Below are positions 1-64,000 of a stretch of DNA of 64,000 nucleotides, in pieces (positions within the stretch are counted from its first letter, which is position 1; the number at the start of each line of letters is the position of its first letter). This DNA is from Bryoerythrophyllum caledonicum. Lineage: Eukaryota > Streptophyta > Bryopsida > Pottiales > Pottiaceae. The stretch is from contig OZ020521.1 in assembly GCA_963971425.1 (NCBI GenBank), positions 498,501 through 562,500 on the forward strand. Direction: 5' to 3'. Made by a program: the position numbers and the translations under genes. Under the pieces are notes generated by a model. That model was given only the letters and a program-made list of their open reading frames with translations. It did not search any database and was not told where the DNA came from.

Positions 1-10
1 TACTTCAGCC

Positions 11-907
11 ATGCCATTAGTACCAATTCTTGCCGAAGCACCGTTTGAAAAATGGGGTATTGATTTTGTGGGCCCAATTGCACCTGCTTCGCGGATTGGA
101 CAAAAACGTTATATATTGGTAGCCACTGATTATGTTACAAAATGGGCTGAAGCTTCTGCAACAAAGACTGATAATGCCAGTACAGTGGCTACATTTTTAT
201 ATGAAAATATTATTACTCGTTCTGGATGTCCAAAGGAATTGGTTAGTGATCGTGGGACTCATTTTATAAATAGTACAATTGAAGCATTAACAGCAAAATA
301 TGAGATTAAACATCAAAAAACTACTCCGTATCATCCAAGAGCAAATGGACAAACCGAGAAGACCAACGGTATTCTATGCAAGATTTTAACGAAGACAATT
401 TCAGGAGCGGGTACAGATTGGGATACCAAATTGTTTGCTGCTCTCTGGGCGTACCGTACTGCATTTAAAATTACTACCAATGCTACACCTTTTCAATTAG
501 TTTATGGACAAGAAGCAATTTTACCAATAGAATTGGAAGTGCCCAGTTTACGAATCGCTATTGATAATCGATTAGGGGATTCCGAATCATTGGCACACCG
601 GTTAATGAAATTAGAACAATTGGATGAAGTCCGTTTGAATGCTTAATTTACAATGGAAACTACTCAAAAGAGGCGAAAACATTATTATGATAGTAAATTA
701 CGGCCAAAGTCTTTTATGCCCAATGCTTTAGTATTACTTTATGATAGTCGTTTTAAAAATTTTCCAGGCAAATTTCAAGTTCGTTGGCATGGCCCATATC
801 GCGTTATTGAAGGATTTCCCAATGGTTCAGTGCAATTGGAAGATTTTACGGGCACTAAATTTACTACTCGTATTAATAGCAATCGGTTACGGCTTTATAA
901 TACGTAG
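11..907 (+). mobile_element. Integrase core and C-terminal part of the gypsy fossil
   Basis: The translated segment has the retroviral-type integrase core. The first acidic site is in 'GIDFVGPI', followed by 'YILVATDYVTKWAEA', then 'LVSDRGTHF' and 'PRANGQTEKTNG', where the last two carry the second Asp and the Glu of the D-D-E set. A basic region follows, with a GPY/F-like module ('VRWHGPYRVIEGF...'). The sequence is of plant Ty3/gypsy type. It belongs to the fossil described above and is not a host gene. Confidence 0.85.
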
Positions 908-1295
908 TCAGAATTGGACTTCAAATAATAATAGAACATTAAAAACCCGAGACGGGTTTAGTTAAAAAGGGAGGTAGGTCGTTTAGTTGTGATGATGGAT
1001 TAGTACGTGTGAGGTGAGTGAAAGAAGTGGTAATGATGGGAATAGAGACAGTTAGGGTAATGTAAGCTGTCAAAGTTAATGGAGTAGGTCAGTTCATTAT
1101 GAGGTATTGTGAGAGGGAAGAAGAAAGACCATTGTAGAAGCCAGAAGTGGGACTCTTGTAAACATTGTGAGTTTGCATGAATTATAGTGTGTTGGAGTGT
1201 TTGAGAGAATCGTTGAGTGAGTAAACTTGTCTTTGTGAGTAATGGCGATGGAGCGTAGCAAGAGACAGTCCAATAGGGAGGAGAGATAGCGCAAT

Positions 1296-1946
1296 GTGAG
1301 GCGTAAGGAAGATCTGCCACCGTTAGAGTGTATTATTGTCACGAATATGGAGCCTATTCGGTTAGAGGTTTGTTGGTCGAAGGAGAAGCAGCAGTGTTTT
1401 CGTGAGGCGCACATGCACGGTTTCATTCGGTTGTCGCAGAACTTGCCACCGATTGATGTAGATTTGTTAGCAGAGTACTTGAAGAATTACGATCTTGCGG
1501 ATGGGTCGAGTGTAGTGAAAGGGAAGATTATTGGTATAGTCGAGACAGTGCTTAACAAGGTGCTGTATCTTCCGTTGGGTGAGCTGCCGGTGTCTGGCGA
1601 TTTGGAGTCGGATTTTGTACCTGGCAGTTACTTCAAGTCAGGAGAAAAGACGTTTGAGAAGGGCCAAGGATGGAAGACAGGAGAAGCTCTTATGCCGGAG
1701 CTGGGTGAATGGATGCGCTTCGTGCAGAAGAGGTTGGCGCTGAACCGACACTCGACGTACATGGCGAAGAAGTTGCTGCTTTCGACGGTGGCGACGTTGG
1801 AAGGTATGGTGTTTAATTGGGCAGCGTATGTGGCGACAAGGATCCACGCGGAGTTGGAAGCGAAAAGGAAGATGGGGAAGGTGACGACGTTGTCGTGTAG
1901 AGAGGGGAGCGCCTTAAGAATTCGCAGGGAATCTGGCTGCGACTAG
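1296..1946 (+). mobile_element. Extra coding region 3' of pol in the gypsy fossil
   Basis: About 215 codons after the purine-rich tract, on the sense strand of the retroelement. The protein is acidic and helical, with 'PIDVDLLAEYLKNY', 'GWKTGEALMPELGEWMRF' and a lysine- and glutamate-rich end ('ELEAKRKMGK'). It loosely recalls the gag-like or plant-mobile-type domain proteins that plant retroelements carry, but I cannot name a family. Its position between integrase and the element's end fits the additional 3' coding regions known in Tat-lineage elements. Treated as part of the fossil. Confidence 0.45.
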
Positions 1947-1949
1947 AGA

Positions 1950-3560
1950 TTGTTTGCTAGGGAATCCAATCGTATCTTCAAATCTTCAGGTCTTCAGTCT
2001 TCAAATTCCTCCCCGTTGGCCTATCTGTGGTGGCTCTAAAGGGTTAAGGGTGAAGGTGGGTGATAAGAAACCACGGCCTCGGACGGGTAAAACGGGACGG
2101 CCAGACCACAAGCTGAAACCGTCCGAAAGATTGGCTCCTAAAATTCAAACCCACGGTGACCAGCAAACGTGCCTCACCGGTGGGAACGGCATAAACACGA
2201 CCGTGTGGGCAATTAACCCCACTTCGCCGCAACAGAGTTTACAAGAACAGAATTGAAATACAACTAGCCTCCAAAGTTGGCTTGGAATCACAAAAAAAGA
2301 AATCGGACCACAAGCCACAACACACTTGTCTCCATCTTCTCTTCTCTTCAAGCCTCAAGTCTTCAATTCCTCCATCCTTCAACTCCAAAGTCTTCAAGTG
2401 TTCAAAAACACTAAGAAACTCAAAAGAAGTGTTCAAAAACACAATGGAAAAGTTTCACCAAGGCTGTAACCTTCAAACAAGTGACACAGATGACTCAAAA
2501 CTTCAAATACTAAGTATAGTAGCTCTCTGGAAAGCTAATTTAGACAACTAACACTCCTCCAAATTTCAAGTCAATCTAAACTACTGTCCGAAAGTTATGG
2601 ACAATCAAAGTTCTGCCTACCCCTATTCATTCAGATCTCTATAACTTCTTGCTCACAACTCCGAATTTCAATTGTGATATCTTTCTAGAAAGCTAAGATA
2701 GAGACGCATACACCCTTCAAATCTCAAATCAAATTGAGAACTACAGAAAATGTTGTGGCTCCTCGAAACCTCTGCCTCTCAATGGATGGCCTCGGATTTT
2801 CACAGAATTAAAACCTCAATAACTTTTTCTCTACAACTCCGAATTCAAAATTTAAAACGAGTATAGAAAGCTCTCAAAACAAAGAACAAGATCACAAATT
2901 TTCAATTCCATATCGTTCAAGCTCAACGAGTTACACACAGTCAAAGTTTTGCTCCAAACCCTTCCTCTCTCACCCGCACACACACACACACACTAAGGAA
3001 TATCTTTTTCAACTTTTCCACCTCAAGTGGACGTGGGCACTCCAGCCCATGTCATCCTATCCAAAGTACCCCACAAGGTACTTTGCTACTTTCTTATCCT
3101 TTCCACTTTCATCCACATAAATCCCCTAGTCTTTTATTTATTGGAAGACTAAAAATTTAGACCTTCCAACCAACAAGATAAGTAAAATAAAAAAATAACT
3201 AAAAAAATAAATAAATAAAAACTTATCGTAAGATAGCTGATGGAACGGACGTATAAAGGTGTTGATTCGCACAACCTGATCGCCAAGTCGTGGACTTGGT
3301 TGGCTGCAAATGTCGTGGTCAGTGGCCGCCGCCTGTCCGGGTTCGAACCCAATCGAGCCCGTTGAGTGGTTGAGCGGCCCACGGCTTGGCTCGCTAGTGA
3401 GGCAGGAAAAATACCAGTCAACCCGCTACCTACCCCCTGAGCAGTGACAAGAGCGGTGCAGCACCTACATGCTAACACTTGCCCAAATCCTCAAACCGTG
3501 GTTCTCACCACGACCAAACCTTTTTCCCAACTCCTTACTTATTAAGATCCACACATATAA
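1950..3560. other. Noncoding stretch inside the fossil, with CTTCAA-rich blocks
   Basis: No gene is visible. Two segments (about 1975-2010 and 2330-2420) are built of repeated CTTCAA/TCTTCAAG words. A (CA) run occurs near 2979-2994 and an A/T-rich tract at 3175-3230. It separates two coding segments that resemble one extra 3' region of the retroelement, so it may be a later insertion or an intron-like spacer. I cannot tell which. Confidence 0.4.
3238..3485 (+). repeat. Possible tRNA-derived SINE remnant
   Basis: A GC-richer 250-bp island in A/T-rich surroundings contains GGTTCGAACCC (about 3339-3349), a perfect Pol III B-box type word. A GC-rich stretch follows and ends in 'gctaacacttgccc'. 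A convincing A-box and a tRNA cloverleaf are not visible, so this is not called a tRNA gene. It could be an old SINE or chance. Confidence 0.3.
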
Positions 3561-3570
3561 AGACTAATAC

Positions 3571-4637
3571 TTGTATGTACATGATGGAAGAATTTCCATC
3601 AGGACAACGCTGCTGTGCACCAACTATGTGAGCGAAGCCATCAAGTTCGGCCTGAGGCAGGAGGGCAAGGAGAAGAACTTGGAAGTGGTGGAGGTGCCGA
3701 TCAAGGAGAAGAAGAAGCAACCAATTTCCGTACCAATTCGGTCTGTGGAAGCTGCACCAGGTATTGCAGAGTGTCGTAGGGCAGTAGGGAGTGAGCAGCG
3801 TGAGATTGGTCCCCAGTTGCAATTATTGGGTCGTCAATTGGGAAGCACGTCTACGGCAACCCCAGTTTCGGTAGAGCTGTATCAGAGAATTGGTCCATCA
3901 GGGAGTGAGCAGCAGACGGGAGGGTTGAAGGAAGTAATTTAGCTCAGCTCACCCAGTTGCAGATGGCAGTGACCAAACTGGATAGTGAGTCGAGATTGAA
4001 GAGAGAGTTAGAACTAAGGATGGGAGAGATTGAGGGGTATAAGGTTAGAATTGGAGAATTGGAAAGGACAATGGCGGAAGATACTCTCAAGAGTGGGAGA
4101 TTGGCAAGCACATTGAAGAAGAAGGAATCAGAATGGGCTGAGGAGCGCCAGACTCTCAAGGCCCTGGAGTTAATCAATGATCAAGAACGCAAGGCGCTCA
4201 AGGAGAAGTGGATGGAGGAGAAGCAAAAGGTGACCGATTTGGCGGTTGCAAGAGGAAAGTCGGAGGCAGATTGGGAGGCATTGCGGGACCAGTTGCAGAA
4301 GGAGAACGAAGAATTGAAGACCAAGGTCAATTCTTTGGAGGGAGCTATGGTCTGTGCGGTTTCTTTGTAGGAATTGGTTCCCGTGACAACCAATTCCGAG
4401 CCAGTATCGACTCAGCACGCAGAATTGCAGAAGATATTGGAGGACAAGGAGAAGCAGATCACTCTTCTTGAAGCTCAGGTAAGAGTATTGGGTGAGCTGA
4501 ATGAAGATCTGACGGAGCAGTTACAAGGGGACCAGTCGAACACTGATGCAGATGAAGGTGATGAAGAGGAGGAGGTCAGGACGCCGAAGGACAAGTCTGT
4601 GATTTCTGATAACGCCAATACACCAATTGAGGTTTAG
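3571..4637 (+). mobile_element. Coiled-coil coding remnants of the gypsy fossil
   Basis: Coding-like segments on the sense strand give long heptad-rich helices, for example 'LKRELELRMGEIEGYKVRI', 'KEKWMEEKQKVTDLAVARG' and 'KILEDKEKQITLLEAQVRV', ending in an acidic tail with 'DADEGDEEEEVRTPKD'. The predicted product is a Glu/Lys-rich coiled coil with an acidic C terminus. Together with the 1296-1946 region it looks like the extra 3' gene of the retroelement. It is broken and belongs to the fossil. Confidence 0.45.
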
Positions 4638-4639
4638 AA

Positions 4640-5822
4640 ATTGGTTTTGTGTTTGCGAGGGTGCTGCACAGTTAGAAGTGGGACTATGTAGAATGTGTAA
4701 TTAGTTTTTGTATTCACATGCGGATTAGAATTGGTTAGTTTCGGAAGTTAGCAAGTTAGTTTTGTAGTTCAGTAGTAACATTAGGAAGCTACGTGAAAAG
4801 TTGGTTAAGAAGCAAATGTGGCATTTGGAATCTGGAAGTTAGGTTCGGTTTTTTTTGGATAAAGACTTTGTGGAAGATGGATTCGGGGCCAGACTGTGAT
4901 AGTCGTAAGCCGGGGCAAGCTTGGTGCTACCTCTTTGTTTCTTTTGATTTTGTTATTTTCTTTTGTAGGATTGTGATTAAGATTAAGTATGAATGGAATT
5001 GGAGTTAAAGAACTGTGATTGTGTGATTGGAGATGAAGTTTATGAGCATTGTGTGAGAACTGTGAAGATAGAAAAGTTAGAGAATGGAATTATGAAAGTG
5101 AAGAGATTGTAATCTCTGTGAAAGAATTGGTTGTTGAAAGTGATTACGGGAAGATAATCACGTATAATTGAGTATACTGTACTATGATTACAGTGAAGAA
5201 AATAGAAATTGACATGATCATGAGATCATGAAGGAAGAGCTTTGGAAATGTTAGGTTTAGAGTGATGCAAGAGAGAGTGATTGAGTGTTGATAATTGTTA
5301 AGAGAAGTTAGGACGCAAGTGTGTAATCAATCCTGACAATAACATAGTGGCATTCATATAAACAATCTTTCCCCGCGAACGAATCCACCTATACTGATTT
5401 GGTGCTTTGGGTTTATTTCCAAGCCAACCAAAACGATAACTACAGGGAGGAAGAGCGATAGCAAAAGAATGCAGAAGTCGAGGTGCAGGAAGACAGAGTG
5501 AGAAGAAAGAGTATCCGTCCAAACCCCAACCTTAAGTAGTCTGGCCGTTAGTACGGAATCATGATGGCGGTTGATGGGGACAGTTCCGGTTGACGGTTCC
5601 CGATAACTAACTGCCCCGGAATCTCGGTAACTGCTCCGGTTCCGCTTTTAACATCTGTTAGACTAAATTAGGGTTGGCAGTCAGGTTGATCCGACTTTAT
5701 TCCTACCTTAAGACTAATATTGGTTGTATCCTGGCACAATCTATCATAATTCACTACTACGTTTTTTGTGTTTTGGCCGGAACTTAAGGTTAACTTCCGG
5801 CACCATGTGGGAACGGAATCCC
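4640..5822 (+). other. Noncoding 3' end (probable LTR region) of the gypsy fossil
   Basis: No credible gene. G/A-rich, weakly repetitive DNA ('gaattg', 'tgattg' words) leads into a GC-richer segment at 5520-5650 and a junction with satellite near 5822 ('...gggaacggaatccca' then satellite). This is where the 3' LTR should lie, but without the 5' copy the LTR start cannot be located. Confidence 0.4.
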
Positions 5823-6165
5823 ACAACATGACACGACGACCACCATCAACACGAAGATGAACACCATGACATGACCAACATGACAAGGGGAAGACGACCA
5901 GCACCTCTAAGGATAGTGAAGATAACAAGTTAAAAATATTAACCCTAGAGGCACCTCGGTACCGAGGCCCCTATTCTCTCCAGACTCTGAACTTGTAGAA
6001 CTAATCCAAATCTACTTAACATGACACGACAACCACCATCAACACGAAGATGAACACCATGACATGACCATCATGAAAAGGGGAAGACGACCAACACCAT
6101 ATAGGATAGTGAAGATTACAAGTTAAAAAAATTGACCCTGGAGGCACCTCGGTACCGAGGCCCCT
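5823..6165 (+). repeat. ~190-bp satellite, about two monomers
   Basis: Two monomers of the satellite that dominates the window. Landmarks per monomer: 'acatgacacgacgaccacc', 'gaagatgaacaccatgaca', 'ggatagtgaagattacaagt' and the palindrome CCTCGGTACCGAGG. The array is cut at 6165 by the solo LTR. Confidence 0.9.
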
Positions 6166-8763
6166 TGTAAGGCCAAAAATAGACCCCCTAAGAGAATCAA
6201 TTTTTAAACCTACACGGTCCTAATGTTACACCACTTAACATTCCTGATGCTTATCTGTATATTCTAATTTACTGGGGCTGGATCCTTGGTTATGTCTATT
6301 TATATATTTAGAGTTTAATAATACTATTATTTTAACCCAGTCATGTGGACTCGATTGACCCTTCCTTGGAACTTAAACACTTAACTCCGGATAAATTAAT
6401 TAGGTATAGGTAATTATTTACTTATTTGTTATCTAATCGTTACGGTTATTGATTATCATGATTATTACTATTATTTTTATTTATATATATATATATATTT
6501 TTTATTTTTTATTTATTTTATTTTATTTTATTTTTTGGTTAATTTTTCGAGTTTAGGTCGGCTGATCAGGCCTGATCCAGATCCCGTTTTGTGGCAGCAA
6601 CTTCAACAGCACTTATCTCTTGACTCGAGACTCCGAATCCAAAAAAAATTCCTCTCACAGTGATCAGCAACTCATTTCCAACTTGAATGAACCATTTAAA
6701 ACCGAATTCAGCAGGCCGAGGACATAGAAACCACCATCACAAGCAATTTCCATGCACCAACGATCTCAACACATCATTATGAACCAAGACGAACTTATGC
6801 ATACAGGACGGAGTCAATGGGCTGCGAACTGGTTCAGTTCTGGAGGAACTTGTGGCCAAATACCTAATTCTGGCAAAAATTCGCCAGCGCTTCCGCATGA
6901 GATTCGGCCACCGGAATTTTAACACCTATTCCTCGCAGCTCTCCAGCACCTTCTCTCCAGCTAGCACCGCGCGCGCCGGCTCTTGATCTCTCGCACAACA
7001 GCTCCAGCTCCCCAGACCTCGCGTGCAGCTCCACGACAACCGAGTGACGACCTCCAGCAATTCGCACCAGACTCACATTCACACGCCACCTCCTACTTCG
7101 CGCACGCAGGTGCGTACCCTCCGCGGCACTCCATCACCGAATTTCAGTTCACCAGCTCACCCTTCACAGATCGCGCGCACAGATGCGCACCACCAAAACA
7201 GAGTCTTCCAAGAGAAAACAGCTCCCCGCTCGCAGGAGCTTCTCGCACCGGAGCGCTTCAGCTTCCAGAAAAAAACGAAGAGCGAGACCTCGCGCGCACA
7301 CACGCCCTCCGGCTCCAGGAGCGCTCGCACCCACCAACACGGAGACACCTCCTCGCGCGCAGCCGGTGCGCTCACCACCAAAACCGGAAGAGCCTCTCCT
7401 CCAGCTCGCAGGAGCTTCTCGCTCACGCACGCCGATCCACCTCCTCGCGCAGGTACACCCTCCAGCTCGCGCAGGAGCCTCTCACACCGGAGCGCTTCAG
7501 CTTCCAAAAAAAAACGAAGAGCGAGACCTCGCGCGCACACACGCCCTCCGGCTCCAGGAGCGCTCGCACCCACCAACACGGAGACACCTCCTCGCGCGCA
7601 GCCGGTGCGCTCACCACCAAAACCGGAAGAGCCTCTCCTCCAGCTCGCAGGAGCTTCCTCCAGCTCGCGTAGGAGCCTCTTCTCCAAAAAAAAAAAAAAC
7701 GCAGAGAGGCCAGCTCTCCCTCGCGCCCAGGGCGCACACCCACCAACCACAAAAAAAAAACAAACCCAACCCCAAAAAAACGAGAGCTCCAGCCCTCCCT
7801 CTTGCTCGCAGGAACTCCTCCTCGCTCCCCAAAAAACGGCCCCCGGAAATCCAGAGAACTCCAGCTCTCTCGCCAGCGACTCAGCCTGGCTGGTTCTCCT
7901 TTCTCCCTTTTTTTTTCTTTTTCTTTTGGTCTTCCTCGTTTTTCTTCCCCGACAAGACTGGCTTAGTTTAAATGAGGCAGCCCATGACCTCTCACAGAAG
8001 TGCAGGATTGGCTACTTACAGCCGTTTTTGCATGTTTTTAGTTTATTACTAGCATTAACTCGCCGCTTTGCTCCTGACAAGCCTCCCTAAAATTAATTCC
8101 ATGGTGGCAAGAATTGTCATGTGGCATGTGCATGGGGAAGCACGCCCAACCACCTTCTTTTCTTTTCTTCCTCCTTTTTTTTTTCTTTTCCTTTTGATCT
8201 TTTAAAGACTATTACCCTAGATCTACTACTATCTACTGATGATTTGCAATTTACTTATAACTTAAAAAACTAACCACACAGCTGGACTCCCAGCACCCTA
8301 ATTAGTCTACCTAAATTTCCCTAGCATTTTTGGAGTTCAATAAGTATTTTTCCCGAACGGTCAACCGCCGATCCACTAGTCAAACCCTAGAAATAAATAG
8401 CAATTCAACTCGGAAAATTCTAGAAATTTTACCACTACTTCTACCTGCTAGGAGACACTCTCTCAATTTTTTCCATAATTTTTGTCCCATTTCTCAATTT
8501 TTAGTCATTTTCCAAGGACCTTTCTTTCCCTTTTTTATCTTTCTCTTCATTCCCACTCCACTTCCACTACACTTTCAAGCATATTAGTAGGGAGGAGGAA
8601 AAAATAGGGAACTTAGTGTCCCATCATGGCACTAGGCCTATTAATCTAGGACTTTGACTCTAATAGGTGGATTGACTACTACTTTAACTAAAATTGGGTC
8701 AATACTATCAAAAACTCGAAAAAACAAAGAAAAAAGAGTGAGGGCCCACTTTGGCCACTCACA
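6166..8763. mobile_element. Solo LTR inserted in satellite
   Basis: The insert starts TGTAAGGCC and ends GGCCACTCACA, so it has TG...CA termini. It is flanked by a perfect 5-bp target duplication CCCCT (6161-6165 and 8764-8768), both copies being part of the satellite word GAGGCCCCTATTC. It has no pol or gag coding, so it reads as a solo LTR of about 2.6 kb left by recombination. It does not obviously match the end of the gypsy fossil at 1-5.8 kb. The interior holds a very GC-rich, repeat-bearing block (6.95-7.9 kb) and A/T- or pyrimidine-rich flanks. Confidence 0.7.
7226..7670. repeat. Two-copy ~240-bp tandem repeat inside the solo LTR
   Basis: The block containing 'gcgcttcagcttcc', 'gaagagcgagacctcgcgcg' and 'ccaccaacacggagacacct' occurs at about 7250 and again at about 7490, a period near 240 bp, with a further partial copy at the 3' side. 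The long open frames across this block on both strands come from its GC-rich, stop-poor composition and are not genes. Confidence 0.8.
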
Positions 8764-10534
8764 CCCCTATTCTCTCCAAACTTTGAACTTGTAGAACTAA
8801 TCCAAATCTACTTAACATGACACGACCACTACCATGAACACGAAGATGAACACCATGACACGACGAGCATGACGAGGAAGGCGACGAGCACCTCTAAGGA
8901 TAGTGAAGACTACAAGTTAAAAATGTTGACCCTAGAGGCACTTCGGTACCGAGGGCCCTATTCTCTCCAAACTCTAAACTTGTAGAACTACTCCAAATCT
9001 ACTTAACATGACACGACGACCACCATCAACACGAAGATAAACACCATGACATGACCAACATGACAAGGGGAAGACGACCAACACCTCTTAGGATAGAGAA
9101 GTTTACAAGTTAAAAATATCAACCCTAGAGGCACCTCGGTACCGAGGCCCCTATTCTCTCCAAACTCTGAACTTGTAGATCTAATCCAAATCTACTTAAC
9201 ATGACACTACGACCACCATGAACACGAAGATGAACACCATGACATGACCATCATGACAAGGGGAAGACGACCAACACCTCTAAGGATAGTGAAGATTACA
9301 AGTTAAAAAAATAGACCTTGGAGGCACCTCGGTACCGAGGCCCCTAATTTCTCCAGACTCTGAACTTGTAGAACTAATCCAAATCTACTTAACATGACAC
9401 GACCACCACCATGAACACGAAGATGAACACCATGAAATGACCAACATGACAAGGGAAAGACGACCAGCACCTCTAAGGATAGTGAAGATTACAAGGTAAA
9501 AAAATTGACCCTAGAGGCACCTCGGTACGGAGGCCCCTATTTTCTCCAAACTCTGAACTTGTAGAACTAATCCAAATCTACTTAACATGACACGACCACC
9601 ACCATGAACACGAAGATGAACACCATGACATGATCATCATGAGAAGGGGAAGACGACCAACACCATATAGGATAGTGAAGATTACAAGTTAAAGAAATTG
9701 ACCCTGGAGGCACCTCGGTACGGAGGCCCCTATTCTCTCCGAACTCTAAACTTGTAGAACTAATCCAAATCTACTTAACATGACACGACGACCACCATGA
9801 ACACGAAGATGAACACCATGACATGACGAGCATGACGAGGCAGACGACCAGCACCATATAGGATAGTGAAGATTACAAGTTAAGAAAATTGACCCTAGAG
9901 GCACCTCGGTACCGAGGCCCCTATTCTCTCCAGGTTCTGAACTTGTAGAACTAATCCAAATCTACTTAACATGAGGCGAGGATCACCAAGAACACGTAGA
10001 TGAACACCATGATATGACCATCATGACAAGGGGAAGACGACCAACACCATATAGGATAGTGAAGATTACAAGTTAAAAAAATTGACTCTAGAGGTACCTC
10101 GGTACCGAGGCCCCTAATTTCTCTAGACTCTGAACTTGTAGAACTAATCCAAATCTACTTAACATGACACGACCACCACCATGAACACGAAGATGAACAC
10201 CATGACATGACCAATATGACAAGGGAAAGACGACCAACACCTCTTAGGATAGTGAAGATTACAAGTTAAAAAAATTGACGTTAGAGGCACCTCTGTACCG
10301 AGGCCCTTATTCTCTCCAGACTCTGAAGTTGTAGAACTAATCCAAATCTACTTAACATGACACGACGACCACCATGAATACGAAGATGAACACCATGACA
10401 TGACCATCATGACAAGGGAAAGACGATCAACACCTCTAAGGATAGTGAAGATTACAAGTTTAAAAATTTGACCCTGGAGGCACCTCGGTATCGAGGCCCC
10501 TAATTTCTCTAGACTCTGATCTTGTAGAACTAAT
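8764..10534 (+). repeat. ~190-bp satellite array, about nine monomers
   Basis: Tandem monomers, each with one CCTCGGTACCGAGG palindrome (some mutated) and the 'gtagaactaatccaaatctac' word. The last monomer is broken after 'gtagaactaat' by giant element 1. Its 3' half resumes at 30130. Confidence 0.95.
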
Positions 10535-10564
10535 AACACCATATTCGTTATATTGGGAGATTTA
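10535..10564 (+). repeat. Left terminal inverted repeat of element 1
   Basis: Begins AACACCATATTCG and pairs with 30100-30129. The next bases, GGGAGATTTAGCGACTCCC, form a small hairpin. TSD TAAT lies immediately outside at 10531-10534. Confidence 0.92.
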
Positions 10565-11520
10565 GCGACTCCCAAATTAACACATGTAGATTATAAGAGC
10601 TAAAGTGCACATCTAAACTCTACAATATGGAGGGATATGAGTTTCCATTAAATTGGGAGGTAATGTTTTCTAGAAAAACCCCTAGAAAAATAAGTACTAC
10701 GGATATTATTACATTACGAATCTAACTATGATATTGAAAAGAAGAACACATTAGTTGACACTTCTTTTATACCACATGTGTTCATTGAATATGAATAGCT
10801 AAATATTCACACTCGATCCTTCTAACCCGGATTAACACCATGCTCCAATTTAGCTAAAAGTGAGCTAAATGACGGACAAATATCCACTTGTAAGAGAATT
10901 AGCTAAACACATTTTGATGAGCCTTATTTTATTTAAATGAATTTCAATTCTCCTTGTGGAATACACATTGGCAAAAAATATGTATAACGAGTTTCTAATG
11001 ATGGTGCTCAGAAGTCGAAAAAAAATTGCATACACTACCTTTCTTCGAACTAAAGTGTCCCCATCACTAAGAGGTGCAATGAACTCCAAAAGGCAATTCC
11101 ACACACTTTAGCTCCTCTTGACCTAAAGTGCGCACCATTACTAAGTACACTGAACTAAATAAGAAGATTTGCTCACACTTTAGCTCCACTAGAGCTAAAG
11201 TGCGACCCAACATTTATTTTCTATCATTCACCATGAAGGCAATTACTGGTATTATTGGTTTCAAGACTAGAAGCAATTTACCACATTGTTATTTTAAAAA
11301 GAAAATAAAACATGCTGCAAATTATCACCGATACGCAAAAACAATGGAGAGAATATTTCATAGCAATCATTGGCATCACATATTCTAGTCATACAGAGAG
11401 TAAATTAATCAAATACAAATATCTATAATCTCAACACCAATGGATCTAACCATACTACATGAAGTATTACGCATCAGAATCTAAAATCTAGGAAAAGGAA
11501 ACTCCATTTATCTAAGTCTA
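10565..11520. other. Subterminal noncoding region of element 1 with TTTAGCTC...GAGCTAAA words
   Basis: No gene. Contains degenerate relatives of the element's palindrome ('cactttagctcc...ctaaagtg') at about 10850-10870, 11105-11135 and 11165-11205, downstream of the transposase gene's 3' end. Similar words recur at 16.98-17.1 and 19.83-19.93 kb. Probably subterminal binding sites or their remains. Confidence 0.5.
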
Positions 11521-14349
11521 TTACGATTCGGACCTGGCAAGTGCTTCCAAGGAGGCCTTGATAATTGCTACTTGTCCCTTCGGAATTTTTGTAGTTGAAT
11601 CTTGCACATGACCTCCATCCCTCTTTGAAGACCTAGGTTTCCATGCTGTCAAGATTGAATCGGTACTCTCCCACGTTATGGCTATCCCCTTCTCAATTGT
11701 CCAGCGAAGGTTGCAATCTGTATCCCAATCTTTATAGAACTTCATAACATCCCGATCGTGCGATATAGGGCGGAAGAATTGGATACGCACGGTGTTTGGC
11801 ATATCCGGGTTAGAATTAGGATCTGAAACTGCTTGAGCAATCCAAAATGGGCGCTCGTCCCCATCACAAGGTCGCAATGCAACAAAATAGCCAGCAAAAA
11901 GATCATGACCAGCTCTAAAAGAAGGTGGACGTTCGCGTCTCTGGCCAACAAAATGCTCATCTTCACGGTACTCCTCGCGAACCTCACCCTCCGCTGAGAA
12001 CTCCTCTTCAATGGCATGGGCAATTCGCGTCGATGGCCAAAAGCCATCTTCCAATGATATTGGCATATCCATTGGAATTATCAATGCATCTCTAACATCG
12101 CGCCAATAATACGATAGCGGCTCAAAACGTGATCTGGCTTCAATAGACTCTCGAGATGATTGCTCCCAGTGATCGATGAATCCTGAAAGTCCCTTCACCA
12201 CCTCATGGAGATGTCGCATCATAGAAGGCTTCAATGCATCAGGTTCTCTGCGAGGCCATAAAGATCTTCCTTCAGAATCCTCCTTCCACAATTTGATGCC
12301 ACTACCTTCTCCTCTCTTAGGAAGCCAATCCTCATCATGACAAAGGATTTTATATTTCATTACCGGACAACCACTAGAGTCCACATAAAACTTGAACTGA
12401 TGAGCCTTCGTATGACCCTGCAAAGCTTCATCACCGTCCGCAATCATATCCCCAATGAACTTCTTAAAGTCAGGAACCTCTTGGATGAGATGCGGGATTG
12501 TGGGAACACTCTCATTTTTCATGAACGACCTCATGAGCAAAGGAATGGTTGGAAAACTGTTCTTTCTCAATGCCATACTCCAACGTCCAAATAATGCATC
12601 TATATCATCATGTGTATGACCAACTAGCATAAAATTAACATATACCTCGCGGAAAATGCGTTTTGCCACAAGAAGAGACCAAAAACAGAAAACAAATCTA
12701 TTTTTGTTATCACCAACAGCATTGTCCATTTGCACGTTCAATATTGGTGGCAAAGACCTCCCTGGAACTAGAATATCTGGAATCGGCCCTAATGGATCCA
12801 AACACATCTCCGCACCCCGTAATACCGCCGCATACAATGGATGAGAACTAGATTCAGGAAAGAGTTGTCGGGACGATGACTTCGGAGGCGCCTCCAGGTC
12901 ACTCAATAGTTTTGCAAATGACCCGACCGTGTAATTGGCATCATGGGAGTATAAATCAAGGCCGTAATGGGCGTAACGTTGGTCCACATGACCATGGGCA
13001 AGCATGCCTGTGATTGCAAGAGGCAACTTCATAAGCCCATCTAAGTGCTTTGTTTTATGTAAAAAAATTGGGGAGGCGGTCTTTGAGTGATCCATCTTAT
13101 CATGCATGATGGTAAGAACCTCCTGGGGCGACGACTTTGATCGAAATCGGTTCAGGTAGTACAAGTCCCGATGTGAGAAAGCAGAATCGATGTGAACCTG
13201 CATCTTCTTTTGCCATAGCAGTGATGCTTGTGTTCCAGGTTGAGTAAGCTTCTTCTGATCTTGGTATTTGTCACAAGTAGAACAACGGGCAAAGTTGTCT
13301 CCACCTTTCTTGGCATAGTACTCAGGGAAGCTCACTCGCCGAATCTTACTCAAGCTTGAGGTTGAGATTGGCGGCAATCCACAATCAGCGAGATGATCAT
13401 CAAGAAGCGGTATCTGATCCTTCCACTTAAAACTTGCTGGAAGAACCTTTGCCACAACCTTCTCCACAAATGGGAGAACACGAGACTTGTGAGGCATGTG
13501 GTCCGCATGTCTATCGAGAATGGCTCCAAGAGCGGCATTAGCCACAACCGTATGACCTCTAGGCTTGCGCAAATGGGTATTCCCGTGGTGTTGAGCGGCA
13601 TGACCAGCAGCAGCGTCCTTCGCATTCCGATAGAAAGTACTCGAACTTACACCCATGATTTTCATCCAGACATGGGCACAAACGTCCACACCCTCTAGGG
13701 TCACAACCTTCCTACCCGCAGCCTTTCTATGAAACTGTCTGTGAACGTCGAGTTTGATATGATTTCTGAACTGCACGATGGTCTCACTGTACAAGCGAGT
13801 CCGAAGGACTCTTATTTTATCTTTAGGATAGTGTTGAACACAGTTTTGACTGCAACAACAATTGCTCGCAACAACGTTAATGGAAACAGGGGTCATGAGG
13901 AATTCAACATTCCTGGACAGTGTTGGACTTGTATTCCTTGAGGAATTGTCGTACGAACAGGAGCTCCCACCTAGAGGTCTGTTACGCTCAACCAACCAGA
14001 CATTGTAAACGTCCCTAAGGCAATGATGGAAGAGACTCACACCGTTTAAGAAGACTTGTTGAATAGGCCAGGACTTAAACGAGTACCTCCATTCATCAGG
14101 AGCTTCCTCCAGAACAAAAGTACTCGACACCTGTTCTACAACATTCGAATCCCCAAGAGGACCATAGGAACCTAGAAGTGCACTGGACCGGACATTGCGA
14201 ACCAACCCCTCCGCAACGCGAACACCCGAACCATTATGAAGCGAAACAGTTATCCCGACCCAGAGACGGCGAGGAATAACATCAAACTCAGGAAGGTCTG
14301 GGTTCACGGGAGCGTCAACATGAACATCGTCGCCCTCCGAAGATGACAT
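11521..14349 (-). CDS. DUF7869-like putative transposase of element 1 (942 aa)
   Basis: A large intact frame. The N-terminal third has a Cys cluster (NCCCSQNC, about residues 163-170) and a 'VDVCAHVWMKIMGVSSSTFYR' block (about 221-241). A CxxC knuckle lies at 356-359. Candidate RNase H-fold motifs follow: DKMDHSKT (417-424), QMDNAVGDNKNR (540-551) and GHTHDDIDALFGRW (577-590). From memory these match the DUF7869 family of eukaryotic transposon-like proteins. The C terminus (about 811-905) has a beta-rich 'PFWIAQAV...VRIQFFRP...ILTAWKP' segment, possibly a BAH/Tudor-like chromatin module. I chose the ATG at 14349, not the one at 14427, because a good 3' splice site (ttggaatgcag) sits one base before it and the length then matches the 937-aa homologue at 55568-58381. 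The gene presumably cuts and rejoins the element's ends. The acidic triad is an inference. Confidence 0.85.
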   Translation of the reverse strand: MSSSEGDDVHVDAPVNPDLPEFDVIPRRLWVGITVSLHNGSGVRVAEGLVRNVRSSALLGSYGPLGDSNVVEQVSSTFVLEEAPDEWRYSFKSWPIQQVFLNGVSLFHHCLRDVYNVWLVERNRPLGGSSCSYDNSSRNTSPTLSRNVEFLMTPVSINVVASNCCCSQNCVQHYPKDKIRVLRTRLYSETIVQFRNHIKLDVHRQFHRKAAGRKVVTLEGVDVCAHVWMKIMGVSSSTFYRNAKDAAAGHAAQHHGNTHLRKPRGHTVVANAALGAILDRHADHMPHKSRVLPFVEKVVAKVLPASFKWKDQIPLLDDHLADCGLPPISTSSLSKIRRVSFPEYYAKKGGDNFARCSTCDKYQDQKKLTQPGTQASLLWQKKMQVHIDSAFSHRDLYYLNRFRSKSSPQEVLTIMHDKMDHSKTASPIFLHKTKHLDGLMKLPLAITGMLAHGHVDQRYAHYGLDLYSHDANYTVGSFAKLLSDLEAPPKSSSRQLFPESSSHPLYAAVLRGAEMCLDPLGPIPDILVPGRSLPPILNVQMDNAVGDNKNRFVFCFWSLLVAKRIFREVYVNFMLVGHTHDDIDALFGRWSMALRKNSFPTIPLLMRSFMKNESVPTIPHLIQEVPDFKKFIGDMIADGDEALQGHTKAHQFKFYVDSSGCPVMKYKILCHDEDWLPKRGEGSGIKLWKEDSEGRSLWPRREPDALKPSMMRHLHEVVKGLSGFIDHWEQSSRESIEARSRFEPLSYYWRDVRDALIIPMDMPISLEDGFWPSTRIAHAIEEEFSAEGEVREEYREDEHFVGQRRERPPSFRAGHDLFAGYFVALRPCDGDERPFWIAQAVSDPNSNPDMPNTVRIQFFRPISHDRDVMKFYKDWDTDCNLRWTIEKGIAITWESTDSILTAWKPRSSKRDGGHVQDSTTKIPKGQVAIIKASLEALARSES

Positions 14350-14860
14350 CCTGCATTCCAATGAGATAAATATTAAATAACCCTGACAAATAAGATTGGG
14401 TAAATATCTTGTAGGAATAGACATCAATGAAAAAGCATAGGAAGAGGGTAATTAATCTCGAATCGAGGTAAGGTCTGGCGCTTAAAAATAACTATGATTC
14501 AAGTGAGTTGACATTGAAAACCAGGCAAATTTAGCTTGACTCGAGGTAAACTCATGCGGTATTTTATGACAAGTATAAAATTTCATGCGACTAGTTTTAA
14601 TCCGAATATGAAATTATCTCACCCTAGTCAGTGACAATTAAGCCCGACCCAACCTAAATTAATGACTATTAGACTCATTGTCATTTTATCTCGAGTCGAG
14701 GTAAACAGAAATAGAAAATAAGGTATGATAGTTTAGATCGAGTCGAGCTAAACTGCCTTACCTTCTTTCCAATGACTGTTTACCTCGACTCGAGCTAAAC
14801 TGTCCCTGGAAAGAAGGTAGGACAGTTTAGCTCGATTCGAGCTTAACTGTCCTTCCGTGA
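14350..14860. promoter_or_regulatory. Palindrome cluster upstream of the element 1 transposase
   Basis: Six CTCGASTCGAG-type sites: about 14455-14470 (degenerate), 14533-14551, 14685-14705, 14730-14755, 14778-14802 and 14822-14850. The last three are 45-50 bp apart, with arms reading TTTA(G/C)CTCGA/TCGAGCTAAA. The cluster lies in the 5' leader/intron and proximal promoter of the minus-strand transposase gene, consistent with autoregulation or protein loading. The sequence shows the sites; the function is inferred. Confidence 0.7.
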
Positions 14861-15299
14861 TTCTCGGCGTCTTTTTAGGGATTCATATGGTAAAACTCTT
14901 CAGCCTGAGAATCTGACTCTCTGTGTACTACAACCCAAATCTTTCTGTCAGCCGTCAAGAAACTCGCAGTGATGCTTCAAAATCACAGTAGCAACTGGAA
15001 CCACAGCAATAACCCTACACACTTTCTCATCCTAATTCCTAGAGACTGTGCACGGAGAATGCAAGAAGTATACATTATGTAACTTATGAAGAAGACAACT
15101 GGTGCTTTGTTGCCTCGCGCAAGCACCCTGCTTAACCGTGCGCAACCTATAGATGTTACCCTCCTCAACCTCCGACAGTTGTTGTACCTCCAAGCCTCTC
15201 CACAACAACCTTGCACAGCAACCAAAGTGAGAAGGAAAGAAATGAAGAAAGTTTTCGAGGATCGGCGAGGTCACTCATGGACACACGACCGTTTCAAAA

Positions 15300-15385
15300 T
15301 TGGCGGGAGGAAACTTCAGAATTGGCGGGGGGACTTTTCCACAGCCCCTTAAAAAGTGCAAATTCAAAATCTTAGCGGGAAATTG
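15300..15385 (-). promoter_or_regulatory. E2F-like sites upstream of the element 1 transposase
   Basis: GCGGGAAA at 15375-15382 (TTTCCCGC read on the transposase strand) is an exact E2F consensus. Two related TTGGCGGG words lie at about 15299-15306 and 15322-15329. They are about 1 kb upstream of the chosen ATG. The homologous gene in element 2 has TTTCCCGC twice at a similar distance and in the same orientation, which supports a real promoter. Confidence 0.55.
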
Positions 15386-15463
15386 AATCAACTATGTCCT
15401 GGCTGTCTAAAATAAGGAAGAGTACATACCTCGAATCTTTATATACAAGGTTTTAGGGTAACG

Positions 15464-15565
15464 CTCAGGGTTTGGGTTAGGGTTAGGTTTAGGGTTTAGG
15501 ATTAGGGTTTTTAGGGTTTAGGGTTTTGGGTTTAGGGTTTGGTATTTAGGTTCAGGTTTAGGATC
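15464..15565 (+). repeat. Degenerate plant telomere-like repeat (TTTAGGG)n
   Basis: About 100 bp of irregular GGTTTAGGGTTTAGG units, read TTTAGGG on this strand. It lies between the E2F-like sites and the A/T-rich middle of element 1. Teloboxes (AAACCCTA) near E2F sites are typical of plant S-phase promoters, so this may be promoter sequence. It is not a chromosome end. Confidence 0.75.
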
Positions 15566-17224
15566 CTTTGTTTAGGTGTTATCTTCTGATGTCATTTCAT
15601 TTCAATATAATAATACTTTGAAGATTCAAGATATTTGCCAATTCAACTAAGGTATAGGGAAATGTAGAGAAGATATTGAGATGATTAGAAATAAATTGTA
15701 TTACAATCCAAGTAGGACTTATCTATTATGTTGAAATCAAAGACCTTAACAAACGAGTAGCATTCACCCAAAAAAAAAACATGTTATATGTGAATGTGTA
15801 TTTTTAGCAAAAAAGTATGTATTCAAACATGCTTTGGACATCATTTCTTTGGGGTTTTGAAAATGTGCATCATCTTACTATTTTGTCATCAATTTAGAAT
15901 GTGCATCCTTTGGCAAGAATCCCAAGTGTCCCCATGGTCTGAATTTCAAATTGAAATTGGTTATTATCCACTTAGAGGTACTCAAAGACTTGAAATGTGC
16001 ACAAACTAATATTTGGATTAAAATATCTTATATTTGAGTTCACATTGTATTATCATGAGTTTAGGGTGTGGCAATCTAAGCATGACATGAAAGATGGAAG
16101 AATTCTTGACCATACACAATTTATTTCATGTTTTGACGTGAAATTAAAGACTTTGTCATTTGTAACACATAGAGAGTGGAACAATATTAAAAGATTTAAA
16201 CAAGAAACGGAGAGACCTCCTCATGACAAAAAAAGGATAATCAAAATATAAAATATATCTAATACAAAGTGTATCACTTAGTGCATCAGACATAATTTAA
16301 TGTTCGTAATGTAAGTAATTTTGAATTTATTTGTACATGCAAAAAAGGAATAATTAGTTTTTGAGCACGTTCTAGTGGTCGCAAATTATATTTGAAATTC
16401 TCAAAATTTTGTAGAAGGATGATAAAAGTCATGAGGCATAATTATTAGTAATTTATTTTCTCAATGAACGTCTTCAATAAAAGTTATGCGAGCCAAAAGA
16501 GAAACTTCTCGATTGCCGGCACGTCGAGCAACCAAAAAAACGTTTTGCTATGACACAGTATGGAATGAGATATTTTCAATACATAGAAGTAATATTAGAA
16601 CGAATGATATTGTGGAAAAACATGTTATTTTTCTAGTGAAAAACAAGACTACATCCCAATTCATACATTTTCACACATTGTCACATATTATTGATTTAGG
16701 GTACCAAGAATACTTAGACTTCATATCCACTGAAGACTATGGGATCGTCATATTTTTTTGCTTTTTAATATTACTATTGGAGATTTAGGTCCACATATTT
16801 TGAAAATCCTTTTAAAATTCAAAAGATTACTATTTCACTTGTGAAATACTTAATCATAAAGAGAAGTACGGAGTTCAAAATGATTGTTTGAAGAAGTGGA
16901 AATACACATTGCACATACATCAGCTCAGTTTTTAGCAGAGGTGTGCACCATCACTACGTGCAATGAACTAAAAGGAAGGTGTGCACACACTTTAGCTCCA
17001 CTGGTGCTAACGTGTGCCTCATCACTAGGTGTAGTGAACTAAAAAGAAAATATGCACAGTTTAGCTCTACTAGCGTTAAATTGTGCACCATCACTAAATG
17101 GAGTAGATTAGAAAGCAAAAATGCACTATGTAGCTCCAGTATACAGAAGCTGGCTTCTAGAGAAGTGGAAACTAAGTAGGAATCCATACAGTAATTGTAA
17201 AATGTACAATAAGTGTAGTGACAA
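15566..17224. other. A/T-rich noncoding segment of element 1
   Basis: No gene is supported. The short open frames (60-100 codons) have A/T-driven composition and no recognisable domain. Degenerate TTTAGCTC...GAGCTAAA words occur at 16985-17015 and 17050-17080. Confidence 0.5.
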
Positions 17225-19380
17225 AACTATACATCACCCAATGTCAACTACCACTCTAAATGTCAATCCTAGTAAATAGTGGAACATAAAGTTTTTTACT
17301 TGTGGACAATTAGTTTAGGAAACCTTAATCATGGTTTGATTACATCTTGAGCATCATAGTAAAGAAGGGTTGAGTGCATGTAGAAAAGCAAGAATTTGCA
17401 AGAAAGAGCTTGGGAATAATCGGACGTAGGTATGGAGCAAACGAAAAATATCAAAAATTGGACAAAGTAGAATGTAAAATATGGAGGGAAAATGAAACAA
17501 CAAGTAGAAGATTGGAAATATAAGAACATTCTTCCGGAAACAAAAATGAGTAAAGAAAGGAATATTCGAAAAGGAAAAAACTTAAACATACAGTAAATAT
17601 AGAAATACAAGTAAAATACTCATTAGATATCCATCACATATTATGCATTCAATGTGCATTACATATTCAGTAAATATTCATTAAATACTTATTGAATATT
17701 CAAATACACATTAATTTTACATTAGAAATTTATGCACTATTCATTAACTAATCATTAAGAGTGCATTAAATACTCTATAAATAATCATTAAATATACAAA
17801 TATTAATTAAACTATCATAAAATATACTTTCAAAACTTCAAACATTCATTAAGTAAAATTTAAATATTCTTTAATTGTACATAAAAGTTACAGATATACA
17901 AATATACATGAATCATACTACTAAAATCATAATCCGCGCTGTGAACCACACAACGATCAATCGGGCAGTCAACCGTGTAGTGAACTATAGGAATGGTACA
18001 GACAACCGCGCAGTTAATTGCGCAAACAACCGCGCAGTTAATTGCGTAGGCAACCGCGTAGTGAATCATGTTACCTTTCTTTTTAATATAGTTTGTAATA
18101 TAAAAACTACATTAAAATGGTTGGATGATTGCGTTGCAAAGCATTTGCTTGAGTTTTTGGGTGTGAAAAATTTGCATTTGCGTATTGCAATTTGTGCTCT
18201 TGATTACAAATTTGACGTTAAAAATATTTTTTGAGTTAAGTGCTTACTAAAAGATTGAATTGTAAATTATGAATTGTAAACTTGGAGTGAAAAAGTTGTG
18301 AAGTTGGAGTTGTGATCTTGGAGGTTGGCATACAAAGTTGGAGTTGCAAAATTGCATATTCGAGTTGTGGAGATTGAAATTACAAGTTTGAGGTGAGATT
18401 GCAAGTTTTGAGATTGTAATTGCAAATTGAGATTGTGGGTGTGTGAAATTGAGATTGTAATTGCAAGTTGAGTTTGTGGGCGTGTGAAATTTACATTTGA
18501 GTGTTGCAATTTGTGCTGATCCAAAATGAATTTGAAACTCTTGATAACAAATTTGACGTTCATAACATTTTTGAAATTCCATGTTAATATGCAAAAAATC
18601 TAAAACCTAATTAATTTTTTTCTATTCTATTCTATTACATAATTAAAATTCATGCATAGGTTTCAAAGACATTTATATTTAAGTAGATTGTTGTTTCCTT
18701 TCTTTTTTAATATTTTGTGATATAAAAACTACATTAAAATGGTTGAACTAGTGCATTGCAAAGCAAGCGCCAACTGCTATTATTATTATTATTGTTATAC
18801 TACTTAAATCATAATCTACGCAATGAACCACACAACAATCAACCACGCAGTCAACCGTGCAGTGATCTACAGAAACAATGTAGTCAATTGCGCAGTTAAT
18901 TGCAGTCAACCGTGCAATGAATCATGTTTCCTTTTTTATTTGTAGTTTGTAATATAAAAACTACACTGAAATGGTTGGACTAATGCGTTGCAAAGCAAGC
19001 GCCAATTTGCTAGTTATCCTATAAAAAATCATTTCAAAGTCATTAGTTATTGGCTAATTATATGATTACACATTAAATATTCATTAGATAATTTTAAAAA
19101 ATATTTTAAAAATGCAAGAGATGGGAATGAGAATAGTTGTGGATAAGACGATAAGAAATTGAGGTTGAAGATGAGACAAAGAATAAATGCATGGCGACCG
19201 GTAGTCAAAACATATTGAGCTTATACAATTTATCAAGTATCAAAATTGTGTGCTAGGGAAGAGTTTTGATAGAGGGCTATTACAAAATGAATTGTAGTAG
19301 GTGAACAAATGAGGGATAATATTCATGACAATGGTGGCTAAAACTAGTTTCCAACTTGTTGACAAATAGTGTACTAGAAA
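17225..19380 (+). repeat. A/T-rich block shared with element 2, opposite relative orientation
   Basis: Several landmarks here recur in the same order and on the same strand at 48395-50140. These are 'gtcaactac...aaatgtcaa' with 'ttttttact'; 'gagtgcatgtaga'; long ATTCATTAAATA tracts; 'aataaatgcatggcg'; and 'gataatatt...atgacaat' with 'aacttgtt'. Because the two giant elements face opposite ways, the block is inverted relative to the element genes. It is probably a separate nonautonomous repeat. Inside it, 'aaccgcgcagttaattgcg' type repeats occur at 17.93-18.06 and 18.82-18.92 kb. Confidence 0.6.
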
Positions 19381-19820
19381 AAGAGAATCTCCACCAGGGC
19401 CGAGGGACTGGGATGCAAGAATAAACACGGTAAAGCCCACTCCGTGAGGCGTAGGCCTGTGTCTCGGCCCACTGGAGTGGCGGCGACGGTTCTTCTAAAC
19501 AATAAATTTACAAATAGTACAGGGAGACCAAAGTTCCCCGGGAGCATGTGTTCAATCATGTAATTACACGAGGGAATTAAAGAAAATCAATAAACACCCC
19601 AAAAAAAATTAGCCTACTATGGCGTTAGTGTTGGGTGCTGGCGTTCCCTCATAGTGGCCAATTCGGGGACGGTGCATGGGGAAAAGGGTAACCCCCCTCC
19701 CTTCATCTCAAACTTGGGCACCTTCCCGCTGGCGTGGAAAATTCTCCGTCAGGGGTGGAGATGCTGTAACTACTGGATTTGTACCGTTAGAGTAAAAACA
19801 AAATAAGGTGAAAAGTAAAG
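19381..19820. other. GC-richer unidentified insert in element 1
   Basis: A segment of markedly higher GC than its neighbours ('ggcccactggagtggcggcg', 'ggcgttccctcatagtggcc', 'ttcccgctggcgtgg'). It has no long frame and no recognised family, and might be a fragment of another retroposon. Nothing more can be said from sequence alone. Confidence 0.35.
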
Positions 19821-20540
19821 AAAAAATTCACACTTTAGCTCTATTAGAGCTAAAGTGTGCACCATCACTAAGTGTAGGGAATTAAAAAGGAAGTATGCAC
19901 ACTTTAGCTCCAATAGAGCTAAAGTGTGCACTGACGTTTATTTTATAATTATACAATTGCAAGATGTGGTCTTAACATACTTATTGTCTGTTCGATTTTC
20001 ATAGTAAATAATATCAAACTCATAAAAAATCAAAACGTGAATTGAAAGTAATAGAATTTTAAAATCGTAGCTTTAGAACTTTCTTAAGTGTACTTCACCT
20101 AATAATTGGTGTAGGAGGAACTTATATACATCGATGGTAATGAATTTACTCCTTGTGTAATGCAGAAATTGAAATCGAGTCAAGTGAAAGCAAGCTGATC
20201 CACTAAAACCATGAAAGAAAACTAAACACTAAAATCCTGTTTCTAACACTAATATATAATCGTTCACTTCCGTCCAATCCAAGTTTGTGTATTATTGAGA
20301 AAATTCCAATTTAGAAGTTTTAATTGAGATCATACGAATGAAATTGGAAATAATCACTTTTCTTTTGCTACCTGTTCGTTGCCCCAGAATATGCAAAATT
20401 GTAGTGTTAATGGCCTAGAAAAAATGTGTAGGAAATTTACGAGTACAGAAATACTACACGCGCGTAATATCTTGAACTTGTTCTAGAAAGATTAAATTGG
20501 CTTCTTCAAACTCCGGGTATCAATAATAAAGTGGAATGAA
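19821..20540. other. Noncoding, with two TTTAGCTC/GAGCTAAA sites
   Basis: Sites at about 19830-19862 and 19893-19930 read 'actttagctc(t/c)(a/t)nnagagctaaagtgtgca'. They share the arms of the element's palindromes but lack the CGASTCG core. No gene is seen in the rest. Confidence 0.45.
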
Positions 20541-21672
20541 TTGTGGTGCAACCATACGTAATACCCGAGGGTCTCACCCGAATATCACGAAGGGTATCCC
20601 GAGGGTATCTCGGGAGCACCAGACGGCCACAGGGTTTCGACCCTCACGGCTTTAGGTGCCCCCGAAAGTACCCCACGACAACGTGGCGCTCGCTTTTCCT
20701 CTTCCCTTTTCGTTGCTGTCCAGGTTTTGTGTGTGTGTTTGCGTTCTTGTTTTGTGCGTTTATGCGTTGGTTCGTCGTTGCAAGTTTGCAGTTTGTGTTT
20801 GTTTCGTTATCTACAGGGTTTGTTAAGTTTGTGTATACTGTAGCGCTGAGTTTAGGCTTTCTTGCGCAGTTTACTGGAGGTTAGGTTTTCCTGCGGATAG
20901 GGTTTGTAGGACGTGCATTTTTTTCTTGTGTGAGTTTGTGTATACTGTAGCGCTAGAGTTTAGGGCTGTTTGTGTGAGATTGTTTGAGTTTCAGTGAGTT
21001 TGTGAGAGTTTGTGTGAGTTTGTGTGAGTTCGTGTGACTTTCTGTGAGTTTCTAAGAGTTTCTGTGAGTTTTTGTGAGTTCCTGTGAGTGTGTGTGAGTT
21101 TCTGGGAGCACGTAGAGTCTGAAACGGCCCTGCGCGGAGGATTGACGTGAACAAGGAACACGACTTGCAGCTATTTCAGTCGAATTTCTCAGTTTTAAAG
21201 GTGAGTGCACTCATTCAGTCTTGCATTTCTTTCAATATTTGTATAGTTTTGCTTTAGATATGATGTATTGAAACATTATGATAGCATTGCTTTTGATGTA
21301 TGTGTGAGAAAATAGATGAGATTGTGTATTCAATGTGCTCGTTTGAGATGTGGTCGTTTGAATGTGGTGGTTTGTGGTGGTTTGTGGTTATTCGTCGTGG
21401 TTTGTGCTAGTTTAAATGTGCTGGTTTGTGCTAGTTTAGATGTGCACATTGAAGTCATTGTTGTGGTTTCAATTGCTAAATTCAATGTGCTGAATTCAAT
21501 GTGTTAATTTCATTGTACTCATTTCAAAGTGCTGATTTCATTGTGAATGATTTCAATGTCTTGGTTTCCATGTGCTACTGTGATTGATTTTGTGTGTGTG
21601 TGTGGGTTTGTTATTGTTGTTGCAGGATGTCAAGTTCCAGCAGAATTTGTCTGGGAATAAGATTCATAATCA
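20541..21672 (+). promoter_or_regulatory. Promoter and 5' leader of the element 1 large gene
   Basis: A GC-richer stretch with 'cccgagggt' repeats (20570-20640) is followed by a T/G-rich leader made of TGTGAGTTT words (20970-21110). A good 5' splice site (aaag|gtgagtgc, about 21199) and 3' splice site (ttgttgttgcag|gatg, about 21627) suggest a leader intron before the short first coding exon. The corresponding region of element 2 (47.7-48.0 kb) is likewise rich in TGTGTG/TGAG words when read in the gene's direction. Confidence 0.5.
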
Positions 21673-21840
21673 ATGGCTGAAAGGTAAAATCCATGCTCTC
21701 ACCCAGGAGCCCTAAACCCTACGCCTTCAATGTCATAGAACAAAAAAAGAATCTGCACAAACTGCAATAAATAAGCTCTTCAATGAACACAGTTTAGCTC
21801 GAGTTGAGCTAAAGTGGAATATCGATATTGCTCTAATGTC

Positions 21841-22112
21841 CACACTTTAGCTCGACTCGAGCTAAAGTGGGCCTCCACTGTGCACTATTGTCGACACTAT
21901 AGCTCGAGTCAGCCTAAAGTAGGCTTCCACTGTGCACATTTGGCCACACTTTAGCTCGAGTCGAGCTAAAGTGCGCTCTCCAGCATGCTCTTTTGGCTGC
22001 ACTTTAACTCGACTCGAGGTAAAGTGTGACCAGCAAAGCACGCTGGAGAGCGCATTTTAGCTCAACTCGAGCTAAAGTGTGGACAATAGTGCACAGTGGA
22101 GGCCCACTTACA
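21841..22112. repeat. Long inverted repeat built of nested palindromes
   Basis: The sequence 'gggcctccactgtgcacta' with its preceding palindrome (21841-21893) returns as the reverse complement 'tagtgcacagtggaggccc' at 22087-22107. The inner words 'gcgctctccagc' and 'gctggagagcgc' also pair (about 21974 and 22042). The whole 270-bp block can fold as a large imperfect cruciform centred near 21.98-22.0 kb. Confidence 0.7.
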
Positions 22113-22365
22113 CTCGAGTCGAGCTTTAATGTACGACTAAATACGTCTTTAGTTGCGCCAAAGCCGGCTCCAGCGGAAGAAATAAAAAACAATTCTTGAA
22201 AACTCTCGGTCGAAAATGTCATGCTGGCTTCCAGTAAAGCCAGCACACTTTACCTCGAATCGAGCTAAAGTGTAAGACAATAAACATAAACAACAACTCA
22301 AACACAACAACATTCGGACTCTAAACATTCCAGAAATAAAGTATACCAATGATAATTATGACTTA

Positions 22366-22525
22366 ACTCATGTCAACTTCTCGTTCACCTTTCACAAGTG
22401 GGCAAGAGCTTCAGACCCGCTCCAACCACTTAAGAACCTCGATGAGTGAGGTTCGTGAGTGATTAGAGCGGAACTGAAGCTCTTCCACAGTTCTGAAAAT
22501 TGAACGAGAAGTAGCCATGAATTGA
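22366..22525. repeat. Foldback unit copy 1
   Basis: Begins 'aactcatgtcaacttctcg' and ends 'tgaacgagaagtagccatga', imperfectly self-complementary. Inner arms 'cgctccaaccactta' and 'gattagagcgga' pair as well. A second copy lies at 22686-22848. Confidence 0.65.
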
Positions 22526-22685
22526 ATTAAAAAGTCTAGGAAAGTCGTTTGAATGATCAATGTTAGTGTCAGAACTAATCAGCTATGCATTCTACGTATA
22601 AGCACTTTAGCTCGAGTCGAGCTAAAGATGCAGCTATCGCATGATTACAACATTGTTAGAGCCGTGTAATTGCAGTCTAGTTTTT

Positions 22686-22848
22686 CAACTCATGTCTACT
22701 TTTCGTTCACCTCTCATAAATCGTGCATGAGCTTCAGTCCCGCTCCAACCACTTGAGAACCTCTAAGAGTGAGGTTCGTGAGTGATTGGATCGGTTCATA
22801 AGTTTTTCCACGATTTTGGGAGTTGAACGAGAAGTTGACATGAGTTGA
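22686..22848. repeat. Foldback unit copy 2
   Basis: Begins 'caactcatgtctacttttcg' and ends 'gaacgagaagttgacatgag', with stem arms of 20-plus bp. It is homologous to 22366-22525. Possibly a small hairpin-type transposon or a transcribed hairpin in the intron. Confidence 0.65.
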
Positions 22849-23022
22849 TTAAAAGGGTCTAAGAGAATGTTCTAATTGACTAAATTTTGTTGTAGAGTAT
22901 TATTCACATACTTGAATAACGTTACACTTTAGCTCAAGTCGAGCTAATGTGTGACCTCGCCATTCTAATCGGAAGATCATTAGAGCAATCTAATATCTTT
23001 GCTCGGTTTTATGTTTGTGCAG

Positions 23023-24469
23023 ATCTGAGAGGGACAGGATGGTGTCTCAACTGCAGCACTTCTTCCAACCGAAGCCCGTCGACATTGACGATGACAATGG
23101 AGACGACAACAACCACTTGGATTGCTGGGAGCTGAAGGACCCATCGATGACACTGAAGTGGACGCTTCTGTGGGCGACCTATACGGATCATTTAGTGTTT
23201 GGTCAGACCTTCGCTGGTGCAATCGTCGATCCCCAGCACATCGACTTCAAGACCAAAGTTACTGATGTAGTCCACGAAGATAACGATCACGTTAAGTTGT
23301 CGTGTGAGACAACCACTGAATCCTTAGATCCGTATTTCTTTACTATTGTAGTGAACAATAGTTCATCTCCCTTCTGTATCCAGGATTTAGTCGATTCTCT
23401 TAGGTCTTCCAAATTTGAGGAAATAGTGACTCAGGTCGAGCATGAGATCTCTCTTAAGAAATGGGAGACTAGTAGCAGACAGCCGCTGAAAGCGAAGGCT
23501 GTAGCTAATAAACTGTACGTCATTCTATCTAGAATGAGTACCTTTGCCGCTCTAGATAAGGCCAAGAATATTGCGGCAAGACGCCCGATAGAACTTTCAA
23601 CGGTTTCGGGGGCCGTGACCGGTAGCCAGGACATGAGTCAAGCGTCGGTACCAGTTAGAACACCAGGTGCGAGAACAAGCCAAAGCACCCTGTGCAACAC
23701 GCTGTCTGCTTCCCCTGTAAAGAAGCGGTCCGCTGCCAAGAAGCCGGAGACCTCTTCAAGAAAGAAGTCGAAGCTCGTATCAGAGGAGGAGTTAGCCAAT
23801 TCGATGGCCTCTGCACTCGCGGAGCTTTCTAAGGCGCTCGGATACAGAGAGACAATCGACTACAACAACGTCCAACAGATTTACCAAAAATTCTGGACGG
23901 AGTGTCAGAGCTGCTTCTTCAAAGGCGACAGAGAGATGAAGATCGAGCTTGACGTGATGAGGTTGCATAATGCACCGCCGGAGTGGACGATCCGTGCGTT
24001 CAAACCTCGGGGCATGGAGGAGTTGAAGCATTACTACCTCCAAATGCCCGACAAGACGCAGAAGCTGACTCTCTGTGTCATGTCGAAGCTCGACGCTATG
24101 CCGACCACTGTGGAGGAGCTCAGCGACTGTGACTTCTACATCATCAACGGCCAGCACAGCGTTGCAGCCTCAAAGGAGATGATTAACGGCAACGTCCCGG
24201 AGGTGATGAGAAGGCACTTCCGTACATGGTAATGTTACATTGTCTGGACGCAGGATCCGGAGAAGCTGAGGAAGATTTCCGCGTATTATAATCGCGTGAA
24301 TGACTTGGTCCAGTTCAAGCCAACCTGGGCAACGAATATCCTCGGCTCCCGTGCTTTGTGGATCCAAACTGGGAGACCAATGCCGAAGCACTCCGCCACT
24401 GGCGTTCGAGGGTCTCACAAGTCAGGTCGGAGAACGGTAGCGGAGATTGCAAATGACAAGAAGTTTGAG
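23023..24469 (+). CDS. ParB/DGQHR-like domain exon of the large gene (element 1)
   Basis: The 11-nt first exon ATGGCTGAAAG joins here to give MAERSERDRM. The N-terminal ~200 residues match no family I know. A basic stretch follows (KKRSAAKKPETSSRKKSKL), probably an NLS. Then comes 'QKFWTECQSCF', and 'FYIINGQHSVAASKEM' near 24140-24180. The GQHxxxAS signature recalls the ParB/sulfiredoxin and DGQHR folds. The element 2 homologue has 'MLINGQHSVEASRR'. The ending 'YIVWTQDPEKLRKIS...PTW...LWIQTGRP' also aligns with element 2. A TAA interrupts the frame at 24230. DNA binding to the element's palindromes is a guess from layout. Confidence 0.6.
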
Positions 24470-24696
24470 GTAATATATCATAATCAAGGTCATGCACTTT
24501 AGCTCGAGTCGAGCTAAAGTGCAAATTTGTTCTGTATCTGTACAGTCATATGTATAGATAAAAAATCGTCATTGTCCGCTCATGGGTTGCAAGTTAGCTC
24601 GAGTCGGGCTAACTTGCAGTATTTGGACCCTACTGGGCATGTTTATATTCCTGCTATAATTGTAAACTCAAACGACCTTTTTTATGTTCTACGCAG
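24470..24696 (+). promoter_or_regulatory. Intron 2 with two palindromes (element 1)
   Basis: Sites at about 24493-24524 (cactttagctcgagtcgagc and its mirror) and 24588-24620. The outer arms of the latter changed on both sides to TTGCAAGTTAGC...GCTAACTTGCA. The compensating change in both arms indicates that symmetry itself is selected. Confidence 0.7.
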
Positions 24697-26061
24697 CCAT
24701 TTCTTAACGCGGTTCGTGAGCGCTTCGCAATGATCGACGTTGCGAAGAGCCAGGCAGCGCTTAAGAAAGTCGGGAAGGCGAAGGAGCTCTCAATTACGAA
24801 CGAGGTGAAGATCATCACCGCGACAGATGAGACCTTCAAGCTCTGGTCGGACGTCATCTCTTCCGCGGCGCAAGGCGACCTCATCAACGTCGATTCAACA
24901 TCGACGCCCTTGGCAAAGTTCAAGGACGCGAAGTCTTGGATTCCTGAGAAGGATGGGGTTCTGACGCACGAGTTCTTCAAGTTTCTCGGCAACATGACCG
25001 AAGCCGATCACGCGAAAATGTGCAAGCACATTCTCAATTGGTCAGGGCCATTGCGGAAACTGCCCTACCCTAAGGTGGTTATAAAGCTGCCAAATCCTGC
25101 GCTGGAGGATTGCTACACGGCCCGGGACTGGGTAGATCGGAGGAAGAGAAAGGAGGTCGCTTAGATGGAGCTTCAGTTGATCAGGCCTGAGCTGGCCTTC
25201 TTCAACAGCACTGGAGCGTACAATCGTTCAAATTGGCGAAAGTTCAAGAAGAACTACAACGTCAGCAAGGCCTCCAAGTGTGTCCTCCTGGATTAGGGTC
25301 CACCGGATTCGTACTACGCCAACTCGAGGCAGACGCAGTTTCGCAACTGCAAATGTGAAGATCTCTCTCCGTATGCGAAGGAGTTCTTCAGAGTCTTCGT
25401 CGATGTGCGGTCGCGGTTCGTTTCACCAGTGGGAGCCCTGCACTTCCGTTCTTACAAGGCGGCAACGAATTCGCTCGGGACGTGGCCTTCGGATTCGTGG
25501 CGCAACCTGGGCTGCAATGTGAAGCTCGGCATCATCGACTTTCGGAACATCCCTGGGTTCTCTAGGACGGCAACGTCGTCGTTGGAGAGGCCCTTCCTCG
25601 ACGAGTTCATGACAATGTTCGCATCGAAAGGTTTACCTCCCCTTACCGATCTTCCAGCCTGGCTCTTCATTTGCGGCAACGAGCAGTCACACATTCAAGT
25701 GACAGCGTTTGCTGAGGGCCCATCCCTGTGCCATGCATATGATGTGCTGCAGTCGAAGTATCTTCCCTCCGAGAACGAGCGCCTGGGAGGATACGCGCCA
25801 AAGACCAACAACGCTCTCGACCCGGTTCGGCTCCTCTTTCTCTTCAAGAAGGAGCTTACGGTGATCCCGACCGTAAAGAAGATCTACGCAGCTCCAGATC
25901 ATGTGTTGTACACGAAGCTGCTCAAGTACAACGAGTTGGAGTACTCCATGAATTTGAACGAGCTCCGGATGGAGTTCTTCATCAAGGTCTTGGAGCTGTT
26001 CTGCAAGAGGGGGGATTTTGTTGTCTAGCTGTTTGGCGGAACGAAATTTCTGACTGCGAGT
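24697..26061 (+). CDS. Middle-domain exon of the large gene (element 1)
   Basis: About 455 codons with no recognised domain. It aligns end to end with element 2 exon 2 (45003-43681). Shared landmarks are 'ERFAMID' / 'TRF.NID', 'NEVKIITATDETF' / 'NEIKVITLPDDIF', 'YTARDWVDRRKRK' / 'YHYEEWADRRKKK', 'LGIIDFRNIPGF' / 'LGLLDLREVPGW', 'LRMEFFIKVLELF' / 'LRMEFYLELLRDF' and 'FGGTKF' / 'FCGSKF'. Three in-frame TAGs lie in it. The 5' boundary (tacgcag|cca) is in phase 0, as in element 2. Confidence 0.55.
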
Positions 26062-26343
26062 GTGATGAGCATCCCTGCAGTTTAGCTCGAGTCGAGCTAA
26101 ACTGTTGATACCCTTTCTGACTCGTGTATAGTTTCAATGAGGTCATGCCTATGCTGGTTTGTGACACTTTAGCTCGAGTCGAGCTAAAGTAACGGCTTTT
26201 ACTTGTATCATTTTCTAGAAGTCATTAAATGCATTCGTATCCTTTGAAGTTGTAATAGCTGAGTTATCGTACCAGCAATTGTTTGTAGTAAGTTTAGCTC
26301 GACTCGACCTAAATTGAATCTTGTTCAATCCATTTGTGTGCAG
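26062..26343 (+). promoter_or_regulatory. Intron 3 with three palindromes (element 1)
   Basis: Sites at about 26075-26106 (CTGCAGTTTAGC arm, changed symmetrically to GCTAAACTG), 26160-26195 and 26288-26316. The short intron 27302-27508 carries one more at about 27403-27430, and the 3' flank has degenerate copies near 28750 and 29470. Confidence 0.7.
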
Positions 26344-27301
26344 ATGCTGGACTTGGAGGCATTCTGCATTTCCCACGACACCGATGAGCAGGACCTCGAC
26401 GACGCCTTTGAGGTCGCGTTGACGTTGGATCGGGCCGATTTCGATATTTCAGTGTATCACGTCAACGCAGAGATCTTCCCCGAGCTTGGAGAGGCCGTTG
26501 GAAAGGGGAAGGGGAAAGCCATTATTGACCTCGGGGATGAGGAGGAAGATGCGGAGCCGAGCGCCGTTGTTGCGTGCCCGATCTCGAGCACCGTCACTCC
26601 GGATAATGAGTCCCAGGATGACTTTGTTGACGCTACTCCGCCAGAGTTTCAGAGTGCCTCTCAATCTGAAGCAGGAGACACAATCGCTTCCTCTCGACAA
26701 CGGCTCGATTTCCCGGAGTTGGATTCGTTGGAGATTTCCGATAGGCCTCATTCAGCTCCTACCTTGGGCGCTTCATCCGCTCGTCCCGCGGCCAAGAAGA
26801 GGAAGGTCGCCAGCGCGAGCGGACGCTCTCCGATGGCTGTCGCGAGCAGCGCTCGGGATGTCAGCAGGTTGATCTCCCTTGAGAAGAAGCTCGAAGAGGA
26901 GGCCACCCGGATGAGGTTGATGGAGCAGCGGCTGGCGGAGCGCGATGAGGAGCTCAGGGATTTGCAGCGGAGGCGTGACCATGAAATGAAGAGGGACCAA
27001 GACCAAAGGCATGCCGAGATGATGCTCATGATGTAGAGATTCATGTCGGCTAATTTGCCTGCTGCCGCCACCACACCGCTCGTAGTTAATGCTGCTATCC
27101 CCCAGCCTCCCACCTCACCGGATGGCGGGTCTAGGAGTCTGTCTCGCGATTTGCAGCTGCCATCTCCGTCGGGTACCTCCCCTGTCTCCAATGGGGCTCA
27201 ATTGCTTCCTGTTCTCCCATCCCCGTCGGCCCGCCCTTCCTCCCTTCCGAAGTCGCCCGATCGGGACGAATCTATCGCAGATGTCCCCAGGTCATCGTCA
27301 G
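26344..27301 (+). CDS. Low-complexity, SIM/NLS/coiled-coil exon of the large gene (element 1)
   Basis: Starts right after tttgtgtgcag. An acidic N-terminal part carries 'AIIDLGDEEED', which fits a SUMO-interacting motif. 'AAKKRKVAS' is an SV40-like NLS. A strong coiled coil follows ('LEKKLEEEATRMRLMEQRL' and on), then a Pro/Ser-rich tail (LPAAATTPL..., PSARPSSLPKSP). A TAG at 27034-27036 separates coil and tail in an otherwise continuous frame. The donor tcg tca g|gttagt ends the exon in phase 1. The counterpart is element 2 exon 3. Confidence 0.55.
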
Positions 27302-27508
27302 GTTAGTGTACGTAGTTGCGAGTGTATATAGGCAGAACATTTTGTAAATGTCCAATTTTATACTCCAATATTTTTTGTTAATATTACAGTGCACGGCGAG
27401 CATTTCACCTCGACTCGAGCTAAACTGCTTGACATCTAACCACTGTGACTTGTATCCGTGTCCTCTGTGCGCATCCGCTGATAAGGTGAAGTTGATGAAT
27501 TTTTTCAG

Positions 27509-27780
27509 ATCTAAGTTTCGGAGATGACGCGATTGCTCAACCAGTCATAGAAGAGGTCGTCCAAACTGCAGTCCCAGTCATAGAAGAGGTCGTCCAAGTT
27601 TCAGGCGTGCTCTTAGACGAGATCAATCATGATTTAGCTGTCCTGGAGCCACCTCTTCTTGTCCCAGAACCGTGTCCCCAATCGGATGTCGGGCACTCCG
27701 GGCCTCTTGACAGCATGCAGGGTTCGTTGGGATCGATGGGTGCCCGAGACGAAATGTTGCAAGACGATGAAGTTCTCGAG
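27509..27780 (+). CDS. Short acidic linker exon of the large gene (element 1)
   Basis: Ninety codons between tttttcag and gtattc, in frame with its neighbours. It contains an exact internal duplication of the peptide PVIEEVVQ (two copies 34 bp apart at about 27540 and 27574). Acidic and Pro-rich, with no domain. Links the coiled-coil part to the HAD domain. Confidence 0.5.
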
Positions 27781-27924
27781 GTATTCTTTTAACTCTTTTT
27801 CGAACTCCACTCTTTCTCCATCACTCCTCCCCCCATTTACCTCTTTCGTTCTACATATTGTTGATTCGTCGTTGTTAATGAATCTGTAGTAATATTGGTC
27901 GTTCTCGTGGCGTTTCCGAACTAG

Positions 27925-28719
27925 GTTGGCGAGGCATCAATAAATGGTGCCAGTAATCTAGAAGAAATACCTAGAGTCCAATCAGATATCGAGGGCAGGT
28001 GGTTGAATATTGTGCTGGACCTCAGTGGGATTCTATGCATGTGTGAGCCGTCGTGGCAGGCCAGAGGATCCAAGAACTCTATCCCGTCCATTCACTCCGC
28101 TTTGCTGCCGGCCGAAGTAGGCCCTAAACTAGTTCGAGTGCGCCCTGGTTGTGCTGAATTTCTTACGAAGTTGTCTAAGATTGCCACCATCACAATCTGG
28201 AGTTCGATGATGGAATCTACAACGCGTCAGATATGTAATTATCTTTTTCAGCATAGTTCTTCGTACCCTCTCAGGATCTTTGGTCAGGAGAGTTGCGATA
28301 GGATTCCCGAGCGTAGAGTCGGTAGTAGAACATTCTACATGAAAGAATCTGGCACTCAGAAGGACATCTTCTTGAAGACCTTAACGAGCCATCTCTTCAA
28401 TAGGTTGGGCCGTGAGTATACTCCGGCAAATACGCTTGTCATTGACGACAGCCCGATTAAGCACATGCTCAATTTGCCGGAGAACGTCCTTCTTCTTCCA
28501 TCATGGTCGCACAAACATGTTGGCGCGAGAGACGATTCTGTATTGTTGGAGGAATTGCTGCCATATCTCTTTGACCTTCACCAATTTTCGCATGGCCTAG
28601 CACAGTATCGGGCCAAACATCCCTCTGGTCGGGAGATGTTTTATAATGATCAGAAGACGTGTGGTCAATCTACGAGTATCTGGAACGCAATCCAAGCGCC
28701 TCAGAATCTCCGCTCTTAA
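27925..28719 (+). CDS. FCP1/NIF-like HAD domain, C-terminal exon of the large gene (element 1)
   Basis: HAD motifs in order: motif I 'IVLDLSGILC' (nucleophile Asp near 28018), motif II 'ITIWSSMME', a lysine in 'KDIFLKTL', and motif III 'LVIDDSP'. This is the FCP1/SCP-type CTD-phosphatase fold. The second Asp of the usual DxDxT is Ser here and Asn in element 2, so the general acid/base is absent and activity may be reduced or altered. The DLxG + WSS combination is one I know from plant NIF-like HAD proteins, suggesting capture from a plant genome. The splice site 'ccgaactag|gttggc' puts this exon in frame with the linker exon, so it is a fusion and not a separate gene. Confidence 0.75.
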   Translation, partial: VGEASINGASNLEEIPRVQSDIEGRWLNIVLDLSGILCMCEPSWQARGSKNSIPSIHSALLPAEVGPKLVRVRPGCAEFLTKLSKIATITIWSSMMESTTRQICNYLFQHSSSYPLRIFGQESCDRIPERRVGSRTFYMKESGTQKDIFLKTLTSHLFNRLGREYTPANTLVIDDSPIKHMLNLPENVLLLPSWSHKHVGARDDSVLLEELLPYLFDLHQFSHGLAQYRAKHPSGREMFYNDQKTCGQSTSIWNAIQAPQNLRS

Positions 28720-28989
28720 TGCCGTTGGGAACGCTTAGATGCCTTTTACACTTTAGGTCGGATAGAGCTAAACTGTATCGATTGACTGCAGCTCGATTTC
28801 ATAAATTTTGTTGGACCATTTTTTGTGTATATATTTTTTTGATAATTGAAACTGAGATGTTTTGCCACTTTGTTTGTTGTGGAGATTGGATACCTACTGC
28901 TGATGGAATGTTGTGCTATTTTAAATGATTGGAATTTTCATCTATTGTTCTAAGGTATGTGAGTGTCGCTCTGGTTGAAATTTCTACAG

Positions 28990-29776
28990 TACCGTGACTG
29001 TCGGGCGTCCGTGGATTCCTTGCTGGGCCCGGAGGAGTTCGCCCTTTTTCTTCGGAGTAAAGGGCTTTTGTTGCACTCTGCTGCAACCGCGCAATCAACC
29101 ATGGATTACTCGACCATGGCAGTGGACGACGAAGTTGTTGAAAGCCCTATTGTGCGGGAGCCAATTCATGAAAGGAACAACTCGCCTTCGCCGTAGTGGC
29201 CTTGTTCAGTTCCAGGGTCCCCGCGTTGAAATCCGGATAATTGTACTCCGGCAAAGCGTATTCTCTATGACGGTTTAAGGGATGGTGCTTCCCAACGCTC
29301 GCTTGCGGTGCGTGTTATGATGACCTCCAATTTATTGCACTATTGAGATGTTTTGGCCTAGACAATTTTGGTTTGTTGTTGAGCTAGATTGCAATATTGT
29401 AGTTTTGGTTTATTTGAGCTTGATTTTTTTGTTGGGGGTTAAATGTGCTCTGTGGATCTTTCCTTCTGCATTTTAGCTCCATTCGACCTAATGTGCACTA
29501 GGATGGATCTCAATGATTTAATTTTCATGTGTGTTGTGTAGGAGTATTCGATCTAAAGTGTATTTCTTTGGATTGTGTGTGGCGCCAATTGTGCAGGAAC
29601 CATCCGATAAATGTCTCCGTCCCCGAACTCTCTCAGGAAATGCTGCTGGAGGCAAATGCTCTCCTTCCCCCACCCGCCGGCACTCGCTGTCCAAATCAAA
29701 CAATGACGAGGTGCGTAGGCGGGGTTTGCAGCGTCTTCTAGAAAGTCCATTAAAGCAAGAGAATAGCGCAACATAG
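28990..29776 (+). CDS. Small 3' gene of element 1 (two visible exons)
   Basis: Exon-like segments lie at 28990-29196 and about 29598-29776, each preceded by a good acceptor (tttctacag, ttgtgcag). The first contains 'STMDYSTMAVDDEVVESPI', matching 'SAIMDFSKQKVNDDVVDSP' of element 2, and both genes sit directly downstream of the HAD exon. The second is basic and Ser-rich ('SPSPTRRHSLSKSNNDEVRR') and ends in TAG. Whether the two join as drawn, and where the 5' exon and start lie, is not clear. No known domain. Conservation in both elements argues for a real protein. Confidence 0.45.
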
Positions 29777-30129
29777 ACAAGGCAACGTCGGAGGTCTTTT
29801 TTGAAGACGCGTATAGAGGCTTATGGTGGAACTCCGTAGACCATTTGATTAGTGATGGACGATTGTCTTTTGCCTCGGGGTGAATGAGTGTTGTTTGTGA
29901 CTATTTTCATGAAGTTTTAAATAAAGCTTGGAATAATGGTACATGCTTCTTTTAACGTTACCATTTTTTGGGACATTCGACTAATTTGGTCCATCCATGT
30001 AATGAAATATAGTATTCTTGGTGCATTGAAGATATGCTTTGCACCTACAATTGTCTATATATATAGATACTTTAAAGATCATAAATCTTCAAAATCATGG
30101 AAATCTCCCATTATAACTAATATGGTGTT
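29777..30129. repeat. 3' noncoding end and right TIR of element 1
   Basis: A noncoding tail ends in the right TIR (30100-30129, 'aaatctcccattataacta' then 'atatggtgtt'), the inverted match of 10535-10564. TSD TAAT follows at 30130-30133. Confidence 0.85.
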
Positions 30130-33100
30130 TAATCCAATTCGACTTAACATGACACGACGACCACCATGAACACGAAGATGAACACCATGATACGACCAGC
30201 ATGACAAGAGGAAGACGACCAGCACCTCTAAGGATAGTGGAGATTACAAGTTAAAAAAATTGACCCCAAAGGCACCTTGGTACCGAGGCCCCTAATTTCT
30301 CAAGACTCTAAACTTGTAGAACTAATCCAAATCTACTTAACATGACACGACGACCACCATGAACACGAAGATGAACACCATGACACGATGAGCATGACAA
30401 GTAGAACACGACCACCACATCTAAGGATAGTGAAATTACAAGTTAAAAAATTGACCCTAGACGCACCTCAGTACCGAGGCCCCTAATTTCTCTAGACTCT
30501 GAACTTATAGAACTAATCCAAATCTACTTAACATGACACGACGACCACCATGAACACCAAGATGAACGCCATGACATGACCAACATGAGAAGAGGAAGAC
30601 GACCAGCACCTCTTAGGATAGTCAAGATTACGAATAAAAAATATACACCCTAGGGGCACCTCGGTACCGAGGCCCCTATTCTCTCCAGACTCTGAACTTG
30701 TAGAACTAATCCAAATCTACTTAACATGACACGACGACCACCATGAACACGAAGATGAACACCATGACACGACAAGGATGATGAGGAAGACGACCAGCAC
30801 CTCTAAGGATAGTGAAGATTACAAGTAAAAAAAATGACCCTAAAGGCACCTCGGTACCGAGGCCCCAATTGTCTCCAGACTCTGAAATTGTAGAACTAAT
30901 CCAAATCTATTTAACATGACACGACGATCACCATGAACACGAAGATGAACACCATGACATGACCATCATGACAAGGGGAAGACGACCAGCACTTTATAAA
31001 ATAGTGAAGATTATAAGTTAAAAAAACCGACCTTGGAGGCACCTCGGTACCGAGGCCCCTAATTTCTCCAGACTCTGAACTTGTACTACTCTAAATCCAA
31101 TTCACATGAGACGACGACCACCATGAACACAAAGATGAACACCATGACACGACGAGCATGATGAGGAAGACCACAACCACCTCTAAGGATAGAAAAAATT
31201 ACAAGTTAAAAAAATTGACCCTGGAGGCACCTCGGTGCCGAGGCCCCTAATTTCTCAAGACTCTGAACTTGTAGAACAAATCCAAATCTACTTAACATGA
31301 CACAACGACCACCATCAACACGAAGATGAACACCATGACACGACGAGCATGACAAGTGGAACACGACCACCACATCTAAGGATAGTGAAGATTACAAGTT
31401 AAAGAAATTGACCCTAGAAGCACCTTAGTACCGAGGCCCCTAATTTCTCTAGACTCTGAACTTGTAGAACTAATCCAAATCTACTTAACATGACACGACG
31501 ACCACCATGAACACAAAGATGAACACCATGACATGACCAACATGACAAGAGGAAGACGACCAGCACCTCTTAGGATAGTGAAGATTACAAGTAAAAAATA
31601 TACACCCTAGGAGCACCTCGGTACCGAGGCCCCTATTCTCTCCAGACTCTAAACTTGTAGAACTAATCCAAATCTACTTAACATGACACGACGACCAACA
31701 TGAACACGAAGATGAACACGATGACATGACCATCGTGACAAGGGAAAGACGACCAGCACCTCTAAGGATAGTGAAGATTACAAGTTAAAAAACATGACCT
31801 TGAACGCACCTCAGTGCCGAGGCCCCTATTCTCTCCAAACTCTCAACTTGTAGAACTAATCCAAATCTACTTAACATGACACGACGACCACCATGAACAC
31901 GAAGATGAACACCATGACATCACCATCATGACAAGGGGAAGACGACCAACACTATATAAGATAGTGAAGATTATAAGTTAAAAAAATTAACCTTGAAGGC
32001 ACCTCGGTACCGAGGCCCCTAATTTCTCCAGACTCTGAACTTGTACTACTCTAAATGTAGTTCACATGAGACGACGACCACCATGAACACGATGATGAAC
32101 ACCATGACACGACGAGCATGATGAGGAAGACGACAACCACCTCTAAGGATAGAAAATATTACAAGTTAAAGAAATTGACCCTAGAGGCACCTCAGTACCG
32201 AGGCCCCTAATTTCTCTAGACTCTGAAATTGTAGAACTAATCCAAATCTACTTAACATGACACGACGATCACCATGAAAACGAAGATGAACACCATGACA
32301 TGACCATCGTGACAAGGAGAACACGACCAGCACTATAAAAGATAGTAAAGATTATAAGTTAAAAAAATTGACCTTGGAGGCACCTCGGTACCGAGGCCCC
32401 TAATTTCTCAACACTCTGAACTTGTACTACTCTAAATGTAATGCACATGAGACGACGACCACCATGAACACGAAGATGAACACCATGACACGACGAGCAT
32501 GATGAGGAACACGACAACCACCTCTAACGATAGAAAATATTACAAGTTAAAAAAATTGACCCTGGAGGCACCTCGGTGCCGAGGCCCCTAATTTCTCAAG
32601 ACTCTGAACCTGTAGAACTAATCCAAATCTACTTAACAAGACACGACGATCACCATGAACACAAAGATGAACACCATGACACGAGGAGCATGATGAGGAA
32701 GACGACCAACACCTCTAAGGCTAGTGAAGATTACAAGTTAAGAAAATTGACCCTAGAGGCACCTCGGTACTGAGGCCCCTATTCTCTCCAAACTCTGAAT
32801 ATGTAGAACTAGTCCAAATCTACTTAACATAACAGGATGATCACCATGAACATAATGATGAACACCATGACATGACCATCATGACAAGGGGAAGACGACC
32901 AGCACCTCTTAGGATAGTGAAGATTACAAGTTAAGAAAATTGACCTTGAAGACACCTCGGAACCGAGGCCCCTAATTTCTCCAAACTTTGAACCTGTACT
33001 ACTCTAAATGGAATTCACATGAGACGGCGACCACCATGAAGAGGAAGATGAACACCATGACATGATTAGCATGACAAGGGGAAGAGGACCAACACCTCTT

Positions 33101-36100
33101 AAGATAGTGAAGATTACAAGTTAAAAAACTTGACGCTAGAGGCAACTTGTTACCGAGGCCCCTATTCCCTCTAGACTCTGAACTTGTAGAACTAATCCAA
33201 GTCTACTTCACATGACAGGAGGACCAGCATTAACAAGAAGATGAACACCATGACACGACGAGCATGATGAGGAGGACGACCAGCACCTCTAACAATAGTA
33301 AGGTTTATAAGTTTAAAAAATTGACCCTAGAGGCACCTCGGTACCGAGGCCCCTATTCTTTCCAGACTTCGAATATGTAGAACTAATCCGAATCTACTTA
33401 ACATGACAGGACGATCACCATGAACACAAAGATGAACACCATGACACGACGAGCATGACGAGGAGAAGACGTCCAGCTCCATATTGGATAGTGAAGATTA
33501 CAAGGTAAAAAAATTGACGCTAGAGGCACCTCGGTACCGAGGCCCCTATTCTCTCCAGACTCTGAACTTGTAGAACTAATCCAAATCTACTTCACATGAC
33601 ACAACGACATCCATGAACACGAAGATGAACACCATGACACGACGAGCATGATAAGGAAGACGACCATCACCTCTAAGGATAGTGAAGATTACAAAGTGAA
33701 AAAAAAGACCCTAGAGGCACCTCGGTACCGAGGCCCCTATTCTCTCCAGACTCTGAATTTGTAGGACTAATCCAAATCTACTTAACATGACACAACGATC
33801 ACCATGAACACGAAGATGAAAATCATGACATGACCATCATGACAAGGTGAAGACGACCAGCACTATATAAGATAGTGAAGATAACAAGTTAGAAAAATTG
33901 ACCTTGGAGGCACCTCGGTACCGAGGCCCCTAATTTCTCGATATTCTGAACTTCTACTACTCTAAATGTAATTCACATGAGACGACGACCACCATGAACA
34001 CGAAGATGAACACCATGACACGACGAGCATGATGAGAAAGACGACCAACACCTCTAAGGCTAGTAAAGATTACAGGTTAAAAAAATTGACCCTGGAGGCA
34101 CCTCGGTGCCATGGCCCCTATTCTCTCCAAACTCTGAACTTATAGAACTAATCCAAATCTATTTAACATGACACGACGACCACCATGAACACAAAGATGA
34201 ACACCATGACACGACGAGCATGATGAGGAAGACGACCAACACCTCTAAGGATAGTGAAGATTACGAGTAAAAAAAATTGACCCTGGAGGCTCCTCGGTAG
34301 CGAGGCCCCTAATTTCTCTAGACTCTGAACTTGTAGAACTAATCCAAATCTACTTAACATGACACGACGACCACCATGAACACGAAGATGAACACCATGA
34401 CATGATCATCATGAGAAGGGGAAGACGACCAGCACCTCTAAGGATAGTAAGGATTACAAGTTAAAAAAATTGACCCTAGAAGCACCTCGGTACCGAGGCC
34501 CCTATTCTCTCCAGACTCTGAACATGTAGAACTAATCCAAATCTATTTAACATGACACGACGATCACCATGAACACAAAGACAAACACCATGACATAACC
34601 AACATGACAAGGGGAAGACGACCAACACCTCTTAGGATAGTGAAGATTACAAGTTAAAAAAATTGACGCTAGAGGCACTTCGGTACCGAAGCCCCTATTT
34701 TCTCCAGACTCTGAACTTGTAGAACTAATCCAAATCTACTTCACATGACATGACAACCAGCATGAACCGGAAGATGAACTCCATGACACGACGAGGATGA
34801 TGAGGAAGACGACTAGCACCTCTAAGGATAGTGAAGATTACAAGTAAAAAACTTGACCCTAGAGGCACCTCGGTATCGAGGCCCCTATTCTCTCCTGACT
34901 CTGAACTTGTAGAACTAATCCAAACCTACTTAACATGACACGACGACCACCATGAACAAGAAGATGAACACCATGACACAACGAGCATGACAAGGGGAAG
35001 ACGTCGAGCACTATATAAGATAGTGAAGATTACAAGTTAAAAAAATTGACCTTGGAGGCACCTCGGTACCGAGGCCCCTAATTTCTCAAGACTCTGAACT
35101 TGTACTACTCTAAATGTAATGCACAAGCGACGACGACCTCCATGAACACGACGATGAACACCATGACACGACGAGCATGATGAGGAAGACGACCAACACC
35201 TCTAAAGATAGTAAAGATCACAAGTTAAAAAGATTGACCCTGGAGGCACCTCGGTGCCGAGGCCTCTATTCTCTCCATACTCTGAACTTGTAGAACTAAT
35301 CCAAATCTACTTAACAAGACACGACGACCACCATGAACACAAAGATGAACACCATGACACGACGAGCATGAGGAGGAAGATGACCAGCACCTCTAAGGAT
35401 AGTAAGGATTACAAGTTAAGAAAATTGACCCTAGAGGCACCTCGGTACTGAGGCCCCTATTCTCTCCAGACTCTGATTATGTAGAACTAGTCCAAATCTA
35501 CTTAACATGATAGGATGATCACCATGAACACAATGATGAACACCATGACATGACCATCATGACAAGGGGAAGACGACCAACACCTCTTAGGATAGTGAAG
35601 ATTACAAGTTAAAAAAATTGACCTTGGAGGCACCTCAGTACCGAGGCCCCTAATTTCTCCAAACTCTGAACCTGTACTACTCTAAATGAAATTCACATGA
35701 GACGGCGACCACCATGAACAGGAAGATGAACACCAAGACATGACCAGCATGACAAGGGGAAGAGGACCAACAACTCTTAGGATAGTGAAGATTACATGTT
35801 ACAAAACTTGACGCTAGAGGCAACTCGGTACCGAGGCCCCTATTCCCTCTAGACTCTGAACTTGTAGAACTAATCGAAATCTACTTCACATGACACGAGG
35901 ACCAACATTAATAGGAAGATGAACACCATGACACGACAAGCATGATGAGGAGGACGACCAGCACCTCTAAGGGTAGTAAGGTTTACAAGTTAAAAAAATT
36001 GACCCTAGAGGCACCTCGGTACCGAGGCCCCTATTCTCTCCAGACTTTGAATATGTAGAACTAATCCGAATCTACTTAACATGACAGGACGATCACCATG

Positions 36101-38771
36101 AACACAATGATGAACACCATGACACGACGACCATGACGAGGAGAAGACGTCCAGCTCCATATAGGATAGTGAAGATTACAAGTTAAAAAAATTGACGCTA
36201 GAGGCACCTCGGTACCGAGGCCCCTATTCACTCCAGACTTTGAACTTGTAGAACTAATCCAAATCTACTTCACATGACACGACGACCACCATGAACACAA
36301 AGATGAACACCATGACACAACGAGCATGATGAGGAAGACGACTAGCACCTCTAAGGATAGTGAAGATTACAAAGTGAAAAAAAAGACCCTAGAGGCACCT
36401 CGGTACCGAGGCCCCTATTCTCTCCAGACTCTGAATTTGTAGAACTAATCCAAATCTACTTAACATGACACGACGATCACCATGAACACGAAGATGAACA
36501 CCATGACATGACCACCTTGACAAGGTGAAGACGACCAGCACTATATAAGATAGTGAAGATAACAAGTTAAAAAAATTGACCTTGGAGGCACCTCGGTACC
36601 GAGGCCCCTAATTTCTCGATATTCTGAACTTGTACTACTTTAAATGTAATTCACATGAGACGACGACCACCATGAACACGAAGATGAACACCATGAACAC
36701 GAAGATGAACACCATGACACGACGAGCATGATGAGAAAGACGACCGACACCTCTAAGGCTAGTGAAGATTATAGGTTAAAAAAATTGACCCTGGAGGCAC
36801 CTTGGTACCGAGGCCCCTAATTTTTCTAGACTCTGAACTTGTAGAACTTATCCAAATCTACTTAACATGACACGACGACCACCATGAACACGAAGATGAA
36901 CTTCATGACATGACCATGATGACAAGGGGAAGACGACCAACACTATATAAGAAAGTGAAGATTAAAAGTTGAAAAAATTGACCTTGGAGGCACCTCGTTA
37001 CGGAGGCCCCTAATTTCTTAAGACTCTGAACTTGTACTACTCTAAATGTAATTCACATGAGACGATGACCACCATGAACACATAGATGAACACCATGACA
37101 GGACGAGCATGATGAGGAAGACGACCAACACCTCTAAGGATAGAAAATATTACATGTTATAAAAGTTGACCTTGGAGGCACCTCGGTGCCGAGGCACTTA
37201 TTCTCTCCATACTTTGAACTTGTAGAACTATATCAAATCTACTTAACATGATACAACGACCACCATGAACACGAAGATGAACACCATGACATGACCATCA
37301 TGACAAGGGGAAGACGACCAGCACCTCTATGAATAGTGAAGATTACATGTAAAAAAAATTGACCCTGGAGGCACCTCGGTACCGAGGACCCTAATTTCTC
37401 CAGACTATGAACTTGTAGAATTAATCCAAATCTACTCAACATGACACGACGACCATTATGAATACGAAGATGAACACCATGATAGGACGAGCATGACGAG
37501 GAAGACAACCAACACCTCTAAAGATAGTGAAGATTACAAGTTATAAAAATTGACCCTAGACGCACCTTGATTCCGAGGCCCCTATTTTCTCTAGACTCTG
37601 AATTTGTAGAACTAATCCAAATCTACTTAACATGACAGGACGATCACCATAAACACAAAGATAAACACCATGACACGACGAGCATGACGAGGAGAAGACG
37701 TCCAGCTCCATATAGGATAGTGAAGATTACAAGGTAAAAATATTGACGCTAGAGGCACCTCGGTACCGAGGCCCCTATTCACTCCAGACTTTGAACTTGT
37801 AGAACTAATCCAAATCTACTTCACATGACACGACGACCACCATGAACACTAAGATGAACACCATGACACAACGAGCATGATGAGGAAGACGACCAGCACC
37901 TCTAAGGATAGTGAAGATTACAACTTAAAAAAATTGACCCTGGAGGCACCTCGGTGCCGAGGCCCCTATTCTCTCCATACTCTAAATTTGTAGAACTAAT
38001 TTAAATCTACCTAACATGACACGACGACCACCATGAACACAAAGATGAACACCATGACACGACGAGCATAACGAGGAAGACGACCAGCACCTCTAAGGAT
38101 AGTAAGGATTACAAGTTAAAAATATTGACCCTAGAGGCACCTCGCTACCGAGGCCCCTATTCTCTTCTGACTCTGAACTTGTACAACTAGTCCAAATCTA
38201 CTTAACATGACACGACGATCACCATGAACACGAAGATGAACACCATGACATGACCATCATGACAAGGGAAGGACGACCTGCACTATATAAGATAGTGAAG
38301 ATTACAAGTTAAAGAAATTGACCTTGGAGGCACCTCGGAACCGAGGCCCCTAATTTCTCCAGACTCTGAACTTGTACTACTCTAAATGAAATTCACATGA
38401 CACGGCGACCAACATGAACAGGAAGATGAACACCATGACATGACCAACATGACAAGGGGAAAACGACCAACACCTCTTAAGATAGTGAAGATTACAAGTT
38501 AAAAAAATTGACGCTAGAGGCACCTCGGTACTGAGGCCCCTATTTCCTCTAGACTCTAAAGTTGTAGAACTAATCCAAATCTACTTCACATGACACGATG
38601 ACCACCATGAACACGAAGATGAATACCATGACTCGACGAGCATGACTAGGAAGACAACCAACACCTCTAAGGATAGTAAGGATTACCTGATAAAAAAATT
38701 GACTCTAGAGGCACCTCGGTACCGAGGCCCCTATTTTCTCTAGACTCTCAATATGTAGAACTAATCCAAAT
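30130..38771 (+). repeat. ~190-bp satellite array, about 45 monomers
   Basis: Tandem monomers of about 189-194 bp, each with the palindrome CCTCGGTACCGAGG or a mutated form. Monomers come in at least two types: 'gtagaactaatccaaatctacttaacatg' type, and a variant with 'gtactactctaaatgtaatt' and 'cacatgagacgacg'. Ordered variants recur about 2.68 kb apart (see findings). The short open frames are shadows of the repeat. Confidence 0.95.
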
Positions 38772-39480
38772 AACACCATATTCATTAAAATGAGACAAAT
38801 TGTGAATTTTGAGACTAAAAGCCTATTATTTTGGAACAGTAACCAACGTGTATAGTTATTGCAAACTGTAAAATACAATAAACAACATAAGGAAAAGCAT
38901 CACTTAGCGGTCCTCCAAACATTGTAAGGGCAACATTCTAAATATTTATCTTCGAAGAAAAGGTAATTCACTAAATTTGGGCCAATTATCAACAAGTAAG
39001 GGAGTGCCTATAATGGAAGGCAGTTCTCTTAGAGTACATACTATTGTGTTATGTTTCAAATTATAACAAACGACTTAGACATTTAGTTAATTGTTAATTT
39101 AAAGTGATATGACATGATAGATCTATCTTCGCTACTACCATAGAGAACCAACCATTCACCAACACTAAATGCTCTTGAAAAATGGCAATCTAAAATTAGA
39201 AATCACAAGTGCTAAACAAAGGTGATAGCATGGTAGAAGGCAAAAGCAGAGTAAACATGCAACGGTTCCGACTACAAATTAATAACAGTAAAACACCATA
39301 CAAAAATCCATGCATTTAGAATAATATGCACAAACGGAATAAATCATCTAGAAAACTTTATTTTTAAAATCCAAACAACTTAGTGCTGGCTATACACGGA
39401 GACAACTTCCCGAATAGTTTCCAGCAAAATGAACCCTAACAAATAGAATCATCATATAATATTGTCTACTAAATGTATCT
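38772..39480. repeat. Left TIR and subterminal noncoding DNA of element 2
   Basis: TIR at 38772-38797, then 'gtgaattttgagact', with the GAGACT word shared with the other end's subterminal region. The rest is A/T-rich with no gene. Confidence 0.75.
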
Positions 39481-39491
39481 CTAAGATACAT

Positions 39492-40234
39492 TTACTCGAG
39501 TTCTAGGGCCTTCAGACGCAATGCCTCTTGCGCTTTAACTTTTGCATAACCAATCATGATTTCCCTTCTACGAGAATAAGGCTTAAAACACCAATCCGGG
39601 TCAACTCCTAGCACACTCTCAGAAAGTGATGACATAGGACACAGACCAATATGAGCCCCACGACCATCACCAACTCGAGACGGAACAGACTTCACTTGAT
39701 TCGTTGACGGTCCTGAGCTTCAAAGCCTTGGCTGTACACCCACAGATTGAGTTTGACACCTCACTGATCGACTAGGCCGGGCTATGTCCTTCATAGCACC
39801 TTGAGAACGTGTAGCGGAATACCGGCTTTGCTTAGCGGGTGGCTGTCTACGATCGGAAGAATTAGGCACATCCTCCTTCTCCATGTTCAGATGGAGACCA
39901 TCATCTCTGTAAAGCTTCCGTTGAGGAGTACAATCGGTTCTATCTTGAACTTCAGCAAACATCCGCTTGAGAGGTGAAGGGGATGCAACGAGCACTATCC
40001 CAGCCCTTGCTCCGGAGGGCTATCCACAACATCATCATTGACCTTCTGCTTGGAGAAGTCCATGATAGCAGAGGCAGCATCAGTTGCAGTGCACATAAGA
40101 TATGGTTTCGATTGCTGGTGCTCGGAGATGTCACCACCATAAGACTCAGAGTACTCCGGAATGACGCTAACATCCGAGGGCAGCATACTACCAATATTCA
40201 GGCATGCGGTAGGATCAACACTAGACTTTGAAAC
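39492..40234 (-). CDS. Small 3' gene of element 2, degraded or multi-exon
   Basis: Coding starts after a splice acceptor (gtatttcag|gtttcaaag, 40234). The first segment (40234-39995) contains 'SAIMDFSKQKVNDDVVDSP', the match to element 1's small gene. A second frame (39995-39720) continues as a basic, Ser-rich protein ('SDRRQPPAKQSRYSATRSQ'). A third (to 39492), in the same frame after a TGA, ends 'EIMIGYAKVKAQEALRLKA'. Either short introns or decay separate them. No known domain. Position and sequence are conserved between the elements. Confidence 0.45.
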
Positions 40235-40535
40235 CTGAAATACATTGGAATAAAGCAAGAAATGAGAAAAAGAACATGAACACATGCGAGGTAATGAAAT
40301 TATGATTGACTCGAAGATAAGTTCATGGAATCATAAGACGTGACAAACACGACAAATAAGTAGAAGGAGAAAACAAACGGATTTGTATATTAACAGTTTT
40401 CAAAATATATACAAGATTTACAAGTACGTTTTAGCTACAAGTATATCACAAAATGTATTCGGCACACTAAACCTACATTGAAAACCCCTACATATATGAA
40501 GTCCCCAATATCATGAGTAGGGGTTACTCCTACAA

Positions 40536-41306
40536 CTACTTAGGAGCTGATTTAAAAACATTGGGAATCTCGTACGCAGTACCCATGTTCCTTGTGGAGA
40601 GAGCCATTCCATCGATAATATGCTTCATTATTGGACTATTACGCACCAAAGGAGATGTCCCTAAACGATTACTATCGACGTAATTCTTCAATTGCCTGAG
40701 AGGACAATCAGAATGCAAGCGGCGAAGCCACGAAAGAAGGGTCCTGGAAAGGACATTATCATTCGTATCTCCGCGTCTCCATGGAGGCAAGAAGATGGCG
40801 TTCCCGGTAAAATTACAAACACTCTTCTCCGGGCTGTCGTCTATAAGAAGAGTGTTGTCGGAGTTAAAGACTACCCGCTCTTGCCGAAGGCTAAACAACG
40901 TTGCCGACAAGGTTTTTAAAAACATTGGCTTCTCCTTATTATCTTTCGCCATGAGGAACACATTCCGCGAAGTTTTTATTTGTGAACATTTCTCTTGACC
41001 TAGAACAAGAAACGGAGGCTCCATATCCCTGAAGAGACAAGCCGCGATCGCCTCGACTGTGGATTTCTTCATAGAGCTCCAGATGACGACAGAGTTCAGA
41101 AAGTCTCTGATGACCGATAAGAACTCACGAACACCAGGACGAAAGTAGACCGCCTTTGGTCCAATCAAGGTAGGAATGGTGGACGAATAATCAGTCCGTT
41201 GTGAGCTATGCGCGGTAAGCCTCACATCAATAGAGACTGAATCCGTCACGCATAGAATGCCATTCAAATCCATGACGAGATTTAGCCACTTTGCTCGTCC
41301 GGCGCT
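40536..41306 (-). CDS. FCP1/NIF-like HAD domain, C-terminal exon (element 2)
   Basis: Motif I 'LVMDLNGILC', motif II 'VVIWSSMKKS', lysine in 'KPMFLKTL', motif III 'LLIDDSPEKS'. Also 'IFLPPWRRGDTNDN', matching element 1's 'LLLPSWSHKHVGARDD'. The motif I pattern is D-L-N-G, so the second catalytic Asp is missing as in element 1. I place the exon start at 41306 (gttgag|agcgcc), which keeps phase 0. Other acceptors up to about 41340 would break the frame. Ends in TAG at 40536. Possible partners are RNA polymerase II CTD or other phosphoserine proteins, by family analogy only. Confidence 0.75.
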   Translation of the reverse strand, partial: SAGRAKWLNLVMDLNGILCVTDSVSIDVRLTAHSSQRTDYSSTIPTLIGPKAVYFRPGVREFLSVIRDFLNSVVIWSSMKKSTVEAIAACLFRDMEPPFLVLGQEKCSQIKTSRNVFLMAKDNKEKPMFLKTLSATLFSLRQERVVFNSDNTLLIDDSPEKSVCNFTGNAIFLPPWRRGDTNDNVLSRTLLSWLRRLHSDCPLRQLKNYVDSNRLGTSPLVRNSPIMKHIIDGMALSTRNMGTAYEIPNVFKSAPK

Positions 41307-41393
41307 CTCAACAACGGACACAGTTCTAGGAACAAGGTCTTGGGACAGGACCAACACACAATACAGTCAATGGTAGCAATAAATGGTAGGTAC

Positions 41394-41534
41394 CTGATAA
41401 AATGCAGATTGAGTAATATGCAATGGAATTGCCACTGCTTGCACAAATTCCCCCCTACATAGCGACTGGGATACAACTATCCCATTTGGAGACTTCAATG
41501 CAAGAGGATGGTGGACAATGTCATCCAATCCAAT
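41394..41534 (-). CDS. Short linker exon (element 2)
   Basis: 47 codons between tttctcag and gtacct, phase 0 on both sides: 'IGLDDIVHHPLALKSPNGIV...AVAIPLHITQSAFYQ'. Occupies the place of the linker exon of element 1, with little sequence similarity. Confidence 0.5.
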
Positions 41535-41773
41535 CTGAGAAACAATTGAAGAAAATGAATCGTTAAACAATTCTTTGAATTATGATAACATTGAATATAC
41601 AAAAATTTACACTCCTCGTAAAGTACATCAAAATGCGTATGGATCTAACTCTTGCATGGAAACACATCCAAGAATAAAACCTACTGAGTCGGAGGCTAAG
41701 CACAGTCATTCCAAAAAATCAAGGCTGCACTTCGTGATAAAACGGGCAAAAATGTATTAAATAGCTAGCCAAC

Positions 41774-43450
41774 CTTATCCACCTCTGATGACTGTGGTCT
41801 GCGAGGCTCGGGAGACGGCTCGTAGTCGACGCGCTCCTCCATGCACACCTCTTCTCCCTCCACCGCAGCTACCGCATGAGACGACTCATCTACAAGTTGA
41901 GCAGGGACCGAAAGAGTCGAACCGCCAGGAGCACCATCAACATTGACATCACGCACACGAACAGCGAAGTCGACCCCATGTGCCATAGGCGAAATCGGAG
42001 TTGACTTGAAAGGCTGAGTATTCTCGGGTCGAGGATACTCAGAAGGCCCGGATGATGAAGAGGGGATATCACCAAGCAGAACTGGCACCTCAACTGAAAC
42101 GGCAGCTTCTAAAAGTGGGCTAGGTGAAGTGCAAGCTTGCAATCCAGTTGAACGAGACTGAGGCCTAGCCACAGAGTTATCCTCGGTGCGAGGATAACTG
42201 GAGGGATGAGACACCACGGATCCGGTTGGAACAGCGGGGATGGGAACCGAAATGTGAGCTTGCTCAGATAGACGTCTGTTGAGTTCCACCAACATCTGCG
42301 CTTGGATCTCGGCACGAATTGACGCCGCCATTCTCTCCTTCTCTTGATCAGACTCTGACCGCTGCCTCTCGAAAGCAGATTCCATCTCAGCCTATCTCTT
42401 CTGGGCAGCCTCTAACTGTGCCAAGATTGTCTGCCTCTCCTGTTGCTCCTGAAGGCGTTGCTTGCGTTGGTGCTCATAAAAGTCAGCACCGGGTTCGTAC
42501 TTCACAGGCAGCCCAGGGGCCGGAGCATGCCCAGCTGCATTTGCGAAGGCGTCATCAGGAAAAGATGCGCCCTCCACCGGAGGGTGAGGGGCCGGAGCAT
42601 GCCCAACTGCATCTGCGGAGGCAGCCTCATGTAGGGGAGCGTCCTCCACATCCATCGTAACCATCATTGTCACCACGGTCGATGCCCCCACATTCTGAGA
42701 TGTACTGGGACGATCTCCACCTTCATCATCACTGGAGTCGGATAGCAGGATGACATGGACATATTTTACAACGGTACGAGCGACGAGAAGATCTGCTGCG
42801 GGGGTGGTACCAGCGACGGAGACATCTGCAACAGGGGCGGTACCAGCGATGGAATTATCCTCTACTGCGGTAGAACCAGCGACAGGAACACCTCGTCCAG
42901 GGGCAGTACCAACCAAAGGAGATATGTGAGGACCTCCTTGAACTTCCATATGAACGGCTTCGCCGTCCACCGGATGGTCTTCGTCCGCGAGCACAGAAGG
43001 TCGTCGAGGCGGCGATCTACTACGAGATCTATATGACGGCTCACTATCATCCAAGCTAAGGATCGAAAGATCGACGCCGTCATTGCTCCCATATGGATTG
43101 ACGAGCAAGGGAGAGTCATCCTGAGGAGGCTGCTGAGTCGGTGCACCGCTACCAGATGCCCTCAGGGTCTCGAGGGAGTCCTGCCGCGATCCAGCACCAG
43201 AGCGTTGAGCTCGTTGGCGAACACGTTCAGCCCTCCGTGGTGATATTCGGGCCCTTTGAACGCGTTCCGAAAGTGCAGCTTGAGCGGTCGACGTAGATGC
43301 ACCTCCAGCGTTGGAAGGCAAAGGCTGGAGGTAAGCACAGTCTTTGTGTATGAAATCATTCATATCCAGCCGAAAAATGCGCTGCATTTGATTCTTGTAC
43401 TGAAGCCGGAAGGATTCATCAATGAGTCCATAGAAAGACGTTCCAAACAT
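41774..43450 (-). CDS. Low-complexity, SIM/coiled-coil exon (element 2)
   Basis: 559 codons after tctcttgcag. Features in order: a conserved start 'MFGTSFYGLIDESFRLQYK'; an Arg-rich part (RARISPRRAERVRQRAQRS); an SR-like 'RSRSRSPPRRPS'; imperfect repeats of the type VAGTTPAAD (42.78-42.92 kb); a textbook SUMO-interacting motif 'VILLSDSSDDEGG' (about 42720-42757); a duplicated 'AxGHAPAPxxPV' block; a Gln/Glu-rich coiled coil; and an acidic Pro/Ser tail. A TAG at 42394-42392 interrupts the coil, about 30 residues earlier than in element 1. Two copies of the element's palindrome are inside the coding sequence, giving SEYPRPENT and SSYPRTEDN. Confidence 0.6.
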
Positions 43451-43522
43451 CTGCAAGAGAATGAAGAAATTAAGATTAGAAATTGGATAATGGGACATGC
43501 AATCTGAAATGAAAACAATTGT

Positions 43523-43654
43523 CTATCCTCGACTCGAGGATAAACCACTGTAAGACTAATGATCAGACAGAACTATCTATACTCGACTCGAGGATAGAAT
43601 ACAATGTTATAGACGACAGCATACCGTGAGGTGTATCCTCGACCCGAGGATAGA
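43523..43654 (-). promoter_or_regulatory. Three element 2 palindromes in an intron
   Basis: TATCCTCGACTCGAGGATA-type sites at about 43523, 43577 and 43632, spaced 54-55 bp, inside the intron 43451-43680. The spacing is close to that of the element 1 intron cluster. Confidence 0.75.
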
Positions 43655-43680
43655 CTACAACTAATCAAATGAGAACGTAC

Positions 43681-45003
43681 CAGATTTGCAAGCATAAATT
43701 TGGAACCACAGAAAATTCCGAAAACCCTCTCCTTCCAGTTGTAGAAGTCCCGAAGTAGCTCCAGGTAAAACTCCATCCGTAATTCCGAGCCGTGGATGGA
43801 GAATTCTGCCTCCAGATACTTATTCTTCTCTTTGTAGAAGAATGTATCTGGTGCAAAGTAGAACGGCCTCACTCTGTTGATGAGCACGGAAGCCTTGGGA
43901 TGACTCTTCTTCACTAAGAAGAGTAGGTTCACATCCGTGACCTTAGCCCTGGAAGTCCCGTAGTACAGGCGCTCATTCGCTGACGAAAGGTACGCCGAGG
44001 AGACGGGAGAATGCCGGGCCATCCGCTTTTCGGCAAACTTTGCAGCTTGCAACGCGCGGTTGGCAGAGGAGGTGATCCAGATCCAAACATGAGGAGTGCT
44101 CATGTTTGGGGTACTCTTTTGCAACTTCATGGCATTCATGAAGTCTGCAAAGTATGGCTCGTCCAGGGAGTCGTCCTTCGACAGCCAGCCGGGAACCTCA
44201 CGGAGGTCGAGCAGTCCCAATGTGAACTCCTTTGAATCATCTGGAGGGGTGAAGTAATCACCAAACTCCAGCTTCTCTGCATTAAACTCGCCGAGTTTCA
44301 CATAACCATCGTGCGGGGTGAACAGGTTCTTCAAATGCAAAAATTTCTTGAAGAACGGAAGAACGTTCGGAAATTTCTCCACCAAGTGAGTTGCTCGTTT
44401 CAGCTTCCCCGCATTGGTCAACTTCATTGACCAGAACTCCTTGTCGGGTTGACAGAGGAGCATGTTGTATGTAGCGGAAGATACACGGTGTTTCTCCTTC
44501 CATTCCTTCCACATTGCGTCGTCGATCGACCCATTCAGAAGTAAAAACAATAAAGATGGGTCGATGTGTACCAGCTCCTGCATGACGACGCGCTTCTTCT
44601 TCCTTCGATCAGCCCACTCCTCGTAGTGGTAGCACGATCCATGAACCACGCCAGTCCTACGAAGCGTGACCTTCGGATAACCTTGCCTGCGATCGCTGTC
44701 AACCAGGTAAGTGAACAAGTCTCTTAAATCCTGGTCGGACAGATGTCCCAACCTCTTAAAAAATTTGCGGTGGATTGGCGAAGGCTTAAATCCCCTAGCG
44801 TCCTTGTATGGACATGCTGTGTCGAGGTTTACGATGTCTCCGCGGCTGTGCTATCCGAGGAATTCTTCCGAGAGGTTGAAAATGTCATCTGGAAGAGTGA
44901 TGACCTTAATCTCATTGGTAAGGTCGGATGACTTGTTCACTTGCTTCCCTTCTTTTGTGGGGTCAATGTTCTAGAAGCGCGTTACAATCAACTTCGCAAA
45001 CAA
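43681..45003 (-). CDS. Middle-domain exon (element 2)
   Basis: 441 codons from attgcag|ttgttt to caaatctg|gtacgt. 'LGLLDLREVPGWLS', 'VWIWITSSANRALQAAKFAE', 'SSAYLSSANERLYYG', 'LLFLVKKSHP' and 'SELRMEFYLELLRDF' align with the element 1 exon. No family recognised. Two in-frame TAGs lie in its first 50 codons. Confidence 0.6.
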
Positions 45004-45057
45004 CTGCAATACAGAACAGCCAACATTAGAAAAACATATCATGGATACTGCATGGAT

Positions 45058-45159
45058 GAGTATCCTCGGCTCGAGGATACTTTGACAAAAAGCATATAGC
45101 ATATTAGCTAGCGGGAACACGAAAAATCAAGAAAGATTATCCTCGACTCGAGGATAATT
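45058..45159 (-). promoter_or_regulatory. Two element 2 palindromes in an intron
   Basis: Sites at about 45058-45081 and 45135-45159 inside the intron 45004-45177, which holds the same position and phase as the palindrome-bearing intron 2 of element 1. Confidence 0.75.
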
Positions 45160-45177
45160 CAAGAACTGGAACCTTAC

Positions 45178-46545
45178 CAAGTACTTCTCCTGGTATAAGT
45201 TGGCACCATTCATTCGCAAGTCGCCCTCGTCGTGTTGGTAGTTGGGTCTACCAGAGTTAAGCCAAATTCTCCTGCAGCTTGAAATCTGGTTCCCCCACGT
45301 AGGCTGGGCATGATCAAGGTAGTTGGTGTCGTTGTAGAACTTTGAAATCCTCTGCAACTTCAGAGGATCCATTGTCCAGACAACGTATGCATCCCAATGG
45401 CACAGGTTCCGCTTGCGCTGCTCTCCGCATTGCTCAACACGTTGAAGCCTTCGGGAAGCTTCGACACTGTGTTGACCGTTGATGAGCATGAACTTCCCAT
45501 CCTTGATATCGTCCCAGGAACTGGCCTTCCGCGTGATTGGCTCTCCAGCGTCATCGATCGGGCAGATGCAAATCTTCTGGCGCTGGTTTACTTCTCCAAG
45601 CTGGACTAGGAAGTTCATGGAGTTTCGGACTATGCCCTCCTCCATCCCACGAATCACGAACTGTGCTTTGGCGGGCACACACTGTTCGATATTTATGGTG
45701 AATGTTGACTCGAATGGGAAGCAAGACTTGCACTCCTCCCAGAACAATCTTTGGGACTCCGTAATCTTTTCGAAGTCTACTTGGGGGTCATTCTGTGATT
45801 TAACCGGCATTGCAGCCCTCGTAACAGTCGAGGTCGAACTCCCGCCGGCAGTAGCAGTCTTTTTCCGTTTCGATGGTTCGCCTAGATTTGAGGCCATCTC
45901 AGAAGCCCTCCGTGGAGCACCACGACTCGTGCTTCGAGTCGCATCTGCCACTTCCGTTGTTACCTCACCGGCTGTTGCGCTCTTCTGCTTGGGCCGACGA
46001 CGAGGAGGTGGAGCTACCGGAACCGGACGGGCCTCAAAGTTCGTCAGGAGTTGGTGAATACGTACCAATCTCCGGTTAACCTTCTCAGCGTCGTCGTTTG
46101 ACCACGGGCTGTACTTTTCAAACGCTTCACGCAACGCCCCCTGCCCATGCTTGTCGGCACCCTCAAGCAATTCGTTGAAGTCGAATTGCCCAGAAGTGTC
46201 ACAAACTTTTACAACAATGGAGTGAAAGTGCGGAAGGTCCTCTCCAACATCGTTCACGGCCTGGATACCGAGAACGATGTAATCGCGTCGACGCTGCTCC
46301 ACGAACGTCACTCTTTCATTTCTGTTTAGAGGAACGTATGGAATTTCCTCTTTCAGTTTGAACGAAAGAAGCACGTTCTTCTCCGACCTGAAGAGAGACC
46401 ATCCAAGGATGTCGGGGTTGAACGACCACAGCTTCCCGTAGTTCTTGACGACGTTGTCGATGAAAGGCAACGGGGCGACGGGATTTTCAAACTCAGAGAT
46501 GAAGTATGATGACCCCGAGTAGTCGTAGTCGTCGACGGGATCCAT
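45178..46545 (-). CDS. ParB/DGQHR-like domain exon (element 2)
   Basis: 456 codons, open throughout. N-terminal part 'MDPVDDYDYSGSSYF...' is of unknown fold. An Ala/Ser/Lys-rich linker with NLS-like PPPRRRPKQKS and PSKRKK follows. 'LFWEECKSCFPFES' matches element 1's 'KFWTECQSCFFKGD'. 'KFMLINGQHSVEASRR' lies at about 45480. 'DAYVVWTMDPLKLQRISKFYN...PTW...IWLNSGRP' closes the domain. The donor aag tac ttg|gtaagg is in phase 0. The GQHS motif suggests a ParB/Srx-like fold. Its ligand and DNA target are unknown. Confidence 0.65.
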
Positions 46546-46603
46546 CGGGAATAGCGAACTACGTACAGATATATAGGAAACGAGTGAGAATGCTAACTAA
46601 AAC

Positions 46604-47293
46604 ATCATCCTCGACTCGAGGATAGATATTAATCGAGTTCATCTTCAATTAGTTCATTTTGCACATTTATCCTCGACTCGAGGATAAAGACTCTCTATAA
46701 GTTGTCATTTTCCATATCGTACTATGACGACGACCAAATATATTGACTCTCGTGAATTATACCTGGTGAAATGGACAGAGGTTTGATTGTATCCTCGACT
46801 CGAGGATACAAAGGACTCTTGGGAAGGAGTTTCTTGTTTACTTACTGCATGCATCTATTACAGATCGATTAATATATTCTGATTTTTTAATAGAAACTTG
46901 TATTCTTTTGACTTTGGAATGCGCAGGAAACTACTGGATTGAAACGTATCCTCGACTCGAGGATACTTTAATTTGTTACAAATGTGTTTATTGTTATATT
47001 ACTTCAGGCATCAGTAAGAATGACAGAATTATTGTATGTTTTTGAATGGATCGGATTACCCTAGACTCGTAAATGAGCTGTATAGACAAGGTTGTTACTT
47101 ATCCTCGACTCGAGGATATGTTTGATAGCTTCGAAGGGATTATTTAAGCTCAATACAGACCTAAAATATTTTTAAACTGACTTTTATTCTCGAGTCGAGG
47201 ATAAACTGTAAATAGAATATTGACTCTTATCCTCGACTTGAGGATAAGCTGTAATCTGACGGACTATCTCGTATCCTCGACTCGAGGATAAAT
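46604..47293 (-). promoter_or_regulatory. Palindrome array upstream of the large gene (element 2)
   Basis: Eight sites at about 46604, 46666, 46788, 46945, 47097, 47185, 47227 and 47270, most of them perfect TATCCTCGACTCGAGGATA. Arms vary symmetrically beyond the core (TTATCC..GGATAA, GTATCC..GGATAC). Located directly upstream of the large gene's first coding exon, as in element 1 intron 1. Confidence 0.8.
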
Positions 47294-47299
47294 TGTGAT

Positions 47300-48394
47300 C
47301 CCAATTGAATCTGAAACCCTCACCCCAGAAATTACGAATTATATTATTTAGATGAGATTGAATTCAAACTTCTGCATTGCAACTCACATGAAATGAAAAT
47401 TATTACCTTTCGAATGAAATGGCAGTCTCTTGTGTGTTTGAGCTTTACAGTTGCACACAGTGCACCTATGGAACAATGTAATGTCACAGAAGTAATCCAC
47501 ACAGAAATATGCACAACGAAGCACAAAACCCTTCGAAATGGCAAAATTCTAACAAATGAAACCCTGAACGCATTTAACAACTAACCTTAAATGCAACGAA
47601 ACAATCACATTAACAAATACCTCGCAAGAAAACAAGGTTAACCGAAACCCTAACCAAAACGAAACTAAACTAAACCCTAAAACGAACTAAACCTCACGAA
47701 CACAGAACCTAACAACACACACACACCTTACAATACTCACACACCTAACGACACACACACACCTTACAATACTCACACACCTAACAACACATACACACAA
47801 ACACACACACACCTCACGAGACACACACACGAAACCCACTCACGGAACAAACACACAAAACACAACACGAAACCCACTCACGAAACCCACACACGAAACA
47901 CACACACTAACCTAACAACACTACGACCGTACAACGCACACACACCTCACACCTCACAACACAACACCTCTCAACTCACAACGTAGACCTAACACAAACT
48001 AATAGAGAGAGGAGGTTGCGCAAAAACAAACTAGGTGAGAGGTTGAAAGAGAAGAGTTTGGGAGACAAGGGTTTCATAGATAGAGAGAAGAGGTGTGAGG
48101 AGAAGATGGAAGAGAAGAGGAAGACAGAATGGTGAGAGAAGTGAGGGAGTCGCGGTGGTTCACCTCGCCGTCAAATGCCGTTTCGGGCAGCGCGCAGCGG
48201 GCAGGAGCATCGGGCAGCGGGCAGCCAAAAAAAACTCAGCAAAGGAGACTTTTACTGCATAGGGGACTTTTTATTTCCAAAGTTTTACACCACGTCTTGT
48301 AATTGAAAAATATAAAGTCCAAAGTAATGACTCAAATTTATGGGCAAAAATATAATTTTTGGTGGTTCTTTGTCACTCTACAATAACAATGGCT
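47300..48394 (-). promoter_or_regulatory. Probable promoter/leader of the element 2 large gene
   Basis: Read on the minus strand, this holds a T/G-rich leader of TGTGTG and TGAG words (47.7-48.0 kb) and telobox-like TTAGGGTTT words at about 47642-47685. Farther upstream a short GC-rich 'cgggcagcgggcag' repeat lies at 48184-48225. Composition matches the 5' leader of the element 1 gene. The small open frame at 47393-47584 has no support. Confidence 0.45.
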
Positions 48395-50140
48395 TTAAGT
48401 GTAGTGGACACCAAATGCAAACCCATATACTAATTTAAAAGTTATCCATTGATGAAATGATAATACTATACACTAAATGTCAACTACTATAGTAAATGTC
48501 AACTACTATAGCAAATGTCAATTCTATAAGTAGTGCAACATTAGGTTTTTTACTTCTGTACATTTAGTGTGTGTAACCTAGAAAATTACAATGTGTACAT
48601 TTTAAGCATCAAAATAAAGAAGATTTTGAGTGCATGTAGAAAGAAAAATAAATTGCACAAGGTATGTTTTAAAAAAATAGAACGTTCATATGGAACAAAT
48701 GGAAAATCCCCAAAAATTGACAACAAAAAACGTTCATGTGGAGAAAAATTGAAACTAGAACTACTTGATCAAAAAAATTAGACCTTTGATTTAGAAGAAA
48801 AGAGGGAAAAGAAAGGAAAATTGGATTACAAAACAACATAAATATCTAATAAAATTAGAAGTTTTCATTACATACTCATTACATATTCATTAAATATGCA
48901 GCAAAAATTCATTGAGAATTTAATAAATATTCAAGTATACATTAAATATACATTTTAAAATTATTATCTATTCATTAAGTATTCTTTCATACTTTTGCAA
49001 ATGTACATTAATTTATATATTTTAATCGTCTTAGGAAAATTAAATGTGAAACTCTACATTTTTTACTAAATGCTATTGAAGTTTTCTATCAATGATCTTA
49101 AAATATAATAATACTCAATAAGTATTCGTTAAATATACATATGTGCATTAAATATTCATCAAACATATCAATATACCTTAAAGAAACCAATTTTTTTTAC
49201 ATATTAGTATATATATTTGTTTCGATATTCTCAAATACATACAAAGATACATGAACTATTTTTGAATCTTTATAGATTTCAATATACATAATATATTCTT
49301 GAAATGCTATTGCAGTATTTTCTATATGATCTTTAAATATAATAATATACAATACGTATTCGTTAAATATACATATGTACAGTAAATATTCTTCAAACAT
49401 AGCAATATACCTTAAATAAATCAATATCCTCTAATTATTAGTATATATTCATTTCAATATTCTTAATAAGATGAAAAGATACATTAACTATTGTTTAATC
49501 TTTAAAGAATTCAATATACATATAATATTCTTGAAACATTCATTCAAGAATCTTCTATTACACTATTAAATTTAGAAATATACATTAATTATTCTTGAAA
49601 ACATTCATTCCAAAATCGTCTATATTTTCTTTAACATATAATTATTCATTAAACATTCTTGAAGCATTCATTCACAAATCACCTATGCATTTCTTAAATA
49701 TATAAATATACATGAAATATTCTTGAAACATTCATGAACATATCATCTATGCATTTCTAAAATATAAAAATATACATTAAATATTCATGAAACATTCATT
49801 CACAAGTCATCTATTTTTTCTTCAGTATAGATATTTACTTTTAATTCTCATTAGATATTCATGTTTTTAATTCAAGGACTGCCTGACATGTGAATTGGAA
49901 TAGTTAGGAATGAGAGGATAAGGAGATGAGGTTGAGGACAAGACGGGTGGAATAAATGCATGGCGGCCAATAGGCGGTTGATTGAGGGCAAACACTATTT
50001 CTCAACTTGTTACAAATTGTGGTGCTGTGGATGATTGAGGCAAATACAATGGGTACTAGGGAAGGTGGACGATTGAAAGATAATATTAATGACAATAGGA
50101 GCTAATAGTATTTGGTAACTTGTTAACAAAGAGTGTACCA
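48395..50140 (+). repeat. A/T-rich block shared with element 1
   Basis: Same-strand homologue of 17225-19380. It shares 'gtcaactactat...aaatgtcaa', 'ttttttacttctg', 'gagtgcatgtagaaa', ATTCATTAAATA tracts, 'aataaatgcatggcgg' and 'gataatattaatgacaat...aacttgttaacaaagagtgta'. No gene. The short frames here are composition artefacts. Confidence 0.6.
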
Positions 50141-50315
50141 GGGTATATACACAATTTTTAATACTACACTAAAAGCCATATTTAGTGTTGTTGTGGCAAT
50201 GTGTGAAAATCTTTTGTTGTTCTTCAAATGCATCTTTTTGCTACAAGCAATAAATGATTATGGACAATATAAAAGAAAATGTATACAACTTACTAGTGTT
50301 GAAAATCTCAAATAT

Positions 50316-52320
50316 AGTAGTGTGGCCTAGCAAAAGTATCTGGAGTTGCCGGAGGTGCTCATAAATAAACAAATTTTTAGAAATGGAATATACCATAGGT
50401 CAAGGGCACCTTCGGCACTTGGATGCCGAATAATTAATAATAGTCAAAAATGTGGGTTTGGCTTTCTAAAAGAGATTCTATAAGATTTCGGTTGGGGTTC
50501 ATAGATTACAATATTAGCTTATTTTGACGGCCTAGGGGATTGAGCCTAAGACCTGGAGCTCCCTACTTGGAGCTCTTTTGCACACACTTCCAAGAATCAA
50601 GGCTTTCCAAGCCAGAACTCCCCATTGATGTCCTTTGTGTTCAAAGATTTTGTATATTACTATTTTCTTCAATTTCCGCATTTCACTCAATAAGTTCCCA
50701 AATCATTCGGCTTTGCCTTTTTTGTATTATTATAGCCAAAGGTGCCCTTCACCTCCGATACTGTTCCATTGAAATCCAAATTGATATAGCATGTTAAGGT
50801 TCAAAAACATATTTTCTAACTATATGGAGTACTTTGAACACGTTCAGAGAACTAGTGTAAAGTAAAAAAAAAACAAGTGGAGAAATCAATATTTGAATGT
50901 ACTTGAAAAACGAGAAATAAATCGAACTTGATTGCAGCAAAAACTAACCCTTCATATGAAAAAAAAAACCTATAGAGTGGATTTAAATTCTTTATAACAC
51001 CAAAGGAATAAAAGTAATTGTACAATCTAGGTCTAATTGATTATTCTAAATGGTATTAAATTCAAAACTTTAAAATGCTTTTGTTCACTTAATAAAGAAA
51101 TTAGTGCTATCCATAAATAATATACACATAGTACTAAGAAGTTACTTTTGAAAGTGCTAATGACTGTAATGTAACTTTATGGATAATTCTAATACTTTAG
51201 AGTACACAAATACAACTTCAATTTAATAAAAATCTATAATTTATACTTACGCACTGAAATGTATGTATGTATATAAATATAGTCATGAGCAGAACAGGGA
51301 AATGGGAACCTAAAGGTGCGCATTGTGATCAAATTATTTGTCCCTAGGATTGCAAATAGAGAACTGTGCAAAATAATTCAAGAAATTAAAAAATTGTGTT
51401 CCCTTATGACTTTTATTGAAGATCACAAATATGATATTCCATTTGCAAACACATGCATGAAAATGAAAATGTACTTTGACATTTTTACTATAAAGATGTA
51501 TATAAGTATGAATATATATAAATTCATATGTACAAGCCGAACATTGGTTTTTTGAGGGAATCCATGATCAAATATAAATGTTATAATTACTTACCTTTTC
51601 TTGGCAAGCAAAAGTAACACTGAGAGGAATTTAAATGCTAGCAAATAAGTTGATCATACACCACATAGCAACTTCATAAATTTCAAAGTTCCAAATGTTT
51701 TTGTAAATTACTAAGATTAATAAATCTTTAAAACCACGTTCTTAAATACGAACAATGAAAATTCAATTCATAGTTAAATGTGTGTCTAAGACACACATAC
51801 ACACTCACACATAACACACACACACACTCATGTACAGAATTTAAGTCGACAAATGAGAAGAAGAATGGGTATGAATTAAAGTAAATTTTTCAATTTCTAA
51901 ATAAAAGAATGCAACATTGACTTTTTTTAATCAAAGAATGCCACTTTTATAAGTCAAGACGATAGTACTATGTGAATATTATTTATGGATAGCATTCGAA
52001 TAATACCAAGTGCAATATATTCACTAATGTGGATTCAAGCGGAATATATTCTCTAATGTGGATTGAAGCGGAATATATTCACGAATGTGGATTCAAGCGG
52101 AATATATTCACGAATGTGGATTCAAGCGGAATATATTCACGAATGTAGATTCAAGTGGAATATTCACGAATGTGCATTCAAGTAGAATTCAAGTGGATAT
52201 ATATCTTTATAACTCCAAGTGAATTTTGATTTCAATGAAAGAGTATAATCTATTTATAAATTTTTATTCATTGCGAGCACTTCCGGCAACTCCAAAAACT
52301 TTTGCTAGTACACACTACTA
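50316..52320. repeat. 2.0-kb segment bounded by ~45-bp inverted repeats
   Basis: The left edge 'tagtgtggcctagcaaaagt...ggagttgccggaggtgctc' pairs with the right edge 'gagcacttccggcaactccaaaaacttttgctagtacacacta' (52276-52318). No transposase is inside; the content is A/T-rich with CA microsatellites (51.79-51.83 kb). Related left-edge sequence also lies at 53215-53275. It may be a nonautonomous DNA transposon or an inverted repeat family. No target duplication was found. Confidence 0.45.
52010..52195 (+). repeat. 29-bp tandem repeat
   Basis: About six copies of 'ggaatatattcacgaatgtg' plus 'gattcaagc', period 29 bp, with the end copies diverged. Confidence 0.85.
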
Positions 52321-52719
52321 AAGACAAGTTATTTATTAAGAATTTATTGAGATCATATGGTTGGAATTAGTTATACAAATCTTTGTTTCCTTCCTTCATT
52401 ATTGCACTAGATTTTACAAATTCGAAGAATGTTTGGAGTGAAATTGATAAGGAAATATAGGTTCTACATTATAAATAATAGTTTATGTAAATTTCTTTGA
52501 AAAAGTAATTTAATCCCTAGCGTACCGTGACAGTTTTACACCGAAAACACTTCAAACTTGTTGGATTCTAGTGCAATGAACAAAGAAGGAAACAAATACT
52601 TTGACTTTTAGTCCTAACCGTACAATCTCAAATAAGACTTGCAAAGTAAGATACTCTAAGTATTTCATAAACCTTGACCGCACGGATTGAAAGATTATAG
52701 TATTTAAAGCCATGTAATT

Positions 52720-53900
52720 GGTTTGTTTTCCTCCCTGCGTTCAGTGGAATAGTACACTTTGACTTCACTTGGTGTCAAAATTTTTCACTACACAAGGTCT
52801 AATTCCGTTACGATCTTGTGAACATGACGTTAGTTCCTTACACACTAATTTTTAGAGGTAGAGGACCGGTGTAGCAAATTCAAAACAACTATGCAAGGAG
52901 TGGAGGCTCAGAATTTGTTGTTTCGCAGTTTAATTTTTTTTTTGAACTTAATATGTTTTAGATTGATAATCCTTATGGTCATTAAGAAGGTATACACTAC
53001 ATATTGTTGTGGATAAAATAGGAAAGTGAAAAATATAAAGATATCTAGGTTTTATGTGGGAAAGAAGAAGTTTTTTTGGTAACTTGCTCGACAATAAGTG
53101 ACAACGTGTGAAAATGTTTCACTTGGATTGGTATGCTATTTTTCACTAAAGACAAGAACTTTTTATCAATGGTACAAATTGAAATAATATTACTTGCAAG
53201 GATTGAGAATCTCACATTTGATATAGTGTCATAGCAAAAGTTTTTGGAGGTGACCGAGGTGTCCGCCCTCCCTTTTTGGAATTCAAAACCCTATAATTTT
53301 TTCTTCAAATGTTGAATTCAGGAAAAACTGTTTTCCCACTAAGGTCAAAACAATGGTTCATTTTCTTCCCTGCAATGAGTAGATCTGGAGAATTAGACTT
53401 CACTTTATATCAAATTTTTGCATTGTACAAGGTCTAAATCTTTTACAATTGTCTTAAGCATGCTGTTATTTCCCACACACCATTTTTTAGAGGTAAGAAA
53501 GGGGTGTAGCATATTCAAAAAAAGTGTGCAAGGAGTGGAGGTTTAAGAATTGCCATTTCACTTTTCCTTTTTTTTTAACTACGTATGTTTTTGGATGATA
53601 ATCCAAACGGTCAATAAGAAGGTTTTCACCACATATTTTCGATGAAAAAATAAAAAGTGAAAAATATGAAGATCTTGATTTCTAGAATTTATGTAGAAAA
53701 GAGGAAGTTTTTTTCCCCGTTGCCCGACAATGTGTGAAAATGTTTGACTTGGGAGAAAATGCCTTTTCACACTAAAGAGAAGACTTTTTTTAAAGTTATC
53801 TAAAGAAGGAAATATTCTTTATATGTGAAAAAACTCAATGGGAATAGAAACTTTTGTCAAGAAATTTGGAGCTTCCCGGAGTCCCCATTTTTTACTTTCA
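52720..53900 (+). repeat. Diverged ~630-bp tandem duplication
   Basis: 52720-53290 and 53350-53900 share an ordered set of landmarks. These are 'tcctccctgc/tcttccctgc', 'acttcact..gtcaaa', 'ttttagaggta', 'gcaaggagtggaggt', 'gataatcc..tggtcaataagaaggt', 'aagtgaaaaatat', 'gaggaagttttttt' and 'gacaa..gtgtgaaaatgttt'. Noncoding. Confidence 0.75.
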
Positions 53901-54220
53901 GTGGTACGAACATTCAATCCGCAAATCCAATTTTTTTCTTCAAATATCTCCACATACCTATTACTAGAGGCAATTTAGCGTAAATTATTCAATAAAATTG
54001 GAATTTTTGACAAATTTTAGGTACATGCCCGAAATCCAATTTGGCCCCGGGGGGGCAGTTGGTCCTGTAGAGGTTAAAGGCGATAAATTTGTGCCACTAC
54101 TTATCCAAAAGACTTGTTCAATGCACGCGTGGATTCCGGGCTAGTGGCGTACTGAAATTAGTGCGTATGTCGAACCAAAAATAGGACAGCGGCAGCTAAA
54201 AAGTTGGATACTGGATACCA
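53901..54220. other. Noncoding promoter-distal DNA of element 2
   Basis: No gene. A/T-rich sequence gives way to a GC-richer stretch with a G-run near 54040-54056 just before the E2F-like sites. Confidence 0.4.
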
Positions 54221-54268
54221 TTTCCCGCCCCCCAAATCCTGGAGCCGTTGGAAAGGAGTTTTCCCGCC
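54221..54268 (+). promoter_or_regulatory. Two E2F-like sites upstream of the element 2 transposase
   Basis: TTTCCCGCC at 54221 and TTTTCCCGCC at 54259, same strand as the gene, about 1.3 kb upstream of the ATG. A CT-rich stretch (54355-54385), typical of plant 5' leaders, follows. The arrangement parallels GCGGGAAA at 15375-15382 in element 1. Confidence 0.55.
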
Positions 54269-54765
54269 CAGCCCCGATTTTTGAGCTCCGCCTCGGAGAA
54301 GACTACCATATGCTCATTTTCAGAAGTTCATTTCCTACTTTTGCACCTGCTGGATTCTCTCTTCTCTCTCTCTACTCCGCTCACTGTCTTGCTTCTTTTG
54401 AGAACATTCGCAGTAGTTGTCAATACTATGTCTGAGGTTATTTGAAGTACGTTGGGTTTTTATTTGGCGCATCCTTCTGGAGTGCTCGATTTCTTCTCAA
54501 AGGTACTTCTACATCATGAGATTGTTGTCTGAGGCTGTTCATGAGCAATCGAGGGCTACTTGACCCAAGCCCATAGGCCGTCCGCATCACTGCAGTTTGT
54601 TCACACTATGTGTAGTATTTATTTCGTCGACGAAGTCATAAATATCGGTGTAGTACTTCTAATTCACTGTGGGATTTGCATGCAATTAGAAGAAAGTGTG
54701 CTGTGAATGCTCCAACACTATTCATGATCACTGTAGTGTATCACTGAACTACTTCGCAACTAAGC

Positions 54766-55428
54766 ATTTATCCTCGAGTCGAGGATAACACTGACTCTTG
54801 CCAGTTCAGCTGTCGATTAACAAATCCTACGAATGAAATCCTTATTATATTTATCCTCGGGTCGAGGATAACACTGACTTTTGCTAGTTTAGCAGTCGGT
54901 CTACGAGTCCTACGAATGAGATCCTCGTTACATTTATCCTCGGGTCGAAGATAACACTGACTCCTGCTAGTTCTGAACTTGATCAACGGATCATATGAAA
55001 GATATCCTCATTTAAGGACTGAATTTTTTTGTTCGATTGAGATTCACAATATAGTATTCTAAAGTAAAATTACTGGGTCTATCCTCGACCCAAGGATACA
55101 CCCAAGTGATGGAAAAAATCAAAGCCAATCTGAATTAAAATCAATTGTGCTTGATCACTTGAATGGATAGGTCGCCTACTCTCCTTTTATCCTTGAGTCG
55201 AGAATGTACCTATAATCGTCTATTATCAACCCGCTTGATTTTACTGTCTTTAATGTATCTTATCGAGTATTGTGTTGTCTGATGATATTTCCCGGGATCG
55301 TGCACAGATGTCGCTCTCTCTGTTCGATTCATACAACTAGTATCCTCGACTCGAGGATAGTGTTTTGGATATGTATTCATGTGTTTTTTTAATTTCTCAT
55401 TCATATCCTTGAGTCGTGGATACTCGGT
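54766..55428 (+). promoter_or_regulatory. Palindrome array upstream of the element 2 transposase
   Basis: Seven sites at about 54766, 54850, 54932, 55077, 55186, 55338 and 55402, several with one arm mutated (CTCGGGTCGAGG, CTTGAGTCGAGA). The first three are 82-84 bp apart and lie in a local tandem repeat ('aacactgactyttgcyagtt'). Located in the leader/intron just upstream of the ATG. Confidence 0.75.
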
Positions 55429-55567
55429 GAAGTTTTTTGATATTGCCTTTGTTCCTGAATGCTGTTGTCCAAATTTATATTGCTTTGGATATATGGTACT
55501 TATTAATTTGCATATTTCAATTATCTTCATTCCAGAACTAATGTCGCTTCAATCTGATGTTTTGTAG

Positions 55568-58381
55568 ATGGAAGAAGACTCATTTGATGTCAGAAATCGA
55601 GTTCCACCAACCTTGCCTCCCGGTGTTGCTCCATGTGAGGGTATTCCTTGCGCTGCCTGGTTTTCGAAGCGCGTTATCCTTCGAAATACATCAGGGAATA
55701 ACGTCGGAATCGGACTATGTCAGAGTGTTGATTCCAACTTAATTCCCGAAACTAGAGGTCGGCCACTTGGAGATGACCATGTTGCGGTTCTGATTGCTGA
55801 ATCTTTAAATGAAGATGATATTCCTTTGAATTGGATGTTTGCTCTCCGAGCATGGCCAATTCGACAGGTCTTTCTTCGTAATGTGAGTTTGTACGATCAA
55901 GAGCAAACTTGCATTTACAATGCCGCTCTAAAGGTATTCCGTCGGGGTCCAAGAATTGGTGTTCGACAGTATGAGAGCAATCGTCAAAGGCGAGTGCTGC
56001 CTTCCCCACCAAAGAAGGAAGTACTCCTTTCTGCACAATCAATCAACCTTGTTGCGAGCGTTGTTTGTTGTCCAAGAAATTGTACTCAAAGCTTTCCACG
56101 CTGTTTAATTTCTGTACTTCGAACGCAAGTTCACAATGACATTGGAGGTGTATACTTTCGGAAACATGTTTTACTTGATGTGCATAGGCAACTGCACATT
56201 GACTCTAATGGCAACCATGTGGTGACACTCGATGGAATTCATGTATGCCAAGATGCATGGTGTACAATCATGGGGGTCAGCCGAGCCACATTCTACCGAT
56301 ACAAAAGCGATGCGAAGGATGAAGTGCGAGCGATGGCACACGGCAATTCTGGGACTAAGAAGCCTCGCACCCATACTCTCCAAGCAATTGCTACATTGCA
56401 CGACCTACTTGACGATGCTGCTGACAGTAGTCCTAACAAGACTACTACACTTGGCACTGGGGAGAAGGTTGTTTCGAAACATCTTCCCTCCTCCTTTCAA
56501 TGGAGTGCAGTGTTGCCCAAAGTGAACGAGGTGAATTCAAGATTTGGCCTCAAGCCAATATCTTTGTCTGGTCTTAGCCGAATTCGGAGCTCTGAATTTG
56601 AACAATTTTCCACTAAGAAACCGGGTGACAACTTTGCTCGCTGCGGTAGATGCGACCAATTGAAGCAATTGAAGAAGGCTAGTACGCGAGGGTCCTCCGC
56701 ATTCAATATGTGGGATACCAAATTAAAGTTGCATCAGGCCTCCCAACAGACTCATCGTATTTTATATTATGGGAACCGGAAGAACTTGGAGGATAGGCCA
56801 GATGACGATGTTTGCATCATCCATGATAAAATGGATCACAGCAAAACAACATCTCCCCATTTTTCTCACAAGAATAAGGCAACGGAGTCCTTCATGAAAC
56901 TCACCGTAGCTGTGACTGGAATGATTGCTCATGGACATGGAGATGTCCGTTATGCACATTATAGTCTTGACATCTTCCCTACCGACTTGAATCACACTGT
57001 TGGATCCATTGCTAAGTTACTTCGGGACTTAGAGAGTCCACCGGTGTATTCTTCTCGTGAATTATTTGCAAGAGGGAGAGCTTCTCCTCTATCTCAGGCT
57101 GTGCTTGTGGATGCCAATGTGTGCCTTGGATCCCTTGCGGCTCCACCGGTTGAACCTGTTCCTGCAAGGCAATTACCACCAATTCTCCAAATGCAATTGG
57201 ATAATGCCACAGGAGACAATAAGAATAGATTTGTGTTTGCTTTCTTCTCCCTACTTGTTCATTTGGGTATTTTCCGAGAAGTACACGTGAACTTCTTACT
57301 TGTTGGTCATACTCACGAGGATATTGATGCAATGTTTGGGAGATGGAGTACCAAACTTAAGTCAAATAGCTATCCAACGATTCCACTCTTGATGAAGTCA
57401 TTCATGGAAGCTGAAGAGAAGCCGGTTATTCCACATCTTATTGAAGGGGTGCCCGACTTCAAGGGCTTTCTTGATGGATATTTGTGCAACGGCAATGAGG
57501 CCCTTACGGGTCATACAAAGGGCCAGCAGTTCAAGTTTTACAAGGACTCTGATGGTTTGCCAAAGATGCAGTACAAAATTCTTTGTACAGACAGAGATTG
57601 GTTGCCCGAGGAGAATGGAGGAATTCAGTTGTGGAAAATGACGGCAGATGGTAGACCAATATTGCCTCATGGGCAGCCACTTCCTCTCATTCCGCATCGT
57701 CATGAGAATTATGATGAGGTTATGAAGGGTATTTCTGGGTTTCTAAGTCTATGGGAATCTATGGCAAATGAGGATATCTCAGGTGAATACAGGAGGAAGA
57801 ATGAACATATCATGTACTATTGGAGAGGTGTAAAGGCTGCTCTTGAGGTGCCATTGGAAGAATCGACTTCCCTACGCGAGGGATTTTGGCCACTATCTAG
57901 ATATGCTCCGTCTATTGTTGATGAATATGATATAGATGGTACTTTGAGGGAGGAGTATGCAGAAGACCCTCCATTCATTGGACAACGACGTCATTGTCCG
58001 CCTCCATACTTCCGGGTTGGTAGAGATGTATATGAGGGCTATGTACTTGCGGTACGTTCAGCTGATGGGGATTTGCGCCCATTTTGGATTGCCTTGGCAT
58101 TGACTAATCCACATCCGGATCGTGAACATTCTCATGAGATTAAAGTGCAATACTACAAACCCGCATCCCAACGTCATGTGGACTTGGAAACGTACCAAGG
58201 GTGGGATTCTAGTAATGGGAACAATTGGGTAGAAGAATCAGAATCTGAACCAATCTGGGTATATACAGATTGCATTGTAACAGCTTGGAAGCCTAGGTTC
58301 CGTGGAAACACTAGTTCTTCGAGGCTCAAAATTCCGAAATCACAGGTAGAAATAATCAAGGCATCTTTAGCTGAATATTAG
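55568..58381 (+). CDS. DUF7869-like putative transposase of element 2 (937 aa)
   Basis: Intact frame beginning directly after a splice acceptor (gttttgtag|atg). Motifs are as in the element 1 copy: Cys cluster CCPRNC (167-172), 'HVCQDAWCTIMGVSRATFYR' (225-244), CGRC (359-362), DKMDHSKT (420-427), QLDNATGDNKNR (543-554) and GHTHEDIDAMFGRW (580-593). A C-terminal 'PFWIALAL...IKVQYYKP...IVTAWKP' module follows. Conservation with the 942-aa homologue is very strong in the 540-610 block and moderate elsewhere, consistent with purifying selection on the catalytic core. It faces away from the large gene across a ~9-kb noncoding middle. Ends in TAG. Likely a DNA-cutting recombinase acting on the AACACCATATTC ends; catalysis is not proven. 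Confidence 0.88.
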   Translation: MEEDSFDVRNRVPPTLPPGVAPCEGIPCAAWFSKRVILRNTSGNNVGIGLCQSVDSNLIPETRGRPLGDDHVAVLIAESLNEDDIPLNWMFALRAWPIRQVFLRNVSLYDQEQTCIYNAALKVFRRGPRIGVRQYESNRQRRVLPSPPKKEVLLSAQSINLVASVVCCPRNCTQSFPRCLISVLRTQVHNDIGGVYFRKHVLLDVHRQLHIDSNGNHVVTLDGIHVCQDAWCTIMGVSRATFYRYKSDAKDEVRAMAHGNSGTKKPRTHTLQAIATLHDLLDDAADSSPNKTTTLGTGEKVVSKHLPSSFQWSAVLPKVNEVNSRFGLKPISLSGLSRIRSSEFEQFSTKKPGDNFARCGRCDQLKQLKKASTRGSSAFNMWDTKLKLHQASQQTHRILYYGNRKNLEDRPDDDVCIIHDKMDHSKTTSPHFSHKNKATESFMKLTVAVTGMIAHGHGDVRYAHYSLDIFPTDLNHTVGSIAKLLRDLESPPVYSSRELFARGRASPLSQAVLVDANVCLGSLAAPPVEPVPARQLPPILQMQLDNATGDNKNRFVFAFFSLLVHLGIFREVHVNFLLVGHTHEDIDAMFGRWSTKLKSNSYPTIPLLMKSFMEAEEKPVIPHLIEGVPDFKGFLDGYLCNGNEALTGHTKGQQFKFYKDSDGLPKMQYKILCTDRDWLPEENGGIQLWKMTADGRPILPHGQPLPLIPHRHENYDEVMKGISGFLSLWESMANEDISGEYRRKNEHIMYYWRGVKAALEVPLEESTSLREGFWPLSRYAPSIVDEYDIDGTLREEYAEDPPFIGQRRHCPPPYFRVGRDVYEGYVLAVRSADGDLRPFWIALALTNPHPDREHSHEIKVQYYKPASQRHVDLETYQGWDSSNGNNWVEESESEPIWVYTDCIVTAWKPRFRGNTSSSRLKIPKSQVEIIKASLAEY

Positions 58382-59142
58382 ATTTCAACAGGTTCTGTGG
58401 TTTTTGATGACAAGAGTTATCCTAGTCATTTGAAATAGGTGGGGGTGCATGTCCTTATTTGAACTTGTGTTGTTTCAGGCTAGATATTGTACTAAGTAAG
58501 TACTGAACATGGGGGTTGTCGTGGAATTGAGACGTTGAATGTTCGCGTAGCATATTTGTAGACAAAAATTAGATTAGAATTTGTAGTTTCATATAGTGAT
58601 GTATTGTGTTGCTTCAATATCATTAAACGTTGTGGTTTGTTTGTGAAGTTATTGATGGATAAATTGTGGTTAACATAGTGTGTTTGATTCATTGTGCATT
58701 TATCCTTGATGCATTGATACTTTCTATTAAAATAAATAATTGAATGTATTTCTACAATATGTGCTAATTTTTTAGTGATTGGTATTTCAATGACCTTGTT
58801 GTTTGAAACAAGTACCACCTCTTGAAACCCTAGGTAAATTTTATTTCCCTTCAAATTGAGAAGACATGCATTTTGGGTGGCATGTAAATGAGAGTATATG
58901 TCTTATTTTAGTCCAATTTTGAGCCTTGCTAGGGATGCTCAAATTTTTGCCGCTTAAAGTTTTATGCAGTGTTTTTATTCTTGCTATGATAATGTTTTTG
59001 GATGTAGTAGTTGGCAATTTCAATCGAGCCTAAGTCTCAATATAATAAATAGTCTCAAATTAATGAAACAATAAATTGACTATAATTAGACACTATGATG
59101 AATTGAGACTCGGAAATGTCTCATTTTAATGAATATGGCGTT
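58382..59142. repeat. 3' noncoding DNA and right TIR of element 2
   Basis: No gene. A poly(A)-type A/T-rich region ends in repeated GTCTC/GAGAC words (59030-59125) and the TIR (59117-59142), the inverted match of 38772-38797. TSD AAAT follows at 59143-59146. Confidence 0.85.
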
Positions 59143-60856
59143 AAATCTACTTAACATGACACGACGATCACCATGAACACGAAGATGAACACCATGACAT
59201 GACCATCATGACAAGGGAAAGTTGACCACCACTATATAAGATAGTGAAGATTACAAGTTAAAAATATTGACCTTGGAGGCACCTCGGTACGAGGCTCCTA
59301 ATTTCTCCACACTCTGAACTTGTACTACTCTAAATGTAATTCACATGAGACGACGACCACCATGAACACGAAGATGAACACCATGACACGACGAGCATGA
59401 TGAGGAAGACGACCAACACCTCTAAGGATAGTGAAGATTACAAGTTAAAAAAATTGACCCTAGAGGCATCTCGGTACCGAGGACCCTAATTTCTCCAAAC
59501 TCTGAACTTGTAGAACTAATCCAAATCTACTTAACATGACACAACGACCACCATGAACACGAAGATGAACACCATGACATGATCATCACGACAAGGGGAA
59601 GACGACCTGTACCTCTAAGGATAGTGAAGATTAGAAGTTAAAAAAATTAACCCTGGAGGCACCTCGGTACCGAGGCCCCTAATTTCTCTAGACTCTGAAC
59701 TTGTAGAACTAATCCAAATCTACTTAACATGACACGACGACCACCATGAACACGAAGATGAACACCATGATGCGACGAGCATGACGAGGAAGACAACCAA
59801 CACCTCTAAGGATAGTAAGGATTACAAGTTAAGAAAGTTAACCCTAGAGGCACCTCGGTACCGAGGCCCCTATTTTCTCTAGACTCTGAATATGTAGAAC
59901 TAATCCAAATCTACTTAACATGACAGGACGATCACCATGAACACAAAGATGAACACCATGACACGACGAGCATGACGAGGAGAAGTCGACCAGCTCCATA
60001 TAGGATAGTGAAGATTACAAGTTAAAAAAATTGACGCTAGAGGCACCTCGGTACCGAGGTCCCTATTCTCTCCAGACTTTGAACTTGTAGAACTAATCCA
60101 AATCTACTTCACATGACACGACGACCACCATGAACACGAAGATGAACACCATGACACAACGAGCATGATGTGGAAGACGACCAACACCTCTATGGATAGT
60201 GAAGATTACAATGTAAAAAAATTGACCCTAGAGGCACCTCGGTACTAAGGCCCCTATTCTCTCCAGACTCTGAATTTGTAGAACTAATCCAAATCTACTT
60301 AACATGACACGACGATCACCATGAACACGAAGATAAACACCATGACACGACGAGCATGACGAGGAAGACGACCAACAGCTCTAAGGATAGTGAAGATTAC
60401 AAGTTAAAAAAATTGACCCTGGAGGTCCTCGGTGCCGAGGCCCCTATTCTCTCCATACTCTGAACTTGTACAACTAATCCAAATCTACTTAACATGACAC
60501 GACGATCACCATAAACACGAAGATGAACACCATGACATGACTATCATGACAAGGGGAAGACGACTAGCACCTCTAAGGATAGTGATGATTACAAGTTAAA
60601 AAAATTGACCTTGGAGGCACCTCGGTACCGAGGCCCCTATTCTCTCCAGACTCTGAACTTGTAGAACTAATCCAAATCTACTTCACATGACATGACGACC
60701 AGCATGAACAGGAAGATGAACACCATCACATGACGAGCATGATGAGGAAGACGACCAGCACCTCTAAGGATAGTGAAGATTACAAGTTAAAAAAATTGAC
60801 CCTGGAGGCACCTCAGTGCCGAGGCCCCTATTCTCTCCATACTGTGAACTTGTGTG
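59143..60856 (+). repeat. ~190-bp satellite array, about nine monomers
   Basis: Same satellite as the other arrays. The first monomer continues the one cut at 38771. Ends abruptly after 'tgtgaacttg' where unrelated sequence begins TGTGAGCCGC. Confidence 0.95.
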
Positions 60857-61764
60857 AGCCGCAAAATTGGCCCACGATGTTGAATGGGTCACGCATCGCG
60901 TCCATAAAGGTTAACTTGTAGTGGAAATGGGTTATTTCATTGGTTAGCTCGAGGTTTTTGATCAAAATAGCTAAAAAGCCTTCCGTGCGCTAATTCCTTA
61001 ACTAGAAACTATTTATTGGCAATCGCGGAATTTAGGTAGTTAGCCAAAAAATAAATAGAAAGGAAATAATGAAGAAAAGCCAAAAAACAAAACAAAAAAA
61101 ACAATAAGAAGAATTAAAATTAATAGTGGTGGAGAAGAATTTACCTCCTACCGTTTGTAGACGCAATTGGTTACGATGAAGAAATCACAAAAGAAGAAAA
61201 AAAGAGAAGAAGAGAAATGATGGTGAGGGGAAGAAAAAAAAAGGGAGGCTTAAAAGCCCTTAATAAAATAGTGGAAAAGGTCCAAAAGGCTTGGACAACC
61301 CCCTCATCACTCACTAAGTAAATTTAGGAATTACCCCAAACAAGGGGAATTCAATTTAGGTAGATTAAATTAGATTTAGCACCCTTGGAAATTAGCTAAT
61401 AGCTCACTTATTGAGATCATGCACACCCATGTGGCATGGAGTCAATGTTTAGATTTAGATATTCCTTGGTTAGTGGGACACCCACTCTTGTTAAATGCAA
61501 GGGTGGCACGGAATTAGTAGTCATAGGTTTAATAGGTTTTGTAAGAAGGAAGCCATTAATGGAAGAAGGCAAAAGGCGGCAGGGAACGTCCTTGGGAACG
61601 CAAGAAGAGCGAAGGTTGGGGGTTTACCCCTGGAGAAGGCTCATTCGGGAAGGAGAGAGGGGAGTAGGAGGAGAGAGAACAGGGTGTGGAGAGAATGTGC
61701 GAAGGGAGCGAACTGAGAGAATGAGAGCCGGAAGCCCCGGCCACTGGAAGTATGAATTAGGTTA
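60857..61764. other. Unidentified insert after the satellite, possibly LTR-like
   Basis: The satellite breaks at a TG start (tgtgagccgcaaaattggcc), compatible with the edge of another LTR element, but no partner end or duplication is in the window. The interior is A-rich, then G/A-rich ('gaggagagag', 'gggagcgaac'). No supported gene. The frames at 61.4-61.8 kb are composition artefacts. Confidence 0.35.
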
Positions 61765-64000
61765 GAGCAGCAACACGAACAGGACGAGATCACGAAGAGC
61801 AGCAACACGAAGAGCAGGACTTAAGCTGAACCACGAAGAGGACGAGATCACGAAGAGCAGCAACACGAAGAGTAGGAGTTGAGCTGAACCACGAAGAGGA
61901 CGAGATCACGAAGAGCAGCAATACGACGAGGACGAGATCACGAAGAGCAGCAACACAAAGAGCAGGAGTTGAGCTGAACCACGAAGAGGACGAGATCACG
62001 AAGAGCAGCAACACGAAGAGGACAAGATCACGACGAGCAGCAACACGAAGAGGACGAGACCACGAAGAGCAGCAACACGGAGAGCAAGAGTTGAGCTCAA
62101 CACGAAGAGGACGAGATCACGAAGAGCACCAACACGAAGAGGAGGAGTTGACCTGAACCACGAAGAGGACAAGATCACAAAGAACAGCAACACGAAGATA
62201 ACGAGATCACGAAGAGCAGCTACACGAAGAGGACGAGATCACGAAGAGAAGCAACACGAAGAGCAGGAGTTGAGCTGAACCACGAAGAGGACGAGATCAT
62301 GAAAAGCAGCAACACAAAGACGACGAGATTACGAAGAGCAGCAACACGAAGAGGACGAGATCACGAAGAGCAGCAACATGAAGAGTAGGAGTTGAGTTGA
62401 ACCACGAAGAAGACGAGATCATGAAGAGCAGCAACACGAAGAGGACCACACCACGAAGAGCACCAACATGAAGAGCACGAGCTGAGCTGAACCACGAAGA
62501 GGACGAGATCACAAAGAGCAGCAACACGAAGAGGACGAGATCATGAAGAGCAACAACACGAAGAGCAGGAGTTGAGCTGAACCACGACGAGGACGAGATC
62601 ACGAAGAGCTGCAATACGAAGAGGACGAGATCACCCGGAGTAGCAACACGAAGAGCAGGAGTTAAGCTGAACCACGAAGAGGAAGAGATCACGAAGAGCA
62701 GCAACACGAAGAGGACGAGATCATGAAGAGCAGCAACACGAAGAGGACGAGATCACAAAGAGCACCAACACGAAGAGGAAGAGATCACGAAGAGCAGCAA
62801 CACGAAGAGGACAAGATCATGAAGAGCAGCAACACGAAGAGGACGAGATCACGAAGAGCAGCAAAACGAAGAGCAGGAGTTGAACTGAACACGAAGAGGA
62901 CGAGATCACGAAGAGCAGCAACACGAAGAGAACAAGATCACGAAGAGCAGCAACACGAAGACCAGGAGTTGAGCTGAACACGAAGAGAACGAGATCACGA
63001 AGAGCAGCAACACGAAGAGGACTAGATCACGAAGAGCACCAACACGAAGAGGACTAGATCACGAAGAGCAGCAACACGAAGAGGACGAGATCACGAAGAG
63101 CAGCAACACGAAGAGGAATAGATCACGAAGAGCAGCTACACGAAGAGGACGAGATCACGAAGAACAGCAACACGAAGAGCAGGAGTTGAGCTAAACCACA
63201 AAGAGGACGAGATCAGCAAGAGCAGCAACACAAATAGGACGAGATCACGAAGAGCAGCAACACGAAGAGGATGAGATCACGAAGAGCGGTAACACGAAGA
63301 GGACGAGATAACGAAGAGCAGCTACACGAAGAGGACGAGATCACGAAGAGCAGCAATACGAAGAGTAGGAGTTGAGCTGAACACGAAGAGGACGAGATCC
63401 CGAAGAGTAGCAACACGAAGAGGACGAGATCACGAAGAGCAGCAGCACGAAGAGTAGGAGTTGAGCTGAACACGAAGAGGACGAGATCCCGAAGAGCAGC
63501 AACACGAAGAGGACGAGATCACGAAGAGCAGCTACACGAAGAGGACGAGATCACGAAGAGCATCAACACGAACGGCAGGAGTTGCGCTGCACCACGAAGA
63601 GGACGAGATTAGCAAGAGCAACAAGACGAAGATGACGAGATCACGAAGAGCAGCAACACGAAGAGGACGAGAACACGAAGAGCAGCAACATGAAAAGCAG
63701 GAGCTGAGCTAAACCACGAAGAGGACGAGATCACGAAGACCAGCAACACGAAGAGGACGAGATCACGAAGAGTAACAATACGAAGAGCAAGAATTGAGCT
63801 GAACCACGAAGAAGACGAGATCACGAAGAGCAGCAACACGAAGAGGACGGGATCACAAAGTGCAGCAACACGAAGAGGACGAGATCATGAAGAGCAGCAA
63901 CACGAAGACAACGAGATCAGGAAGAGCAGCAACACGAAGAGCAGGAGTTGAACCGAACACGAAGAGGACGAGCTCACAAAGAGCTGCAACATGAAGAGGA
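61765..64000. repeat. 32-bp minisatellite array, runs off the window
   Basis: Tandem units of 'gatcacgaagagcagcaaca' plus 'cgaagaggacga' (32 bp), interrupted at irregular intervals by a 'gcaggagttgagctgaacc' spacer unit. It starts about 61765 and continues to the end. The leucine/serine-rich open frames on the minus strand are shadows of the repeat. Confidence 0.9.

What the first reader, a model, noticed from the sequence alone, without database searches (positions are those of the whole stretch)
10535..59142. Two related giant TIR transposons with the same unusual gene set
Elements of 19.6 and 20.4 kb share TIRs (AACACCATATTC...), 4-bp target duplications, divergent gene layout, a DUF7869-like transposase, a large gene combining ParB-like and HAD parts, and a small 3' gene. 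The protein divergence shows two lineages that kept the same set, so the cargo is functional and not accidental. I know of no described plant DNA transposon class with a ParB-like plus phosphatase-like partner.
Basis: partly seen in the sequence, partly recalled or inferred. Interest (0 to 1): 0.95.

Follow-up and report, generated by a model that had tools for sequence, protein, structure and literature searches.

The report
Giant moss transposons with palindrome arrays
Two very large jumping genes in what is probably a moss genome carry a transposase plus a huge partner protein (ParB-like, methyltransferase-like and phosphatase-like parts) and arrays of matching DNA palindromes, which suggests a self-encoded system by which the element recognises its own DNA and perhaps escapes silencing.

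Summary
Confirmed and extended. Both elements are precisely bounded DNA transposons (E1 10535-30129, TSD TAAT; E2 38772-59142, TSD AAAT) inserted in a ~193-bp satellite. The TIR word occurs 2578 times in the host genome, its reversed control 33. Identical 4-bp flanks: 9 of 10 regular giant insertions, 9 of 10 MITEs, 0 of 5 chimeric or partial TIR pairs. The DUF7869 transposase models as a DDE/integrase fold. New here: each window element has 22 dispersed 19-21 bp palindromes (shared core CTCGASTCGAG, lineage-specific arms), mostly at the promoters of both genes and in the large gene; none in the window's flanking DNA, arms more conserved than their surroundings, one in each of 10 MITEs, centre base flipping C/G. 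Best reading: a sequence-specific self-recognition system, probably anti-silencing or transcriptional (VANC-like). Binding and function are inferred, not shown. Genome-wide counts of other palindromes and of DUF7869 were not obtained.

The parts
10535..30129 (+). Element E1, 19,595 bp; 29-bp TIRs at 10535-10563 and 30101-30129; TSD TAAT
   Evidence: empty site by satellite monomers
38772..59142 (-). Element E2, 20,371 bp; 26-bp TIRs; TSD AAAT; inverted relative to E1
   Evidence: a second E2-like insertion at C1:16261003-16281241, judged by its ends, has TSD TGAA
11521..14451 (-). E1 transposase, one open frame of 976 aa, DUF7869
55568..58381 (+). E2 transposase, 937 aa, DUF7869; DDE/integrase-like fold at residues 401-619; invariant D420, D545, D587
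23039..28719 (+). E1 large gene: exons about 23039-24469, 24697-~26060, 26344-27301, 27509-27780, ~27925-28716; N-terminal + ParB-like, MTase-like, coiled coil, NIF; in-frame stops near 24230, 25162, 25294
   Evidence: gene model from copy A, E1 splice marks, stops
40536..46545 (-). E2 large gene: exon 1 46545-45179 (ParB-like), exon 2 within about 45000-43680 (MTase-like), middle exon within 43522-41768 (coiled coil), NIF exon within 41366-40536; in-frame TAG at least near 44853 and 42394
   Evidence: splice sites placed by eye
27925..28719 (+). NIF/FCP1-type phosphatase domain of E1 (motif DxSG here, DxNG in the other copies aligned, instead of DxD; DDSP kept)
   Evidence: motif alignment of other copies
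40536..41366 (-). NIF/FCP1-type phosphatase domain of E2 (DxNG, DDSP)
28963..29193 (+). Small 3' ORF of E1 (77 aa)
39998..40330 (-). Small 3' ORF of E2 (111 aa)
14530..14846 (.). E1 palindrome cluster upstream of the transposase (5 sites, TTTAGCTCGASTCGAGCTAAA)
21793..22948 (.). E1 palindrome cluster upstream of the large gene (8 sites)
24498..27424 (.). E1 palindromes within introns of the large gene (6 sites)
54769..55422 (.). E2 palindrome cluster upstream of the transposase (7 sites, TATCCTCGASTCGAGGATA)
46606..47290 (.). E2 palindrome cluster upstream of the large gene (8 sites)
42019..45156 (.). E2 palindromes within the large gene (7 sites: 5 in introns, 2 in coding sequence)

Best explanation
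These are giant cut-and-paste DNA transposons with a self-recognition system. Shown: TIRs, 4-bp TSDs, many copies, MITEs, a DUF7869 transposase with a DDE-type model, a conserved ~1,600-aa ParB-like/MTase-like/coiled-coil/NIF protein, and lineage-specific palindrome arrays at the promoters and introns of the element's own genes. Inferred: the large protein, as a dimer through its coiled coil, binds the palindromes with its ParB-like and/or MTase-like part and brings its FCP1/SCP-type domain to the element, keeping both promoters transcribed or unsilenced. This would be the layout of VANC proteins on VANDAL elements, reached with unrelated parts.
Against: No binding or methylation data. The large-protein model is poor overall (mean pLDDT 49.6) and was made on a Physcomitrium homologue without the NIF part. 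Residues of the ParB, MTase and NIF motifs that I recall as canonical differ: GQHS for GERR, D(F/L)R..P for DPPY, GxK for GxG, DxN for DxD, so enzyme activity is doubtful. The excess of conservation over general noncoding DNA is moderate (arms 0.078-0.098 vs 0.137; 0.088 vs random mean 0.145), and the palindrome core itself, centre included, differs by 0.116. Nothing ties palindrome recognition to the large protein rather than to the transposase or a host factor. Ceratodon and Physcomitrium elements could not be checked for palindromes. The large gene is broken in both window copies.
Confidence: 0.5

Rival explanations
1. The palindromes are binding sites of the transposase (like internal or subterminal repeats of other transposons); the large protein does something else.
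For: Each MITE read keeps one palindrome between its TIRs (10 of 10), as expected of a site needed in cis for transposition; the transposase aligns with Mos1 and TnsB from residue 193 on, though with high rmsd there; at 5 mismatches four E1 sites lie within 1 kb of its ends.
Against: In the full elements most sites are kilobases from the ends, at promoters and in introns of the large gene; at 3 mismatches 1 of 44 lies within 1 kb of an end.
Confidence: 0.2
2. The large protein is a DNA modification or partition-like nucleoprotein system of phage type: it loads on palindromes and spreads along the element, marking it, with the methyltransferase-like domain active.
For: ParB and beta-class amino-MTase folds in one chain; a 507-aa viral protein (H9YSJ8) aligns over 656 columns at E 4.7e-6, long enough to span both (aligned ranges not shown).
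Against: MTase and ParB motifs are degenerate; no ParA was recognised among the ORFs scanned; the viral hit is unnamed and its rmsd is 29.6.
Confidence: 0.15
3. The palindromes are self-propagating hairpin repeats with no function, tolerated in noncoding DNA.
For: Arms are symmetric far beyond the core (up to 18 bp per side in J); centre bases flip; two E2 sites lie in coding sequence.
Against: Absent from the window's flanking DNA, lineage-specific, similar placement in two diverged elements, arms more conserved than their surroundings, one per MITE.
Confidence: 0.1
4. The large gene is passenger cargo captured once and not needed by the element.
For: Both window copies carry stops in it; the shorter pairs G and H have no hit to it.
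Against: dN/dS median 0.25 over 15 copy pairs; large-gene hits in E1, E2 and 9 of 9 further long TIR pairs read (A-F, I34a, J34b, K28); relatives of the same architecture in two named mosses.
Confidence: 0.05

Closest known systems
VANDAL elements with VANC anti-silencing proteins (Arabidopsis)
   Same: Element-encoded transposase plus a faster-evolving accessory protein; short motifs in upstream regions and introns of the element's own genes; motif and accessory protein diverge together (PMC5735166, passages read)
   Different: VANDALs are Mutator-type (recalled) and VANCs carry DUF1985; here the transposase is DUF7869 and the accessory protein has ParB-like, MTase-like and NIF domains; motifs are palindromes of 19 bp or more
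Bacterial ParB-parS
   Different: GQHS in place of GERR; no ParA seen; many sites with lineage-specific arms; the ParB-parS comparison rests on recall and on abstracts in a search listing
Phage and bacterial ParB-like and N4/N6 DNA methylase proteins
   Same: The two folds found here; BFVD hits include ParB-like nuclease proteins, DNA methylases, and H9YSJ8 over 656 columns
   Different: Coiled coil and NIF domain added, spliced eukaryotic gene, degenerate motifs
FCP1/SCP/dullard-like phosphatases
   Same: PF03031 hit; WSSM and DDSP in most rows aligned
   Different: Second Asp of DxDx(T/V) (recalled) is Asn in the 8 rows aligned and Ser in E1
Sola, Academ and other eukaryotic DNA transposon superfamilies of Repbase
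   Same: TIR cut-and-paste plan; Sola has 4-bp TSDs (recalled)
   Different: Relation to DUF7869 could not be tested: no Repbase sequences at hand

Membership tests
Class II TIR (cut-and-paste) DNA transposon | Terminal inverted repeats at both ends | tested here: met
Class II TIR (cut-and-paste) DNA transposon | Fixed-length target site duplication | tested here: met
   4 bp in 9 of 10 regular giant insertions (E1, E2, B, C, E, F, I34a, J34b, second E2-like; A fails) and 9 of 10 distinct MITEs (L042 fails; L007 and L047 are one MITE); 0 of 5 chimeric, partial, composite or mismatched pairs (D, G, H, K28 and L027/L028)
Class II TIR (cut-and-paste) DNA transposon | DDE-type transposase | tested here: met
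   [not shown]
VANDAL/VANC | VANC protein with DUF1985 | tested here: not met
   Pfam scan of the 28 members of A2 lists no DUF1985 among its 12 families
VANDAL/VANC | Motif arrays in noncoding regions of the element | tested here: met
VANDAL/VANC | Hypomethylation caused by the accessory protein | not testable with these tools
   needs bisulfite or long-read data
CACTA/EnSpm | 3-bp TSD and CACTA termini (recalled) | tested here: not met
   4-bp TSD, AACACC termini
Mutator/MULE | 8-11 bp TSD (recalled) | tested here: not met
   4-bp TSD
Kolobok | TTAA target (recalled) | tested here: not met
   TSDs vary: TAAT, AAAT, CATC, CATG, ACTT, AGGG, CTGT, TGAA
Sola | Homology to Sola transposases | not tested
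   no Repbase sequences at hand; 4-bp TSD is shared (recalled)
ParABS partition system | ParB CTPase fold | tested here: met
   [not shown]
ParABS partition system | CTP-binding motif | tested here: inconclusive
   GQHS in place of GERR (canonical motif recalled)
ParABS partition system | ParA partner | tested here: inconclusive
   no Pfam hit among the E1/E2 ORFs scanned
NIF/FCP1 phosphatase | DxDx(T/V) motif (recalled) | tested here: not met
   DxNG in the 8 rows aligned, DxSG in E1, though the PF03031 domain hit is significant
Beta-class DNA amino-methyltransferase | Fold | tested here: met
   [not shown]
Beta-class DNA amino-methyltransferase | DPPY/W and FxGxG motifs (recalled) | tested here: not met
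   D(F/L)R..P-like stretch and GxK instead

The most novel reading that the evidence does not exclude
A eukaryotic transposon has taken over a phage-type ParB/methyltransferase protein and built a ParB-parS-like system with it. The protein loads at element-specific palindromic sites and spreads over the element as a nucleoprotein domain, and its fused phosphatase-like domain acts on transcription machinery or chromatin, so that each lineage marks and protects only its own copies and MITEs.
Probability: 0.25. Interest if true: 0.95.

Novelty: new variant of a known kind. Interest (0 to 1): 0.82.

Why it matters
It would be a second, independently assembled example of transposon self-recognition by motif arrays, built from parts usually seen in phages and bacteria, in mosses. 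It gives a testable protein-site pair with at least three natural lineages whose sites differ, so specificity swaps can be tried. It also describes an abundant giant transposon family and its MITEs, which I did not find in the papers searched, and gives evidence of a transposase function for Pfam family DUF7869.
Full report
OBSERVATION. The TIR word has four near-exact matches in the window, at the four claimed ends, and no shuffle of 100 has as many. E1 is 19,595 bp with 4-bp flanks TAAT; E2 is 20,371 bp with AAAT; removing element and one TSD restores a satellite monomer, 3 of 60 and 2 of 60 mismatches to the best other monomer. The surroundings are largely a ~193-bp satellite.

HOST AND COPIES. 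The named relatives of the transposase and of the large protein in the listings are Ceratodon purpureus and Physcomitrium patens, so the host is probably a moss; this is inference. AACACCATATTC occurs 1283 + 1295 times, its reversed control 19 + 14. Among the first 100 places listed, neighbours facing inward include 21 pairs within 500 bp and 10 at 10-36 kb; neighbours facing outward include 0 and 5. I read nine further long TIR pairs (A-F, I34a, J34b, K28) and two shorter pairs (G 7.5 kb, H 4.8 kb), and the ends only of two more (L027/L028; a second E2-like insertion). All nine long pairs have large-gene hits; eight have transposase hits, D (an inverted duplication) has none; G has the transposase only; H has a weak transposase hit. 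Identical 4-bp flanks were found for E1, E2, B, C, E, F, I34a, J34b and the second E2-like insertion. A lacks them. D, G, H, K28 (two transposases, looks composite) and L027/L028 (ends of different TIR types) also lack them; I count these five apart as chimeric, partial or mismatched pairs. Of 10 distinct MITEs (163, 237 and 404 bp), 9 have them. The TSDs share no evident sequence.

PALINDROMES. E2 carries TATCCTCGASTCGAGGATA, E1 TTTAGCTCGASTCGAGCTAAA, J CAGCTCGASTCGAGCTG with long arms, I the E2 type. Within 3 mismatches there are 22 in each window element, placed alike (E1 and E2): upstream of the transposase 5 and 7, upstream of the large gene 8 and 8, within the large gene 6 and 7, transposase ORF 0 and 0, middle 2 and 0, outer end beside the transposase 1 and 0, other end 0 and 0. 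None lies in the window's flanking DNA within 5 mismatches; at that setting the E1 type has none in E2, while the E2 type has 6 matches in E1. The E2 type occurs 867 times in the genome, control 0; many of the listed places cluster (first places only). Using 22 noncoding sites defined in copy A and differences among the other five copies, arms (positions 5-10) differ by 0.088; shifted by 20-40 bp the same measure gives 0.195-0.298; random noncoding sets average 0.145 and 4 of 2000 are as low; nine CGnnnCG sites give 0.169. Part of the flank value may come from misaligned repeats. Noncoding DNA away from the sites differs by 0.137, large-gene exons by 0.118, and the nine-base core, centre included, by 0.116. 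CpGs survive in 85% against 68% (other noncoding) and 77% (exons). The centre base is C 57, G 55, T 6, A 3. C and G differ in 68 of 164 C/G pairs at the 14 sites with perfect consensus arms and in 14 of 79 at the 8 others; at ordinary C/G columns C-G differences are 2690 of 110,969 pairs, other bases counted there too. This suggests that perfect palindromes invert in place, as hairpins can; I infer that selection for a symmetric site alone would not give so many C-G changes. Each of the 10 MITEs holds one palindrome (core intact in 9), including a fourth arm type, TTTAGGTCGASTCGACCTAAA, in the 404-bp family.

MECHANISM. Motif arrays at the element's own promoters and introns, arms that follow the accessory protein's lineage, an accessory protein less conserved than the transposase, and retention in MITEs recall the described layout of VANC and its motifs (PMC5735166, passages; PMC10398659, outline and abstract). 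I therefore propose that the large protein binds the palindromes and counters silencing or drives transcription; the folds of its two domains make DNA binding plausible. That binding, the partner and the effect are not shown. The FCP1-type domain suggests an action on RNA polymerase or a phosphorylated partner, but its DxN motif may mean it is inactive and only binds.

KNOWN OR NEW. DUF7869 appears in 0 papers of the library; a search requiring 5 of ParB, FCP1, transposase, moss, DNA transposon, methyltransferase found 0. Other searches showed nothing of this kind in their listings, several of which were capped. A Physcomitrium transposon paper (PMC7466625, searched for six terms) has no occurrence of Sola, TIR, MITE or phosphatase; a Repbase paper (PMC4455052, passages) lists superfamilies without sequences. 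Repbase itself and closed papers were not available. I rate it a new variant of a known kind (TIR transposon with an accessory protein), with a bolder reading in the section on the most novel reading.

Noticed in passing
window about 5700-10534, 30130-38771, 59143-64000: Array of a ~193-bp satellite (spacing mostly 188-193 bp, 60 matches at 60% identity or more to one 300-nt reference) into which both giant elements inserted.
   Followed up: partly
window 1290-1946: ORF with a weak hit to Pfam Transposase_32, a plant transposon protein (E 4e-4, below the curated cut-off).
   Followed up: no
window 6900-8150: GC-rich block (57.8%) next to satellite with several long overlapping open frames; no Pfam hit in three frames scanned, no NCBIfam hit in one.
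   Followed up: no
L029-L036 (I34a, J34b): Two ~34-kb TIR-bounded elements with TSDs AGGG and CTGT; the extra ~14 kb, in J mostly between exons 1 and 2 of the large gene, may be nested insertions.
   Followed up: partly
L041-L048, L002, L005, L007 (L007 and L047 are one locus): Three MITE sizes (163, 237, 404 bp), each with one palindrome; the 404-bp family has a fourth arm type whose full-size parent was not found.
   Followed up: partly
L021 (C1:4695033-4702503): 7.5-kb TIR pair with a mostly open transposase frame (881 aa), no hit to the large gene and no matching flanks.
   Followed up: no
L051: TIR end followed by a distant DUF7869-transposase-like stretch (28% identity, E 7e-18).
   Followed up: no
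[not shown]
   Followed up: no
Ceratodon proteins among P0099-P0113: Many large-protein relatives carry M758_UG or KC19_VG locus tags on 110-112 Mb contigs, which I recall as the U and V sex chromosomes.
   Followed up: no
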